A stretch of DNA of 64,000 nt from Candidatus Zhuqueibacterota bacterium (GTDB lineage: Bacteria > Electryoneota > RPQS01): the NCBI GenBank assembly GCA_003818605.1, contig RPQS01000021.1, positions 1 through 64,000 of the forward strand, given 5' to 3'. Under the pieces are notes generated by a model. That model worked only from the letters and a program-made list of their open reading frames with translations. It ran no database searches and was not told the DNA's origin. The stretch's first letter is position 1. Each line of letters starts with the position of its first letter. Shown one piece after another: positions 1-64,000 of the stretch. A program made the position numbers and the translations under genes.

Positions 1-1
1 T

Positions 2-184
2 GAAGTCATTGCCCTCGGCGATGACATTGAGTTTTCCGATCGCAAGCAGCGCAAGCTGTCCGACATCGTGAAGGTCGGCGACCACATCGTCTATGCCCGC
101 TATGGCGGCACGGAATTCAAAATTGAAAACGAGGAATATCTCCTCGTCAGCCGCAGCGACATCATGGCGGTAGTACAAAAATAA
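2..184 (+). CDS. groES: Co-chaperonin GroES, 3' part (5' end outside window)
   Basis: Frame 2 reads [60 protein letters not shown], a GroES C-terminus, directly upstream of groEL. Confidence 0.93.
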
Positions 185-252
185 GGATGAGGGATGAAGC
201 AGAAAAGCTGAAATCTGAAAGCGGAAAGCTGAATCCCCAACCTGACATGTAG

Positions 253-1950
<1,698 letters not shown>

Positions 1951-1998
1951 CAGCGTGACACGCTGCTCGCGCGCTAACGCGTGAACGGGCAGGGTATT

Positions 1999-2031
1999 TC
2001 GCCGAGCGTGGGTCGCTGACCCCGCCGGAAT
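1999..2031 (-). repeat. Framed hairpin element (reverse orientation), core CGTGGGTCGCTGACCCCG
   Basis: TCGCCGAG-core-CCGGAAT ends shared with more than ten other loci in the window. Confidence 0.6.
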
Positions 2032-2120
2032 GGGGAATGTTCGCGGCGGCAGGCATCTTGTCCGTCAAAGACGAGATCTCGCTTTGCGGACCTGCCCCGT
2101 GACGCAAACATCGCAAGGTG

Positions 2121-2154
2121 CGCCGAGGCAGATCCCCTGATCTGCCCGGAATCC
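2121..2154 (-). repeat. Framed hairpin element, core GCAGATC-CCCT-GATCTGC
   Basis: CGCCGAG/CCGGAATC ends; reverse complement almost identical to 43823..43854 and 54210..54242. Confidence 0.75.
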
Positions 2155-2163
2155 GAATGACGT

Positions 2164-2208
2164 TCGCCGAGCCGTGGTTAAGGTCTTCCACAACCCGGCC
2201 GGAATCCG
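2164..2208 (-). repeat. Framed hairpin element, core CCGTGGTTAAGGTCTTCCACAACCCGG
   Basis: Near-identical direct copy at 2384..2428. Confidence 0.75.
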
Positions 2209-2240
2209 AAATGGGTGGAATCTTCGGGAGGAATCGAACG

Positions 2241-2318
2241 ATGTCATACCAAGAACTGAATCCCGGCAAAACGACTGACCGTTCCGGTTCCACCACGGAC
2301 GCGAGCAGCAAATCGTAA
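2241..2318 (+). CDS. Possible 25-aa small ORF (MSYQELNPGKTTDRSGSTTDASSKS)
   Basis: ATG preceded by a GGGAGG Shine-Dalgarno-like motif and followed by a hairpin plus T tract; no homology available. Confidence 0.25.
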   Translation: MSYQELNPGKTTDRSGSTTDASSKS

Positions 2319-2330
2319 GCACATACTGAA

Positions 2331-2364
2331 AGGGCGGAAGGATGAAACATTCCTTCCGCCCTTT
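2331..2364 (+). terminator. Rho-independent-type terminator, stem GGGCGGAAGGA/TCCTTCCGCCC
   Basis: agggcggaaggatgaaacattccttccgccctttgt. Confidence 0.7.
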
Positions 2365-2383
2365 GTCATTCAATATCCTGCAT

Positions 2384-2428
2384 TCGCCGAGCCGTGGTTA
2401 AGGTCTTCCGCAACCCGGCCGGAACCGA
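2384..2428 (-). repeat. Framed hairpin element, direct copy of 2164..2208
   Basis: tcgccgagccgtggttaaggtcttccgcaacccggccggaaccg. Confidence 0.75.
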
Positions 2429-2460
2429 TTGGTTAAAACATAAACATTGAGGGCTTAACA

Positions 2461-4308
2461 ATGCGACTCGTAAATGTACGTATCAGAAATTTTCGTTGTT
2501 TCCGCAGGGAAATGAGCATGCCAGTGTCTAAAATAACTGCTATAATTGGACGTAACGATATTGGAAAATCTTCTATTCTTGATGCATTGGATATATTCTT
2601 CAATGATAGTAAAATTGAACAAGAGGATGCGTGCAAATCTGGAGATGCCTCCGATGTGACAATTATCTGCGAGTTTGAAGATATGCCAAGATCACTCATT
2701 ATAGATGCAGACTACGCGACAACCCTCGCTCAGGAACATTTATTGAATCAGAACGGGCGACTGGAAATCCACAAAAAATACAATTGCTCGATCAAGACAA
2801 TCAAGCCTGTTATTTTCGCGTGTGCATACCATCCGACTTCAGTTCAATATGACGATTTGCTAACATTAAAGATTACAGAGTTGAAACAACGTGCACAGGA
2901 CCTTCATGTTGATTTGTCTGAAACTGACAGAAGGGTCGCAACGCTCATTCGGCAGAAAATTTGGCAAAACGCCCCCGACGAATTGATCTTTCAAAATAGA
3001 TTAATTGAAATAAACAGTGAAATTCTCAAAGCGATATACGAACAATTAAAAAAGTGTTTTCCGTGCTTTGCGCTTTTTCGTTCCGATCGTGCAAGCACAG
3101 ACCAAGATGCGGAAGCTCAAGATCCAATGATGCTTGCGGCAAAAGAGGCTGTTGCTGACAAACAGGAGCAACTGACAGAAATATCAAACTATGTCACTAG
3201 CAAAGTAAAGGATATTGCGGACACCACTGTTGAGAAGCTGCGAGAAATGGATCCGTCTCTCGCGCAACAAATGAATCCGAACTGTAAGCCGCCGGAATGG
3301 CATCGGAGTTTCAAATTTAGTTTGACAGACGAGAGCGCAATATCGCTAAATAAGCGCGGTAGCGGCGTGCGACGATTGGTTCTCATTAATTTTTTCAGAG
3401 CCAAGGTAGAAAAACAAGCCGGAGGTTTGAGCAATATAATCTATGCAATTGAAGAACCAGAGACAAGTCAGCATCCTGCGAATCAGAAACTTCTTATGAC
3501 TGTCTTTACTGAATTGACGCAGTATGGACGATGTCAGATTCTGTTAACAACACACACGCCAGTAATGGCGAAGCTGCTGCCAACGGACGCGATACGGTTC
3601 ATTTCAACAGACGGACAGGGTGATCGGGCCATCTACACCAGCGATGACGTAGCACTGGAAAGGGCAACGAAATCTTTAGGCGTGTTGCCTGATCATAATG
3701 TCAGATTGTTTATAGGGGTTGAAGGACCCAATGATATAGAATTCTTGCGAAACATTTCCGGCGTATTAATGCGTGCTGGCGAAAATGTCTGCGATCTTTG
3801 TGATATGGAGAATAGGGGAATGATTATGTTCATTCCCCTCGGTGGCAGCAATGTCCAAAGATGGACCTCGCGTTTAGCTGGCCTAAATATACCTGAGTAC
3901 TACATCTTTGACCGTGATGAGGTTCCGCCACAGCAGCCTCACTACATCAATGAAATGAGCATTATAAACGCGCGACCGAGATGTCAAGCGGTGCATACTA
4001 ACAAAAGGGAAATCGAAAACTACATTCATGCGGATGCAATTAGTAGAGCATTTGGGATCCAAATAAATCCCCCGAGCGATTATGATGATGTTCCTGAAAT
4101 TGTAGCACGCAAGGTGCATGAATTGGCTGGTGGAGATCCATGGGATACACTTGACGACGAAAAAAAAGATAAGAAATGTAAGAATGCCAAAAGAAGACTT
4201 AATCTCGAGGCTGCAAGACTTATGACGCCAAACCTTCTTACGCAGATTGATCCCAATAATGAGATTCGATCTTGGCTTAGTGCGATAAAGCGGTTGATCG
4301 AACAATAA
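2461..4308 (+). CDS. OLD-family AAA ATPase with C-terminal TOPRIM nuclease domain (ATP-dependent endonuclease)
   Basis: Walker A IIGRNDIGKSS; Walker B-like IIYAIEEPETSQHP; TOPRIM motifs GVEGPNDIEFL and YYIFDRDE; KREIENYIH. Confidence 0.88.
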   Translation: MRLVNVRIRNFRCFRREMSMPVSKITAIIGRNDIGKSSILDALDIFFNDSKIEQEDACKSGDASDVTIICEFEDMPRSLIIDADYATTLAQEHLLNQNGRLEIHKKYNCSIKTIKPVIFACAYHPTSVQYDDLLTLKITELKQRAQDLHVDLSETDRRVATLIRQKIWQNAPDELIFQNRLIEINSEILKAIYEQLKKCFPCFALFRSDRASTDQDAEAQDPMMLAAKEAVADKQEQLTEISNYVTSKVKDIADTTVEKLREMDPSLAQQMNPNCKPPEWHRSFKFSLTDESAISLNKRGSGVRRLVLINFFRAKVEKQAGGLSNIIYAIEEPETSQHPANQKLLMTVFTELTQYGRCQILLTTHTPVMAKLLPTDAIRFISTDGQGDRAIYTSDDVALERATKSLGVLPDHNVRLFIGVEGPNDIEFLRNISGVLMRAGENVCDLCDMENRGMIMFIPLGGSNVQRWTSRLAGLNIPEYYIFDRDEVPPQQPHYINEMSIINARPRCQAVHTNKREIENYIHADAISRAFGIQINPPSDYDDVPEIVARKVHELAGGDPWDTLDDEKKDKKCKNAKRRLNLEAARLMTPNLLTQIDPNNEIRSWLSAIKRLIEQ

Positions 4309-4426
4309 CATCATTATCTTGACGACGCGGGCTGGAAGAATCGCCATGGCGCCATTGCGACTCGGGAGAGTCACAACGGCGCATCTGACATGCGCGAGGG
4401 GTGAGGGCACCCTCTCGCGGCGATCA

Positions 4427-4460
4427 GATTCCGGCCGGGTCGGGAGCCCCGGCTCGGCGA
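4427..4460 (+). repeat. Framed hairpin element, core CCGGGTCGGGAGCCCCGG
   Basis: gattccgg-ccgggtcgggagccccgg-ctcggcga; same core family as 43041..43074. Confidence 0.75.
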
Positions 4461-4550
4461 TAATTAATTTATTAGCGGCGGCCTCCGGCCGCCCGAGCAA
4501 TTGAAGGCAGGCAGAGCCTGCCAATAGTTAATAATGTAAATACCGTTGTT

Positions 4551-4642
4551 GATTCCGGCCCGCCTTTGGTCCGCCTCCGGCGAGATCTCGCTTCGCGGAC
4601 GAGGTCTCGTGTTACGGACGGGATCACAGATCCCGCTCGGCG
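4551..4642 (+). repeat. Composite framed hairpin element with several inner palindromes
   Basis: Begins gattccgg and ends ctcggcga; contains CGAGATCTCG and GGGATCacaGATCCC palindromes. Confidence 0.6.
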
Positions 4643-4687
4643 AAAATGTCCCCCCCTTTCATCCCCCCGCATGCGGGGGGAAACAAA

Positions 4688-4716
4688 ACGGCGGAAGGAG
4701 CAATCCTTCCGCCGTT
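4688..4716. terminator. Hairpin terminator ACGGCGGAAGGA/TCCTTCCGCCGT
   Basis: Same stem sequence as the hairpins at 2331..2364 and 9740..9771. Confidence 0.55.
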
Positions 4717-4762
4717 ATCTTTTCCCTCCATTCCATGGGGGGAATTTAAGGGGGGTTCACCG

Positions 4763-6559
4763 TTATCGCATCAGCACCATCTTGCGGGTGGCGGAGAAGT
4801 CGCTGGTCGTGAGTTTGTAAATGTACGCACCCGACGGCAGACCGGAAGCATCGAACTTCACTTCCTGACGACCCGCGGCATACACGCCGTTCAGAATCGT
4901 CATCACTTCCTGCCCCATCATGTTGTAGAGCGCAATCACGGCCGAGCCGCTCTCCTTCAGATCGAACACAATAGTGGTGGAAGCGTTGAACGGATTCGGA
5001 TAGTTCTGATGCAGCGCGTACTCGTTCACAACCTCAACCGCAGCATACGGGGTGGCCGAAGCCGCAGCTATTTCCACACGTCCGCCGTTCACATCCACCG
5101 CCGCGAGCTTATAGTCGTACGCAATGCCGCTTTGCAGACCTTCATCCGTAAAGCTATACACGTGGCCGGTGGCACCGTTGCCCTGCGTCGGCACATGCGT
5201 AATGACCGCATCATTGCGCAGAATCTCGAAGTAATCGTTGTCGGTTTCGGAAGCGGTCTCCCATCTCAAAGCTACGCTGTTCGCTCCCGCCGCAGCGGTA
5301 AACGAAGCCAACTCCACCGCCAACTGATACTCGCGGAAGTAGTAATCTTCCACTTCACCGAGGTCATCCACGCCATACGTTCCCGGGCATTGCTGCGGTA
5401 ATCCCAGACCAAAGCCCAACGGCCCGATAGCCACACTGGTCAGACGGAAACGGAACCAACCCGCATAGGGCGGCACATTCATTAAGCCTGGATCTATAAA
5501 CGGACACGGCACCGCTCCCGGGAAAACAATCTTATCCTGAATGATCCATTCCGAAATCCCGAGACCCGCTGCATTGGGACAGAGCAGATCGCAGAAGTCA
5601 CCGTCATTATTGCCGTCCTTCCAGCCATTGAGAAAGAGCGGCATGCCCGTTTGATAATTCGGTCCGGCAGTAACCAGAACCGTTACCGTAGTCGGTTGGC
5701 ACGGCCACATGTTGGGCGGGAAAATTACACCGTCATCGAACGGATCAATGTCAAACGTATTTGGCGCGGGTTCGCCCGTGATATTCGGACCGAGCCACGC
5801 CACATTGGTCAGCAGATGGCCGGGATTCGCCACAAGGGTTGGATATCCCTGAGGATTATTGAGCGGGTGAATGATGTCGCCCATGTCCATTTCGCCTTCC
5901 TTTGTCAGGCAAAAAGCCACATCGTCTCCCCGCCCTATCAGCTCGCCGTTAGCAAGCAGTTGGAACAGAGTATCGTCGCCCATCGGCGATCCCATCCAGT
6001 AAAACAGACAGTTGGGAGTGCCGGGAGTTCCCCCGCTCGAACGTTGAACGGACACCCAGCCATGAGTCAAATTGCAGCACGGATTCAAGACTGCACTCCA
6101 ATAGTAAAGCGCCCAACCCGACCAGTACCCCACCAATTGACCGTTCAACCACATTAAGTAGCTGCAAGCGGTTTGACCAATGCTGTGATCCGTATTCTCA
6201 TGATAGAAAGTGATGTCGAACTGCGTCGGATCTTCACCGCAGTTTATGTATTCTCCATCGTTGTCAACGTTGAGTAGGAGTCCCCAAAAATGGATGTCGC
6301 ATGTGGAATCCTCGAGGCCCCAGAAATTATCATACGTCACGGTAAAAGCCGAGGCGTCGCTGAGATAGCCGACAAACGCTGCGTTCGGCGCATACGGCGG
6401 CTGCGAATAAATGGTGTTGCTGGGGCAAATTACCGGCCCGGTTGCGACCGACCGATCGGGATCGGGTGTCGTCATGATAAAAACAGACGGATCAATGTCA
6501 GCCAGCGCCAAGCTGCAGAGCGCTGCAAGAGCGAAGCAAACCACTAAAAGTTTCTTCAT
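4763..6559 (-). CDS. Secreted protein with T9SS type A C-terminal sorting domain
   Basis: Signal peptide MKKLLVVCFALAALCSLALA; C-term NYPNPFNASTTIVFDL...SGAYIYKLTTSDFSATRKMVLMR. Confidence 0.85.
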   Translation of the reverse strand: MKKLLVVCFALAALCSLALADIDPSVFIMTTPDPDRSVATGPVICPSNTIYSQPPYAPNAAFVGYLSDASAFTVTYDNFWGLEDSTCDIHFWGLLLNVDNDGEYINCGEDPTQFDITFYHENTDHSIGQTACSYLMWLNGQLVGYWSGWALYYWSAVLNPCCNLTHGWVSVQRSSGGTPGTPNCLFYWMGSPMGDDTLFQLLANGELIGRGDDVAFCLTKEGEMDMGDIIHPLNNPQGYPTLVANPGHLLTNVAWLGPNITGEPAPNTFDIDPFDDGVIFPPNMWPCQPTTVTVLVTAGPNYQTGMPLFLNGWKDGNNDGDFCDLLCPNAAGLGISEWIIQDKIVFPGAVPCPFIDPGLMNVPPYAGWFRFRLTSVAIGPLGFGLGLPQQCPGTYGVDDLGEVEDYYFREYQLAVELASFTAAAGANSVALRWETASETDNDYFEILRNDAVITHVPTQGNGATGHVYSFTDEGLQSGIAYDYKLAAVDVNGGRVEIAAASATPYAAVEVVNEYALHQNYPNPFNASTTIVFDLKESGSAVIALYNMMGQEVMTILNGVYAAGRQEVKFDASGLPSGAYIYKLTTSDFSATRKMVLMR

Positions 6560-7124
6560 GGTCGTTCTTCCTTTCACTATATGGTAAGCATTGGAGGCGA
6601 TGACGGAGTAGTATTCTTATCGGATGTGCTTGCGTGGCGGGGGCGGGGGGATGCGTGGATCGTGGCTGCCGCACGGATATAAGTAACAGCCGACCGTGCG
6701 GGGAATCAACAGAGTCTGTCAAACGCAATATTTTTCTCAGGCCGGAGTCATATTTACTATGCTCTCTAAGCTTATATCACATGCTGCAATATTATTGTGC
6801 AACTTATCACATCGCTAACTGGTCGAGAATCGGCGGGATAGCGGCTTCATCAGGAAAAAACCTGATTTCGCGATTTCTGTATTCTTGGTGTTTTCTCCGC
6901 TTTCAGCTTTTCCACTTTCCGCTTTTAGCCCATATTGCAACCTGTTTGCCTCTTGTTCCGTCTTATTCAGTAGACCGGCAACGATTTATGCGAAAATCCT
7001 TTCTTTTTTTATCTATGACTGTATAAATAAGTTATTTCCCAAGAATACTTTAGCCGACACCTCGCCGTTTCTCCTGCACTAAGATATCGCACGATAGATT
7101 CTCCTTCACGCAAAGGTGAAAGAC

Positions 7125-9497
7125 ATGAGCCGATTTGTTCTCTGTATTTTCCTTTGTCTTGCCGCTGTTAGCCTGCTCTACGCAACACCGATACATACCG
7201 CCATTGATTCGAGCAACGCTGCCGCCGTTGATTCCCTGCTAAAAACCAATCCCGGTTTGCGGGATTCTGCCAATGAAAACGGTGAGCCGCCGCTGTACTA
7301 TGCCGCAAAAACCGGCAAGACAGACATCGTCCGCATGCTGCTCGCCAAAGGCGTTGACGCTAAAACGACAAATAACGAGGGTACGCCGGCTACACACATC
7401 GCCGCTCAGCGCGGAAATCTTGCGACGGTGCGCATGTTGATTGAAGCCGGCGCGGATCCCCGCGCCCTCGATCTCAACAATGGCGGAACCGCTCTGCACT
7501 GGGCGGCGGACGGCGGGAATTGCGAAAATATAGAGTATCTGTTCTCGCTCGGACTCGATATTCAAAATCCCGACCGCGCCACGTTCACTCCGCTCATGCG
7601 GGCTGCCAGCCGGGGACACAAACCCGCCTTCGATTTACTGCTTGCTAAAGGAGCGACGCTGGAAGTGGGAACGGATCTCAATAATAGCGTCATGGCGCAA
7701 GCCGCGGGCGGCGGCAACATAGACATCGTGAATTTTTTAATAGCCAAAGGTTTTGATATCAATGCGCGCTCTTCCAACTCCTCCGCGCCGATTCACGTAG
7801 CCGTTTGGCGGCGGCAGCCGGAGATGGTTCGCTATCTGATTACAAAGGGCGCGTACGTGGCAGGAGTACGCAACCGCTTCGGCACGCCGATTCTGCACTC
7901 CGCCGCCGTGCAGGGAGACACGGTTATTGCCGCGATTCTTTTGGCGAACGGTTCGACCGTGTTCGATTCGAGCACGGGTGACGGCTCAACGGCTTTACAC
8001 ATGGCCGCGCAGTCGGGGCAACTCGACATGGTGCGGTATCTTCTGGATCACAGCGCCAACGTCAACCAGCTTGACGCGCACGGCGGTTCCGCATTGGGCT
8101 GGGCGGTGGAAAATAATCAGATGGAAGCGGCGGAGCTATTAATCGCACGCGGCGCCATTGTCAATCCACTCTCCTGTCCGGAGAAATTTCCATGCAGCCA
8201 ACACCTGTCGTCACCGCTCCATCGGGCGTCCATCCGCAGTCCGCGCATGGTGGAATTTTTACTCGGCAAAGGTGGTGATCCCAACGGGCGGGATTATGAC
8301 GGTTCTACACCGCTGATTTATTCCACGTGGTCGGACAGTATTCGCTGCATGGAAATCCTTCTTGCCCGGGGAGCGAATCCGAATATCGCGGACAGCAACC
8401 GGCACACTGCGCTATATCGCGTATGTCAGTCGGGAAAACTGCCTCAAATCGAGCTGCTCCTGAAAAACGGCGCCGATCCGAATATTGCCGATAACGACGG
8501 CATTACTCCGCTCCACATTGCGGCGGTGTGCGGCTTTGATACGATAGCGCAAAAGCTGATTAGTGCCAGCGCAGACGTCAACGCAAAGGATGAGCTCAAG
8601 CACAGACCGCTCTATTACGCTCAATATCACGGTCACAGTCATCTGGCGGAATATTTGAAATCCGCGGGCGCGAAAGGCGGCGCGAAATCCGTCATCAGTG
8701 ACCGGGATTTATTAGCCAGAGAATTGAAAGACAATGAGGCCGTTGTCTGGTATCTGAGTCATTCCGGCTGGGCGATCAAGACAAAAAACCATGTTTTAAT
8801 AATTGACTACTTTCCGTTCGATCGGTCAATTCCGGATGCATCCTTCGCCAACGGATGCGTGAATCCCGATATCCTCAACGGTATGAACGTGGCGGTCTTT
8901 GCCAGTCACGAGCATCAGGATCACATCCATCCTGAAATCTTCGAGTGGAGAAAGCGCGTTCCGGGACTCCAATATTATCTTGGCGTGCTGCCCGAGCAGG
9001 TTTCCGGCTTTCGTCCCGATCCGGCAGACCCGGTGGAATACACGCGGTGCCGTGCAGGAGAAACGATTTCGCAAGACGGCATCTCAATTCGGCCGATTAA
9101 ATCCGACATTGATCAAGGCTGCGGCTTCTTTATTCAGGTAGACGGACTCACGATTTTCCACCCCGGCGACGCCGTAGATACGAGCCGGATTATTCCGAGC
9201 CGTTATTCGCGGACGGTGGATTCGCTGGCCGTGGCTGCGAAATCGGTGGATATGTTTTTCTTCCCGATTCGCGGCTGCGGGTTCCCGGATCTCGAGGCGG
9301 TTAAGCACGGGATTGACTACACGATTTCCACACTGCATCCGAAAGTCGCGCTGCCCATGCATGCACGCAACGCCGAATACGAACTCCGCAACTATGCCGC
9401 GGAAGCCAAAAAGCGGAAGGCGAACGCCAATTACCATTGCGTCCGTCAGCCCGGCGAACGCTTTTTCTATTCCGGCGGCAAGGTTAAACCGATCTAA
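7125..9497 (+). CDS. Secreted ankyrin-repeat protein with C-terminal metallo-beta-lactamase-fold (UlaG-like) domain
   Basis: Signal peptide; many ankyrin repeats (GxTPLHxAA...G...ivrxLLxxGADvn); C-term FASHEHQDHIHPEIF, FHPGDAVDTS, LPMHARN. Confidence 0.85.
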   Translation: MSRFVLCIFLCLAAVSLLYATPIHTAIDSSNAAAVDSLLKTNPGLRDSANENGEPPLYYAAKTGKTDIVRMLLAKGVDAKTTNNEGTPATHIAAQRGNLATVRMLIEAGADPRALDLNNGGTALHWAADGGNCENIEYLFSLGLDIQNPDRATFTPLMRAASRGHKPAFDLLLAKGATLEVGTDLNNSVMAQAAGGGNIDIVNFLIAKGFDINARSSNSSAPIHVAVWRRQPEMVRYLITKGAYVAGVRNRFGTPILHSAAVQGDTVIAAILLANGSTVFDSSTGDGSTALHMAAQSGQLDMVRYLLDHSANVNQLDAHGGSALGWAVENNQMEAAELLIARGAIVNPLSCPEKFPCSQHLSSPLHRASIRSPRMVEFLLGKGGDPNGRDYDGSTPLIYSTWSDSIRCMEILLARGANPNIADSNRHTALYRVCQSGKLPQIELLLKNGADPNIADNDGITPLHIAAVCGFDTIAQKLISASADVNAKDELKHRPLYYAQYHGHSHLAEYLKSAGAKGGAKSVISDRDLLARELKDNEAVVWYLSHSGWAIKTKNHVLIIDYFPFDRSIPDASFANGCVNPDILNGMNVAVFASHEHQDHIHPEIFEWRKRVPGLQYYLGVLPEQVSGFRPDPADPVEYTRCRAGETISQDGISIRPIKSDIDQGCGFFIQVDGLTIFHPGDAVDTSRIIPSRYSRTVDSLAVAAKSVDMFFFPIRGCGFPDLEAVKHGIDYTISTLHPKVALPMHARNAEYELRNYAAEAKKRKANANYHCVRQPGERFFYSGGKVKPI

Positions 9498-9520
9498 CGG
9501 ATGATTATTTCCCCCCGTTT

Positions 9521-9570
9521 ACGGTCCGTCCGCTTTGCGGACGAGATCTCGCTCTGCGGAGGGGACAAAA
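9521..9570. repeat. Palindromic module GTCCGC...GAGATCTCGC...GCGGA, related to 2060..2091 and 4570..4600
   Basis: ggtccgtccgctttgcggacgagatctcgctctgcggagggga. Confidence 0.5.
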
Positions 9571-9693
9571 GGGGGGTGATGTTTTTCCTTCTTCTTCCGC
9601 ACTGCATCTGTGATCCGAATATACACGGTGGTCATAGCCTCCCGACGCCGTGGATATCGAAAGGGGTGAACCGCGCGTTCACCCCTGTTTTTT

Positions 9694-9726
9694 CCGCCGA
9701 GGAGGGTCATTAGACCCTCCCGGAAC
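9694..9726 (-). repeat. Framed hairpin element, core GAGGGTC-ATTA-GACCCTC
   Basis: ccgccgag-gagggtcattagaccctc-ccggaac. Confidence 0.65.
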
Positions 9727-9739
9727 CAGTGTAAGAAGA

Positions 9740-9771
9740 AACGGCGGAAGGATTTTTCCTTCCGCCGTTTC
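9740..9771. terminator. Hairpin terminator AACGGCGGAAGGA/TCCTTCCGCCGTT
   Basis: aacggcggaaggatttttccttccgccgtttcttt. Confidence 0.6.
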
Positions 9772-9838
9772 TTTCCCTCCGCTTGCGGGGGGAATAAAAA
9801 GGGGGTGATTTCTCGTTTCTAATTTCTCATTTCAGATT

Positions 9839-11059
9839 TTATTCATATCTGAGCGCCTCAATCGGATCGAGCATGGATGCCTTGCGGGCAGGATAAAAGC
9901 CGAAGAAAATTCCCACCAGACTCGCAAATCCCAAAGCGAGCAGAGCGGTAAGAGGAGAGATCGCCGACGCCCATCCCGCCACTTTGCTGATGATGAGCGA
10001 CACTCCGGCGCCCAACCCGATTCCCAGCAATCCGCCGAGCGCGGACAGGATGATCGCTTCCAGCATGAACTGCCATAAAATGTCCTGTTGCCGCGCACCC
10101 ACCGACATGCGAATGCCGATCTCCCGCGTCCGCTCCGTGACCGAAACCAGCATGATGTTCATAATGCCGATACCGCCCACTAAAAGCGATACCAGCGCGA
10201 CCGAGCCGAGCAGATAGCCCATCGTCTTGGCCGAGCTTTCCACGGTGTTGGCGATGTCCGCCTGCGTGCGAATAATAAAATCGTCGTCTTCATCCTTGCC
10301 GATGCGGTGTCTCGTGCGCATCAGGTTGGTCACTTCGTCCACCGCCGTGGTCAGCGCGTCACCGCTCGAAGCGGAACCGATGATCTGCGAAACCCGCGTG
10401 TTTCCCGCGTTGAATTTCTTGGCCACCGTCGTAAACGGCACAAGCACCATGTCATCCTGATCCTGCCCCATAGCCGATTGACCTTTAGCCGCCAGCACGC
10501 CGATCACTTCGAACGGCAGCCGCTTGATACGAATGATGCTGCCGACCGGATCGCTGCCCGCATAGAGGTTGTCCACAATCGTCTGGCCGACAACGCACAC
10601 TTTAGCCGCGCCGCGCATATCCGTCTCGTTAAACATGCGGCCGTTGTTGACTTCGTAGCGGCGGATATCCGCGAACTCGGGTGCCACTCCCCACACCGAA
10701 GTGGACCAGTTTTGATTTCCGTACACAAGCTGCGCACCCGTTCGTACGGATGGCGAGACCAGCCGGACGTTCGGGCATTGCGAGCCAATCGCCTCCACGT
10801 CTTCCATCGTTAAGGTAGAACGGCTGCCCGACGTTTGCCGGACTCCCGCCATATGAAACGCGCCGGAAAAAACCATGAACACGTTGTCGCCGAGCGAGGA
10901 AATCTGCTGCTGCACATTGAGGCGCGCGCCGTCGGTAATGGCCACCATCGAAATCACCGCCGCCACGCCGATCACAATACCCAGCATCGTCAATGACGAA
11001 CGCATTTTGTTGCGCATCAATGCCCGCAGGCAGACGCGGAGAAGAGCCAGCATATTCAT
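9839..11059 (-). CDS. MacB-type ABC transporter permease
   Basis: FtsX/MacB fold: SSLTMLGIVIGVAAVISM..., GGIGIMNIMLVSVTERTREIGIRMSVGAR, C-term PARKASMLDPIEALRYE. Confidence 0.95.
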   Translation of the reverse strand: MNMLALLRVCLRALMRNKMRSSLTMLGIVIGVAAVISMVAITDGARLNVQQQISSLGDNVFMVFSGAFHMAGVRQTSGSRSTLTMEDVEAIGSQCPNVRLVSPSVRTGAQLVYGNQNWSTSVWGVAPEFADIRRYEVNNGRMFNETDMRGAAKVCVVGQTIVDNLYAGSDPVGSIIRIKRLPFEVIGVLAAKGQSAMGQDQDDMVLVPFTTVAKKFNAGNTRVSQIIGSASSGDALTTAVDEVTNLMRTRHRIGKDEDDDFIIRTQADIANTVESSAKTMGYLLGSVALVSLLVGGIGIMNIMLVSVTERTREIGIRMSVGARQQDILWQFMLEAIILSALGGLLGIGLGAGVSLIISKVAGWASAISPLTALLALGFASLVGIFFGFYPARKASMLDPIEALRYE

Positions 11060-11757
11060 GATGTTTTCTCCTCGTGAACGATGCGCCCGTCGCGCAGCGT
11101 GATTCGCCGCAGAGCGTGTTCGCCGATGTCGGGCTCGTGCGTGATTAACACGATGGTCATGCCTTCGCGGTTCAGCGAATGGAACAGTTCGATGATTTCC
11201 AGACTCGTCTTCGTGTCCAAATTGCCCGTCGGTTCGTCCGCCAAGAGCAGTTTAGGCTGATTGACCAGCGCGCGCGCGATGGCTACCCGCTGCTGCTGCC
11301 CGCCGGAGAGCTGCGAGGGATAGTGATCCATGCGATCCGCCAGACCGACCCGCTCTAAAGATTCGCGCGCCAGCTTGTGCCTTTCCTTCGTGGTTGTGTC
11401 GGAATAGATCAGCGGCAGCTCCACGTTTTCGATGGCGGATGTGCGCGAGAGCAGATTGAATCCCTGAAATACGAAGCCGATATAGCGGTTCCGCACACCG
11501 GCCAATTGATTGCGCGAGAGTGTGGAAACATCTTCGCCGTTTAAAACATATTGTCCGGATGTTGGCCGGTCTAAACAGCCGAGGATGTTCATCAGTGTGG
11601 ATTTGCCCGAACCGGATGCGCCCATGATGGCGACGAATTCTCCCGGTTCGATCCGTAGTGTCAACCCGTCGAGGGCGCGCACTTCCACGTCGCCCATGCG
11701 ATAGATTTTATACAAATCTCGGGCTGCGATGACCGCTTTGCCGTTCAGCTCGCTCAT
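11056..11757 (-). CDS. MacB/LolD-type ABC transporter ATP-binding protein
   Basis: GASGSGKSTLMNILGCLDRPTSG, LSGGQQQRVAIARAL, LLADEPTGNLDT. Confidence 0.96.
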   Translation of the reverse strand: MSELNGKAVIAARDLYKIYRMGDVEVRALDGLTLRIEPGEFVAIMGASGSGKSTLMNILGCLDRPTSGQYVLNGEDVSTLSRNQLAGVRNRYIGFVFQGFNLLSRTSAIENVELPLIYSDTTTKERHKLARESLERVGLADRMDHYPSQLSGGQQQRVAIARALVNQPKLLLADEPTGNLDTKTSLEIIELFHSLNREGMTIVLITHEPDIGEHALRRITLRDGRIVHEEKTS

Positions 11758-13019
11758 CGTGGAGGCGGACCTCCCATTCCCGGCATACTCTTCGAGGTGG
11801 TGGACGTCTTGCCGGCCAAGCCGACGATTACGGAATCCCTCTCCGTCAGTTCACCGCTGATAATTTCAGCATGACTGCCGTCGTTCAGTCCGGCGACCAC
11901 TCGCTTCGGTATAGCTTTTCCATCCGGACCTTTGACATATACGGTGGATGTTGTTTGCTTCGGGGCTGTTCCGCCCGCTTGAGCATCGCCGCTTTTACTC
12001 TGCCGCTGAAATTGACCCTTGCCCGCACCGCTCCCTTGTGCCTGCGCCGTTCCGGAACCGCTCTTTGCGGCGTTGTCGTTCTTCTCGTTACTCGCCAGTG
12101 CATCACTCGATGGTTTAAAACGCAGAGCCGTGGCCGGAATGCGCAGCACGTTTTCACGTTCCGCCGTGACAATCGAAACATTAGCCGTCATCCCCGGACG
12201 AAGTTTGAGATCGGGATTTGTCACCGTTAAAATCACGGGATAAGTTACCACGCCTAAGTCCGTCTTGGAAGAATAGCGAATTTGCTTGATCGAACCGGAG
12301 AACGATTCTTCCGGAAATGCATCCACCGTGAAGGTCGCTTCCATTCCTTCCTTCAAGCCGCCGATATCCGCTTCGTCAATTCCCGTTTCCACCTGCATCT
12401 GCCTTAGATCCTGCGCAATCGTGAAGAGCGTCGGCGCTTGGAGCGATGCTGCCACAGTTTGACCGACGTCCACGTTGCGCGAAATGACCACGCCATCTAT
12501 CGGTGACGTAATGACCGAATACGCTAAATTCACTTTAGCGCGATCCACTTGCGCCTGTACTTGCTTGACGCTGGCTTTAGCCAGATCCACACCCGTTAAA
12601 GCATTGTCGTAGTCCGACTGCGCGGCCAGATTTTTCTCAAAAAGATCGCGAACACGCGCCAGATCCCGTTCGGCCTGCACGAGCGACGCATTCGCGCGCT
12701 GTAAATTCGCTTCCGCTTCGTTCACCGCGGCCTGCAGAAACGTCGGATCGAGCCGCGCAACGACCTGCCCTTTGCGCACTTGTGAATTGAAATCTACATA
12801 GAGGTCTTTGATCGTGCCCGACACTTGTGAACCCACGTCCACAGTGGTCACGGCACTCAACGTTCCCGTTGCGGTCACCACGGTTTTTACCGTACCGCGA
12901 TCCGCAATTCCCATACGGAAGGGAGTCTGTCCCTTCTCTTTCGAACCGACCATTTTCCAAATGATAAGTCCGCCGCCGAGGACAACAACGGCGATAATTA
13001 GATAAAGCCAGCGTTTCAT
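11754..13019 (-). CDS. MacA/HlyD-type periplasmic adaptor subunit
   Basis: Lipoyl/barrel-sandwich and coiled-coil architecture: VDVGSQVSGTIKDLYVDFNSQVRKGQVVARLDPTFL; overlaps the ABC ATPase start. Confidence 0.93.
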   Translation of the reverse strand: MKRWLYLIIAVVVLGGGLIIWKMVGSKEKGQTPFRMGIADRGTVKTVVTATGTLSAVTTVDVGSQVSGTIKDLYVDFNSQVRKGQVVARLDPTFLQAAVNEAEANLQRANASLVQAERDLARVRDLFEKNLAAQSDYDNALTGVDLAKASVKQVQAQVDRAKVNLAYSVITSPIDGVVISRNVDVGQTVAASLQAPTLFTIAQDLRQMQVETGIDEADIGGLKEGMEATFTVDAFPEESFSGSIKQIRYSSKTDLGVVTYPVILTVTNPDLKLRPGMTANVSIVTAERENVLRIPATALRFKPSSDALASNEKNDNAAKSGSGTAQAQGSGAGKGQFQRQSKSGDAQAGGTAPKQTTSTVYVKGPDGKAIPKRVVAGLNDGSHAEIISGELTERDSVIVGLAGKTSTTSKSMPGMGGPPPR

Positions 13020-13361
13020 AGTATCCTATTCAGCCTTTCCGGCTTGTGTAACGCTTAGTAAACGTTTGGATTGCAAAAATGTTTCCGCCTTCGATCCAAC
13101 CGCTTTTCGATAATTTAGACAGTGGACTATGCCCGTTAGTTTAACGTAATATAAGTCATTTTTATTCCCTCTTCCTCGCGCCGGGTTCTTTGAACCTTAC
13201 GGAATCCTGCATTCCCTCCCGCTGCGTGGGGGGACGGAACATCAGGGGACTTTATGCAGCCCTCCCCCTATGTGCGGGGAAAACGGATAAAATTCCGGGT
13301 GGGTTGACGATTTTCGGCGATAATATCAGCGATAATAAAGGCATCGGCGGACACGCCAGAG

Positions 13362-13393
13362 AAAAACAGGTGCGTGAGATCGCTCCTGTTTTT
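13362..13393 (-). terminator. Hairpin terminator downstream of HTH gene
   Basis: aaaaacagg...cctgttttt inverted repeat. Confidence 0.5.
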
Positions 13394-13417
13394 CCTTTGG
13401 AAAATTCATTTCGATGC

Positions 13418-13696
13418 TTATCCGGTGGAACGGTGCTCACGGATGAATTTTTCGATTTCGGCCGATTCGAAGAGAATGGCTTTGCGGGAGAGCCGCACGC
13501 AGTGCAGCCGTCCCTCTTTCACCCAGCGCATGACGGTTGTGCGATGCACACCGCCGAGCCGGAAAGCGGTTTCGGTGAGCGTGAGCAGCCGTCCGGGAGC
13601 CGGAGTGTGCGCGGTTGGTGTTTGGCTTGGTGTCGAATCCTTTGCGCCGGATCGCGGCGGTTTGAAAGTCCGCGGCGATTTTTTGATCGTGGTCAT
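13418..13696 (-). CDS. Excisionase/MerR-type helix-turn-helix DNA-binding protein
   Basis: LLTLTETAFRLGGVHRTTVMRWVKEGRLHCVRLSRKAILFESAEIEKFI; ATG at 13696 with upstream GGAGG. Confidence 0.8.
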   Translation of the reverse strand: MTTIKKSPRTFKPPRSGAKDSTPSQTPTAHTPAPGRLLTLTETAFRLGGVHRTTVMRWVKEGRLHCVRLSRKAILFESAEIEKFIREHRSTG

Positions 13697-13904
13697 AGCA
13701 ACACCTCCATACGTTTCAACCACGCCGAACGCCGCGACGGATGCCGATTTCCGCCGCAGGATCAGTATTGAATAAACGCATTGTCGGGATCAAAGTCCCG
13801 CGCGGTTCCAAAAGCAAAAAAGCGCCGCCGTTATTACGGCAACACGATTCTTGGGCCATGCAGTTTTCATGGCATTTTCTCCGCATCATTTATAGGAACG
13901 AATG

Positions 13905-15464
13905 TTATTGAGCGCGAAAAGCTTTAAGGTTCCGATCAAGCTGCCTTTTATAAAGCTGGGGCATTTTGCGCGCGATGCCGGTCAGCTTTATCGCGGTTTG
14001 GCCGTCGGCCGGCCATTCCACATAGAGCACACGATGGATCATATAAAAACTCAACAGCAAACCGCATGTGCCGAAGATAAAACCGAGCCAGAGAAACGCA
14101 CTTCCGTAGCCGCGGCGAATTTCGAAGATCGTTCGTAATTCGCTCTGCGCGCGTTCACCGTGAAGCTCCGCCAAACGATACGTGAAACTGCAGGGCCCGC
14201 TTTCGTGCGACGGAAATTTCAAGAAAATCCAGCGGGACTTTTCGAATCCGCGCGGGCCGCGAAAGATCAATTTAACCGCCGGATTGATGAACTCGGCGGT
14301 TTCGCTGTACGCGCCCTCCTGCCCGAATTTGAAATGAGGCAGTAGTTCGGCGGCGGTGACCCGCAACGTGTCGCCGGGAACGGCGGTTTCCCCGCCGGGT
14401 TTTAACGTGATCGTATCCGCTTTCCCGGTCGCGGAATCCGCCAAGACCAGACGCAGCGAATCAAAGGAAGCCGCGAAACGGGGACGATCCGGATCGTAGG
14501 AACTCTGATAGAAGCGATAGCCGCCGTAACGCAGCGGACTGTTCACGGCGATTTCCTGCCGCTTAACTTCGCGACCGTTATCCAGCACGGTGACGTACGC
14601 AGAATACCTTTTAATGTTGGCGCGATCCATTTCGCTGTTGAATTGATTTTTTATCCGCGAAGCCGGAACGATAATCATATCTTCGGAGTTATCGCGGTTC
14701 ATGCGGCGGATCTGCCACGCATCGTTCGCTTGCTTTTGCGCAAGCCTGCCGACCCAATCGTCATCCACCAAGACCCATTGACCGGGCTGCAGAGGATAAT
14801 AGACCACGCGAAAACTATCCACGCGCACAGCGAAGGGCATCTCCGGCAATTGGACGACGTCTCCGGCAAAGCCGCCGGTATGCACGTTGGTGCCGCCGAG
14901 TGAACCGATGAGAGCACCGATGCCGATGAGGAGCATGCCGATGTGCGTGCAGAGCGGCCCCCACATGCCTATCCTACCGCGCTCTCCGACCCAGAGCAAT
15001 TCATTTTTCACGCGCCAGGAATAGCCGGAAAATATTTTTTCAACATCCGCGCGCGGCGCGCTGATCGTTCGCACGATGCCGTGGCGGATGGAGTTCAGCC
15101 ATTTCGCATCCTGCGGCGGCCGCCTGGTCCAGAGCTTCCACAGAATGGGAGTGCGTTCCAAGATGCAAGCGAACAGCGAAAGACAGAGCGTTGCCAGCAG
15201 CAAACGATACCACCAAGCGCGGAAGGGATCATCCATATCGAAGAATCGCAACAACGCGGGACCGAAACCGCGTGCGCGGCGAAGGGCTTCCGGATCGTAC
15301 AGTTCGCCGATGAACATTCCCGCTAAAGAAAACGCACCCAGAATCACCAGCACCCAAATCGCGAACTTCATGGCAGAGAGCAACGCCCACAAGCCGGATT
15401 TCTTTTCCGGCGGGGCGGGAGTTTCACGTTCGGTGAGGTAGGTTTGGTAGTTGTTGTCGGGCAC
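13905..15464 (-). CDS. resB: Cytochrome c biogenesis protein ResB family
   Basis: WALLSAMKFAIWVLVILGAFSLAGMFIGE...; neighbour of CcsA. Confidence 0.88.
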   Translation of the reverse strand: MPDNNYQTYLTERETPAPPEKKSGLWALLSAMKFAIWVLVILGAFSLAGMFIGELYDPEALRRARGFGPALLRFFDMDDPFRAWWYRLLLATLCLSLFACILERTPILWKLWTRRPPQDAKWLNSIRHGIVRTISAPRADVEKIFSGYSWRVKNELLWVGERGRIGMWGPLCTHIGMLLIGIGALIGSLGGTNVHTGGFAGDVVQLPEMPFAVRVDSFRVVYYPLQPGQWVLVDDDWVGRLAQKQANDAWQIRRMNRDNSEDMIIVPASRIKNQFNSEMDRANIKRYSAYVTVLDNGREVKRQEIAVNSPLRYGGYRFYQSSYDPDRPRFAASFDSLRLVLADSATGKADTITLKPGGETAVPGDTLRVTAAELLPHFKFGQEGAYSETAEFINPAVKLIFRGPRGFEKSRWIFLKFPSHESGPCSFTYRLAELHGERAQSELRTIFEIRRGYGSAFLWLGFIFGTCGLLLSFYMIHRVLYVEWPADGQTAIKLTGIARKMPQLYKRQLDRNLKAFRAQ

Positions 15465-15545
15465 TGGAGGAAAATTAGAAATCAGAAATGAAAAAGAAAA
15501 CTCCCCCTTGAATTCCCCCCCCCGCGGAGTGGGGGGAAAAGGCGA

Positions 15546-16784
15546 TTATCCGTAGGAGTGGAGGCCGCCGAAGAAGTAGTTGCCAAAGAATGAGAGCATC
15601 ATCATGGCGAAACCGGTCAGGGAAAGCACGGCCGTGCGGGTGCCCGACCAGCCGCGCTGATAACGCGCATGCAAAAACGCACTGTAAAAAAGCCAGATGA
15701 TGAGCGCGCCGACTTCCTTCGGATCCCAACTCCAGAACGAACCCCACGCTTGTTCCGCCCAAATCGCTCCCGCGAAGAGCGCACCTAAAGTATAGAGCGG
15801 ATAACCGAGCGTAACTGCCCGGTAATTAATTTCATCGAGCAGTTTGCCTTCCAGATGCAGTTTGGCGGGAACGCTGCCGAAACCCAGCAGAGCATGAAGC
15901 AGAAAAAGGGTGACCGTTCCAAGAATCAGTACGAGGCCGAAAAACTCGAAGATGCGAAGCGGACTCTGTTCGGTTAAAGCAATAGAGCCGGTTTTGAGCA
16001 AAGCTCCGGCAACCAAAGAACCGATGAACAAACTGAGAAAAGCAACGCCTGCCCAATACCGGCGGACAGCGGAACTCTCCGTTTTAGCCAAATGCGCCCA
16101 GACGAAACCGACGACTAAAAAATAGATTCCGAGCAGAATCAAGCCGCCGCCGAAACGGGGCGTTATCACGTTGAAAACAAAGACGGCCGATTGGCGCGCC
16201 AACAAGCCGGTCAATAACGGAACGATGATCAGCGCGAGCGGAATGATGATTAACGCTTGAAACGGCGCGCGCAAACGGGGTTTGAACGATTCATCCTGTT
16301 TATCGCGGGCCGCGAGCAGAAAAATCATGGACACGGCCGCGGCCACGGCGAAAGCTCCCGCTCCGATGGACGCCAGCGAAACGTGAATCATCAGCCAATA
16401 ACTTTGCAGCGCGGGCATAAGCTGCATGGAGGGTTCTTTCGGCAGGAGGGAAGCCGCCACCATAAGCATGACCACGATGGGCGTGATGAGCGCGCTGATC
16501 ACCCAATTGCGATACCGCCACGTGAGAACGCCGAACGTGAGTACGGCCATCCAGCTCATGACCGCCAGATACTCGTACATGTTCGCCATCGGGAAATGCC
16601 CCGTGTTCACCCAGCGTACGACAAATCCAACTGTCTGCGGAAGGAATCCGAGCACATACAGCACGGATCCGAGCGTGGTCAGGATTGGCTTCTTCACTCC
16701 CAACCAGACCGTGAACAGGAACCATCCGATCAGATAGCACCAGAAGGCGATCCAGAACAATTGGACATCAAGGGATGTGGGCAT
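15546..16784 (-). CDS. ccsA: Cytochrome c assembly protein CcsA/CcsB (ResC) family
   Basis: Multi-TM; WGSFWSWDPKEVGALIIWLFYSAFLHARY haem-handling WWD-like motif. Confidence 0.92.
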   Translation of the reverse strand: MPTSLDVQLFWIAFWCYLIGWFLFTVWLGVKKPILTTLGSVLYVLGFLPQTVGFVVRWVNTGHFPMANMYEYLAVMSWMAVLTFGVLTWRYRNWVISALITPIVVMLMVAASLLPKEPSMQLMPALQSYWLMIHVSLASIGAGAFAVAAAVSMIFLLAARDKQDESFKPRLRAPFQALIIIPLALIIVPLLTGLLARQSAVFVFNVITPRFGGGLILLGIYFLVVGFVWAHLAKTESSAVRRYWAGVAFLSLFIGSLVAGALLKTGSIALTEQSPLRIFEFFGLVLILGTVTLFLLHALLGFGSVPAKLHLEGKLLDEINYRAVTLGYPLYTLGALFAGAIWAEQAWGSFWSWDPKEVGALIIWLFYSAFLHARYQRGWSGTRTAVLSLTGFAMMMLSFFGNYFFGGLHSYG

Positions 16785-16879
16785 AAGAAGAAACCGCTGA
16801 ACGAGGAATGATGAATGATAAACGAACAACGACCCCTTTTATTCCACCCATGGAACGGGGGAACCTTCGCGGGGAGAAA

Positions 16880-17242
16880 TCATTTCATGGATTGGCAGAA
16901 AAAGACTTGCCGCGAGGTACCGTCGCGGAGGGGAATCTGCGCTTCCATGACAGAGCGAATTTGATTTGGCGTGATCAGATTCGGATCGTATTTGATGATC
17001 GCTTTGTGCTCAGTGGCATAGGTTTCGATGTGCGCAATGCCGGGAGTCTTGGAATACAACCTGATAAAAAAATCGGAGGTTCCTTTGCAGCGGATTCCGT
17101 CCACAATGCAGGTGACTTTTTTCGACCCGTTGGCCGAGAATTGCACGGACGAAGACGGATGCGTAAACGCGGCGCGCAAGGCATAGCCGCCGAAGAGTGC
17201 GGCCGCGATGAGCAGCGGAAGAATGTAGCGAGGAATGTTCAT
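16880..17242 (-). CDS. Membrane-anchored heavy-metal-associated-like domain protein with a degenerate metal site
   Basis: VTCIVDGIRCKGTSDFFIRLYSKTPGIAHIETYATEHKAIIKYDPNLITPNQIRSVME resembles an HMA fold but lacks the second Cys. Confidence 0.6.
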   Translation of the reverse strand: MNIPRYILPLLIAAALFGGYALRAAFTHPSSSVQFSANGSKKVTCIVDGIRCKGTSDFFIRLYSKTPGIAHIETYATEHKAIIKYDPNLITPNQIRSVMEAQIPLRDGTSRQVFFCQSMK

Positions 17243-17302
17243 GGTGTTATTTGTTGGTAAAAAGCTGAAACGCTGAAAAAGCTCCCGCACGCGGAGGGAA
17301 AG

Positions 17303-18082
17303 TCATAAAGTGGCCTTGAGTTCGAGGGCCCCTTTCACGGGGCAAACATCCACGCACTCGAGACAATTGGTGCAGTCGTGATGAACGACTTTTATCATTT
17401 TTTGCGGAGCGATGTCATGGGGGCAGGCTTTTTCGCAGAGTCCGCAGTCCGTGCACTTGTGTTCGTTGCGGACAACTTTAATAACTCCTAGCCGCGCAAA
17501 CGGATCAAAGGTCGCGCTTAGCGGACACAAGTAACGGCAGAAAAACATCGGCACAGCAAATGCGCCGACCAGCAGCGCCCCGAGTACAATCCAGCTTACG
17601 GTGCCGAGCGAGCCGTGACCGAATCTGGAAAAAATAAGAAAATACGGATCGTAGCCGCGCAGAATCAGCTCCCCGGCCTTGTACGTAAAATAGAGAGCCG
17701 CCACCAGCACAACATAACGGAGCAGCTTGGCGGCACGATTGACTTTAGGATCGGGGCGGGGGCGCTTCTTCCAAATCAGACCGCCCAAACGTCCGGCGAG
17801 TTCACTTAAAAATCCGATGGGACAAGCCCATCCGCAAAAGGCTTTTTTGGCTATTATTGCCAAGATGAGGACAGCGATCAGAATCGAAAGATTCAGAGGG
17901 CCAAGCGAACAACTGAATTCTTTAGTGGTGATCAAGCCCCACAGGCTCTCCATTCCGCCGAACGGACAGAAGTTTTCAAAAGAACGCTGACCGAAACCGA
18001 GCGAAAGTCGAACGACCAGAACGAGGACGACGGTTAAAATGCCGTAGCGGAAGAGACGGTTACGTAAAATAGTTTTCTTCAT
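17303..18082 (-). CDS. NapH-like 4Fe-4S membrane ferredoxin
   Basis: CGWACPIGFLSE; two 4Fe-4S motifs CTDCGLCEKACPHD and CTNCLECVDVCPVK. Confidence 0.9.
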   Translation of the reverse strand: MKKTILRNRLFRYGILTVVLVLVVRLSLGFGQRSFENFCPFGGMESLWGLITTKEFSCSLGPLNLSILIAVLILAIIAKKAFCGWACPIGFLSELAGRLGGLIWKKRPRPDPKVNRAAKLLRYVVLVAALYFTYKAGELILRGYDPYFLIFSRFGHGSLGTVSWIVLGALLVGAFAVPMFFCRYLCPLSATFDPFARLGVIKVVRNEHKCTDCGLCEKACPHDIAPQKMIKVVHHDCTNCLECVDVCPVKGALELKATL

Positions 18083-18656
18083 GGAATCGTGCGGAACAGC
18101 CCGGGCTTGGGGGTTAGAAGTTCACCATGCCGTTGATGCGGAGCGAATCCACAGGAACAGCGGATGGAGTGATTGTTCTTATAATCGGAAACCGAATCCA
18201 ATAGTCCGGAAACAGCCGCAAGAAAAATTAAAGCCAGCTCCCCCCAAATCATGCGACCGAAATTCCGGAGGTTTATTGTGAGCCTTGGCCAGTGATTACC
18301 TGAAAAATATGGGCAAACGGAGGAGGATTGTCAAGCATAAAAAACACTTATTGTTAACATTGCTAAGCAATCATGCATATGCCTCCGTAAGCTAAAGGCC
18401 GAATAGTCACATTTCCCGCCGTAAAATGTCCTATTTTGAAACTCGCTTTCTGTATACACAAGTCAAGATGCCTCTCGTAATATCCAGTTATGCTATAACA
18501 TGACCTCTCCTGAACGACCTGAAACGGTTTAACCCCCTTGACCTTGTGAAGAATCTTGCGTATCCTGAAGGTGGCATTTATAAGGGGATTTGTGTCATAA
18601 ACTCCCGCCGCATATCCGCCGATGAATCCTCCCCGGTTTTTTCCCTTGGAGAGAGT

Positions 18657-18986
18657 ATGAGCAAGCGCATTGACGAGTTCAACGAATTCCGCGCGAAAAT
18701 GAATGAGCGGATTTGGGCGGAAGATCATCCGGCGATCAAGCGTTTTTTCGGAGTGGATACGCTGACGTTTCAAGCGGGAGCGCTGGATGAAAAGACGAAG
18801 GAGATGCTGGGCCTCTGCGCGTCGTTGGTCTTGCGCTGCGACGATTGCGTGACATACCACATTCAGCAATGTCAGAAATTGGGGGTGACCCGCGCGGAGC
18901 TTTTCGATATTTTCAGCGTGGCATTGACGGTCGGGGGTTCGATTGTGATCCCGCACCTCAGGAGGGCGGTGGAGGGGATGGAATAA
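18657..18986 (+). CDS. Carboxymuconolactone decarboxylase/AhpD-like family protein
   Basis: LCASLVLRCDDCVTYHIQQCQKLGVTRAELFDIFSVALTVGGSIVIPHLRRAVE. Confidence 0.9.
   Translation: MSKRIDEFNEFRAKMNERIWAEDHPAIKRFFGVDTLTFQAGALDEKTKEMLGLCASLVLRCDDCVTYHIQQCQKLGVTRAELFDIFSVALTVGGSIVIPHLRRAVEGME
18936..18986 (+). repeat. 51-bp direct repeat, copy 1 (3' end of CMD gene)
   Basis: First 21 bp (ggttcgattgtgatcccgcac) identical to 20350..20370; about 40/51 identical overall; both copies encode GSIVIPHL(R/K)RAVE..*. Confidence 0.9.
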
Positions 18987-19154
18987 AAAGCGGAAAGCGG
19001 AAACGCTGGTGGTTGCGGTGCGGGGAGAAAGAGCACTGCGCGACATGGGAGAAGCCATCTTGTTCATAAGCAGCCAAAGGTATTCATAACCAACGCATAT
19101 GTAGCTCGTAAACATGCACGTGAAGATAGAAGTCCAATTAAAAGGGGTCTCCCA

Positions 19155-20198
19155 ATGTCGATGTACTACATGGTGAGAGCAATGTCTCAATCCTTGGCAG
19201 AATTTGATGTTTTCTTTAAAAAGAGTGTCATCGCTGTTGGGTGGAGTAAAGTCAACTTCTCCTCTATTTCAGATCCCGAACAAGTTGTGAAGAAGGCCGC
19301 CGAGGTTTACTATTCCAATACACAAGCCGCACAACAGGTTGTAGGAAAAAAGAGGAATGAAATCCGCCGATTTAAAAGGATTCAATCGGGAGATCGAATC
19401 CTTGTACCATATTGGAGTGCCGTACGTCTCGCAAAAGACACAGGTACGGAATTGTATGATGAGGCCGATGCAAGTAAACATGATCTGGGTAATCAACGCA
19501 GGGTTGATTACCTTAAGGATGCGTCGGGCGACATTCTTACAATAGCACGTGACCAGCTCTCCGAAGGACTTCAACGTCGTCTTCGCGTTAGAGGTTCGAC
19601 TATTTCTGATCTCTCTGATTTTACCAAGGAATTGGACGACTTATTCACTGGACAATCATATCAAGTCACCATAGACTCTGCTAGTGAGAACCTGAAGAAG
19701 ACGTTCAAGGACAAGTTGCTGCAACTTCTTCGCGACGGTTCCTCGACCCTCCAGGCGGGTGGCCGTGGTCTTGAACTGCTAATCCGTGAACTTTTAGAAG
19801 CTGACGGTTACCGCGCCGTTGTCCAATCAAAGAACCGCTTTTCAGATTTTGCGGATGCCGATATTGAAGCAATTCGCGACGATCACACATGGCCAATAAA
19901 ATTACTCGTTCAAGTGAAACACCATCGCGGACTAACTGATGACTGGGGGGCTAAACAACTCACACGTGTCCTCGAAACTGAGCCAGATCTTTTTGCCGAA
20001 TACAAATTGGTTCTCATTACAACCGGTGATCCCTCACCTGAACTAAAAAACTTCTGTAATGATAGAGACGATGTCTCGCTCATGTCTGGCACTGACCTCG
20101 TGGATTGGATTACAGACTCCCTGCATATGCTATGTTCTGAAACGAGGCGTAAGCTTAGGATTTCTGAAGTTCCCTATATTATAGACATGAAATCATAA
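19155..20198 (+). CDS. Mrr-like restriction endonuclease with extra N-terminal domain (putative type IV)
   Basis: GRGLELLIRELLEADGYRAVVQSKNRFSDFADADIEAI...LLVQVKHHRG (D...QxK nuclease motif); N-term VIAVGWSKVNFSS...GDRILVPY. Confidence 0.8.
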   Translation: MSMYYMVRAMSQSLAEFDVFFKKSVIAVGWSKVNFSSISDPEQVVKKAAEVYYSNTQAAQQVVGKKRNEIRRFKRIQSGDRILVPYWSAVRLAKDTGTELYDEADASKHDLGNQRRVDYLKDASGDILTIARDQLSEGLQRRLRVRGSTISDLSDFTKELDDLFTGQSYQVTIDSASENLKKTFKDKLLQLLRDGSSTLQAGGRGLELLIRELLEADGYRAVVQSKNRFSDFADADIEAIRDDHTWPIKLLVQVKHHRGLTDDWGAKQLTRVLETEPDLFAEYKLVLITTGDPSPELKNFCNDRDDVSLMSGTDLVDWITDSLHMLCSETRRKLRISEVPYIIDMKS

Positions 20199-20349
20199 GA
20201 TTTGTTAACTGGACAGAGGGATGCACACTGAATATAACTCGATAATTGGATATGTGGGATCTGCAGTTGATTATGGAATTTCATTTGGTAGTTTGTTTGG
20301 CACTTCGAAGCATGAAAATGCGCGGGGGGATATAATGCCGCGCCACAGC

Positions 20350-20400
20350 GGTTCGATTGTGATCCCGCACTTAAAAAGGGCGGTGGAAGTTCTCGATTGA
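20350..20400 (+). repeat. 51-bp direct repeat, copy 2 (orphan CMD 3' end, GSIVIPHLKRAVEVLD*)
   Basis: See copy 1; not attached to any CMD reading frame upstream. Confidence 0.9.
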
Positions 20401-20481
20401 ACAGCTTGGGGCATATCATTAGAATCTGCTTTTAGAGTAAAAAGTAATGATCCAGAAGCTAAAGTGCTTGGAGACATCCAC

Positions 20482-21441
20482 ATGAGTAGCAAGCGTGTAA
20501 ACCGTGCCCGAGAATTTGAAGGATTAGCAAAACATATTTTCCAGGGAATGCTTGAGCAAGACAGTGTAAAAACGCTTGATGTGAAACATGATGTGTCTAT
20601 TAAAGGAATAACGACGGTCCATCAAATTGACGTTTTCTGGAGATTTGAAATGGGCGGCGTCGAGTATAGCACTGTTGTACAATGCAAGAATTGGTCACGG
20701 CGGGTGTCAAAAGGTGAGATCCTAGAATTTAAAGGCGTACTTGATGATCTTCCTTATCAACCAAGGGGTATTTTTGTAGCGCGATCTGGGTATCAAAAAG
20801 GAGCCATTGAAGTAGCCGAGGCCAACGGCATCGAACTCTACGAGCTAAGATATCCTCATAGGAAAGATGTCGAGCCATTTGCACGAAGCCAAGGCATCAA
20901 TATTCCTCACCAAGGGGTGCAAATCAGCGAGCTTGAATTGGTATATGATAAGGAATGGGATAAAGTGGAAAAAGACCGTCTTGATATTTCCGAGGATAAA
21001 AAGCTATCAATTAAGGAAACATGGACAGCTGACAAAATGATACTATACACTGAAACAGATGTGCAGATAGCAACCGTAGCGAATGTACTAAAAACCTTTG
21101 TTGATTTCATCATTGTTAGTGATGCAAAAAACTTTATTGCGAAACTAGAACACGAAATTCCAACAAATATTCCATTCGATATTCCTTTCAAGGAACCTAC
21201 GTTCATACACACCCATAGTTCAGAATTTCCACGAATTAAGATAAATGGAATCAATGGCAAGTTTACATTTACTTCTCCTTTTGATCTTTTTCAGAACTTT
21301 TTTATAACACATGTTCCATATGTTCTTCGACGCTTGACAAACTTGAAACCTGGCGTTGACGATTGGAAAATGGTATCTTTAAACCAGAATTTCGATATTA
21401 CACCCAAGATTGCGACCAACACCCGGGAGGGTGTTGGGTAG
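20482..21441 (+). CDS. Second Mrr-like restriction endonuclease
   Basis: REFEGLAKHIFQGMLEQ...HQIDVFWRFEMGGVEYSTVVQCKNWSRRV (D...QxK) ... YQPRGIFVARSGYQKGAIEVAEANGIELYEL. Confidence 0.8.
   Translation: MSSKRVNRAREFEGLAKHIFQGMLEQDSVKTLDVKHDVSIKGITTVHQIDVFWRFEMGGVEYSTVVQCKNWSRRVSKGEILEFKGVLDDLPYQPRGIFVARSGYQKGAIEVAEANGIELYELRYPHRKDVEPFARSQGINIPHQGVQISELELVYDKEWDKVEKDRLDISEDKKLSIKETWTADKMILYTETDVQIATVANVLKTFVDFIIVSDAKNFIAKLEHEIPTNIPFDIPFKEPTFIHTHSSEFPRIKINGINGKFTFTSPFDLFQNFFITHVPYVLRRLTNLKPGVDDWKMVSLNQNFDITPKIATNTREGVG
21412..21438 (+). repeat. Palindromic module GCGACCAACACCC-GGGA-GGGTGTTGG, overlapping the 3' end of the second nuclease gene
   Basis: Same module is the inner core at 25359..25419 and 41026..41089. 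Confidence 0.75.
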
Positions 21442-21548
21442 TGACGGGCAGGCGAGAAGATTCCCCCCTTTCGTCCCCCCGCTAAAGCAGGGGGAAAGAA
21501 GAAAGAAAAACTCCCCCTTCACTTCCCCCCATGGAATGAGGGGAAGGA

Positions 21549-21582
21549 AAACGCGCGGGGTAAGGACACCCCGCGCGGCGAG
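21549..21582 (+). repeat. Hairpin module AACGCGCGGGGTAAGGACACCCCGCGCGGCGA
   Basis: Nearly identical to 43859..43892; related to 4392..4423. Confidence 0.65.
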
Positions 21583-21663
21583 AAGAGACCCCCTTTTATT
21601 TCCCCCATGGAATGGGGGAAAAGAAACGAAAACAACATTATTCATAAACACGGATGACAGATC

Positions 21664-22929
21664 ATGGAAGATTCCAAACGCAAAGACGCGATTTCGCTCT
21701 TTTATCTGAAGTACGGTTTTGGCACACGCTGTTTGCATGCCGGAGAAAAGATCGGGCAGCCGAAATCGAAAGCGCACACGAACGCGATTTTTCAGACCTC
21801 GACCTTCACCTTCGATGACGCGCAGGAAGGCGCGGATTTGTTCGCGCAAAAACGCGAAGGCTATGTGTACACACGCATGGGCAATCCAACCGTCGTCGTA
21901 GCCGAAGCCAAGCTGAATTCCCTCGAAGGCCGTGACATTAAATTGGCCGATCCGGAAAACGTGCGGGTGTCCTCGCTGCTCTTTTCCTCCGGCATGGGCG
22001 CAACCTCCACGCTGGCTTACGCTCTGTTAAAACCCGGCGACGTCCTGCTGCGCGGCCGCGTATTGTACGGCTCTACGGACGTGTTTTTCGAGAATATCCT
22101 GACCACATACGGCATCAAGCAGGTGATTGTGGACACGGAAGATCTCCGAGAGACCGAAAAGGCGATCAAGAAATATCCGAAGACGAAACTGCTGTTCTTC
22201 GAAACTCCGACGAATCCGATGCTCGAACTGACCGACATCGCGGAAACGTGCAAGATTGTCAAAGCGGTCAATCCGGACTGCATGATCTGCGTGGACAACA
22301 CATTTGCCACTCCGTATCTGCAAAATCCGCTGACGCTGGGCACTGACATTGTGATGCACAGCACGACCAAGTATCTTTCGGGTCACGGCACGATTGTGGG
22401 CGGGGCGCTGGTCACGCGGCACGAATGGGTGAAAAACGAGCTGTATAAAATCGTGAAGAATCACGGAGCATCGCCGTCGCCGTTCGACTGCTGGCTGTTG
22501 AATCTCGGCATGAAAACTCTACCGATCCGCGTGGAAAAACATTGCACGAACGCAATGGCGGTGGCGAAGTTTTTAGAGACGCATCCGAAAGTGGAGCGCG
22601 TGTATTATCCCGGTCTCCCCTCACATCCGCATCATGAACTGGCGAAGAAGCAGATGCGGGGTTTCGGCGGAATGATCTCGTTCGACATCAAGGGCGGCTA
22701 CGCAAGCGCGCAGAAGATGATGGACAACTGCCACATCTTTTCGATAGCCGTCAGTCTGGGCTGCGTGGATTCGCTGATTCAGCATCCGGCCTCGATGACG
22801 CATTCGGGAATGAGTCCGGAAGCGCTCGCGGCGGCGCACATCGGAGCAGGTCTTATCCGCCTGTCCGTGGGCATCGAAGACGTAGACGACATCATCAAGG
22901 ATTTGGATCACGCGCTGAAAATGAGCTGA
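21664..22929 (+). CDS. Trans-sulfuration PLP-dependent enzyme (cystathionine gamma-synthase/methionine gamma-lyase-like)
   Basis: FGTRCLHAG, YTRMGNPTV, MICVDNTFATPYLQNPLTLGTDIVMHSTTKYLSGH. Confidence 0.95.
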   Translation: MEDSKRKDAISLFYLKYGFGTRCLHAGEKIGQPKSKAHTNAIFQTSTFTFDDAQEGADLFAQKREGYVYTRMGNPTVVVAEAKLNSLEGRDIKLADPENVRVSSLLFSSGMGATSTLAYALLKPGDVLLRGRVLYGSTDVFFENILTTYGIKQVIVDTEDLRETEKAIKKYPKTKLLFFETPTNPMLELTDIAETCKIVKAVNPDCMICVDNTFATPYLQNPLTLGTDIVMHSTTKYLSGHGTIVGGALVTRHEWVKNELYKIVKNHGASPSPFDCWLLNLGMKTLPIRVEKHCTNAMAVAKFLETHPKVERVYYPGLPSHPHHELAKKQMRGFGGMISFDIKGGYASAQKMMDNCHIFSIAVSLGCVDSLIQHPASMTHSGMSPEALAAAHIGAGLIRLSVGIEDVDDIIKDLDHALKMS

Positions 22930-23017
22930 TCGCGCACCTGACCGTTTGTGCGATCACGCACATCCGGCGCAATTTATTACGAAAAGCGACCCAACCGGGC
23001 CGCTTTTCTTGCAGGTC

Positions 23018-23059
23018 AGTTCCGGCCGGGTTGCGAAGACTTAACCCGGCTCGGCGATC
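23018..23059 (+). repeat. Framed hairpin element, core CCGGGTTGCGAAGACTTAACCCGG
   Basis: cagttccgg-ccgggttgcgaagacttaacccgg-ctcggcga. Confidence 0.75.
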
Positions 23060-23066
23060 CACATAA

Positions 23067-23090
23067 AAGGCGGCCCGCGAGGGCCGCCTT
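23067..23090. terminator. Hairpin terminator AAGGCGGCCC/GGGCCGCCTT
   Basis: Perfect 10-bp stem, 4-nt loop, followed by ccttatt. Confidence 0.65.
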
Positions 23091-23116
23091 CCTTATTAAG
23101 TCCTTTTGATCCGACG

Positions 23117-23905
23117 CTATTTTTTCTGCGCGGATTTCGGCTGTTCCTTGACCGAGGGAACGATGACGGACGCGGGTTTGCGGCCGTTGCCGTCGCCATC
23201 CTGAATCTCTTGATCGATTCGACGGTTGGGCGGCGGATCCAGCTTATCGAGCTTGCGCCGTTCGATTTCGGCAGAAATGATGTACACGAAAAACAGAATT
23301 ACGGCGGCGGAAATCCCCATCCAGTCAAATAGCGTAAACGAATTTCCGAAAATCGTGATGCGGGGATTGTTCGTAAAGTAGACGACGGTATTGACGATCA
23401 TGATCACGATGCGGATTTCCGTCGGCCCGACGCCGGCAAAGGAAATTTTGAACACATCGCGGCTGAGCGAAACGATATAGACCAGCGTCATCATCGCAAA
23501 ATAAATCACCATAAGGAACAGCGCGATGCGCAAATCCATAATCGGCGAAACGCCCATGCCGAGACACATGAAAAACACGGCGACGGTGTCGCTGTAGTGA
23601 TCCACGAAGAAGCCGTAGCGATGGCGCTCGATTTTCCGGACGCGAGCCAGAGTGCCGTCAAGACTGTCGCCCACCCAATTCAGGACAAATCCGAGATTCG
23701 CCACCCACAGCCAGTTGTAACTGAACATGGTCAGCCAGTACGCCACACCGATCAGCACGGCGGAATACTGACCGAGAAAAGTCAGGTGGTCGGGAGTGAC
23801 CCAAGCCGGCAGGCGGCGTGCCATCCACGGCAGCGCTCTCCGTTCGAACGGCCCGAGAATAATATCGTTAATTCGCTTGGGTGATTTCTCCGAAGCGCTC
23901 GTCAT
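23117..23905 (-). CDS. CDP-alcohol phosphatidyltransferase family protein
   Basis: NWVGDSLDGTLARVRKIERHRYGFFVDHYSDTV (DGxxAR...GxxxDxxxD). Confidence 0.92.
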   Translation of the reverse strand: MTSASEKSPKRINDIILGPFERRALPWMARRLPAWVTPDHLTFLGQYSAVLIGVAYWLTMFSYNWLWVANLGFVLNWVGDSLDGTLARVRKIERHRYGFFVDHYSDTVAVFFMCLGMGVSPIMDLRIALFLMVIYFAMMTLVYIVSLSRDVFKISFAGVGPTEIRIVIMIVNTVVYFTNNPRITIFGNSFTLFDWMGISAAVILFFVYIISAEIERRKLDKLDPPPNRRIDQEIQDGDGNGRKPASVIVPSVKEQPKSAQKK

Positions 23906-24426
23906 CAGGTCTCCTTGAAAATTATCTTGTCATTGAGCCAGAACTTCACGAAAGGTCCGGCACACATACCCACGATATTCGCCAGCATATAATGCACGTT
24001 CAAAAACGTTGATAAGGACCAGAGCACGGAAATGTTCACGGAGAAATCCACCGCTCCGGTGGCCGCGTTGTAGAGCAGCAGCTGCCGGAAGAACGATTTT
24101 TTGTGGCCGTTGTTGCGTTCCGCCCAAGCCCACTGACGGTGCCAGATGAAGTTGTGAATAATCGCCACTTCAATGGCGATCATGCTGGCCGGGATCAACG
24201 GCACGTGCAGTCCGCCTTTGAGGGTAAACAGCACGGCGGAATTGACGAGCATGCCCAGCCAGCCGACGGCCATGAATTTGCCGCCGCGAAAGAGCATGGA
24301 CAACCGCGCACGCTGCTGATCCGCCGCGACCGTTTTCTCGTCTCGCGCGTGAAATCTTTTTTCCGGCGGATCCGCAGCAGATGATACGGCGGATTGCTTC
24401 AGCGCAACCGATTCTCTTGAATTCAT
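23905..24426 (-). CDS. GtrA-like membrane protein
   Basis: RGGKFMAVGWLGMLVNSAVLFTLK...IAIEVAIIHNFIWHRQWAW...KFWLNDKIIF. Confidence 0.9.
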   Translation of the reverse strand: MNSRESVALKQSAVSSAADPPEKRFHARDEKTVAADQQRARLSMLFRGGKFMAVGWLGMLVNSAVLFTLKGGLHVPLIPASMIAIEVAIIHNFIWHRQWAWAERNNGHKKSFFRQLLLYNAATGAVDFSVNISVLWSLSTFLNVHYMLANIVGMCAGPFVKFWLNDKIIFKET

Positions 24427-25349
24427 CGGCGACTCTTCATGATGTCTTCCACGAAGGCGGGAACGTCCGGTTCGGGAGCGAGCGGCAGACCTTGAGCCAT
24501 TCGCCAGCGTTGAATCCATGAGCATCCCTTCTTCGTTGCGGGAACGTGCCGGTTGTAGACCGTATCCCGCAGCGCTTCTTCTAAAGTAATCAGTGAGTAG
24601 CCCCGGCGTTGCAGCACATTATATATCTGTGAAAAATACTCCGCATTCAAGCGATGCGCGTGCAGCAGAAGAATTTGCGGGATCTCGCGGCCCGCCGTTT
24701 CCACGGATAACCGCTCATAGAAGGCAAAGACGCTGTCCATATACGGCACGTATGCCGCAACAACGGAATCCTCAAGCGCGGAATTGCCCTGTTCCCGCGC
24801 GACGTCGTAGGCATAGCCGAACATGTAGTCCGCGTTGTCAATCGTCACGGGCGCGATCGTATATCCGTGATCCAGAAGAAAAATATTCAGGCTGTCCTGA
24901 TAGCCGGAGGAAGCCCCCATGTGCAAATACGGATGACGAAAATAATGCCGCTTCGGATTCCATGCGCCGGAATGTTCGCGCAACGGCTGTTCGCCGCGCA
25001 GCACGTCTTCCTGATACTCCGCTAACGAAACCGCATTGGCGTCCGGATGCGAATACGTGTGATTCCCGAGTTCGAGCCCGGCGGAAATCCATCGTCGCAG
25101 AAGGATTGCGCGCGCCCCTTGCTCTTTTTTGACATTTAGTTTGTTTCCGTTGACGAATCCCACGGCGGGAAGCCGATGCTCTTCGAAAAAGCCGACCAGA
25201 CCATTCGTAATTCCGGTGATCGCGGTCAGGTTACCGCGCTGGGCGGGCAGGTCATCAAAGGTAACGGCGATGCGGCGCGCAACCTGAAGCGTATCGGCAA
25301 AAGCAGCCGACGTCCACAAGGCAATCACGATGACCAAGAATCGTCGCAT
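24423..25349 (-). CDS. Polysaccharide deacetylase (NodB-like), secreted
   Basis: IAVTFDDLP, LGNHTYSHPD, FRHPYLHMG; signal peptide. Confidence 0.92.
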   Translation of the reverse strand: MRRFLVIVIALWTSAAFADTLQVARRIAVTFDDLPAQRGNLTAITGITNGLVGFFEEHRLPAVGFVNGNKLNVKKEQGARAILLRRWISAGLELGNHTYSHPDANAVSLAEYQEDVLRGEQPLREHSGAWNPKRHYFRHPYLHMGASSGYQDSLNIFLLDHGYTIAPVTIDNADYMFGYAYDVAREQGNSALEDSVVAAYVPYMDSVFAFYERLSVETAGREIPQILLLHAHRLNAEYFSQIYNVLQRRGYSLITLEEALRDTVYNRHVPATKKGCSWIQRWRMAQGLPLAPEPDVPAFVEDIMKSRR

Positions 25350-25358
25350 GCGTATTCC

Positions 25359-25419
25359 GATTCCGGCCGGGTTGCGACCAACACCCATAAGGGTGTTGGC
25401 TATTTAACCCGGCTCGGCA
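25359..25419 (+). repeat. Nested framed hairpin element: frame / CCGGGTT..AACCCGG / CCAACACCC..GGGTGTTGG
   Basis: gattccggccgggttgcgaccaacacccataagggtgttggctatttaacccggctcggc. Confidence 0.85.
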
Positions 25420-25424
25420 GTAAA

Positions 25425-26753
25425 TTAAATTCCCGCAATCGTCATGATTTCGAGCAGCCAGATGCCCAGGAATAATCCCAGAATAAACAGCAGAAGCAAA
25501 CGCCGCCACGGGGGAGAGTCTTTCCAGACGCGCGGCTTATACAAGGCGCCCGCTCCGACGATGCAGGCCGGGATGTAAGGAAAATGATAGCGCGCCAAGC
25601 CGTAGGACATACAAGCGGCCATCACGCCAAGAAAAAGCTGCAGAATGAAAATTCCGCGTGCAGGAAAATGGCGCACAAGATAGAAACCGGAGACTCCCAA
25701 GCTCACGATCAGCATGTACGGCAGAGCGGCCAGAATCAGCCAGAGGAGAGGCAGCGACCGGAGATGCTCACGCAGCGATGTGTCGCGCACGGGAAGATAG
25801 TGCGCCCACAAGCTCATATCGGTCGCCCACAAATAAGCGAACTTGCGTCCCCAGAGATCCACGGTTTCGCGCTTGTGTTCGCGCATGTAGTCCCGGGCAA
25901 TCGCCGTTCCGGCGCGGTCGCGCGCGGCTTCGCCGCGTTCGGCAGGCGGCAACAAACCCTGAACGTCCTCATCGAACAGATAGGTCCCGGTTGCGCGCGG
26001 ATTATTGCCGATGAGCAGATTGATTCCGCCGTTCGTGTTGAGTGCGAAGCGATCCAACACCATCGCATTGCGGATCATCCATGGCACGGTCACGATCAGG
26101 CTCGCGGCCAGGACGATTAGCACCGCGCGCCAGCGGTCTTTGCGCGGAGCTTCATACCGGATTAAGGCGATATAAACCAAAACCGCCACAAGCAAAATCA
26201 TGCCCACCGCGCGCGCCAGCATAACCAAGCCGAGCGCAAGGCCAAGCAGGGCGGCGTCCGGGGTGCGATAGCCGCGGTCATTGAGGCGGTCGTGCAGAAC
26301 AAGCGCGAGCACCCACAAGAAAACAAACAGAGTTTCGGTAAGAAAGAGCGCGCTGAAAATAACGGCGGCGGGATAAAAAATCCAGACCGCAGCCATGACG
26401 AGCGCCACAGACTCGGAGAAGCGGGTGCGGCCAAGCCGGTAGATCAACATCCCCGTGGTCACGCTCAATATCACCTGCAAATAGAGCACGAGCGGAATGG
26501 AATCGCCGGTCAGCCGAAAAACGACCGATGCCACGACGGGGAAAAGCATATCGCGGTAAGCGGTCTGTTCTCCGTTCAGCGCAAAGCCATGTCCGTGCGC
26601 TAAATTGTACGTAATCGCTACATATTCCCCCTCATCGGGAGCGCGCAGGATAGCATCGGCAGGCCGCTGCTGGATCATCATCACGCGCAAAATCGCACCG
26701 ATGACGATCAGCGCAAGAAAAACTCTGCGGGAATTGATTACCGGATTGAGCAC
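25425..26753 (-). CDS. Glycosyltransferase family 39-type membrane protein
   Basis: DEGEYVAITYNLAHGHGF near N-term; multi-TM; LFLTETLFVFLWV. Confidence 0.85.
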   Translation of the reverse strand: MLNPVINSRRVFLALIVIGAILRVMMIQQRPADAILRAPDEGEYVAITYNLAHGHGFALNGEQTAYRDMLFPVVASVVFRLTGDSIPLVLYLQVILSVTTGMLIYRLGRTRFSESVALVMAAVWIFYPAAVIFSALFLTETLFVFLWVLALVLHDRLNDRGYRTPDAALLGLALGLVMLARAVGMILLVAVLVYIALIRYEAPRKDRWRAVLIVLAASLIVTVPWMIRNAMVLDRFALNTNGGINLLIGNNPRATGTYLFDEDVQGLLPPAERGEAARDRAGTAIARDYMREHKRETVDLWGRKFAYLWATDMSLWAHYLPVRDTSLREHLRSLPLLWLILAALPYMLIVSLGVSGFYLVRHFPARGIFILQLFLGVMAACMSYGLARYHFPYIPACIVGAGALYKPRVWKDSPPWRRLLLLFILGLFLGIWLLEIMTIAGI

Positions 26754-26765
26754 CGCGTCCCGCTT

Positions 26766-27680
26766 TTACTTTTTCTCTTCGGTGAAGTTCGCGAATTTGT
26801 ACGCGACACCCAGCGTCAGCGTTTCCTTGAAACGGCCGGCTTTGGAAATCTCTTTGTCATAGAGCAGCTGCCAGGCGAGACTCACCTGCAAAATGGACGT
26901 CAAGTTCGCGCGCAGCATGTTGTCCCAATTCATGTCCACCGTTTTCCAGTCATTGTTCAGCTCATCGCTCCTGGAATTGAAAAGCGCCTGAAAGAGCGTA
27001 AGCTGGGAGACGAAGCTGTATTTGGCTTTGGCCGAACCCAATTGCCAGTCGGTGACCCATTCGAGACCACCGTCGTTGGTGGTTTCGCTGATGGTTTTAT
27101 CTGGATCGGCAGGATCATCCATTGTCACCATGTGCTGGCGGAAGCCCGCGCCCAGTCTTGTCGTGAGAACATTTTTGTCGGGCACTTTAATGATGTCGCG
27201 GGCGACGCCAGCGGCCTCGGTGAGATCAATCGGATTGACGTAGCGTTTCTTGCTGCCCGACGCATCGAGGAACTGCGACTCGAAAATCCCGGAGAGATAC
27301 GGATCCACCACCCAACCGCGCGTCAAACGCAGGATGCCGTCGTAGCGGATTTTATCCGCCGCCTTCTGGGGCTTAGCCCATTCCTTCGTGTCTTTGTTCT
27401 GGCTGTGGATCTGTCCGAAGGCGAGTTTCAGTTCGTTGCCCCACCACCAGCTTGGCATCAATTGCTTGTCGGCTTTACCGCGAAAGCCCGCCACCCAAAT
27501 AATCGAGCCCGCTTCGCCGCCCGTCCAATTGTCGGAATAGGCGGCCTGCGTGACGCCAATTCCGGTTTCGAACTGGATTTTCCACGGATTCGCCGTCACG
27601 GAAACGGAGTCCGCGGCGAATAATTGTCCGGCAAGTGAAAGGATGATAAAAACGACAACCGGAAGATATGCTCTACTCAA
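26766..27680 (-). CDS. DUF3078-type outer-membrane protein
   Basis: Signal peptide; WKIQFETGIGVTQAAYSDNWTGGEAGSIIWVAGF; beta-rich. Confidence 0.75.
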   Translation of the reverse strand: MSRAYLPVVVFIILSLAGQLFAADSVSVTANPWKIQFETGIGVTQAAYSDNWTGGEAGSIIWVAGFRGKADKQLMPSWWWGNELKLAFGQIHSQNKDTKEWAKPQKAADKIRYDGILRLTRGWVVDPYLSGIFESQFLDASGSKKRYVNPIDLTEAAGVARDIIKVPDKNVLTTRLGAGFRQHMVTMDDPADPDKTISETTNDGGLEWVTDWQLGSAKAKYSFVSQLTLFQALFNSRSDELNNDWKTVDMNWDNMLRANLTSILQVSLAWQLLYDKEISKAGRFKETLTLGVAYKFANFTEEKK

Positions 27681-27692
27681 GCGTTGTCTCCT

Positions 27693-28145
27693 TCAGGATT
27701 TCAGATCGGACGTGCAGAAGGCACAGCGCGTGGCCTTGATGGGAATCGTAGACAGGCAATGCGGACACGTTTTCGTCGTCGGTTCGGCGGATGCGGGCGC
27801 CGGCGGTTTCTGAAGTTTGTTGATGCTGCGAATCAACAGGAAAATCGCAAAGGCGACGATGACAAAATTAATAATGGTGTTGATGAACAAACCATAGTTC
27901 AGGCTAACGGCTCCGGCGGCTTTCGAAGCGGCTAATGAAGCATACGGCCCCGGAGTGGCGCCTTCTTTCAGGACGACGAACAGATTGGAAAAATCCACAT
28001 TGCCGAGCAGCATGCCGATGGGCGGCATAATCACGTCGGCCACCAAGGAACTCACGATGGTTCCGAAGGCGGCGCCGATGATGATACCGACCGCCATGTC
28101 CACGACATTGCCGCGCATGGCAAATTCTTTGAACTCTTTCAGCAT
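27693..28145 (-). CDS. mscL: Large-conductance mechanosensitive channel with C-terminal zinc-ribbon-like tail
   Basis: [44 protein letters not shown]; tail [18 protein letters not shown]. Confidence 0.96.
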
Positions 28146-28222
28146 GGTCTCTCCTTCCGTTATATTTCAACCGATGGACAGAGAAACATCCGCGACGGGA
28201 AAACGTCTTTGGCCGGAAAGGT

Positions 28223-28669
28223 TCAGGCGGATGCGGGAATAAATTCTTCGCGGGGTTGGGCAGCAGCTACTCCGGCATGCTGTGTGACAAAAGCAGCGAT
28301 GCGGTTGAGCGTGTCCACATCGAGGTGATGTTCCATGATGCACGCTTCCCGTTCGGCGGCGCACTCGCTTACCCCTAAAACTTCGATCAGGAATTTGCGG
28401 ATGAGATCGAAGCGGTCGCAGATGCTGCGCCCCAGAGTGCGGCCGTAATCCGTAAGCGTGATGAGGCCGTAGCTTTCCTGCTGCACTAATCCCGCATCGC
28501 GCAGGCAATCCACGGCATGACGGGCGGTGGGCAAACGCACGCCTTGCGTGTTGGCTAAATCCGTGAGCCGGACTCCGCCTCCCGAACGGGCAAGTTGGTA
28601 GAGTGCGCGCAGATAATTCTCGCGGGTCGGCGTGAGAGTCTTGGAGGTCTTGGAAGTGTATTGATGCAC
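28223..28669 (-). CDS. DtxR/MntR family metal-dependent transcriptional regulator
   Basis: TRENYLRALYQLARSGGGVRLTDLANTQGVRLPTARHAVDCLRDAGLVQQESYGLITLTDYGR. Confidence 0.9.
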   Translation of the reverse strand: MHQYTSKTSKTLTPTRENYLRALYQLARSGGGVRLTDLANTQGVRLPTARHAVDCLRDAGLVQQESYGLITLTDYGRTLGRSICDRFDLIRKFLIEVLGVSECAAEREACIMEHHLDVDTLNRIAAFVTQHAGVAAAQPREEFIPASA

Positions 28670-28845
28670 GAAACTTACGAGGAGGTTTGAAAGGGGAAAG
28701 CCATTGGTTTTCGGATAAAAAATGCCGTCCGGTCAGCGGCTGGCACATCCTTAATGATAGCAACAATTTCGGGAAAGTCAACCGTGATTGAAAGATGTTT
28801 CAGGTGGACAGAGCGGCCATGTAGGCCGCTCTGTCCAAACTGAGT

Positions 28846-29469
28846 TTATTTTCGCCGTTTATTGTCTTGTGATGCGGCTTTCGGATTTTCTGCGGTTCGC
28901 GGCTCGCTCGGCGCGTTCTTGTTCGTAACGGCCGCCGACTTCGCGGCGGCAGTAATGTCCGGTTTGACCGGTTCGATGACGATCGGATGGGGTGTGTTGG
29001 ACGCTTCCACGCAATAGAAATACTTAGCGCGCGGCAGGATGTCCGTGGCATTGAGATCGGTGTAGGTGGTATCGGTTACAATGCCGATTAAGCTGGATGG
29101 CCCCGGCAGAAACGTAACGATGGTATCGCGGAATACCTTGTACCGTTCCGCGCCGAAAATGGGATCCCAATAAAGCGTTACGTTCGGGGGAACGACTTTA
29201 ATAACCAATTCCTGAATCGGGCTGAGCGGGTGAACCGCGAAACTTGGGGAGAGATAACCCGCATAGAGCACGAAGTCTGCACTGGTCTGCACACCAATGG
29301 GTGTGGGCTGACCGAACGCGTTGTAGAGTTTGAAATCGGCGGATGTGCCGCCCGCGCCGCCCGCATCAATGACGGATTTGGTGATGCGGAAGTCCTCGCT
29401 TTGCTGGGGCTGCGCGAAAGCCATAAAAGAAAAGACTGCCAGAATGAGTAAAATGAAAGTTGTTTTCAT
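28846..29469 (-). CDS. Secreted protein, possible Fn3-like fold, function unknown
   Basis: Signal peptide; SVIDAGGAGGTSADFKLYNAFGQPTPIGVQTSADFVLYAGYLSP. Confidence 0.6.
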   Translation of the reverse strand: MKTTFILLILAVFSFMAFAQPQQSEDFRITKSVIDAGGAGGTSADFKLYNAFGQPTPIGVQTSADFVLYAGYLSPSFAVHPLSPIQELVIKVVPPNVTLYWDPIFGAERYKVFRDTIVTFLPGPSSLIGIVTDTTYTDLNATDILPRAKYFYCVEASNTPHPIVIEPVKPDITAAAKSAAVTNKNAPSEPRTAENPKAASQDNKRRK

Positions 29470-29470
29470 C

Positions 29471-32125
29471 TCACTTCTCCCTATTTGAAGTTTGTTTGTC
29501 TTGCGCTATAAGAGTCTGCACTTGATTGCGGAGCACCGTCAGTTCCTTTTGCATTTCCTGATTCTGTTTGACGAGTTCCTGAATGGCCGCCAGCGCAATG
29601 CCGTCGGGATCAATGGTAGAAATGCCGAGGCTGTCTTCGCCGAGATGGAATGCCGCATAGAAATCTTGAGCCATCGGGCCGATGTGCTCGATGGAGGGAT
29701 CCTGCGCTTTATAGCTCCACTGCTTGATGGGAAGGGCTGTCACTTTTTCCAGAATCGAGCGCGTATCTACCAAGCGGATGTTGCGTTTTTTCGTGCTGTC
29801 AGATACGCCCACCCACGCGCTGGAACCAGCGGTCATTTTCATCCCGGAAGTTTTCGCCGCGTTGGTATAGAAATAGACGCCGCCGCTGGCGCGAACCACG
29901 AACAGATTATTCAACCATGCGGCACAGGTGTCGTTGGTTTGGTCCGCCCAGACGAAAGAGCCGTTGCCGTAGGCCTGTGCTTTTCGCCCGGCGGCAAAGG
30001 AGTACTCGCCCGTAGCATCGTTGTATTGTCCGCCGGGAATGGCAGCATACAAACCCGTGGCATTGTTGTCGTAGCCGCCCCCCACGGTTGCGCCGTAAGC
30101 GGTCGCGTCATTGTTGCCGCCGCCGGCAACCGTCGAATTGATCGCTGTGGCGCTGTTGTTGTAGCCACCGGCAATGGTAGCGTAGTTAGTATCCGCCACA
30201 TTGGAATAGCCGCCGCCGACAGTGGTGTATGAAAAATCCGTTTGATTGTCGTAGCCGCCGCTAATGACGTTATGGCTGCCGTTGGTCTCGTTGGAGTAAC
30301 CGCCGCCGATTACGGAGCCAGCCGCCGTGGTGGTGTTGCGGCGACCGCCGCCGATGAAAGAGTAGTCTCCCTGCGCGCTGTTGGAGTCTAAGTTTGACGC
30401 ACTGCCGCCGCCGCAAACGACTGCGTAGTCTCCGCGCGCACGGTTGTAGTACCCGCCTCCGACGAACGATTGCCACCCCCTCGCTTCGTTCTGGTAACCT
30501 CCTCCGATGAAGGCACCTTGACCGGCCGCGCGATTACGGTACCCGCCGCCAATCGCAGCGTAGCCTGTTGAGGCGACGTGTCCCGAGCCGCCGCCGATGA
30601 AGGAGTAGGGGGCGCTGGCGGAGTTCGAGTCAATGGCGTCGGACCCGCCGCCGCCCGCGACGGTGGCAAAGTAGCCCGCCTTATTATTTGTGCCGCCGCA
30701 CACAACAGCTCCCACGTCCCACGCTTGGTTGGACTGTCCGCCACCGACAAAGGCATCCTGACCGGCGACCCTGTTGCCTTGTCCGCCGCAGATCGCCGCG
30801 AACTGGCCGCTGGCTTCGTTGCTGGTTCCACCGGCTATCGTGGACGTCCAACCGATGGCTGCGTTGTTGTGACCACCGCCCACGACGGTGTAGAGATTAG
30901 CCGCGCGGTTATTTATGCCTCCGCCGATCGAGCTGTGCGTACTACTGGCTACGTTCTGCTGGCCGCCCGCCACGACCGCATAGGCGGCTCCGGCTGTGTC
31001 GGTCAGTCCTCCGCCGACAAACGAGTAGCTGCCGTACGCATAGTTTTGTTCACCACCGGCAACGATTCCAGCTTGTCCGAACACGCTGTTGTCTCTTCCG
31101 CCGCCGATGGTTCCGGCGATGCCGCCGACGCTGTTCATAGTTCCGCCGCCGATGGCGGAATAGGCTCTCCCTGCACCGTTGAGCGTGCCGCCGGCTATCG
31201 TGCTGGCGGTATCGGACGCCTCGTTGTACCAGCCGCCGGAGACTACACTATAGTCCGACCCTCCGGGAATCCAGTTGCGACGCCCTCCCCCGATAAAGCC
31301 GTACATGCTCTCGATGTAGCTCGAGTCCTCGGGATTGGGACCGCTGCCGCCCGCAATGGTGGAATAGGGACCGTAAACCTTGTTGTAGATCCCGCCCCCG
31401 ATCGTCGAGGCATAACCGAAGGCTGTGTTGTTTTCGCCTCCGGCGATGGTGGCGATGGGGCCCTGTGTCATATTGAAGATACCACCACCGATGGTACCGC
31501 GATACGATTGAACCGTGTTGTTGGCGCCCCCGCCGATCGTTCCATGGTTGTCCAGAACCTGATTCGCCGTGCCACCGCTTACGGTCGTGTACTGGGCATC
31601 GGCGTGGTTCCCTACGCCTCCGCCCACGGTGGAGTAATCACCGTTTGCCTGACTGTAGAATCCCGCCACATTAGCATAGCTGCCCGGATTCACGTTGCTA
31701 TCCCCGACATTCAGCTTACCACTAATCGTACCGCCGGTGGACCCATCCACCGTCCCGACGCGGTAGGCATAAGGCACCGATGCGAAGCGGACACGCGGTA
31801 CCATTTCCGTGTTCGAGCCGACTGTAATTCCGAGATAGCGCGATGTCTCGGTGAAAGAATCCGGTAACGCGAGGACGGATCCCAGCAGAACTCCGAATAG
31901 TCCCGCGCGTACCGTGCACGATGGTTGTGTTTCCGTCCACAATGCGATCCCGCCTGACGAGTTTTGGTACAGGCGAAAGGTCATAGACACCGTTGTGTCC
32001 AGCGGGGAACCGTCCGATGCTGTTAAAAAACCTTGATAATTGATCTGGCCGGGGACCGCAGCCGCCGGCACGCTTCCCGCACTCAGCAAGAAAAGGCAAA
32101 TGGTAAAGCAAAGAAACGAACGCAT
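29471..32125 (-). CDS. Giant surface protein: GGG-N-A-G head repeats plus C-terminal Peptidase_S74 domain (copy 3)
   Basis: INYQGFLTASDGSPLDTTVSMTF N-domain; tens of GGGxxNxAxGxYxTVxGG repeats; VSDSTKKRNIRLVDTRSILEKV...IGPMAQDFYAAF. Confidence 0.85.
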   Translation of the reverse strand: MRSFLCFTICLFLLSAGSVPAAAVPGQINYQGFLTASDGSPLDTTVSMTFRLYQNSSGGIALWTETQPSCTVRAGLFGVLLGSVLALPDSFTETSRYLGITVGSNTEMVPRVRFASVPYAYRVGTVDGSTGGTISGKLNVGDSNVNPGSYANVAGFYSQANGDYSTVGGGVGNHADAQYTTVSGGTANQVLDNHGTIGGGANNTVQSYRGTIGGGIFNMTQGPIATIAGGENNTAFGYASTIGGGIYNKVYGPYSTIAGGSGPNPEDSSYIESMYGFIGGGRRNWIPGGSDYSVVSGGWYNEASDTASTIAGGTLNGAGRAYSAIGGGTMNSVGGIAGTIGGGRDNSVFGQAGIVAGGEQNYAYGSYSFVGGGLTDTAGAAYAVVAGGQQNVASSTHSSIGGGINNRAANLYTVVGGGHNNAAIGWTSTIAGGTSNEASGQFAAICGGQGNRVAGQDAFVGGGQSNQAWDVGAVVCGGTNNKAGYFATVAGGGGSDAIDSNSASAPYSFIGGGSGHVASTGYAAIGGGYRNRAAGQGAFIGGGYQNEARGWQSFVGGGYYNRARGDYAVVCGGGSASNLDSNSAQGDYSFIGGGRRNTTTAAGSVIGGGYSNETNGSHNVISGGYDNQTDFSYTTVGGGYSNVADTNYATIAGGYNNSATAINSTVAGGGNNDATAYGATVGGGYDNNATGLYAAIPGGQYNDATGEYSFAAGRKAQAYGNGSFVWADQTNDTCAAWLNNLFVVRASGGVYFYTNAAKTSGMKMTAGSSAWVGVSDSTKKRNIRLVDTRSILEKVTALPIKQWSYKAQDPSIEHIGPMAQDFYAAFHLGEDSLGISTIDPDGIALAAIQELVKQNQEMQKELTVLRNQVQTLIAQDKQTSNREK

Positions 32126-32151
32126 GATATGGCTCCTTTTAAATGCCGTCC

Positions 32152-34356
32152 TTACGGCTTCTTCATAGCAACCGGCTCTGTGGACGAGCCGCCTCGACTG
32201 ACTAATTGCCGCATTTGCGTTTCGAGCTGTGCCATGCGTATTTCCAGCGCGGCGTTCTGCTCGCGAAGTTCTTTATTTTGTTTTTGCAGTTCCTGAATGG
32301 CCGCCAGAGCGATGCCGTCGGGATCAATGGTGGAAATCCCGAGGCTGTCTTCACCGAGACGGAATGCCGCATAGAAATCCTGCGCCATGGGGCCGATGTG
32401 ACGGATGGTTGGATCGGGCTGTGCTTTATAGCGCCACTCACTGATGGGAAGCTGCGCGACTTTCTCCAGCACGGTTTTCGTATCTACCCGACGAATGTCG
32501 GTTTTCTTCGTGCTGTCGGAAATGGCGACCCATGCGGTGGCTGCAGTGGGCAACTTCGCGCCGACAGTTGCTGCGGCATTGGTGTAGAGCTTGTATCCGC
32601 CTGATGCGCGAGCATTAAAACTGTTGATCGAGTCCGCAGGAATCGCGAAGACATTACTGGTACCATCGGCCCACACGAACTGACCGGTTCCCGCAGCATT
32701 GGCCTGGCGACCTGCCGCGAAGGAGTAGTTTCCGTCGGCAAAGTTGCTTTCGCCGCCGGGAACCATGCTGTACTTCCCGCCCGCGTGATTGTCAAAACCG
32801 CCGCTGACCGTACTATAGGAATTGCCCGCGCTGTTTTCGTCGCCTCCGGAAACGACAGCGCATAAGCCGCTGACGAAATTGCTGAAGCCGCCGCTGATCA
32901 CAGATTGTTCTCCGGTTGCATAATTCCCGTAGCCACCGCCGATCACCGATTCTTGCCCGGCAGCCCGATTTCCATGTCCGCCGCCGACCGTTGAGTAAGC
33001 GCCGATAGCCGAATTGGAATCATCTTCGATGGCTCCACCTCCGCCGCTAACCGTTGAGTACTCACCGCGGGCACGGTTAAATCCTCCTCCGCTAACCACA
33101 GCACCGAAGGAATGAGCCGAGTTCATAATTCCGCCGCCAATAGAGTATCCCACACCGCTGGCCGTGTTCAATTGTCCTCCGCTGATCGTAGCCCAGGCAT
33201 CCGAGGCGGCATTGGACTGACCGCCGCCGATGCTCGTGTACTGGTGGGCAGCGACGTTCTGCTTGCCGCCGCAAATCGCCGAGTATGCAGACATCGCCTG
33301 ATTGCTTTCACCCGCTCCCACAAAGGCAACATCGGACTCCGCCCTGTTTCCATAACCTCCGGCGATGGCGGAATACCATCCGGATCCAAGGTTGCGTGTT
33401 CCTCCGCCCACAAACGACCAGTTGGCACTCGCGGAATTGGAGTCAGTCAGAGTCGGACCGCCTCCGCCTGCGACGACGGAAAAGTCGCCGCGCGCGCGAT
33501 TGCTACGGCCGCTGCCGACTGAACTGTATAATCCAGTGGCTGTATTGTTATAGCCGCCGCCAATAGTTGAGGCGGTGCCGGAGGCGATGTTAACAGCGCC
33601 GCCGGCTACCGTGGCATACATGTTGGAGGCCTCATTCCACGAGCCACCGCTCACGATTGTATAAGCATTCGAAGCGCGATTATGGAGACCTCCCACTACG
33701 GCTGAGTGAATTCCATCAGCCATATTCTGGGAACCGCCGCCAACAAATGAATTCATTCCAATAGCGGAATTGGAATCGGTGCGCAACATACCCCCGCCGC
33801 CGCAGACAATCGAGTAATCTCCATAGGCGCGGTTATATCTGCCGCCTGTTATGCTGGCATGAGTGCCCGCTGCCGCGTTGCTCGATCCTACCACGATAGA
33901 ATTCAAGGGGGGGGGACTGTTTGGGCCTCCGACATTGAGACCATACGGGACATTAAGAATACTATAGATCGTTCCACCCCAAGCGCCATCCACCGACCTG
34001 ACACGATAGGCATACGGCACCGAAACGAAGCGTGTGCGGGGAGCCATTTCGCTGTTCGAACCAACCGTCACACCCAACCACACTTGTGCAAGGTGAAAGC
34101 TGTCGGGCACAGCCGAGACCGAGCCTAACAGCACGTTGAACACCCCCGCCCGCACGGTGCAGGACGGTTGAGTTTCCGTCCACAATTGCGTGCCGCCGCT
34201 ACTCGCATTATACATCTTGAACGACATGGACACCACCGTATCCAGCGGCGCGCCTGACGGATCAGTCAAGAATCCCTGATAGTTGATTAGCGATGGAGTT
34301 TCGGCAAAGACGCTCGCGGCAAAAAACGCAAACATACCCATAAGAAAATTTCGCAT
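32152..34356 (-). CDS. Giant surface protein: head repeats plus Peptidase_S74 domain (copy 2)
   Basis: Same architecture: INYQGFLTDPSGAPLDTVVSMSF ... ISDSTKKTDIRRVDTKTVLEKV ... IGPMAQDFYAAF. Confidence 0.85.
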   Translation of the reverse strand: MRNFLMGMFAFFAASVFAETPSLINYQGFLTDPSGAPLDTVVSMSFKMYNASSGGTQLWTETQPSCTVRAGVFNVLLGSVSAVPDSFHLAQVWLGVTVGSNSEMAPRTRFVSVPYAYRVRSVDGAWGGTIYSILNVPYGLNVGGPNSPPPLNSIVVGSSNAAAGTHASITGGRYNRAYGDYSIVCGGGGMLRTDSNSAIGMNSFVGGGSQNMADGIHSAVVGGLHNRASNAYTIVSGGSWNEASNMYATVAGGAVNIASGTASTIGGGYNNTATGLYSSVGSGRSNRARGDFSVVAGGGGPTLTDSNSASANWSFVGGGTRNLGSGWYSAIAGGYGNRAESDVAFVGAGESNQAMSAYSAICGGKQNVAAHQYTSIGGGQSNAASDAWATISGGQLNTASGVGYSIGGGIMNSAHSFGAVVSGGGFNRARGEYSTVSGGGGAIEDDSNSAIGAYSTVGGGHGNRAAGQESVIGGGYGNYATGEQSVISGGFSNFVSGLCAVVSGGDENSAGNSYSTVSGGFDNHAGGKYSMVPGGESNFADGNYSFAAGRQANAAGTGQFVWADGTSNVFAIPADSINSFNARASGGYKLYTNAAATVGAKLPTAATAWVAISDSTKKTDIRRVDTKTVLEKVAQLPISEWRYKAQPDPTIRHIGPMAQDFYAAFRLGEDSLGISTIDPDGIALAAIQELQKQNKELREQNAALEIRMAQLETQMRQLVSRGGSSTEPVAMKKP

Positions 34357-34397
34357 GATCGGAATCCCTTTGATTTATGGCGCGACTCTGAACCTGT

Positions 34398-36851
34398 TTA
34401 TCGTTGAGTTTTCTGTTTTCCTGCAAGAAAAGTTTGAACTGCCGAGCGCAGCTCGCGATTTTCCGCCTCCACGCGATCCAGCCGTTTGCATAGCTCCTGA
34501 ATCGCGGCCAGGGCGATACCGTCGGGATCAATGGTGGAAATACCTAAGCTGTCTTCACCGAGGTGGAAAGCAGTCCAAAAATCCTGCGCCATCGGGCCGA
34601 CATGTTCTATGGACGGATCCTGCGCTTTATAGCTCCATTGTTTGATGGGCAAGTTTGCCACTTTATCAAGCACTTGTTTCGTATCCACCAGACGGATGTT
34701 GCGCTTCTTGGTGGAATCGGAAATCGCTACCCACGCGCTGGAACCGGTAGTAAGTTTGGCTCCCGCCGTGCCTGATGTATTGGTGCGGAAATAGAATCCG
34801 CCAGTGGCGCGAGCCACGAATTCGTTGTTGTTCCAGCTCGTTACCGTGTCGTTCGTTTGATCTCCCCACACAAATGAACCATCGCCGTAAGCTTGCGCTT
34901 TGCGTCCGGCGGCGAAGGAATAGTTACCCAAAGTCACATTGTCGCGTCCACCCGGAATCGTAGCATAGCTTCCGCTGCACGAATTATTATACCCACCGCC
35001 GATTGTTGCAGCATAGCCGGAGTCGAGATTGCTGTATCCGCCGCCAATGGTTCCATAGTCGCTGCCGACCGCATTCCCACCGCCGCCGCCGATATTAGAC
35101 CCATAACCGAAAGCCCAATTTCGATATCCGCCGCTGATAACCGAATAATTGCCGCTCGCGCTGTTGGAATCCGTCAATATATCCCCACCGCCGCCGCCGA
35201 CAAATGCGAATTCGCCGCGCGCGCGATTGCGATTGCCGCCACAGATTACAGAGCCGTTTCCGACCGCGTAGTTATAGGCTCCGCCGCCGACAAAGGAATA
35301 AAGTCCTTGAGCAACATCGTTTAGCCCTCCCACCACGGCAGCGTAGTAGCCGACAGCAGAACAAGAATCGGCAGAAGAATTTCCGCCGCCGCCGGCCACC
35401 ACCGAATAATCTCCGCGCGCACGATTGTAGCTGCCGCCGCCAACACAGGAGCGGTTTCCGGATGCGATGTTGTAATAACCGCCGGAGACGGTCGCAGAAT
35501 AACCGGCCGTTTCGTTGTTGTAGCCGCCGCCGATGGTGCAGTTATTAGTATCGGCTTCGTTGGAATATCCTCCGGCGACGGTGGCATAATTGCCAAGAGC
35601 ATCGTTATTGCTTCCGCCGCCAACGGTGGTGTAATCATCCTGTGCGCTGCCGTTGAAACCGCCGGCGATGGTAGACGCATAGCCGTTTGCTGAATTGCTG
35701 TAGCCGCCGGACAGCGTGGCATAGGCATCATCAATATCATTATAGGCACCTCCGCCGAGGAAGGAATAGTTTCCAGTGACGATGTTGGTATAACCGTCAA
35801 CCACCGCACTATAGTTGCTGGGTACTAAATTTTCGGAACCGCCGCCGATGAAAGCATGGTTTCCGGTCGCCGCATTGCCGGTTCCCGATGCGCTATCGCC
35901 GCCGCCCGCTATCACGGAATACGGACCGGTGGCGAAATTCCATCTTCCGCCGCCGATTGTCGCATAGCTGGAATCGGCATGATTGGACCGGCCGCCGCCA
36001 ACCGTTGAGAAAGCACCATGTGCTGTATTCATAAATCCGCCGCTAATCGTCGCGTTCGTGTCGGATGCTGCATTGGAGCTACCGCCGCCAATCGCTGCCG
36101 ACCAACCGGAGGCTTCATTCGATCCACCGCCGCTCACCGTTGCGCTATTCGCCGTGGCGCGATTGTCGTAGCCTCCGCCGACAACCGTTTGGTTGCCGCC
36201 CGCTCGATTCGCAGAGCCGCCTCCGACAAACGCGGATTGACCCGATGCCGAGTTGGAATCGGCATAGAGACCATCACCGCCGCCGCAAACCACCGAATAT
36301 TCACCGCGCGCGAAGTTATAGCGCCCGCCCGCAACGGTGGAATAGGCACCGATTGCCTGATTGCTGTTGCCTGCGACAAACGCATTCGCTCCACTGTTGG
36401 AGTTGCCGATGCCGATATTGGCTTTGTTGGCAATGAACAACTGACTGTTGATGCTGCCGCCATAGGCTCCGTCAACGCTCTGCACGCGATATGCATAAGG
36501 GACTGTTAGGAAACGCGTGCGCGGCGTCATCTCCGTATTCGCGCCGACGGTCACACCCAGCCAGAGGGAATCATTGGAAAAAATGCCATAGTGCAGGAAA
36601 AGGGTTTCACCCAACTGCACGTCAAAGAGTCCGTTCGTGACCTGCACATTATTGTGAGTTTCGCTCCATACACTGGATCCACCTGCCGGCAACGGATAGA
36701 TGCTGAATGCGATGTTCACAAGTGTGTCCAATGGCGAACCGTCGGGGGCGGTTAAGAACCCCTGATAGTTGATTCGGCCGGGAACGGTGGCTGCCGATAG
36801 CATTCCTATAACAAGGAACAGCCATGCAACGATGTAAAAAAAGGTCTTCAT
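34398..36851 (-). CDS. Giant surface protein: head repeats plus Peptidase_S74 domain (copy 1)
   Basis: Same architecture: INYQGFLTAPDGSPLDTLVNIAF ... ISDSTKKRNIRLVDTKQVLDKV ... VGPMAQDFWTAF. Confidence 0.85.
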   Translation of the reverse strand: MKTFFYIVAWLFLVIGMLSAATVPGRINYQGFLTAPDGSPLDTLVNIAFSIYPLPAGGSSVWSETHNNVQVTNGLFDVQLGETLFLHYGIFSNDSLWLGVTVGANTEMTPRTRFLTVPYAYRVQSVDGAYGGSINSQLFIANKANIGIGNSNSGANAFVAGNSNQAIGAYSTVAGGRYNFARGEYSVVCGGGDGLYADSNSASGQSAFVGGGSANRAGGNQTVVGGGYDNRATANSATVSGGGSNEASGWSAAIGGGSSNAASDTNATISGGFMNTAHGAFSTVGGGRSNHADSSYATIGGGRWNFATGPYSVIAGGGDSASGTGNAATGNHAFIGGGSENLVPSNYSAVVDGYTNIVTGNYSFLGGGAYNDIDDAYATLSGGYSNSANGYASTIAGGFNGSAQDDYTTVGGGSNNDALGNYATVAGGYSNEADTNNCTIGGGYNNETAGYSATVSGGYYNIASGNRSCVGGGSYNRARGDYSVVAGGGGNSSADSCSAVGYYAAVVGGLNDVAQGLYSFVGGGAYNYAVGNGSVICGGNRNRARGEFAFVGGGGGDILTDSNSASGNYSVISGGYRNWAFGYGSNIGGGGGNAVGSDYGTIGGGYSNLDSGYAATIGGGYNNSCSGSYATIPGGRDNVTLGNYSFAAGRKAQAYGDGSFVWGDQTNDTVTSWNNNEFVARATGGFYFRTNTSGTAGAKLTTGSSAWVAISDSTKKRNIRLVDTKQVLDKVANLPIKQWSYKAQDPSIEHVGPMAQDFWTAFHLGEDSLGISTIDPDGIALAAIQELCKRLDRVEAENRELRSAVQTFLAGKQKTQR

Positions 36852-36896
36852 GGTACTCTCCTGAAAATATTTTTTTCTGAATTTTATTAGGGGGAT

Positions 36897-37055
36897 TCAA
36901 TCGCTCGGGGTAGATAGAAAAATCACCACCGTGTCCAGTGGTGATCCATCATTGTTTGTAAGAAATCCCTGATAGTCTATGGCATTGGGAATTGCCGAAA
37001 CTTCACCGAGTAATGCGAGCAGCGAGACGATGACTATTGCAGCTCGGGAGAACAT
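36897..37055 (-). pseudogene. Truncated fourth paralog of the S74 surface proteins (52 aa, absent from ORF track)
   Basis: Minus strand reads MFSRAAIVIVSLLALLGEVSAIPNAIDYQGFLTNNDGSPLDTVVIFLSTPSD*; signal peptide plus conserved N-terminal motif, then stop. Confidence 0.85.
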
Positions 37056-37289
37056 GGCACACCTCCAGGGCATAGAATTTTACAGCCGTCACGAGATAGA
37101 CCTATCTAAGTTAATATAGTATTATCCGTATGGGTTGTCAATGCAATTTCAAGGAAAAACTAAATTTGGCTGGCATTTATAATTCTCTGTATCAATTCAA
37201 TTATCATTTAATTATGTCGAAGACTTCGTAGACTTTTGAACGGATTTTACGCAGTTGACCCGTATTTGCCACACAAAGAGGCATAAACA

Positions 37290-37316
37290 AAAAACCCGGT
37301 ACAAGACCGGGCTTTT
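37290..37316. terminator. Bidirectional-looking hairpin terminator
   Basis: aaaacccggtacaagaccgggctttt. Confidence 0.65.
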
Positions 37317-37335
37317 CATGTGCAATTGCATTCCA

Positions 37336-38664
37336 CTACGGGCGTTCATTCCAGAGATGTTCGCGCGTTTCGGAAACGATGATTTTATTCAGAGCAATCA
37401 GACATACGAGATTCGGAATGGCCATTAAACCATTCGTGATGTCGGCAAACGTCCAAACTAATTTCAGAGACACAACCGAACCGACCATGACGGCGATCAC
37501 CCACAGAATGCGATAGTGTTTGACGCTTCGCGTGCCGAAGAGATATTCCGCGGCTTTCTCTCCACAGTATGACCAACCAAGAATCGTGGAGAACACAAAT
37601 GTGAGCAAGGCGATGGTGAGGACGACGGATCCTATAGCATGAAATTCTCCGAAGGCCGCCCGCGTGAGCGCGGCACCGTTCAGACCTTGCGTCCAGAAAC
37701 CGGAATTGACTACGACGAGTCCGGTCATCGCGCAGACCACAACCGTGTCCCAGAACGTTCCTGTGCTGGAAACGAGAGCTTGCCGCACGGGATTTTTCGT
37801 TTGTGCGGCGGCGGCCACGATGGGCGCGCTGCCCAAACCGGATTCATTGGAAAAAAGGCCGCGCGCAATTCCGTAGCGTACGGCCTCGCGCATGCCCGCG
37901 CCGAGAAATCCACCGATAGCCGCGTGTCCGGTAAAGGCGCTGGAGAAAATCAAGGAAATCGTTTGCGGCAGGGTGTCCGCTTTCACGATTAAAAAGAACA
38001 AACAGCCCGCGATATAGACGATAGCCATGAACGGAACCAGTCCTGCGCATACGCGGGCGATGGATTTGATTCCGCCGAGAATTACAAGTGCCGTGAATAT
38101 CGTCATGATGAGACCGCTGATCCACGGAGCAACGTGAAATGTTGCCTCAGCCATTGACGCGATGGAATTAGCCTGCACCATGTTGCCGATGCCGAAAGCG
38201 GAGATGGCCGTGAAAACTGCGAAGACAATCGCGAGCCATTTCTGATTCATGCCGCGTTCGATGGCATACATCGGCCCGCCGGAAAATTGCCCGGCGGAAT
38301 TTTTCACGCGATATTTAACGGCAAGCACGGCTTCGCCGTATTTGGTGGCAATGCCGAAAACACCGGTGAGCCACATCCACAAAACCGCTCCCGGACCTCC
38401 GGCGGCGACGGCCGTAGCCACACCGACGATGTTGCCCGTGCCGATGGTTGCGGCGAGTGCGGTCATCAGCGCGCCGAAGTGGCTGACATCGCCCTCACCT
38501 TCGCGTTTCCGCTCGAAGGAAAGCTTGATCGCTTTGCCGATGAACCGCTGGATGAAGCGCAGGCGGAAGGTGAGAAAAATGTGCGTGCCGAAAAGCAGAA
38601 CCAAAAGCGGCACGCCCCACACGAGATCGCTGACCTTACCGAAAAAATGTTCGAGGGATTGCAC
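37336..38664 (-). CDS. Alanine or glycine:cation symporter (AGCS) family protein
   Basis: GTGNIVGVATAVAAGGPGAVLWMWLTGVFGIATKYGEAVLAVKYR. Confidence 0.95.
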   Translation of the reverse strand: MQSLEHFFGKVSDLVWGVPLLVLLFGTHIFLTFRLRFIQRFIGKAIKLSFERKREGEGDVSHFGALMTALAATIGTGNIVGVATAVAAGGPGAVLWMWLTGVFGIATKYGEAVLAVKYRVKNSAGQFSGGPMYAIERGMNQKWLAIVFAVFTAISAFGIGNMVQANSIASMAEATFHVAPWISGLIMTIFTALVILGGIKSIARVCAGLVPFMAIVYIAGCLFFLIVKADTLPQTISLIFSSAFTGHAAIGGFLGAGMREAVRYGIARGLFSNESGLGSAPIVAAAAQTKNPVRQALVSSTGTFWDTVVVCAMTGLVVVNSGFWTQGLNGAALTRAAFGEFHAIGSVVLTIALLTFVFSTILGWSYCGEKAAEYLFGTRSVKHYRILWVIAVMVGSVVSLKLVWTFADITNGLMAIPNLVCLIALNKIIVSETREHLWNERP

Positions 38665-38925
38665 GGGACCCTCAACTTCTATAAAATAATGATACTAATC
38701 ACTTCTAGCAAAATTCACAAAAACATACTCGTAACATGCGGAATCTATTGACTATTGTCAAGAATTAATGTAGATTCGTATTATGATACAACATGACCTT
38801 CTGATTGCTATTCCTTGATTGCGGGATAGACACATCAGGAGGTCTTTCCTCTCTGAACAACAGCCATCACACGTTAATGGTATAATTATTAATGTGTTGA
38901 TCTTGTCTCGTTTCACATTCTCTGC

Positions 38926-38956
38926 TTGACATTAGCTTTTCTATATTGTACATTTG
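38926..38956 (+). promoter_or_regulatory. Candidate promoter of the HD/YwgA-like pair
   Basis: TTGACA, 17-bp spacer, TACATTTG; fits sigma70 (TTGACA-N17-TACATT) and the Bacteroidetes -7 box TAnnTTTG. Confidence 0.5.
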
Positions 38957-38977
38957 TTCAAATAGCATTTGGGTGAC

Positions 38978-40429
38978 ATGGATAAAATTAGAGACCCTCT
39001 CTATGGTTTTATTGAGTGTGAACCTTTAGAGCGGGACATTATTAATTCCCCTGCATTTCAAAGACTTCGGCGAGTCAAGCAACTTGCGCTTGCGAACTAT
39101 GTTTATCCTAGCGCAAATCATACTCGTTTTGAACATTGTATTGGTACGATGCATGTTGCTGGTCTCATGGCGAAAAAATTCGACCTCGACCCAGAAACGA
39201 CTCGCATCGTTCGGCTTGCAGCTTTAGTTCATGATATCGGGCACGGTCCCTTCGGTCATGTTACCGAGGATGCTTTTGAGGCACTGCATATTAATCGAGG
39301 AGATGAAACAACTGTTCATAAATTTCACGAACATATTACCGCGAAAATAATTCGATCTCAAAAGCATCTCGGAAAGTACTTAGAACAAGATGCAGAACGA
39401 ATCGCTGATATTCTCGACCCAAAGAAGACAGATCCTTGTATCGAAAAAGACATAGTCTCTGGTCCTCTCGATGCAGACAAAATCGATTACCTCAGGCGCG
39501 ACAGTTATTTCTGCGGTGTTGAGTATGGAGCGTTTGATTTTCACAAGCTCCTTCGTGTCTTGACTGCCCCACAAGTTGGTGATATACGTTCTCTTCGAAT
39601 AGAACATGACGGCGTACATTGCATTGAACAATTCGTGGTTGCAAAGTACTTCATTAATTATCAAGTATACCGTCATAGAATTCGACTTATTACGGATGCG
39701 ATGTTGGTTCGCGCTGTTGAACTATCATTTAAAGAAAACTCATATGTAAATACTCTCTATTCTTTCAACAATTCTTCAGAAGAATCTTTTAATAATTACC
39801 TTGATACATATCTCAATTCAGATGATACTAAACTTTTGGATGAAGGAGCAAACAACCCTTCTGAGGGCCAGACGCTTTTCAAAATGCTCCGCAATAGAGA
39901 TCTCCTAAAACGTGTTTTCCACTGCAACGCAAGCGAATTACTACCAAACAAGGATAACAAAGAAAAAGTACATGCTCTAAAAAAACTCTTTCTCGTTCTT
40001 GGCAATCTTTTTGGAGGTACAAGTAAACATGATACTAGCGCTATAAAAAAACTTATGGAAAAACATCATAAAGAATTAATTGGACATAGCAAAGAGATTG
40101 AAACACGAATAGCAGAACATCTCCATGTAGAGAAGAATCACTGTATTCTAAAAATTTATCCTATAAAATTTGACCGTGGAAAAGAAATCGATGCTGGAAA
40201 AGTGATGGTTCTTCAACAATATGGAGAACCTAAAACACTTGATGAGTGTACAGAAATCTGTACACCAACGGAAGCTAAGCTTCGGCAAATGAACATTGAC
40301 GTGTATGCTCCGCCAATCAATAACAATACATACACTCTTGAAGCGTTGAGTAAGATTCGTGGACCTGTGATGGAAATTCTGAAGGAATATTTTAAGGACG
40401 GAGGATCAGAAAATGTTGTTGTTGAATGA
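38978..40429 (+). CDS. HD-domain phosphohydrolase (YwfO/COG1078-like, dNTPase-related)
   Basis: FQRLRRVKQLALANYVYPSANHTRFEHCIGTMHVAG...LAALVHDIGHGPFGHVTE. Confidence 0.9.
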   Translation: MDKIRDPLYGFIECEPLERDIINSPAFQRLRRVKQLALANYVYPSANHTRFEHCIGTMHVAGLMAKKFDLDPETTRIVRLAALVHDIGHGPFGHVTEDAFEALHINRGDETTVHKFHEHITAKIIRSQKHLGKYLEQDAERIADILDPKKTDPCIEKDIVSGPLDADKIDYLRRDSYFCGVEYGAFDFHKLLRVLTAPQVGDIRSLRIEHDGVHCIEQFVVAKYFINYQVYRHRIRLITDAMLVRAVELSFKENSYVNTLYSFNNSSEESFNNYLDTYLNSDDTKLLDEGANNPSEGQTLFKMLRNRDLLKRVFHCNASELLPNKDNKEKVHALKKLFLVLGNLFGGTSKHDTSAIKKLMEKHHKELIGHSKEIETRIAEHLHVEKNHCILKIYPIKFDRGKEIDAGKVMVLQQYGEPKTLDECTEICTPTEAKLRQMNIDVYAPPINNNTYTLEALSKIRGPVMEILKEYFKDGGSENVVVE

Positions 40430-40973
40430 CATTATCCCCTTAGTCTTGGCAGCTGCAAATGGTCTGGGAGTAGAGCCTAACCGAACACAACTTCAAAAAC
40501 TCATCTACTTTGCTACAGATATGTTGGGGTGTGCTCCTGTGCATCGGCCTCATTACTACGGACCTTATTCGCCCGATGTGAGCGAAGCAACTCTTGACTT
40601 AGTGGACAGTGATGTGGTGATTGAGGATTGCCAAGTATCATACGGTCCTTTCGACGCGAATGAAATCCGGCAGTATTCCTATTCTCTGACAGATTTAGGT
40701 AAAGATGTGGTTCTACTCGTTAAAAATGAATCACCTGATGAATCAGGAAATATTCGGAATCTTGTTCTTAAGCTACTCAAGAATGGTGGAAAAGATACTA
40801 AGGCTTTGGCGATTGCAGCGAAAGTACATTACATTCTCAACCGGAATCAACGACTCGCGCCGAGCAATTCCGAAGAAATCGTTAAACATGCCGCGCGTCT
40901 CGGATGGGAAATTGACGAGAACGATGTGGCTGGTGCCATCGAATTTCTGTCTAAAACAAATCTACTTCCATAA
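40413..40973 (+). CDS. YwgA-like protein
   Basis: NRTQLQKLIYFATDMLG...HYYGPYSPDVSEATLDLV...YSYSLTDLGKDVV; start overlaps the HD gene end. Confidence 0.65.
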   Translation: MLLLNDIIPLVLAAANGLGVEPNRTQLQKLIYFATDMLGCAPVHRPHYYGPYSPDVSEATLDLVDSDVVIEDCQVSYGPFDANEIRQYSYSLTDLGKDVVLLVKNESPDESGNIRNLVLKLLKNGGKDTKALAIAAKVHYILNRNQRLAPSNSEEIVKHAARLGWEIDENDVAGAIEFLSKTNLLP

Positions 40974-40998
40974 ATCCTTTTATTAGATTGTTACAAAT

Positions 40999-41025
40999 AG
41001 GGGTGCATTTTGCGCCCCTTGTTTT
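40999..41025 (+). terminator. Rho-independent-type terminator of the HD/YwgA-like pair
   Basis: aggggtgcattttgcgccccttgtttt. Confidence 0.65.
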
Positions 41026-41089
41026 GATTCCGGCGGGGTTGTGACCAACACCCAGAGGGTGTTGGCTAGTGATATCCCGGCTCGGCGAT
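41026..41089 (+). repeat. Nested framed hairpin element, same inner module as 25359..25419
   Basis: gattccggcggggttgtgaccaacacccagagggtgttggctagtgatatcccggctcggcgat. Confidence 0.85.
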
Positions 41090-41332
41090 CAATGAGTGAG
41101 GCGAAATCCGGCGATTTAGGGGTTTCGGCTTGGACTATGGACTGACTGCTTAATTTACAATAGAATACCTGTGTGTCATTAATGTTGGATTTGTTGGTAA
41201 ACCCCTGCATTATCTTGACAAACCAGTCGAATGTAGGTATATTTATTCTATTGCAACCTCAAAAACACTTCAATTTACATACGAAAACCAGATCGAATTT
41301 TTCCTTTCCGGTCTGACAGCAAGGAGACACAG

Positions 41333-42958
41333 ATGAAGATGAAACTTGCGACGATTTTATTGGTGATGCTGTTTGCAGCAGTGGGAACAAGTCATGCGAG
41401 CATCGGATGGGCGGGAATGGTCTACCCCTGCGACGGAATGACCTACCTTGACAACGCCGACATTGATGTGTATGTCCAGATTTGGAAAGACGGCTGCACA
41501 TCGGGCGGCGGCGCATGTGCCGGTTTGTCGGCTTGGCTTTATTACAAGAAAGCCTCCGAAGGAACTTACACGATGCTGGCGATGAATTACCTTGGCGAAA
41601 ACGGCAACAACGATGAGTACAAGGGAACCATTCCGGCGGCAGCGACATCAGCGGGCGACAACGAGATGTTCTATGTGGACTGCTACGACAGCAGCGACGC
41701 CACGTGGTACTACGGCGCGAAAAACCAGTGGTCATGCACGGGCGGAGAGAAGGATCCTCCATTCTCGCTGAACATCTCCCCTGCTATAGACCGCGACGTC
41801 ACCGTGACATTCCGCGTGGACATGATCTGTCTTGATCCTTCCTGGTATTGGGGCGGCGTTTTTGTGGCGGGAGGTCTCAACGGATGGTCGGGCTGTGCAC
41901 TTCAAATGTTCGATCCACCGGACGGGGACTATATCTTCGAATACAGCCACACTTTTGCCGCGGGATCGAATCCGTATCAGGAATACAAGTTCAATAAGAA
42001 CGCCGGATCGTGTGATTGGGAAGGCGGCGGCAACCGGGCCTTCACGATTGACGATGATAATTCAACGCACGTTCTGCCCGTGGAAGTGTGGGATCGCTGG
42101 GATTGCTGCACACCGAGCGGCCCGGCTTCGATCACGATTCCCGGAAGATATTGCGTGACGCTGTGCGCGTGCAACGAGTATCTGGATATTCCCTTAGTCA
42201 CACCGTACAATCCGCCGGTCATTACGAACATCTCTTTTACGCCGGGCTGCGATGACTGCGGCGGATCGTGCGCGGCGGGTGCGGGAGATCCGAGTTGGCA
42301 AGTCGTGAACATTTCCGGCACGTGGGTGCTGCGGCTCTCTCTGCTGCGAATCCCGGGCGATGCGAACGGCTGTTTCTGCATGACGATTGACAACATCCTG
42401 CCCGTGGAATTGGGCAGCTTCGAAGCGGTGGCTGACCATCACGGTATTACGCTCAACTGGACAACGCGCAGCGAGCGCAATAACGATCACTTCAACATCC
42501 TGCGCGACGGTGCGTTCGTACACGAAACCGCGAGCCTCGGCAATACGGAAGTCGGACACGACTATTCGTGGACCGATGAAAACGCGGTGAGCGGCGTGAG
42601 CTACACCTACACACTGGTTGCGGTTGACGTAAACGGAACCAGCCGCGAACTGGCAACAGCCAGCGCATCGTTCAATGCGGGAACGAGCATGCCGAATGAA
42701 TACATGCTGGGCGAGAACTATCCGAATCCGTTCAATCCGTCAACCACATTTGCCTACTCGCTTAAGGAAGCGGGTCTGGTGACGATTAACGTTTACGATG
42801 TTTCGGGCCGCGTGGTGGCGAATCTGGTGAACGAAAATCTGCCCGCCGGCCAGTACAACTTCTCGTACAATGCAGCCGATCTGCCTTCAGGCGTATATTA
42901 CTATCAGATGAAGGTGAACGGCTTCACCGCCACGCAGAAGATGGTGTTGATGAAGTAA
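41333..42958 (+). CDS. Secreted protein with T9SS type A C-terminal sorting domain
   Basis: Signal peptide; C-term NYPNPFNPSTTFAYSLKEAGLVTINVYDVSGRVV...TATQKMVLMK. Confidence 0.85.
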   Translation: MKMKLATILLVMLFAAVGTSHASIGWAGMVYPCDGMTYLDNADIDVYVQIWKDGCTSGGGACAGLSAWLYYKKASEGTYTMLAMNYLGENGNNDEYKGTIPAAATSAGDNEMFYVDCYDSSDATWYYGAKNQWSCTGGEKDPPFSLNISPAIDRDVTVTFRVDMICLDPSWYWGGVFVAGGLNGWSGCALQMFDPPDGDYIFEYSHTFAAGSNPYQEYKFNKNAGSCDWEGGGNRAFTIDDDNSTHVLPVEVWDRWDCCTPSGPASITIPGRYCVTLCACNEYLDIPLVTPYNPPVITNISFTPGCDDCGGSCAAGAGDPSWQVVNISGTWVLRLSLLRIPGDANGCFCMTIDNILPVELGSFEAVADHHGITLNWTTRSERNNDHFNILRDGAFVHETASLGNTEVGHDYSWTDENAVSGVSYTYTLVAVDVNGTSRELATASASFNAGTSMPNEYMLGENYPNPFNPSTTFAYSLKEAGLVTINVYDVSGRVVANLVNENLPAGQYNFSYNAADLPSGVYYYQMKVNGFTATQKMVLMK

Positions 42959-43002
42959 GGATATTTTATGCCGCAATCGTGCGGCATTGAATTGCGGAGA
43001 AG

Positions 43003-43039
43003 AAGCGCAGCGTCCGAAAGACGCTGCGCTTTTATTTTT
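43003..43039 (+). terminator. Rho-independent-type terminator
   Basis: aagcgcagcgtccgaaagacgctgcgcttttattttt. Confidence 0.8.
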
Positions 43040-43040
43040 G

Positions 43041-43074
43041 GATTCCGGCCGGGTCAGGAGCCCCGGCTCGGCGA
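43041..43074 (+). repeat. Framed hairpin element, core CCGGGTCAGGAGCCCCGG
   Basis: gattccgg-ccgggtcaggagccccgg-ctcggcga; one core difference from 4427..4460. Confidence 0.8.
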
Positions 43075-43075
43075 G

Positions 43076-43104
43076 AAAAAACCCCCGGTCGGCGACCGGG
43101 GGCT
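43076..43104 (-). terminator. Hairpin terminator for the leftward gene
   Basis: aaaaacccccggtcggcgaccgggggct. Confidence 0.7.
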
Positions 43105-43115
43105 GGTATTCAGAT

Positions 43116-43790
43116 TTAGAGTTTCTTCAACCGGAAATGATGAGTGTAGGTTGAATCCGGCGCAACGGTTTCGGTGTAGCGGTCTCTTTCGTATTCATTT
43201 ACGTTCACGAATATCGTGTGATCGCCCGGCTGTAAATTGCAGAGCTTCACATATCCCGTGGAGTCGAGCGTCCCCGAACTGCAACAGAATTTATGTATTG
43301 TCCCAGACGTATCCACATACTCCGACTCCATGACGATCTCGGCGTTGGAAAGACTCCGGTCATTTTCACGATCGCGGACATATAGGATGATCGTGCCGAA
43401 ACCCGATTTGGCATCACACGGCTCCTGAAGGATAATTCCTTGGCCGTCCTCGTGAACGTATAATTTCTGTTTGAGAACCACGGTAACAACAATAGCCGAA
43501 TCGGAAGTTATTTCCATCGGTTTCTGAAAATCCCAGAACCCCTCGCGCGACACGCGCAGCGTGTATTTCCCCCAATTGATGCCTGCAAAAGAAAATCTTC
43601 CGGTCTTGTCTGTAACATACGGCGATTGGGAATGGTGCTGCAATTCCACACTCGCACCCGAAAGCGGACGACCAGATTTCTCGTTAACCACCTGTCCGCT
43701 GACGGAACCTGCTTGCGCCATAACGGCATTTGGGATTGCGAAAACGCTCAAATACACGAACAGGAACAGATGAAAAATGCTTCGCTGCAT
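43116..43790 (-). CDS. Secreted carboxypeptidase-regulatory-like domain protein
   Basis: SVSGQVVNEKSGRPLSGASVELQHHSQSPYVTDKTGRFSFAGINWGKYTLRVSREGF. Confidence 0.8.
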   Translation of the reverse strand: MQRSIFHLFLFVYLSVFAIPNAVMAQAGSVSGQVVNEKSGRPLSGASVELQHHSQSPYVTDKTGRFSFAGINWGKYTLRVSREGFWDFQKPMEITSDSAIVVTVVLKQKLYVHEDGQGIILQEPCDAKSGFGTIILYVRDRENDRSLSNAEIVMESEYVDTSGTIHKFCCSSGTLDSTGYVKLCNLQPGDHTIFVNVNEYERDRYTETVAPDSTYTHHFRLKKL

Positions 43791-43822
43791 GATGGACGCT
43801 CCCCGTTCGTTGATATCTGCTG

Positions 43823-43854
43823 GTTCCGGGCAGATCGGGGGATCTGCCTCGGCG
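43823..43854 (+). repeat. Framed hairpin element, core GCAGATC-GGGG-GATCTGC
   Basis: gttccgggcagatcgggggatctgcctcggcg; matches 54210..54242 and reverse complement of 2121..2154. Confidence 0.8.
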
Positions 43855-43858
43855 AAAT

Positions 43859-43892
43859 AAACGCGCGGGGTAAGGACACCCTCGCGCGGCGG
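43859..43892 (+). repeat. Hairpin module AACGCGCGGGGTAAGGACACCCTCGCGCGGCG
   Basis: Near-identical to 21549..21582. Confidence 0.7.
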
Positions 43893-43900
43893 TTATGCAA

Positions 43901-45178
43901 TTATGTTTTGAGGTCTTTTTTCTTGGCGGCGGGGAAGAGGACATTGTTCAGGATGAGGCGATAGCCGGGAGAGTTTTTGTGGAGTTCGAGAATCGTGGGC
44001 GGATCGCCGACCATATGGCGATAATCCTCGGGATCGTGGCCGCCGTAGTAAGTCCAAAAACCCTTGCCGAATGTGCCGTAGATATATTTGATTTCGTCCG
44101 TGCCCTCGTTCTGCGCGAGAATCGTTACGTTTGGTTTGATGAATTCCTTGTGAAAGGCCGTAGTTTGTCCCATAAAGCCCTTGACCACGCTGGTGTGGCA
44201 CTGGGTGAGCATCGTGGGAACGGGATCGTACTTGGCCGAGAAATCGAACAGCGTGAAATAATCACCCTCATCCCCGCGCGACATGCGGCCCGTGCGCGGC
44301 GAAACGTCTATTTCGGAAAACTCGTAGACCATCGGATCGGTGATGAGTTGATAATTCTGAAAAGCGAAACTGTAATCGAAGCGCATCTTGGCCGCGTAGT
44401 CTCCGTCCATGCCGTCGCCGTCGAAAACGGGCGCGCAAATGTCGGTCTCCGCCGCGGCTAATGCGATGTCATAACTGTCCGTCGCGCTGCACATGGCAAA
44501 CATGAAGCCGCCCTGCCCGACGTAACTGCGCAGCGCGCGCGCCACCGCCAGCTTAAGCTGCGAGGCTTTTTTAAATCCCAATCGTGATGCTCGCGACTCT
44601 TCATCCTGCACCTGCTTGATGTACCAATCCGCATTGCGGTACATCGAATAGAATTTTCCGTACTGCCCGGTGAAATCTTCGTGATGGAGGTGCACCCAAT
44701 CGTATTTGGCGAGCTTGCCCGCCAAGATGTCTTCGTCATAAATGCGGTCGAAGGGAATTTCCGCGTAAGTAAGCGCAAGATTAACGGCGTCATCCCACGG
44801 GCCGTCTTCCACGTCGGGCGGAGCGTAGATGGCCACCTTAGTGGCCTTTTCAAGCAGAACAACTTCCATGTTGGCCTGTTCGATTTCAGAGTAGATCGCT
44901 CCCGCATCGCTCACGGTTTCACTGGTCACGCCGCGCAGGCGGCATTCGTTTTCAATCTCTGTGGCGTAATCCATTAGAAAACCACCGCCGCGATAATTCA
45001 AAAGCCACTGCGTTTTGAGTCCGCGGTTCAGTGCCATCCACGTGACGCCGTAGGCTTTCAGATGATCCGTCTGCGACAGATCCATGGGAATGAGCAGCTT
45101 CTGAGCGAAAGCGGGGAAAACGAACAGAAGACAAAGGATGAAGGATGAAGGATGAAGGATGAAACGGAAATATTTCAT
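43901..45178 (-). CDS. Secreted protein, tentatively of the Bacteroidetes-type 'asparagine synthetase B'-annotated family
   Basis: KLLIPMDLSQTDHLKAYGVTWMAL...WLLNYRGGGFLMDY...; product name uncertain. Confidence 0.55.
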   Translation of the reverse strand: MKYFRFILHPSSFILCLLFVFPAFAQKLLIPMDLSQTDHLKAYGVTWMALNRGLKTQWLLNYRGGGFLMDYATEIENECRLRGVTSETVSDAGAIYSEIEQANMEVVLLEKATKVAIYAPPDVEDGPWDDAVNLALTYAEIPFDRIYDEDILAGKLAKYDWVHLHHEDFTGQYGKFYSMYRNADWYIKQVQDEESRASRLGFKKASQLKLAVARALRSYVGQGGFMFAMCSATDSYDIALAAAETDICAPVFDGDGMDGDYAAKMRFDYSFAFQNYQLITDPMVYEFSEIDVSPRTGRMSRGDEGDYFTLFDFSAKYDPVPTMLTQCHTSVVKGFMGQTTAFHKEFIKPNVTILAQNEGTDEIKYIYGTFGKGFWTYYGGHDPEDYRHMVGDPPTILELHKNSPGYRLILNNVLFPAAKKKDLKT

Positions 45179-45194
45179 GGTGTGTTTGGATTAA

Positions 45195-47132
45195 TTACGA
45201 TACTCGCGCGGTCAGGATTCGGGCTTTGCGGCGGGCTTGCTCCAGATAAATCGAGCGCGGATGCTGAATGAGAAACTCCTTCAGTTCGGCCAGGGCGCCG
45301 GCGTCATCGTGCAGATCTTCGGTGCGAATAATTGCGCGCAGGTACTTTGCGCGATCCAAATCCACCGATTCCGTGTAAAGCGTAATAAAAGTGTCGAGTA
45401 CGGAAACGGCCGCCGCGAATTGTCCGGCATTTCGCAAAGCGATAGCTTGCGAATAGCGCGCCCATTCCGCGAGCTTGCCGCTTTTCAGAAGCGTGGCCGC
45501 CTCATCGAAGCGAACGGCCGCGAGCGAATCTTCGCGGCGGAATTCCGCGAAATCGCCTTCGGCAAATGCGCGCACCGCGCGATGCAGGCCGCCCTCCTCC
45601 AATAAAGCCGTGTATAAAACCGCATCGTTGAAGGACGTGTTCACGGGATTTCCGCCCGTGATACTGTCCAATGCTTCATAGGCGCGATTGGTGGAATCCC
45701 GCCAAATGTTGGCGCGTGCGATGCGTAGAAGCGCCTGCGAACCTTCCTCGCCCGGCTCTCGCGTGCCATCCAATTTAACTACATCGAACCAAGCGGAAAC
45801 TGCGGCATCGTAATCACCCTGCCAAGCCCGGCAATCGCCGCGACGCAAACCCACTTGGGCGCGCGATACCACAAGTCCCTTGATCCACAATTCCTCGAAA
45901 AGTTCCAGCGCACCCGCCACATTGCGATCGTGATTGAGGAGAATCTCCGCGATGCGAAAACGGGCCTCGTGGACTTGTTTAAACGTGGGATGCTGCACGA
46001 TAAAATTTTCATACGCCTGTTTGGCCAGATCCCACTGCCCAAGATTTTCCAAACAACGTCCCAATCCCAATTCCGCGCGGGCGGCCAAATCCGCCGCCGG
46101 TTTCCATCTTAAAATGGTCTGAAATCCGCGCCGCGCATTGTCCACTTCCTTTTCATTCAAGAGCTGTTCCGCCGCAGCGAGTACCTGAATTCCACCTCCC
46201 GCTGAAAGTGAATCGGCGGTGATGGTCGCGTTCAGATAGTTTTCCAGATCGCCTGTTTTGTGCGCGAAACCGGCGACGATGCGCCACAAATCCGCGTTCT
46301 TCTTTTCCCGTTTAACCGCTTTTTGCAAAATGGCGGCGACTTTTTCGTTTACCGACGAATCATCGGGAAACTGATTCAAATAGTTTAGCGCCAGCTGCCA
46401 ACCGCTGGGCGAGGTGGCGGAATAGATCAACAACTCTTCAGTGGCCGCCGTCCAATTCATTTGACCGCGAAGACTTGACGCTAATTCGAGCGCCATGAAC
46501 GACGGCTGCTTGCTCTCTTTGCGGAAATCGCGAATCATTTTTGTGCCGTCATCCCAGAGGCGATTTTGCAGTAGAAGAAAAACCAGCGTCCGCACGGCTT
46601 CGTCGGAGGTGCCCACTTCCGCGAGCGCAGCATTCCAGATAGACCATGCTTTTGGATCGTCGCCGCGCGCCAGAGCAACCTGACCCAGCGCGAGCTTCAT
46701 GGAGTACGCACTGGTCGGATCGGCGGGGCTGCTCACGCGATCCTGCACCAGATTGCGCTTGGCGATCCATTCATTTAAAAACGCTTCCGCCTGATCGTAC
46801 TGCTTCAGCACAATCATGCAGCGGGCCACGCTGGGGATTCCTTCCGGATGCCACGGTGAACGCGTGACCAGTTCTCGCCAGATGGGGAGCGCGCGCGCGT
46901 AATCGCCGAGCGACTCGGCGCGACGCGCGCGTTCGGCAATTATGGATTCCTCGCTCGCCTGCTTCTTTATCGAAGATTTGCCGGGCGTGCCCTGTCCGGG
47001 CTGAGTCTGAATCTGAATGGGGATCTGCGTTGTCTGAGCGTTGGCCGCAAGAGACAGCGAAAGCAAAAGTGTGAGTGAAAGTATCGTTTTAATCACAGCG
47101 TATTCGTGTTGTCGTTTCGTGGGTTTTCGCAC
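45195..47132 (-). CDS. TPR-repeat protein, secreted
   Basis: Signal peptide; TPR-like helices (ARALPIWRELVTRSPWHPEG, LGRCLENLGQWDLAKQAYENFIVQHP). Confidence 0.75.
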   Translation of the reverse strand: MRKPTKRQHEYAVIKTILSLTLLLSLSLAANAQTTQIPIQIQTQPGQGTPGKSSIKKQASEESIIAERARRAESLGDYARALPIWRELVTRSPWHPEGIPSVARCMIVLKQYDQAEAFLNEWIAKRNLVQDRVSSPADPTSAYSMKLALGQVALARGDDPKAWSIWNAALAEVGTSDEAVRTLVFLLLQNRLWDDGTKMIRDFRKESKQPSFMALELASSLRGQMNWTAATEELLIYSATSPSGWQLALNYLNQFPDDSSVNEKVAAILQKAVKREKKNADLWRIVAGFAHKTGDLENYLNATITADSLSAGGGIQVLAAAEQLLNEKEVDNARRGFQTILRWKPAADLAARAELGLGRCLENLGQWDLAKQAYENFIVQHPTFKQVHEARFRIAEILLNHDRNVAGALELFEELWIKGLVVSRAQVGLRRGDCRAWQGDYDAAVSAWFDVVKLDGTREPGEEGSQALLRIARANIWRDSTNRAYEALDSITGGNPVNTSFNDAVLYTALLEEGGLHRAVRAFAEGDFAEFRREDSLAAVRFDEAATLLKSGKLAEWARYSQAIALRNAGQFAAAVSVLDTFITLYTESVDLDRAKYLRAIIRTEDLHDDAGALAELKEFLIQHPRSIYLEQARRKARILTARVS

Positions 47133-47139
47133 ATGGTTT

Positions 47140-48594
47140 CTATTTGATCAACAGCAATTTGCTGACGGCAGTTTGATTCTCCGAATGCAGCCGGAGAAAG
47201 TGCATACCAGAGGGTAAGCCTGCGGCTTCATAGATCAATTCATGATCGCCAGCCGCAAACCAATCTGATGCAATTGTGCCTACGGAGCGGCCGGTAATAT
47301 CCACAATGTCGAGTGTGACGCGCGCGTTTCGCGCCAGTGAAAATTGCAGCCTTGTGGATGCATTGAACGGATTGGGATAGGCTTGCAGCGATAGAGATAG
47401 CGGCACAACTTCTCTTGGTTCCGTGATCGGTAAAATCTCATCGGCGGGAAATCCGATCAGAAAAGCGCCACCGTTACCGGGAAATGTATAATTGTTTGCA
47501 GTGAAACACCCGTACACGGTATTCTCATAAACGGCCACGCTTGTTCCGGTTAACGACTGCGAATTTTGCAGGCTATATTCATGCGGCGGTCCGATTGGCT
47601 GACCGAAAGCATCTAATCCATAGTATCGCAGCTGTGCCGAATCCGTATGGATAATGCCAAACGAGATGACGGAGTTACCTTGCGACACAGGCGAAAGCGC
47701 CAGATAAAACAAATGCGCGCTTTGCGAAATAGACGACACCGGCCATGGCTCGCAGACCGTAGTGACTCCGGATTCGCAGCGCAGTTCACGAAAATAGTAT
47801 GTTGATGACCCCGATTGCAACACTCCTCTCATTAAGCCGATATAGAGCACCCCGTCACTTTCAGTAATAAAAGATTCGCTAAAAAACGTTTGCCGTGTTT
47901 CCGTTTCGACAAATAACGTGTCTATGGATAGAAGGGAGCCATTATCCGCATAAGCGTGAACAGTGAATCCGTATCTGCGCCACGGGGATTCACCGGTAAT
48001 AAACACGCCCACAAGCTTACAAACGCTGCCGTCCGTGTAGGCATAGCGAATCGTGAAATCGTTTAAACTTTGCTGATGACGAAGCGATCCGTCTTCTCGC
48101 AGCCACAGCAACTGCTGTTGAACGGACGCATCGCCTTCGAAGTAGGTCAAAAAGAGTCCCGAATCCACGCGGCAAAGAAACGGCATACTCCCCCACATCG
48201 GCCCCAATGTGTCCAGCGGCTGCCCCTCCGGGGAAACGAACCGGACTTCAACGCTTTGCGCTCACGTATGAAATATGAGCTGCGCCGTGCCTCGATTTGA
48301 AAGCCGCGTAAACGAGACGATAGCCGGACAACTGATCGAGCCGCCAACCGGAACAACCTCGTAAGGAATCCGCGCGCCAAGCAGATCGCCATTCGGTGCT
48401 ACTTGCTGCCCCATCGTGGAAAGCCAAAACTCGGATATAGATGACCACATACAGCGCAGCGTATCATCGTTTGTCACTTCCACAGACGGATAGCAAAAGC
48501 GCCCCACGGATTCATCATCGAGCCGCAGTGGGCCAAACGTGAATTGAGCGGCCGCTGTGAGCGGCAGCAGGAACAAAGCAAGATAGCGGATCAT
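47140..48594 (-). pseudogene. T9SS-sorting-domain secreted protein interrupted by one in-frame TGA at 48262..48264
   Basis: ORFs 48262..48594 and 47140..48207 share a frame; reads ...AQLIFHT[TGA]AQSVEVRFVSPEGQPLDTLGPMWGSMPF...; C-term YPNPFNASTRLQFSL...KLLLIK. Confidence 0.75.
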
Positions 48595-48603
48595 GGTTTG
48601 CCC

Positions 48604-49410
48604 TCACCATTCTATGTTGAGTCGGCACCCGTTTTTATCGGGACTGACACTGAATCCTGTAGTCTTGCCGAGAAGTTGACGATGATAATGCACAACGCCC
48701 AAGCCGACCGCCGTTCCCAACATCGCTCCGCCCAATGTGTCGGAGAACCAGTGGCGGTCGCGGTGCATACGTTGAAAAGCGGTTGCCCCCGCCAACGAAT
48801 AGAAAAGCACACTGACGGGAACCGATTTGGCTTCCGCTGATAAAACCGCGGCCAGCGAAAAGGCCGTGACCGTATTACCCGACGGGAAGGACTGCTTCTC
48901 GTCCTTAAGATTCGGGCCGGAGAAATGATACGGGCCGTTTTCCAAATGCGGTCGGTTGCGTCCGAGCGAATGCTTGAGAATCTGCGAACCGATGGAAGCC
49001 AGCAGGAACGATTCCGATACTTCCAGCCCCGTTCGCCGCACATTCTCGTTGTCGGATATCAGACCCAGCCCGTATAGTGATGCAGAGGCAATATAAGTCG
49101 TGCGCGTCAGGGAAAAATTATAGCCGATGTCCGATATAGACACCGCCCAGCCCTCGGGTCTGTCCTTCATCTCCTTCCGCATCGAACGATCCATCGCGGA
49201 AGACACAGCGACTGCGGCGATCAATCCCCCCGCTATGAAGTAGTCTTCAGTGTCACCGCGAAACGGTGCGCGAATCATCCTCCATGCCACCTTCACGGCA
49301 TCATTGCTGTCATGTCCTATCGTCGCGGCCAGCTTCCCCGCTTGTGCCGGACAAGCATGGAAAAAAGCAAGTAATAGAATCGCGACAACGAGCCTGCGCA
49401 CTATTTCCAT
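48604..49410 (-). CDS. PAP2-family phosphatase
   Basis: LKHSLGRNRPHLENG (KxxxxxxRP), SFPSGNTVTAF, MHRDRHWFSDTLGG. Confidence 0.9.
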   Translation of the reverse strand: MEIVRRLVVAILLLAFFHACPAQAGKLAATIGHDSNDAVKVAWRMIRAPFRGDTEDYFIAGGLIAAVAVSSAMDRSMRKEMKDRPEGWAVSISDIGYNFSLTRTTYIASASLYGLGLISDNENVRRTGLEVSESFLLASIGSQILKHSLGRNRPHLENGPYHFSGPNLKDEKQSFPSGNTVTAFSLAAVLSAEAKSVPVSVLFYSLAGATAFQRMHRDRHWFSDTLGGAMLGTAVGLGVVHYHRQLLGKTTGFSVSPDKNGCRLNIEW

Positions 49411-52400
49411 TTGGAAAGAGCGTCAAAGTATGCGCGAATGAGCTGCTCGTAATCGGGAGTGTATTTCGCATCCAGCGCGCGCAATAAATCTTCGCGCAAT
49501 TGATCTTTACCGGGCTTGTTCGGCAGCGGATTCGGTGAAGCGCGTACGATATCCACGCCCGTTGTGGCTTGCCGTTTGGGAGAGAACTCGCGCTCGCGCG
49601 TGGCACGCTGAAAATCCAGCAGGCGCGATTCGATGTGCTCCTGCTTTTGCAGCGTGCGTTCGCTGATGTTGCGATTCGCTAAATCCTTAGCCACTTCTTC
49701 CATGTCCTTCGCTACGTCTTCGAGGCGGCCGAGACTCTGCTGCGAAGCCTGCGCTTCCTGAGCAAGCTCCTTCGCGGATTTCGCCAAGCCTTGCTGTTCC
49801 ACGGCCATTCTCTGCATAGATGCCTGCTCACCCATCGAAAGACTGCCGGGATTCTGGCACTGGCTCATCATGTTCTGCGTCTGATTATTGAGCTTCGCCT
49901 GCTGCTGCGCCATCTGCCCGGCTTTATTGCACATTGAATTCGGATTCGGTTTGTTGCATGAATTTTTACATGACGAGCAAGCCTGCTGGCTTTCTTTCAG
50001 CGCATTGTTGAGCGCGCCGAATGCTTGCCGCCGGTAGTGGCTGGCCGTGCGCGGATCGCGCTCCTGAGCCGCATTGCAGGCCGATTGCATTTGCCGCAAC
50101 GTTTGATGAACGGAAGCCATGAGCTGCGGCGTGACAAACAACGATTCGCGCGCGATATTGCGCAAGTCTTCATTGATTCGGTTGACCGCCTGCTTGAGGT
50201 TTTCCTGCTCTTCAGCGGCTTGCGTCATCTGCGGGCTGCCCGCTTCGAGCTTTTCGGACTCTTTCCAGAGTTTCTCCTGCCGCATGGAAATATCCAGAAG
50301 CTGATCGCGCGAACGTTCGAGTTTTTGCAGAACCTCCGCGTTCTGGTCGGTCTCCATCTGCTGCCGGACATTCTGCATGGCGCTGGCCATTTCGGACATG
50401 CGGCGGCGCATCTGCCGTCCCTTTTTCTTGGCCGATTGATTCTGGTTCATATTCATGGATTCGGAGTTCTGCTTCATTTGCTGCGAAAGCTGCTCCTGCT
50501 GCATCTCCTCTTCCAGCTTCTTCATATCCGGCGCGCCTTTGGAGTTTTCCTTCTGCATTTCCTCCGAGAGCTTTTTGGCTTCCTGCTCGATCTTTTTCAT
50601 TTCCTCGGAGAGCTTTTGCTGATCTTGCGCGTTCTTACTCGCATTCTCCGGTGATTTCTTGTCTAAGCCTTCATTGAGCTGCTCCTGGCGGCGGCCCAAT
50701 TCGTCGAGACGGCGCGTCAGCTCGTCCAGCTTCTTAGCCATCTTAAGCTGCTTGAGCATATTTAAAGTCTGATCGAGAGCCTGCTCGAACATTTGCTGGG
50801 TGTTCTGGAAGTTTTCCATCGCGCGGCGCATTTCTTCTTCGGACGGCTGCTTCATGGCTGCCGCCATTTCTTCGAGCGCCTTGCGCATTTCGGGCGTGAT
50901 GACTTCCTTGACCAGATCCTGAAGCTGCTTGATTTTTTCCATCACCTGCGGCGAAAACATGGAACGCTGCTGCATTTGCTGCGCAGCTTTTTCCATCGCA
51001 TCGGAGATCTGGTTCAGCATCTCGTTCATGGCCCGCTGCTTTTCCATGAGCTGTTCGATCTCTTTCTTGCGCTCCCAGCTCATTTCGGGATTGGACTTGA
51101 ATTCCTCCACCGCTTCATCCACCTTCTCGCGGATGGCCTCGGATTCATTGAGCAGATCCTGCAGCGTGATTTCGCGCGTCTGCGCCGCCTCTTCCTGCTT
51201 CTCGAATATTTCGGACATAGATGGGAAACGCAGTAATCGGGTTTCCGTGCGCGCACGTTTGGGACCGTGAATCGCGTCGTTGTCCCACACTTCCACAAAG
51301 AAAGACACCTGATCTTCCGGAAGCAGATCGAGCGGGGTCATGTCCCAGAGCATTTCACTGAAAGCTTTGCCTGCTTCAACCACGCGCATGGAAATCTGCT
51401 GTGATTTGTACTGCGATTCATCGTTTTGCGCTTCCGCCGCTTCGAATGCGGTCGTGCGATAGTAGCGCAGAGCCATGCGGGTAAAACCAAAATCATCCAC
51501 CGCCTCGGCCACGACGGGCACGCTGACTCCCGCGGCGATATCCAGATCGTGCGACGGTTCCACTAAACTGATCAGCGGCGGTTCATCGGGCCGCGCGGTA
51601 ATGCGGTAGAGAATCGCGTCGCGATTGGTCAAGCCCTCCTGATCGGTAAGTTGCAGACGATAGTAGCCGCTCTCGTCTATCGTGAATTCGGTGGACGCGC
51701 GCGAACCGTCGAGGGTCAAATTGCGCGACGCGCGCACCTGTTCCGAATCCGTTCCTACGAATTCGGGCTTCAGAAATTCTATCTTCGCATCTTTCAGAGA
51801 TTTCGTTGCGGACAGCGAAAGCTTGGCATGTGTGCCGGTCACGGCGGCAACATCGCCGACGTTTTCTTCCAGCACTTGTTCGGACAGCCCGGTGTAAGCG
51901 GGCGGCGTCAGCCGCACGGAAAGAAACCGCACGCCCGGAAGTTCCTGCACTTGGGCTTCGCATGTTTCGCTCTTCACGCGGCCTTCATGCGCCCAATACG
52001 TGAATGACGATGTAATGCCTCGATACGTGTAGCGATAGCCGCCGGCTTCGCCTTTGATTTCGATGGGTTCGGAAGCGTTCTTGCCTTTTTCCAGACGTTC
52101 CAGAACAATCGAGACGGGAGCTTCGCCGGATGCCGTAACATTTACGATAAGCGAATCGCCGCGCACGAGCCGCACGTTGCCCGGTTGAATGGACAAACTG
52201 AACGGTGCGGGCGGTTCGAAATCCTGACCGGGTTTCATCACGCGTTCGCCTGCGGAAAGCAGGGAGCCGCGGAAAATAAGCAACAACACAACAGCCAAGC
52301 CGCCGATTACGAGCGCCGCGCGCCCGGAATCACGCACGCGTTTGCGGTCGGGCAGCGTGTGCGGGTCGAGCGGCTTCAAATCTTCCGCCACTTCGCGGCC

Positions 52401-52805
52401 CGCTTCCAAAATTAAATCGGAGGAATATCCTTCGCGGTTCGCGCCTTCCACGCGTTCCAAAAGCTGCAAGGCATTCAACACGAGGTCACGAATGGACTGC
52501 ATGCGCGAGGCATATTCCCGCGCGAGTTTTTTATCGTCAGGAGCAAAAACGGTGTAGCGGAGAATCGGCCAGACAATTCCCAGACCGAGTGCGCAAAGGA
52601 GAGAGAGCACCCACACGGCCAGCAGCACAGCGCGCGCGCCGCCGGAGAGATGCCCGATGGATTCCACGAGCAGAATCAGAATACTCACGAACAGGAATCC
52701 GGCCAGCGCGGCCAAAACTCCGGCTTTTAGGCGGTTCATCATGACCGCTCTGCGCAAGCCGCTCATCCATCCGTGGATCGTGGTCAGTACTTCACGCGCA
52801 CCCAT
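49401..52805 (-). CDS. DUF4175-type membrane protein with long Gln/Met/Lys-rich coiled coil
   Basis: Two N-terminal TM helices; EIFEKQEEAAQTREITLQDLLNESEAIREKVDEAVEEFKSNPEMSWERKKEIEQLMEKQ... Confidence 0.7.
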   Translation of the reverse strand: MGAREVLTTIHGWMSGLRRAVMMNRLKAGVLAALAGFLFVSILILLVESIGHLSGGARAVLLAVWVLSLLCALGLGIVWPILRYTVFAPDDKKLAREYASRMQSIRDLVLNALQLLERVEGANREGYSSDLILEAGREVAEDLKPLDPHTLPDRKRVRDSGRAALVIGGLAVVLLLIFRGSLLSAGERVMKPGQDFEPPAPFSLSIQPGNVRLVRGDSLIVNVTASGEAPVSIVLERLEKGKNASEPIEIKGEAGGYRYTYRGITSSFTYWAHEGRVKSETCEAQVQELPGVRFLSVRLTPPAYTGLSEQVLEENVGDVAAVTGTHAKLSLSATKSLKDAKIEFLKPEFVGTDSEQVRASRNLTLDGSRASTEFTIDESGYYRLQLTDQEGLTNRDAILYRITARPDEPPLISLVEPSHDLDIAAGVSVPVVAEAVDDFGFTRMALRYYRTTAFEAAEAQNDESQYKSQQISMRVVEAGKAFSEMLWDMTPLDLLPEDQVSFFVEVWDNDAIHGPKRARTETRLLRFPSMSEIFEKQEEAAQTREITLQDLLNESEAIREKVDEAVEEFKSNPEMSWERKKEIEQLMEKQRAMNEMLNQISDAMEKAAQQMQQRSMFSPQVMEKIKQLQDLVKEVITPEMRKALEEMAAAMKQPSEEEMRRAMENFQNTQQMFEQALDQTLNMLKQLKMAKKLDELTRRLDELGRRQEQLNEGLDKKSPENASKNAQDQQKLSEEMKKIEQEAKKLSEEMQKENSKGAPDMKKLEEEMQQEQLSQQMKQNSESMNMNQNQSAKKKGRQMRRRMSEMASAMQNVRQQMETDQNAEVLQKLERSRDQLLDISMRQEKLWKESEKLEAGSPQMTQAAEEQENLKQAVNRINEDLRNIARESLFVTPQLMASVHQTLRQMQSACNAAQERDPRTASHYRRQAFGALNNALKESQQACSSCKNSCNKPNPNSMCNKAGQMAQQQAKLNNQTQNMMSQCQNPGSLSMGEQASMQRMAVEQQGLAKSAKELAQEAQASQQSLGRLEDVAKDMEEVAKDLANRNISERTLQKQEHIESRLLDFQRATREREFSPKRQATTGVDIVRASPNPLPNKPGKDQLREDLLRALDAKYTPDYEQLIRAYFDALSKWK

Positions 52806-52874
52806 GGTTGTCTCCCGAAGATGTCATCGCAGGAACATTCTCATTCACAAGATTCAAAAGTGTATTTATAAACA

Positions 52875-53075
52875 TCAATTCTTCTCATCCACAAATCCCG
52901 TGGTGCGGTGCGAGCCGTCGCAGAACGGTTTGCTTTTGGATTGTCCGCAGCGGCAAAGAGAGATCACGTCTTTGGTGGCCAATGCTTCTCCCTTGGAATT
53001 CTGCAGCACGTGCACGTTCGTTACAACATACGGCCCGTTTTTGTTGATCGTGATCGTGAGTTCCTTCTCGCTCAT
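52875..53075 (-). CDS. CDGSH iron-sulfur domain protein
   Basis: VISLCRCGQSKSKPFCDGSH. Confidence 0.93.
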   Translation of the reverse strand: MSEKELTITINKNGPYVVTNVHVLQNSKGEALATKDVISLCRCGQSKSKPFCDGSHRTTGFVDEKN

Positions 53076-53221
53076 AGTTCCCTCCTTATTCGGAATCCGA
53101 TGAAAGCGGCGCGCACTGCAAAACACGAAACATGATCGCACTGCCGTGCGCGGCTACGAATTGGAATAAAATCCTATCTCTGCTTTACGCTTTCAGATTT
53201 CAGCTTTTTCGTTCTCTCTAT

Positions 53222-53923
53222 TTATTCCACACCGCGCGAGAGCGCATACACCAAAACGTTGGTTCCCATTTCCAGCGCGGCTTTGCGTTTGTCGGCGGGA
53301 TCGCCGTGCACGGATTCATCTTCCCAACCGTCGCAGATGTCGGCTTGATAATTATAGAAAGCCACCATCACACCGTTCAGGAAAAGTCCGAACCCCTGCG
53401 CGGGAAGTTTGTCGTGTTCGTGGATTTTCGGCAGACCGTTGGGAAAGTTGTAAAGGGAATGATAAATCGGATGGCTGAACGGCAGCTCCATCCAGTCCGC
53501 ATCGGGAAAAACTTTTTTCATTTCGCGGCGGAAGCTCGGATCCATGCCGTAATCATCGTTGGCAAAGAGGAAGCCGCCCGCCGTGAGGTAGTTGCGCAGA
53601 TTGAGCGCGTCATCCACAGAAAACGAGACGTTGCCGTGCCCGTTGATGAATACGACAGGGCACGAAAAGAGTTTTTGCGAGGACGGTTCCACGGCCACGG
53701 GTTCGGGCGCAAGGTCCAAGTTGGTATTGGCGCGCGCGTACACGATGAGGTTCCGCAGGGCCCGGTCGGCACTGTACCAGTCCCCGCCGCCCTTGTACTT
53801 GAGGAGGCCGATTTCCGGGCGGTTGGCCTCTGCCGAGGCCTGCGTACACACGCCACTATATATAAGGATAATGGCGCAGGCGAGAAAAGCATGTAGCCTG
53901 CGTGACAAATGCTGTAATATCAA
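53222..53923 (-). CDS. DUF4159-type secreted protein
   Basis: LLKYKGGGDWYSADRALRNLIVYARANTNLDL...LRNYLTAGGFLFANDDYGMDPSFRREMKKVFPD. Confidence 0.85.
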   Translation of the reverse strand: MILQHLSRRLHAFLACAIILIYSGVCTQASAEANRPEIGLLKYKGGGDWYSADRALRNLIVYARANTNLDLAPEPVAVEPSSQKLFSCPVVFINGHGNVSFSVDDALNLRNYLTAGGFLFANDDYGMDPSFRREMKKVFPDADWMELPFSHPIYHSLYNFPNGLPKIHEHDKLPAQGFGLFLNGVMVAFYNYQADICDGWEDESVHGDPADKRKAALEMGTNVLVYALSRGVE

Positions 53924-54097
53924 GTTGATGCTTGTCCGTTTCGATATTCTATGCTGTTGTTTGTTAAACTCTTCGGATGGGAAGAGAGTTGCCGCACCTT
54001 GCGGTGGTTGCGTCGCGGTTGCATGCGTCCCGCATGCCCCGCGAATGAAAGCAGTTTTTCGCCGCGATGGGTGCCCTCACCCCTCGCGCGGTCTTCA

Positions 54098-54130
54098 GAT
54101 TCCGGCCGCGCGAGGACGCACGGCTCGGCG
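54098..54130 (+). repeat. Framed hairpin element, core CCGCGCGAGGACGCACGG
   Basis: gattccgg-ccgcgcgaggacgcacgg-ctcggcg. Confidence 0.65.
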
Positions 54131-54209
54131 CACCTTGCGGTGGTTGCGTTGCGGCGGTCGGCGACCTCCGCCAAGTACGTCATTTCATCATTAATCGTCA
54201 ATCAACTCA

Positions 54210-54242
54210 GATTCCGGGCAGATCGGGGGATCTGCCTCGGCG
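54210..54242 (+). repeat. Framed hairpin element, core GCAGATC-GGGG-GATCTGC
   Basis: gattccgggcagatcgggggatctgcctcggcg. Confidence 0.8.
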
Positions 54243-54280
54243 GAACGACGGCCGGAGGCCGCCGCCAGTGATATTATTCG

Positions 54281-55595
<1,315 letters not shown>

Positions 55596-55608
55596 GTATG
55601 CCCTTTCT

Positions 55609-56460
55609 TTACAGCGAATCGCGAACGAAAATCCGCACCGGATAGCGTTCGCGCAAAGATGTGATCAAGGAATCCTGCCGCGCGCGGCTCTGCTCGAATA
55701 GAAGCCTGGCAACAATTTCTTCGCGCACGACGGACAAATCAAGAACCGTTCCCGCCGGATACGTTTCCAACAGCCGCACGATGCGAAAGCCGTCCTCATA
55801 CGGACGCGGAAACGTGGCTTCTCCCGGCTTCATGCTGGACAATTCCCGTTCCAGATCGTGATCCAGCTCCCGGCTTTCCGCCAGCCATTTGCCCTCGGCG
55901 GTCACGTCGCCCGCCGCCACCATCGAAGTGTCACCGCGCTGAATTTGATCGCGAAAACGCGCCATGATGTTCTGGTGTTCCGCCCAGAACAATTCGATTT
56001 GATATGCATCCACAGGACGCAGAAACTCTCCGCGATGATTCTCATAATATCGCTCCACGGCGGAATCCGCGGGCGGATCGGCGGGAAGTTCGGATAAAAG
56101 CAACGAGGAAAAAAGTTCCGCGCGCATCTCATGCAGCTTCAGAGCAACATCCGGCCTTTTCTCTAAATCGCGCTTTTCGCCCTCCAACTCCATCAGCGTC
56201 CGCTCGATCCAATTCTCAATCGAGCGCCATCGTTCGAAACGATGAAGTGAATCGGGGTGCGCTCCGCACAATTCCTGAAAATCTTTCTTCGTCAGTTCGC
56301 GCGAGCCCACTTGTGCCAGCACGTTGCCGCCGTCATCTTTTTTACCGCGGCAGCCTGCGGCCCCCGCACTTAGAAGAATCGGCAAGAGGAGAATCCAACC
56401 GTACCGCGCCATTCTCTGCAGACCGAAAAACGATGTCATCGTCCCTCCTTTATCGGTCAC
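55609..56460 (-). CDS. Peptidylprolyl isomerase-like lipoprotein
   Basis: Lipobox-like LLSAGAAGC; VGSRELTKKDFQELCG; PGEATFPRPYEDGFRIVRLLETYPAG. Confidence 0.7.
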   Translation of the reverse strand: MTDKGGTMTSFFGLQRMARYGWILLLPILLSAGAAGCRGKKDDGGNVLAQVGSRELTKKDFQELCGAHPDSLHRFERWRSIENWIERTLMELEGEKRDLEKRPDVALKLHEMRAELFSSLLLSELPADPPADSAVERYYENHRGEFLRPVDAYQIELFWAEHQNIMARFRDQIQRGDTSMVAAGDVTAEGKWLAESRELDHDLERELSSMKPGEATFPRPYEDGFRIVRLLETYPAGTVLDLSVVREEIVARLLFEQSRARQDSLITSLRERYPVRIFVRDSL

Positions 56461-58196
56461 GGTTCACGGGCAATTTTGTCCTCTTTCTTCTCGGTGATCG
56501 GCCACACGGCGGCCAACGCCTTTGCGTCTATGTCCAGGGAGAATTTCTGCAACGCTTCTTCTTCGAGCGTCTTGCGGCGTTCATCGGTCATTGTCTGCCG
56601 CGTTTGCCGGCGGACGTCCGCCTGCGCTTCATCGAAGCTCTTCGTGCGTGACGGCAGAACGTTCAGCAATTGAATGACCGAATAGTTCGTGCCGACCGCC
56701 AACACGTCGGAAATATCTCCGACATTTTTCAGCATGAACGCCGTTTTCCCGATGAAACCGAACCGCTTTTCCTCAAACGGCCCAATGCGTCCCGTATCCG
56801 GCTTGGTGGATTCCTTCTCGTTGTAGCGTAATGCCAGCTTCGCGAAGTTTTCTCCCTTCAGAGCGCGGGTGCGAATTCCCGCCGCTTTTAGCGAATCCTC
56901 TTTGATGAAGATCTCGCGGACGACGCGCGTTTCCGGCTGAATGAAATTGGCCAAATGCGATTCGTAAAAACGTTTCTCGTCCGCTTCAGTGGGACTGACT
57001 TTGTCCGTGATTTCTTCCTTTTCCAGCATGGCGGTTATCGCGCGGCGTTTTTCCGCCACGACTTCCGGACTCTTGAGCGCCGTTTTGTAGAATCCCTGCT
57101 TTTCGGCGTCCTTCTCCAAGAGAATCGGCTCTGCGATGGCGTGCACCAAATCAAGAACGGCTTGCTTATCGTTCCAGTTCACGCGGCCGGCATTCCCCGC
57201 CACTTTTTGGATCAGCTCGTTGAGTGTAACTTTTCCGCCTTTATATGTGGCCACGGTCAGCGCTTTCTGATCTTCCGTGAACATCGGACTCAGCGATTGT
57301 GTCTGGCTGATGGTTGGATCCAGCAGTCTCTTGCGGAACACGTCCATGTTTTTTTCGTCATAAGTCAGTTTCGCCGCCTTGCGCAGCGACTCCACATAGG
57401 CGCGGGCCACGTCCATCATTTTGCCGCCCTCAACTTCGTGGAGCTGCGACTTGATTTGCTCTTTGCTTTCCGCAAAGGATTTTCGGTTGGCAATGGGACG
57501 CCGTTCTTCCACGCGAATCAAATGGTAGCCGTAGTTCGTGCGCACCGGCCCGACCACTTGACCGGGCTTGGCCGACCATGCCGCCTGCTGAAATTCCTCC
57601 ACCATGCGGCCCCATTGGAAAAAGCCGAGATCGCCGGAATCAGCCGCGCTGGTTCCGTCTTCGCTGAACATTTTTGCGGCCGCCTTGAAATCCAATCCGG
57701 CGGCAACGGCTTTCATGATAGAGTCCAACCGCGCTTTGATGCGCGTGGTGTCGGACATGGATGTGTCCGGCGCGGTTTTTAAAAGGATATGCCGCGCGCG
57801 AATTTCTTCGCCGGATTTATCGTAAAACTTTTTCGCGGCATCGTCGGTAATCACTTTTTCCACGACTTGCTTCCTGTAGAGAAGGTCCAGCGCCTTGCGG
57901 CGGGCCGTGGAACTAAGCTGGTCTTTGACCTGCTGCCGCTCGTCTATTTTCTTATCAAGTCCCATTTGGTAGAAGGCCAGATTGACCGACATGTCGCGCA
58001 GGACTTTCTCGCGCACCTGAAACGATTGGCGTTGCGCATTTTCTTCCGTCCGATGACGGCGGATGAATTCATCTTTGAATTCCTGCGACGTAATTTTTTC
58101 CCGTCCGACGCGCGCCACAACGGTTTCGCGTGGGCCGCATCCGATGATCGTCAAAATCATGGCGGCCGCAAGGATTGCCAGCCTGAACTTCTTCAC
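56457..58196 (-). CDS. PpiC/SurA-type peptidylprolyl isomerase lipoprotein
   Basis: IIGC lipobox; IRARHILLKT...SADSGDLGFFQWGRMVEEFQQAAWSAKPGQVVGPVRTNYGYHLIRVEER. Confidence 0.9.
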   Translation of the reverse strand: MKKFRLAILAAAMILTIIGCGPRETVVARVGREKITSQEFKDEFIRRHRTEENAQRQSFQVREKVLRDMSVNLAFYQMGLDKKIDERQQVKDQLSSTARRKALDLLYRKQVVEKVITDDAAKKFYDKSGEEIRARHILLKTAPDTSMSDTTRIKARLDSIMKAVAAGLDFKAAAKMFSEDGTSAADSGDLGFFQWGRMVEEFQQAAWSAKPGQVVGPVRTNYGYHLIRVEERRPIANRKSFAESKEQIKSQLHEVEGGKMMDVARAYVESLRKAAKLTYDEKNMDVFRKRLLDPTISQTQSLSPMFTEDQKALTVATYKGGKVTLNELIQKVAGNAGRVNWNDKQAVLDLVHAIAEPILLEKDAEKQGFYKTALKSPEVVAEKRRAITAMLEKEEITDKVSPTEADEKRFYESHLANFIQPETRVVREIFIKEDSLKAAGIRTRALKGENFAKLALRYNEKESTKPDTGRIGPFEEKRFGFIGKTAFMLKNVGDISDVLAVGTNYSVIQLLNVLPSRTKSFDEAQADVRRQTRQTMTDERRKTLEEEALQKFSLDIDAKALAAVWPITEKKEDKIAREP

Positions 58197-58260
58197 GAGC
58201 CTCTCCTTCGTTGGTTCGGCGGAGACGACGCTCCGTCCTTTGAAATGTATGTGATATTGT

Positions 58261-59775
58261 TTATTGACCCGGGGAATCGTATTTCGCCTGCGCCACCGGC
58301 GTATAAATCCGCATCGGCCTTGTCGGCGCGCCGCTCACCGGCCAGAAGACCGCCGGATCGGTGAACACCGCGAACTTGCGTTCGTACTCGCGAAAATCGT
58401 TCAGCATCACAAAACGATCGTTGTCGGTAAAAACCGCCGCAAACCGTTTTCCCTTCAACGCCTGCTCGATGCTGTTCAGCAGCAGACTTTTCGCCGATTC
58501 GCTGTCGGCGCGTAATATATCATAAATGGGAAGAGCCGAAGCATACATCCGTTTCCCCGCCAGCGAACCCAAGTAGCCATGATGTCCGATCCATACTTCG
58601 CCATCAAATTGACGGATTTTTGTCAGCAGACTTTCTCCCGCGGCGCGATCCGCGTCCGTCGGAAGCTGCTCTTGCGGACGATAATATAAGGATGCGAATT
58701 GTAAAAGGACAGCACCGTAAAGGATCAGTCCGCTCCAGATGGCAATGTGCGCACGAGCCGGTTCATGGGCCGAAATCGCATTTTGTATTTCTTGACTGCG
58801 ACCCTCGAATACCGATGCGGCCAAACCGAACAGCAATGCAAGCAATGCGTAAGCGGGCATAAGATCGTTGGCATAGTTGCCGTCTTTCACGCGCGGCAGC
58901 CAGGCGGCGAGAATCAATCCAACAGTCCACAGCAGATAAAACCAGCGATCTTTGGACTTGTTCCAAATCGTGAACACGAAGAGAACCGCGCCTAAAACGG
59001 CAATGGGCAGCGGACGGAAAAGATCATGCAGCCAGAATTCAGCAAAAGCCTGACCGATCAGCGAATGCCCGGCAGGCATTTCAAACACGTAAAACAAAAA
59101 CCAGCCGTCCGTCGCGGCATTTAAGACGATGTAAGGAAATCCGATTAAAACAGCCAGTGATCCACTCAGCCATAAACCATGTTCCTTACGCTTCCAAATC
59201 CCATATGCAAAGAGCAGAAGCGCGGGCACAAGTGCCGTCTGTTTGGTCATCACGGCCAGCGCGGCGAGCAAGGCTGTTAATATGTATCCGGCTCGGGTCG
59301 CGTGGAATCGCATCACATACATACCCGCGAGCAGAAAAAACAGGAAGAGTGAATCTACGCGCGCCAAATCGAACCACGCTCCGCCCAGACGATAGATTGC
59401 CGCGAACAATCCGGCGGCAAGCAATCCCGACCATATCTTTCCCGATTCCCGTTTCACAAAAGAAAAGAGGATCGCCATACACCCCAAGGAAGCAAGCAAG
59501 GAGATGATCCGCAACGGGAGGAAACCGATGCCCGTTATAAAGGACGCGGCCGCTCCGATCCAATAATAGAGCGGAGGATAAATAGCCGGAACCCAGTCCA
59601 CCGATGGCGCAACATACAGCGGCTGCCCATTCATTACGCGCTGCACATGATCCACCATGCTGCCTTCCTGCCACTCGAGTTCGAACGGATACCCGATGCG
59701 CAGAACGGCCAGAACTACGTACAGCAGAATGTATGCGGCAGGCAAAATGAATGCTAAGATGCGAAATGGTTTCAT
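58261..59775 (-). CDS. Multi-TM glycosyltransferase (family 39/PMT-like)
   Basis: YPFELEWQEGSMVDHVQRVMNGQPLYVAPSVDWVPAIYPPLYYWIGA; multi-TM. Confidence 0.75.
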   Translation of the reverse strand: MKPFRILAFILPAAYILLYVVLAVLRIGYPFELEWQEGSMVDHVQRVMNGQPLYVAPSVDWVPAIYPPLYYWIGAAASFITGIGFLPLRIISLLASLGCMAILFSFVKRESGKIWSGLLAAGLFAAIYRLGGAWFDLARVDSLFLFFLLAGMYVMRFHATRAGYILTALLAALAVMTKQTALVPALLLFAYGIWKRKEHGLWLSGSLAVLIGFPYIVLNAATDGWFLFYVFEMPAGHSLIGQAFAEFWLHDLFRPLPIAVLGAVLFVFTIWNKSKDRWFYLLWTVGLILAAWLPRVKDGNYANDLMPAYALLALLFGLAASVFEGRSQEIQNAISAHEPARAHIAIWSGLILYGAVLLQFASLYYRPQEQLPTDADRAAGESLLTKIRQFDGEVWIGHHGYLGSLAGKRMYASALPIYDILRADSESAKSLLLNSIEQALKGKRFAAVFTDNDRFVMLNDFREYERKFAVFTDPAVFWPVSGAPTRPMRIYTPVAQAKYDSPGQ

Positions 59776-59802
59776 CTGTTCTTTGTCATCGAAGTCTCTT
59801 TT

Positions 59803-59835
59803 CCGCCGAGGCACGCGTCCCCGCGTGCCCGGAAT
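59803..59835 (-). repeat. Framed hairpin element, core GCACGCG-TCCC-CGCGTGC
   Basis: ccgccgag-gcacgcgtccccgcgtgc-ccggaat, between mfd stop and next gene. Confidence 0.7.
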
Positions 59836-59838
59836 CTT

Positions 59839-62800
59839 TTAGATAGCCGCAAGCTCCGGCTTTTTCGCAGGCGACACAGCCTGTAAATATTTCAGCACGT
59901 GCCCCAGCTTGGCCTGCCAATCCGTAAGCATTCCCAGAGGCAAGCGGATGGAAAACGGCCCGGACGCCGAGAACTCCACCGTGAATCCCGCGCTGCGGGC
60001 GGCAATGTCCAGCGCTCGCTCACGATCCACTCCATCGCGCGGAAATTCGATAATGCACTCGGGACGATCCACGGATATTTTCTCCGCGCCAAGCTGCTCA
60101 CCCAGCACGCGCACACGCACCATGTCGAACAAATTCTTTCCCGCTTCCGGCAGCCTGCCGAAACGGTCGGCCACGTCCCGCTCCATTTCATCCACGGCGG
60201 CCAGATTTTTCGCGCGCGAAAGTTCCCGGTAATAGTTCAGTCGCATTCCGCCTTCCGGCATATACGGCTCCGGGAAAAACGCGTCGGCTTCGATCTTCAA
60301 CTTCAATTCGGGCGGCGGCTCGTCTCCGTTGGCTCCCACCGCTTCTAACTTAACCTCGCGCACAGCCTCTTCGATAAGCCGTTGATACATTTCAAATCCA
60401 ACCGCATTGATGTAGCCTGATTGCTCGCGGCCCAAAAGATTTCCCGCTCCCCGGATTTCCAAATCGCGCATGGCCACCTGAAATCCCGCGCCCAGCGAGG
60501 AGAAATTCGTGAGCGCCGCGAGTCTCTGCCGCGCCACGCGTGACATTTCGAACTTGGGCGGCACAAGCAGATAGGCATACGCCTTCCGCGATGACCGCCC
60601 GATTCTTCCTCGCAGCTGATGAAGCTGCGCCACACCGAAACGATCCGCGCGATTCACGATCATGGTGTTCACGTTCGGCAAGTCCAGGCCGGATTCGATA
60701 ATCATGGTAGAGATAAGAACGTCGAAATTGCCTTCTATAAAATCCACCATCACGCGCGCCAGCTTGTCTTCGTCTGTCTTGCCGTGCGCAACGACGAATC
60801 TAACTTTTGGAAGCACGCGTTCCAGCATCCGCTTTACGGCATCAATGGACTCGATGCGATTGTGCACGAAGAAGACCTGTCCGCCGCGTTCCAGTTCGTA
60901 AAGAATCGCATCCTTGATGACTTTCTCGGAGAACTGCACGACATCGGTTTCAATCGGCAAACGGTTGGGCGGCGGCGTGTTGATCTGCGATAAATCGCGC
61001 GCGCCCATTAAAGCCATGTGCAGTGTGCGCGGAATCGGCGTAGCGCTCATCGAAAGCACGTCTATGTTCGCGCGCAGCGATTTGATCCGCTCCTTTTGCA
61101 CAACGCCGAACCGGTGTTCCTCGTCAATAATCAGTAAACCCAGATCGTTGAACTGCACGTCCTTCGAGAGCAGGCGGTGCGTGCCGATGAGAATATCCAC
61201 TCGTCCTTCGGTCAGGCGTTTCAGGGTGACGCGCAACTCGCGGGTGGATTGAAAACGTGACACCACCTCAATCTGCATCGGCCAGCGGCTGAGCCGTTCG
61301 CGAAACGTGCGATAATGCTGCTGCGCAAGAATCGTGGTTGGCACCAGCACGGCCACCTGCTTCCCATCCGTCACCGCCTTAAACGCCGCGCGAATGGCGA
61401 TTTCTGTTTTGCCATACCCCACGTCGCCGCAAATTAAACGATCCATTGGCGCGGGCCGTTCCATGTCGTGCTTCACGTCTTCTGCGGCGCGCATTTGATC
61501 GGGCGTGTCTTCGTAGGGAAAGCTCGCTTCCATTTCACGCTGCCATGGCGTGTCCGGCGAATACGGTATGCCGCCCACCGCTCTGCGCTGCGCGTACAGC
61601 TTGATGAGATCTTCCGCAATCGAGAGCAGCGATTTTTTCGTCTTTTTCTTCAGATCGCGCCAGTCTCTGCCGCCGATTTTCGACAACGGCGGATGGAAGC
61701 CGTCGCGCCCTGAATACTTCTGCACCTGCGCAAGATTTTCGAGTTTCACGAACAACGTCACGTCGTCGCGATACTCTATCTTCAGCACTTCGCGCTGCAC
61801 GCCGCCCACTTCGATTTTTGTCAGCCCCATATAGCGGCCGATGCCGTAGTCCACGTGCACGACGTAATCCCCCGGCTTCAATGCGTCAATGTCGTGCAGC
61901 GGAACGACATTTTTGAATTTCATGAAGCGGCGGCGGCGGCGCATACGTCCGAAGATATCATGATCTACGAGCACCGCTATATGCGCCGACGGCATGGTGA
62001 AACCGTGATGCAATCCGCCTTCCCGAACTTCAAAAGCGTCTTCCGGACAACCGCGTTCGTGAAGAATCTGCGCCAGTCGCTCTCCCGCCGTGTCCGTATC
62101 GCACAATAGCACCGGGCGGATGCCTTGCGCGTGATATTCCTTCAGCTTATCGGCAACCAACGGCAGATTGGCCGCGAATCTTTCCTGCGGCGTGGCCGCC
62201 ATGTCCAGCGTGTGATCCGTTTCATACGGTGCGCTCCCCAGATACACCTGCGCAAAATCCCGCGCGGCCTTTCGAATATCGTCCGGAGAGATCACTACGC
62301 GCGCTGCCGGCAACGGTTCATCCCGCAACTCATTATCGTCCGCGCTCTCTCCTTCGAGACTGTCATCGGATGCGTCCGCTTCATCTTCATCCTCATCGAG
62401 AACTCCGTTGACAACCCGCTCGGCCAGTTCGCGGATCTTTCTACTGCCAAACCAGTCCTGCCGCTCATCGAACGCACGCCGCAGCGTCGTCCACGCCCCG
62501 CGTCCTTCATTCCACAGAATTACTGAATCCTGCGGCAGATGCGCGAGCAGGTTCGTTTGATCTTCGCGGGAAAGCTCGGCGGCCATAAGCGTAACGTCGG
62601 CAATTTCCCCCGTGGATTTTTGCGAAGACCAATCGAAGGCGCGCAGGCTTTCAATGTCTTCCCCGAAATATTCGATGCGCACGGGCTGCGCCGAACCGAA
62701 GGGATAAATATCCACAACCGCGCCGCGAACGGCGAATTGACCGACCGCTTCCACGAACATTTCGCGTTTGTAGCCCGAATCCACCAGATATTTTAAAAGC

Positions 62801-63243
62801 GATTCGCGCGGCAGCGTTTCGCCCTTCGTAATCGTATAGAGATTCTTAGTGATCGCGCTCGGTGCGGGCAAAGAATCCAACAGTGCGGCGGCGGCAGTAA
62901 CCACCACCGGACGCTCTCCGCGCGCAAGCGTCAGCAGAACTTCGGCTCGTTCTGATTGCTCGACCGCCGTGAGCGGACGATTAAAATGCGGCCTCGGCGG
63001 CAGCAGACACACCTGCGTTTCCCCGAGCAGCACCGTCAAATCGTCCGCTGCTTCTTCCGCGTCTTCCAGAGTTTCCGCCACGAAAAGAACCGGTTTGCTC
63101 TGCCGCTCGCTTAGATATGCCGCGATTAAAACCGGCAGCGAACCGGGCACACTTTTAACGAGTATGCGTCCGCCGTCGCGCTGAACATCGCCCAGCTCGC
63201 GGAAAGAATTCGTTTCAAAAAGTCTTTGCTTAAGCCAATCCAT
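59839..63243 (-). CDS. mfd: Transcription-repair coupling factor Mfd
   Basis: CarD-like domain DYVVHVDYGIGRYMGL, DRLICGDVGYGKTEIAIRAAFKAV, RFGVAQLHQLRGRIGRSSRKAYAYLL. Confidence 0.97.
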   Translation of the reverse strand: MDWLKQRLFETNSFRELGDVQRDGGRILVKSVPGSLPVLIAAYLSERQSKPVLFVAETLEDAEEAADDLTVLLGETQVCLLPPRPHFNRPLTAVEQSERAEVLLTLARGERPVVVTAAAALLDSLPAPSAITKNLYTITKGETLPRESLLKYLVDSGYKREMFVEAVGQFAVRGAVVDIYPFGSAQPVRIEYFGEDIESLRAFDWSSQKSTGEIADVTLMAAELSREDQTNLLAHLPQDSVILWNEGRGAWTTLRRAFDERQDWFGSRKIRELAERVVNGVLDEDEDEADASDDSLEGESADDNELRDEPLPAARVVISPDDIRKAARDFAQVYLGSAPYETDHTLDMAATPQERFAANLPLVADKLKEYHAQGIRPVLLCDTDTAGERLAQILHERGCPEDAFEVREGGLHHGFTMPSAHIAVLVDHDIFGRMRRRRRFMKFKNVVPLHDIDALKPGDYVVHVDYGIGRYMGLTKIEVGGVQREVLKIEYRDDVTLFVKLENLAQVQKYSGRDGFHPPLSKIGGRDWRDLKKKTKKSLLSIAEDLIKLYAQRRAVGGIPYSPDTPWQREMEASFPYEDTPDQMRAAEDVKHDMERPAPMDRLICGDVGYGKTEIAIRAAFKAVTDGKQVAVLVPTTILAQQHYRTFRERLSRWPMQIEVVSRFQSTRELRVTLKRLTEGRVDILIGTHRLLSKDVQFNDLGLLIIDEEHRFGVVQKERIKSLRANIDVLSMSATPIPRTLHMALMGARDLSQINTPPPNRLPIETDVVQFSEKVIKDAILYELERGGQVFFVHNRIESIDAVKRMLERVLPKVRFVVAHGKTDEDKLARVMVDFIEGNFDVLISTMIIESGLDLPNVNTMIVNRADRFGVAQLHQLRGRIGRSSRKAYAYLLVPPKFEMSRVARQRLAALTNFSSLGAGFQVAMRDLEIRGAGNLLGREQSGYINAVGFEMYQRLIEEAVREVKLEAVGANGDEPPPELKLKIEADAFFPEPYMPEGGMRLNYYRELSRAKNLAAVDEMERDVADRFGRLPEAGKNLFDMVRVRVLGEQLGAEKISVDRPECIIEFPRDGVDRERALDIAARSAGFTVEFSASGPFSIRLPLGMLTDWQAKLGHVLKYLQAVSPAKKPELAAI

Positions 63244-63255
63244 ATCGCTTACACA

Positions 63256-64000
63256 TCATTCGTCTCGTAAAACAATTCTGTTTTCCCGCAAGAGTTCATC
63301 CGCCGTCTGATAGAACGCGTAGAACTCCCGCCGCAGACTTTCCGCAAGCTGCGGTTCGGTAGCGAGAAAATTTTCCTTATCGGAACTGAAAACATCGTTC
63401 AGCGCGACCAGTTTGTCCGTATTACACAACAGACGATAGCCGCTGCGCTGCCAGCCGTACAAATTCGATTGATCCGTCACCACAAATCGCGCCGCTGTAT
63501 CGGGATCCAGCATGCTGCGGCCAAAGCTCGCGTGCATGGTTTCGGTTCCACATAAATCCAAAATCGTCGGCAGAATGTTCAAATGACCGACGGGATCATT
63601 GTGCACTTCCGGAGACAATCTTCCCGGCGCGTAGAAAATACACGCTACGCGGAAGCGCTCGTTTTCCGGTGCATGCGACGTGTGATCGCCCACAATCACG
63701 TACAGTGTTCGCTGCGCGCGGCCGCTTTCATGCTCGTGCGCGAAAAACCTTTGCAGCGATTGATCGAGATAATCGAATGTCCGTAAACGCGGCGCATCGG
63801 GAACGGAAGCTCCCACCCACGATAAAAATCCCTTGGGCAACGTCCATGGCGCGTGCGTGCAAAGTGTGAACAATCCATAATGGAACGGCTCGCGCAAATG
63901 ACTTAGATCGCTCGACATGCGCGCCAGCGCGAGATGATCCCAAACTCCCCACGATCCATTTTGCTCGTTCTGCGAAAAATCGTCAGCCGTTATAAAATCT
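63256..64000 (-). CDS. Sulfatase/LTA-synthase-like protein, C-terminal part (gene continues past window edge)
   Basis: HYGLFTLCTHAPW, YVIVGDHTSH, HLNILPTILDLCG; frame stays open upstream of ATG 63918 to 64000 (DFITADDFSQNEQNGSWGVWDHLALAR). Confidence 0.8.
   Translation of the reverse strand, partial: DFITADDFSQNEQNGSWGVWDHLALARMSSDLSHLREPFHYGLFTLCTHAPWTLPKGFLSWVGASVPDAPRLRTFDYLDQSLQRFFAHEHESGRAQRTLYVIVGDHTSHAPENERFRVACIFYAPGRLSPEVHNDPVGHLNILPTILDLCGTETMHASFGRSMLDPDTAARFVVTDQSNLYGWQRSGYRLLCNTDKLVALNDVFSSDKENFLATEPQLAESLRREFYAFYQTADELLRENRIVLRDE

What the first reader, a model, noticed from the sequence alone, without database searches (positions are those of the whole stretch)
1999..59835. 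Dispersed intergenic family with constant asymmetric ends and interchangeable hairpin cores
At least 14 intergenic loci share the frame (G)ATTCCGG ... CTCGGCG(A), in either orientation: 1999, 2121, 2164, 2384, 4427, 4551, 9694, 23018, 25359, 41026, 43041, 43823, 54098, 54210 and 59803. The sequence between the ends is usually an inverted repeat, but a different one by locus: GCAGATC/GATCTGC, GCACGCG/CGCGTGC, GAGGGTC/GACCCTC, CCGGGTC../..CCCGG, GGGTC/GACCC. Ordinary REP/BIME families keep the stem and vary the loop. Here the flanks are conserved and the stem is swapped with its complementarity kept. That suggests a mobilised or recombining palindrome cassette or an RNA-level constraint (inference). 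No transposase-like gene was seen in the window.
Basis: partly seen in the sequence, partly recalled or inferred. Interest (0 to 1): 0.8.

Follow-up and report, generated by a model that had tools for sequence, protein, structure and literature searches.

The report
GATT-headed REP elements with matching transposases
The scattered hairpins are small repeats (REPs) apparently spread by transposases of the bacterium's own genome; each transposase gene carries its own stem on both sides while the hairpin's foot stays fixed, so the swapped stems are ordinary REP subfamilies with a foot not described before.

Summary
The frame GATTCCGG-stem-loop-stem'-CTCGGCG occurs 157 times in the 3.2 Mb genome (reversed-pattern control 4), and 50-230 times in several relatives. 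Arms pair 92% (65% after shuffling 3' arms). The hairpin is a constant 3-bp lower stem with a one-base T bulge plus a variable 7-9 bp upper stem. Most perfectly paired stems connect by single compensatory steps, so stems drift in subfamilies rather than being swapped at random.

The explanation is REP/RAYT biology; no transposase lies in this window, but the genome carries at least four NCBIfam-grade REP-associated tyrosine transposases. One RAYT clade (27 genes in this and related genomes) sits between inverted copies of this hairpin type, gene by gene with its own stem. Two stems tested genome-wide occur only where their RAYT is: 37 copies in one genome and 0 in twelve; 18 and 7 copies in the two genomes with that RAYT and 0 in eleven. 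Several copies are missing from orthologous intergenic sites.

The premise that REPs keep their stem is wrong; published REP classes vary it. New here: a GATT head instead of GTAG or CGTC, heterotypic head-to-tail clusters instead of inverted pairs, and one orthologous site carrying three stems. New variant of a known kind.

The parts
1998..2032 (-). element, stem CGGGGTC/GACCCACG (imperfect)
2119..2153 (-). element, stem GCAGATC/GATCTGC, most abundant subfamily in this genome
2163..2206 (-). element, long CCGGGTTG subfamily
   Evidence: same subfamily flanks RAYT L093 (G000:C137)
2383..2426 (-). element, long CCGGGTTG subfamily
4427..4461 (+). element, stem CCGGGTC/GCCCCGG
4551..4584 (+). degenerate copy (CTCCGGCG foot, stem lost)
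9693..9727 (-). element, stem GAGGGTC/GACCCTC
21554..21580 (+). variant element (CGCGGCG foot), stem CGCGGGGT/ACCCCGCG; identical copies flank RAYT L035 in this genome and L131 in G008
23018..23058 (+). element, long CCGGGTTG/AACCCGG subfamily
25359..25419 (+). long copy with a second hairpin CCAACACCC/GGGTGTTGG in the loop
   Evidence: sequence print
41026..41087 (+). long copy with the same inner hairpin
43041..43075 (+). element, stem CCGGGTC/GCCCCGG
43822..43856 (+). element, stem GCAGATC/GATCTGC
54098..54132 (+). element, stem CCGCGCG/CGCACGG
   Evidence: no element with this stem in the aligned gap of G003
54210..54244 (+). element, stem GCAGATC/GATCTGC, head-to-tail with the previous one
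59802..59836 (-). element, stem GCACGCG/CGCGTGC; same intergenic site occupied in G003 and G009 with other stems

Best explanation
A family of REP elements: mostly 31-40 nt imperfect palindromes with an unpaired 5' GATT head, a fixed 3-bp lower stem (CCG/CGG) with a one-base T bulge on the 3' side, a variable 7-9 bp upper stem and a 3-8 nt loop. They are non-autonomous elements spread by a lineage-specific clade of REP-associated tyrosine (HUH/Y1) transposases. Each RAYT gene of that clade lies typically between two inverted copies with heads facing the gene. Shown: the pairing, the RAYTs, the gene-by-gene match of flanking stems, genome-wide amplification of two stems only where their RAYT is present, and presence/absence differences between species. 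Inferred: the RAYT binds the single-stranded hairpin by its head, lower stem and bulge (as E. coli TnpA-REP does), so the foot is held constant while the upper stem only has to pair. A RAYT mainly copies the stems beside it, so when the stem beside a RAYT drifts by a compensated step, a new subfamily is seeded across the genome.
For: 157 copies against 4 control. Pairing above shuffles. Fold ....(((((((((((....)))))))).))).... for several stems. Four G000 genes pass NCBIfam REP_Tyr_transpos; the best PDB relative of the clade is TnpA-REP 4er8, E=8.6e-8. Of 27 RAYTs of the clade (SH-aLRT 99), 11 have a frame element within 150 bp, 7 on both sides, against 1 of 20 other RAYTs (Fisher p=0.007). 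24 elements lie in these flanks and 7 in 56.6 kb of the rest of the loci; 20 of 24 have heads inward. Different RAYTs carry different stems: CAGGGAAGG (L116), CCGGGTT (L093, L117, L121), GCAGATC (L097), CAGGGTC (L099), GCGGACG (L126). Stem CAGGGAAGGAATCCCTG: 37 copies in G002, which has that RAYT, 0 in 12 relatives. Stem CGCGGGGTAAGGACACCCCGCGCGGCG: 18 in G008 and 7 in G000, the two genomes with that RAYT, 0 in 11 others. RAYT count of the clade correlates with frame copies over 13 genomes, rho 0.72, p 0.005; the RAYT-free genome G007 has 7 copies. Copies absent at orthologous sites in G001/G003.
Against: Abundant stems of this genome (GCAGATC, CAGGGTC, GAGGGTC) have no resident RAYT detected with exactly that stem on both sides; lost genes, assembly gaps (93% complete, 253 contigs) or mobilisation in trans could explain it. 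G003 has 51 copies without a detected RAYT of this clade. No transposition, binding or cleavage was observed. The published GTAG head is missing. The correlation over 13 genomes does not correct for relatedness, and the clade counts were assigned by hand from the tree.
Confidence: 0.9

Rival explanations
1. The hairpins act at RNA level (3'-end stabilisers or terminators) and the paired stem is kept by selection at each locus.
For: In the window most copies lie at ends of convergent genes (ORF list); stems are strong (mean -17.6 kcal/mol).
Against: Copies are absent at orthologous sites; many identical copies per stem and a 37-to-0 distribution between genomes point to amplification; copies occur in both orientations relative to genes; no T tract after the foot (flank counts) and no Rfam match. 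A secondary RNA effect is not excluded.
Confidence: 0.06
2. Recombining cassette: stems are exchanged in place between copies by gene conversion, the frame being the homology.
For: Orthologous site 59804 carries GCACGCG/CGCGTGC (G000), CCGGGCG/CGCCCGG (G009) and a mosaic CCGGGCG/CGCGTGC (G003); some other copies combine arms of two subfamilies.
Against: Only one orthologous site of this kind; most arm mismatches are single substitutions; the frame (6-8 nt each side) is very short for homologous recombination; independent insertion or point mutation in the same site remains possible.
Confidence: 0.12
3. Chance: a G+C-rich frame expected from composition.
For: Some loose-pattern hits lie inside genes and lack stems.
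Against: 157 against 4 control hits; pairing far above shuffles.
Confidence: 0.005

Closest known systems
GTAG REPs and RAYTs (E. coli REP/TnpA-REP; Stenotrophomonas SMAG; Pseudomonas REP classes)
   Same: 20-40 nt imperfect palindrome with unpaired 5' head; over 100 copies; constant head with stems that change by class; RAYT gene between inverted copies; match of RAYT and stem (PMC2817692, PMC3686654); bulged stem as in E. coli REP (PMC8266576)
   Different: head is GATT (79 of 116) rather than GT[AG]G; clusters mostly head-to-tail with different stems rather than inverted pairs (REPIN/BIME); RAYTs of a separate clade
CGTC repeats (Di Nocera et al. 2013, PMC3733652)
   Same: short tagged palindromes
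   Different: different tag; CGTC repeats are reported without a dedicated transposase, here there is one
TIRtrons/TIRYTs (PMC3733652)
   Same: RAYT-like genes between inverted repeats not carrying GTAG, some self-complementary; the reported motif GGGGWSAS fits GGGGTCAG of one stem here
REPINs (PMC3116915)
   Same: RAYT-dispersed, extragenic
   Different: REPIN unit is an inverted doublet (93% of SBW25 doublets); here 28 of 34 close pairs are in the same orientation

Membership tests
REP elements mobilised by RAYTs | 20-40 nt (imperfect) palindrome, many copies per genome | tested here: met
   31-40 nt, 157 copies
REP elements mobilised by RAYTs | extragenic location | tested here: inconclusive
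   window copies lie between the main ORFs; by a crude ORF caller 60 of 105 copies lie outside ORFs that cover 88% of the sequence
REP elements mobilised by RAYTs | RAYT gene flanked by two inverted copies | tested here: met
   7 RAYTs of the clade with frame copies on both sides, heads inward in 20 of 24 flanking copies
REP elements mobilised by RAYTs | copy number depends on the cognate RAYT | tested here: met
   two stems tested, 37/0 and 25/0; abundant stems without detected cognate also exist
REP elements mobilised by RAYTs | single-strand cleavage by the RAYT | not testable with these tools
   needs biochemistry
GTAG REP superfamily | GT[AG]G next to the palindrome | tested here: not met
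   head GATT in 79 of 116, none GTAG
CGTC REP superfamily | CGTC tag | tested here: not met
   feet CGGA/CGAA/CGCA and the like, no CGTC among those listed
REPIN/BIME | neighbouring units in alternating or inverted orientation | tested here: not met
   28 same, 6 opposite of 34 pairs within 250 bp, binomial p=0.0002
NCBIfam REP_Tyr_transpos (RAYT) | score above curated cut-off | tested here: met
   four G000 proteins 80.5-101.5 bits against 80

The most novel reading that the evidence does not exclude
Besides transposition, upper stems are rewritten in place: an inserted copy keeps its head and foot while one arm and then the other is replaced from another subfamily (templated by hairpin folding or gene conversion), as the three stems and the mosaic at the 59804 site suggest.
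Probability: 0.15. Interest if true: 0.65.

Novelty: new variant of a known kind. Interest (0 to 1): 0.47.

Why it matters
It adds a REP type with its own head (GATT) and its own RAYT clade in a barely studied, uncultured lineage. It also gives many closely related natural RAYT/stem pairs with a fixed foot, the material needed to find which RAYT residues read head, bulge and stem, a question tested biochemically in only three model systems in PMC8266576.

Tried and rejected
A single RAYT in genome contigs found nothing; the alignment found relatives. Rfam on the window: nothing. Paralogous empty sites inside other repeats: only one tandem case. The simple ORF caller over-calls ORFs in G+C-rich spacers, so its 'in ORF' count was not relied on. 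L102 first looked like a GCAGATC RAYT; its reading frame runs into a GCGAATC copy, so GCGAATC is its likelier cognate. Attribution of every stem of this genome to a resident RAYT failed.

Full report
Observation. The frame is real and enriched: 17 loose hits in the window against 2.0 expected, and 157 tight hits in the genome against 4 for the reversed pattern. Twelve of the listed loci fit exactly, 4551 is degenerate, and 25359 and 41026 are long copies with an inner hairpin. Two further relatives in the window were missed, 4613-4642 and 21554-21580.

Anatomy. In 116 distinct copies with flanks the two bases before TTCCGG are mostly GA (G 75%, A 82%) and the bases after the foot mostly purine then A, so the unit is GATT-CCG-[upper stem]-loop-[upper stem']-T-CGG-CG-RA. 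It folds as a 3-bp lower stem, a one-base 3' bulge and an 8-bp upper stem. Arms pair 91.6% against 64.7% for shuffled arms. Of 14 perfectly paired stems, nine form one network of single compensatory steps (GCAGATC-GCGGATC-GCGGGTC-GAGGGTC-CAGGGTC-CAGGATC-CGGGATC and neighbours). Stems are therefore drifting subfamilies, several with many identical copies.

Transposases. The genome has Y1 transposase genes. Four pass the NCBIfam RAYT cut-off, and ten RAYT-family matches were counted. A tree of 47 RAYTs from this family and order shows one clade of 27 most of whose members sit between hairpins of this architecture, usually inverted. Within it a subclade of nine (SH-aLRT 98) carries a foot with G instead of T as bulge (GCCGCCGCG/GCCGCGGCG). 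RAYTs of other clades in the same genomes carry GTAG-headed or CTAG-tailed repeats. By exact criteria 11 of 27 against 1 of 20 RAYTs have the T-bulge frame within 150 bp, heads inward in 20 of 24 copies.

Stem and RAYT go together. The stem beside RAYT L116 occurs 37 times in its genome and in none of twelve relatives. The stem beside L035 and L131, sister RAYTs in two genera, occurs 7 and 18 times in those two genomes and in none of eleven others. The only genome of the thirteen without any RAYT match, G007 (98% complete), has 7 frame hits.

Mobility. In syntenic stretches of G001 and G003, own copies at L208:4457, 13450, 16344 and 17751 are missing and the intergenic gap is mostly shorter. 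One site, 59804, is occupied in G000, G003 and G009 (two genera) but with three stems, one of them a mosaic of the other two.

Differences from known REPs. Head GATT rather than GTAG or CGTC (PMC3733652). Close pairs are same-oriented in 28 of 34 cases and carry different stems in 33 of 34, unlike REPINs (PMC3116915). Changing stems behind a constant head is not new: the tables of PMC3686654 show it within orthologous RAYT groups, and PMC2817692 reports RAYT/REP coevolution. No paper on this lineage's repeats was found in the library searched.

Host. Unnamed in the tools. RAYT relatives at 40% identity or more were found only in these MAGs; the next are at most 39%.

Limits. All evidence is sequence comparison. 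Which part of the hairpin each RAYT reads, and whether RAYTs act on foreign stems, is inference.

Noticed in passing
window 29471-36851 (-): Three large paralogous ORFs (884, 734, 817 aa) built of degenerate 45-nt-period repeats (15 aa), next to each other.
   Followed up: no
window 4649, 9761, 15500, 21461, 21587: A second dispersed family with C-tract/G-tract palindromes (TCCCCCC...TTTCATCCCCCCG...GGGGGGAAA), often close to the REP elements.
   Followed up: no
L111 (G000:C220), L092 (G003:C205): Another RAYT clade is flanked by CAGCACGCGGGAGCGTGCTGCCTAGT-type repeats; further RAYTs (L132-L136) have GTAG-headed repeats, so several REP systems coexist.
   Followed up: partly
L036 about 1690-1720 (G000:C73): A GACACGGC/GCCGTGTC palindrome lies in frame inside a RAYT-like ORF, as Rickettsia palindromic elements do.
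   Followed up: no
window 54131-54155; L208 13480-13500, 16375-16400: A conserved linker CACCTTGCGGTGGTTGCGTTGCGG follows several elements and often leads into a second hairpin, a composite unit.
   Followed up: partly
window 59804; L082 3522-3552; L087 248-278: Orthologous site with three different stems in three genomes, one a mosaic.
   Followed up: partly
L209 4088-4119; L221 17052-17083: A 32-nt stretch of another palindrome family (CCCGGTGGTGACTCTCCAGAGTCACCCCTC) is identical at the same intergenic position in two genera whose flanks are 69% identical.
   Followed up: no
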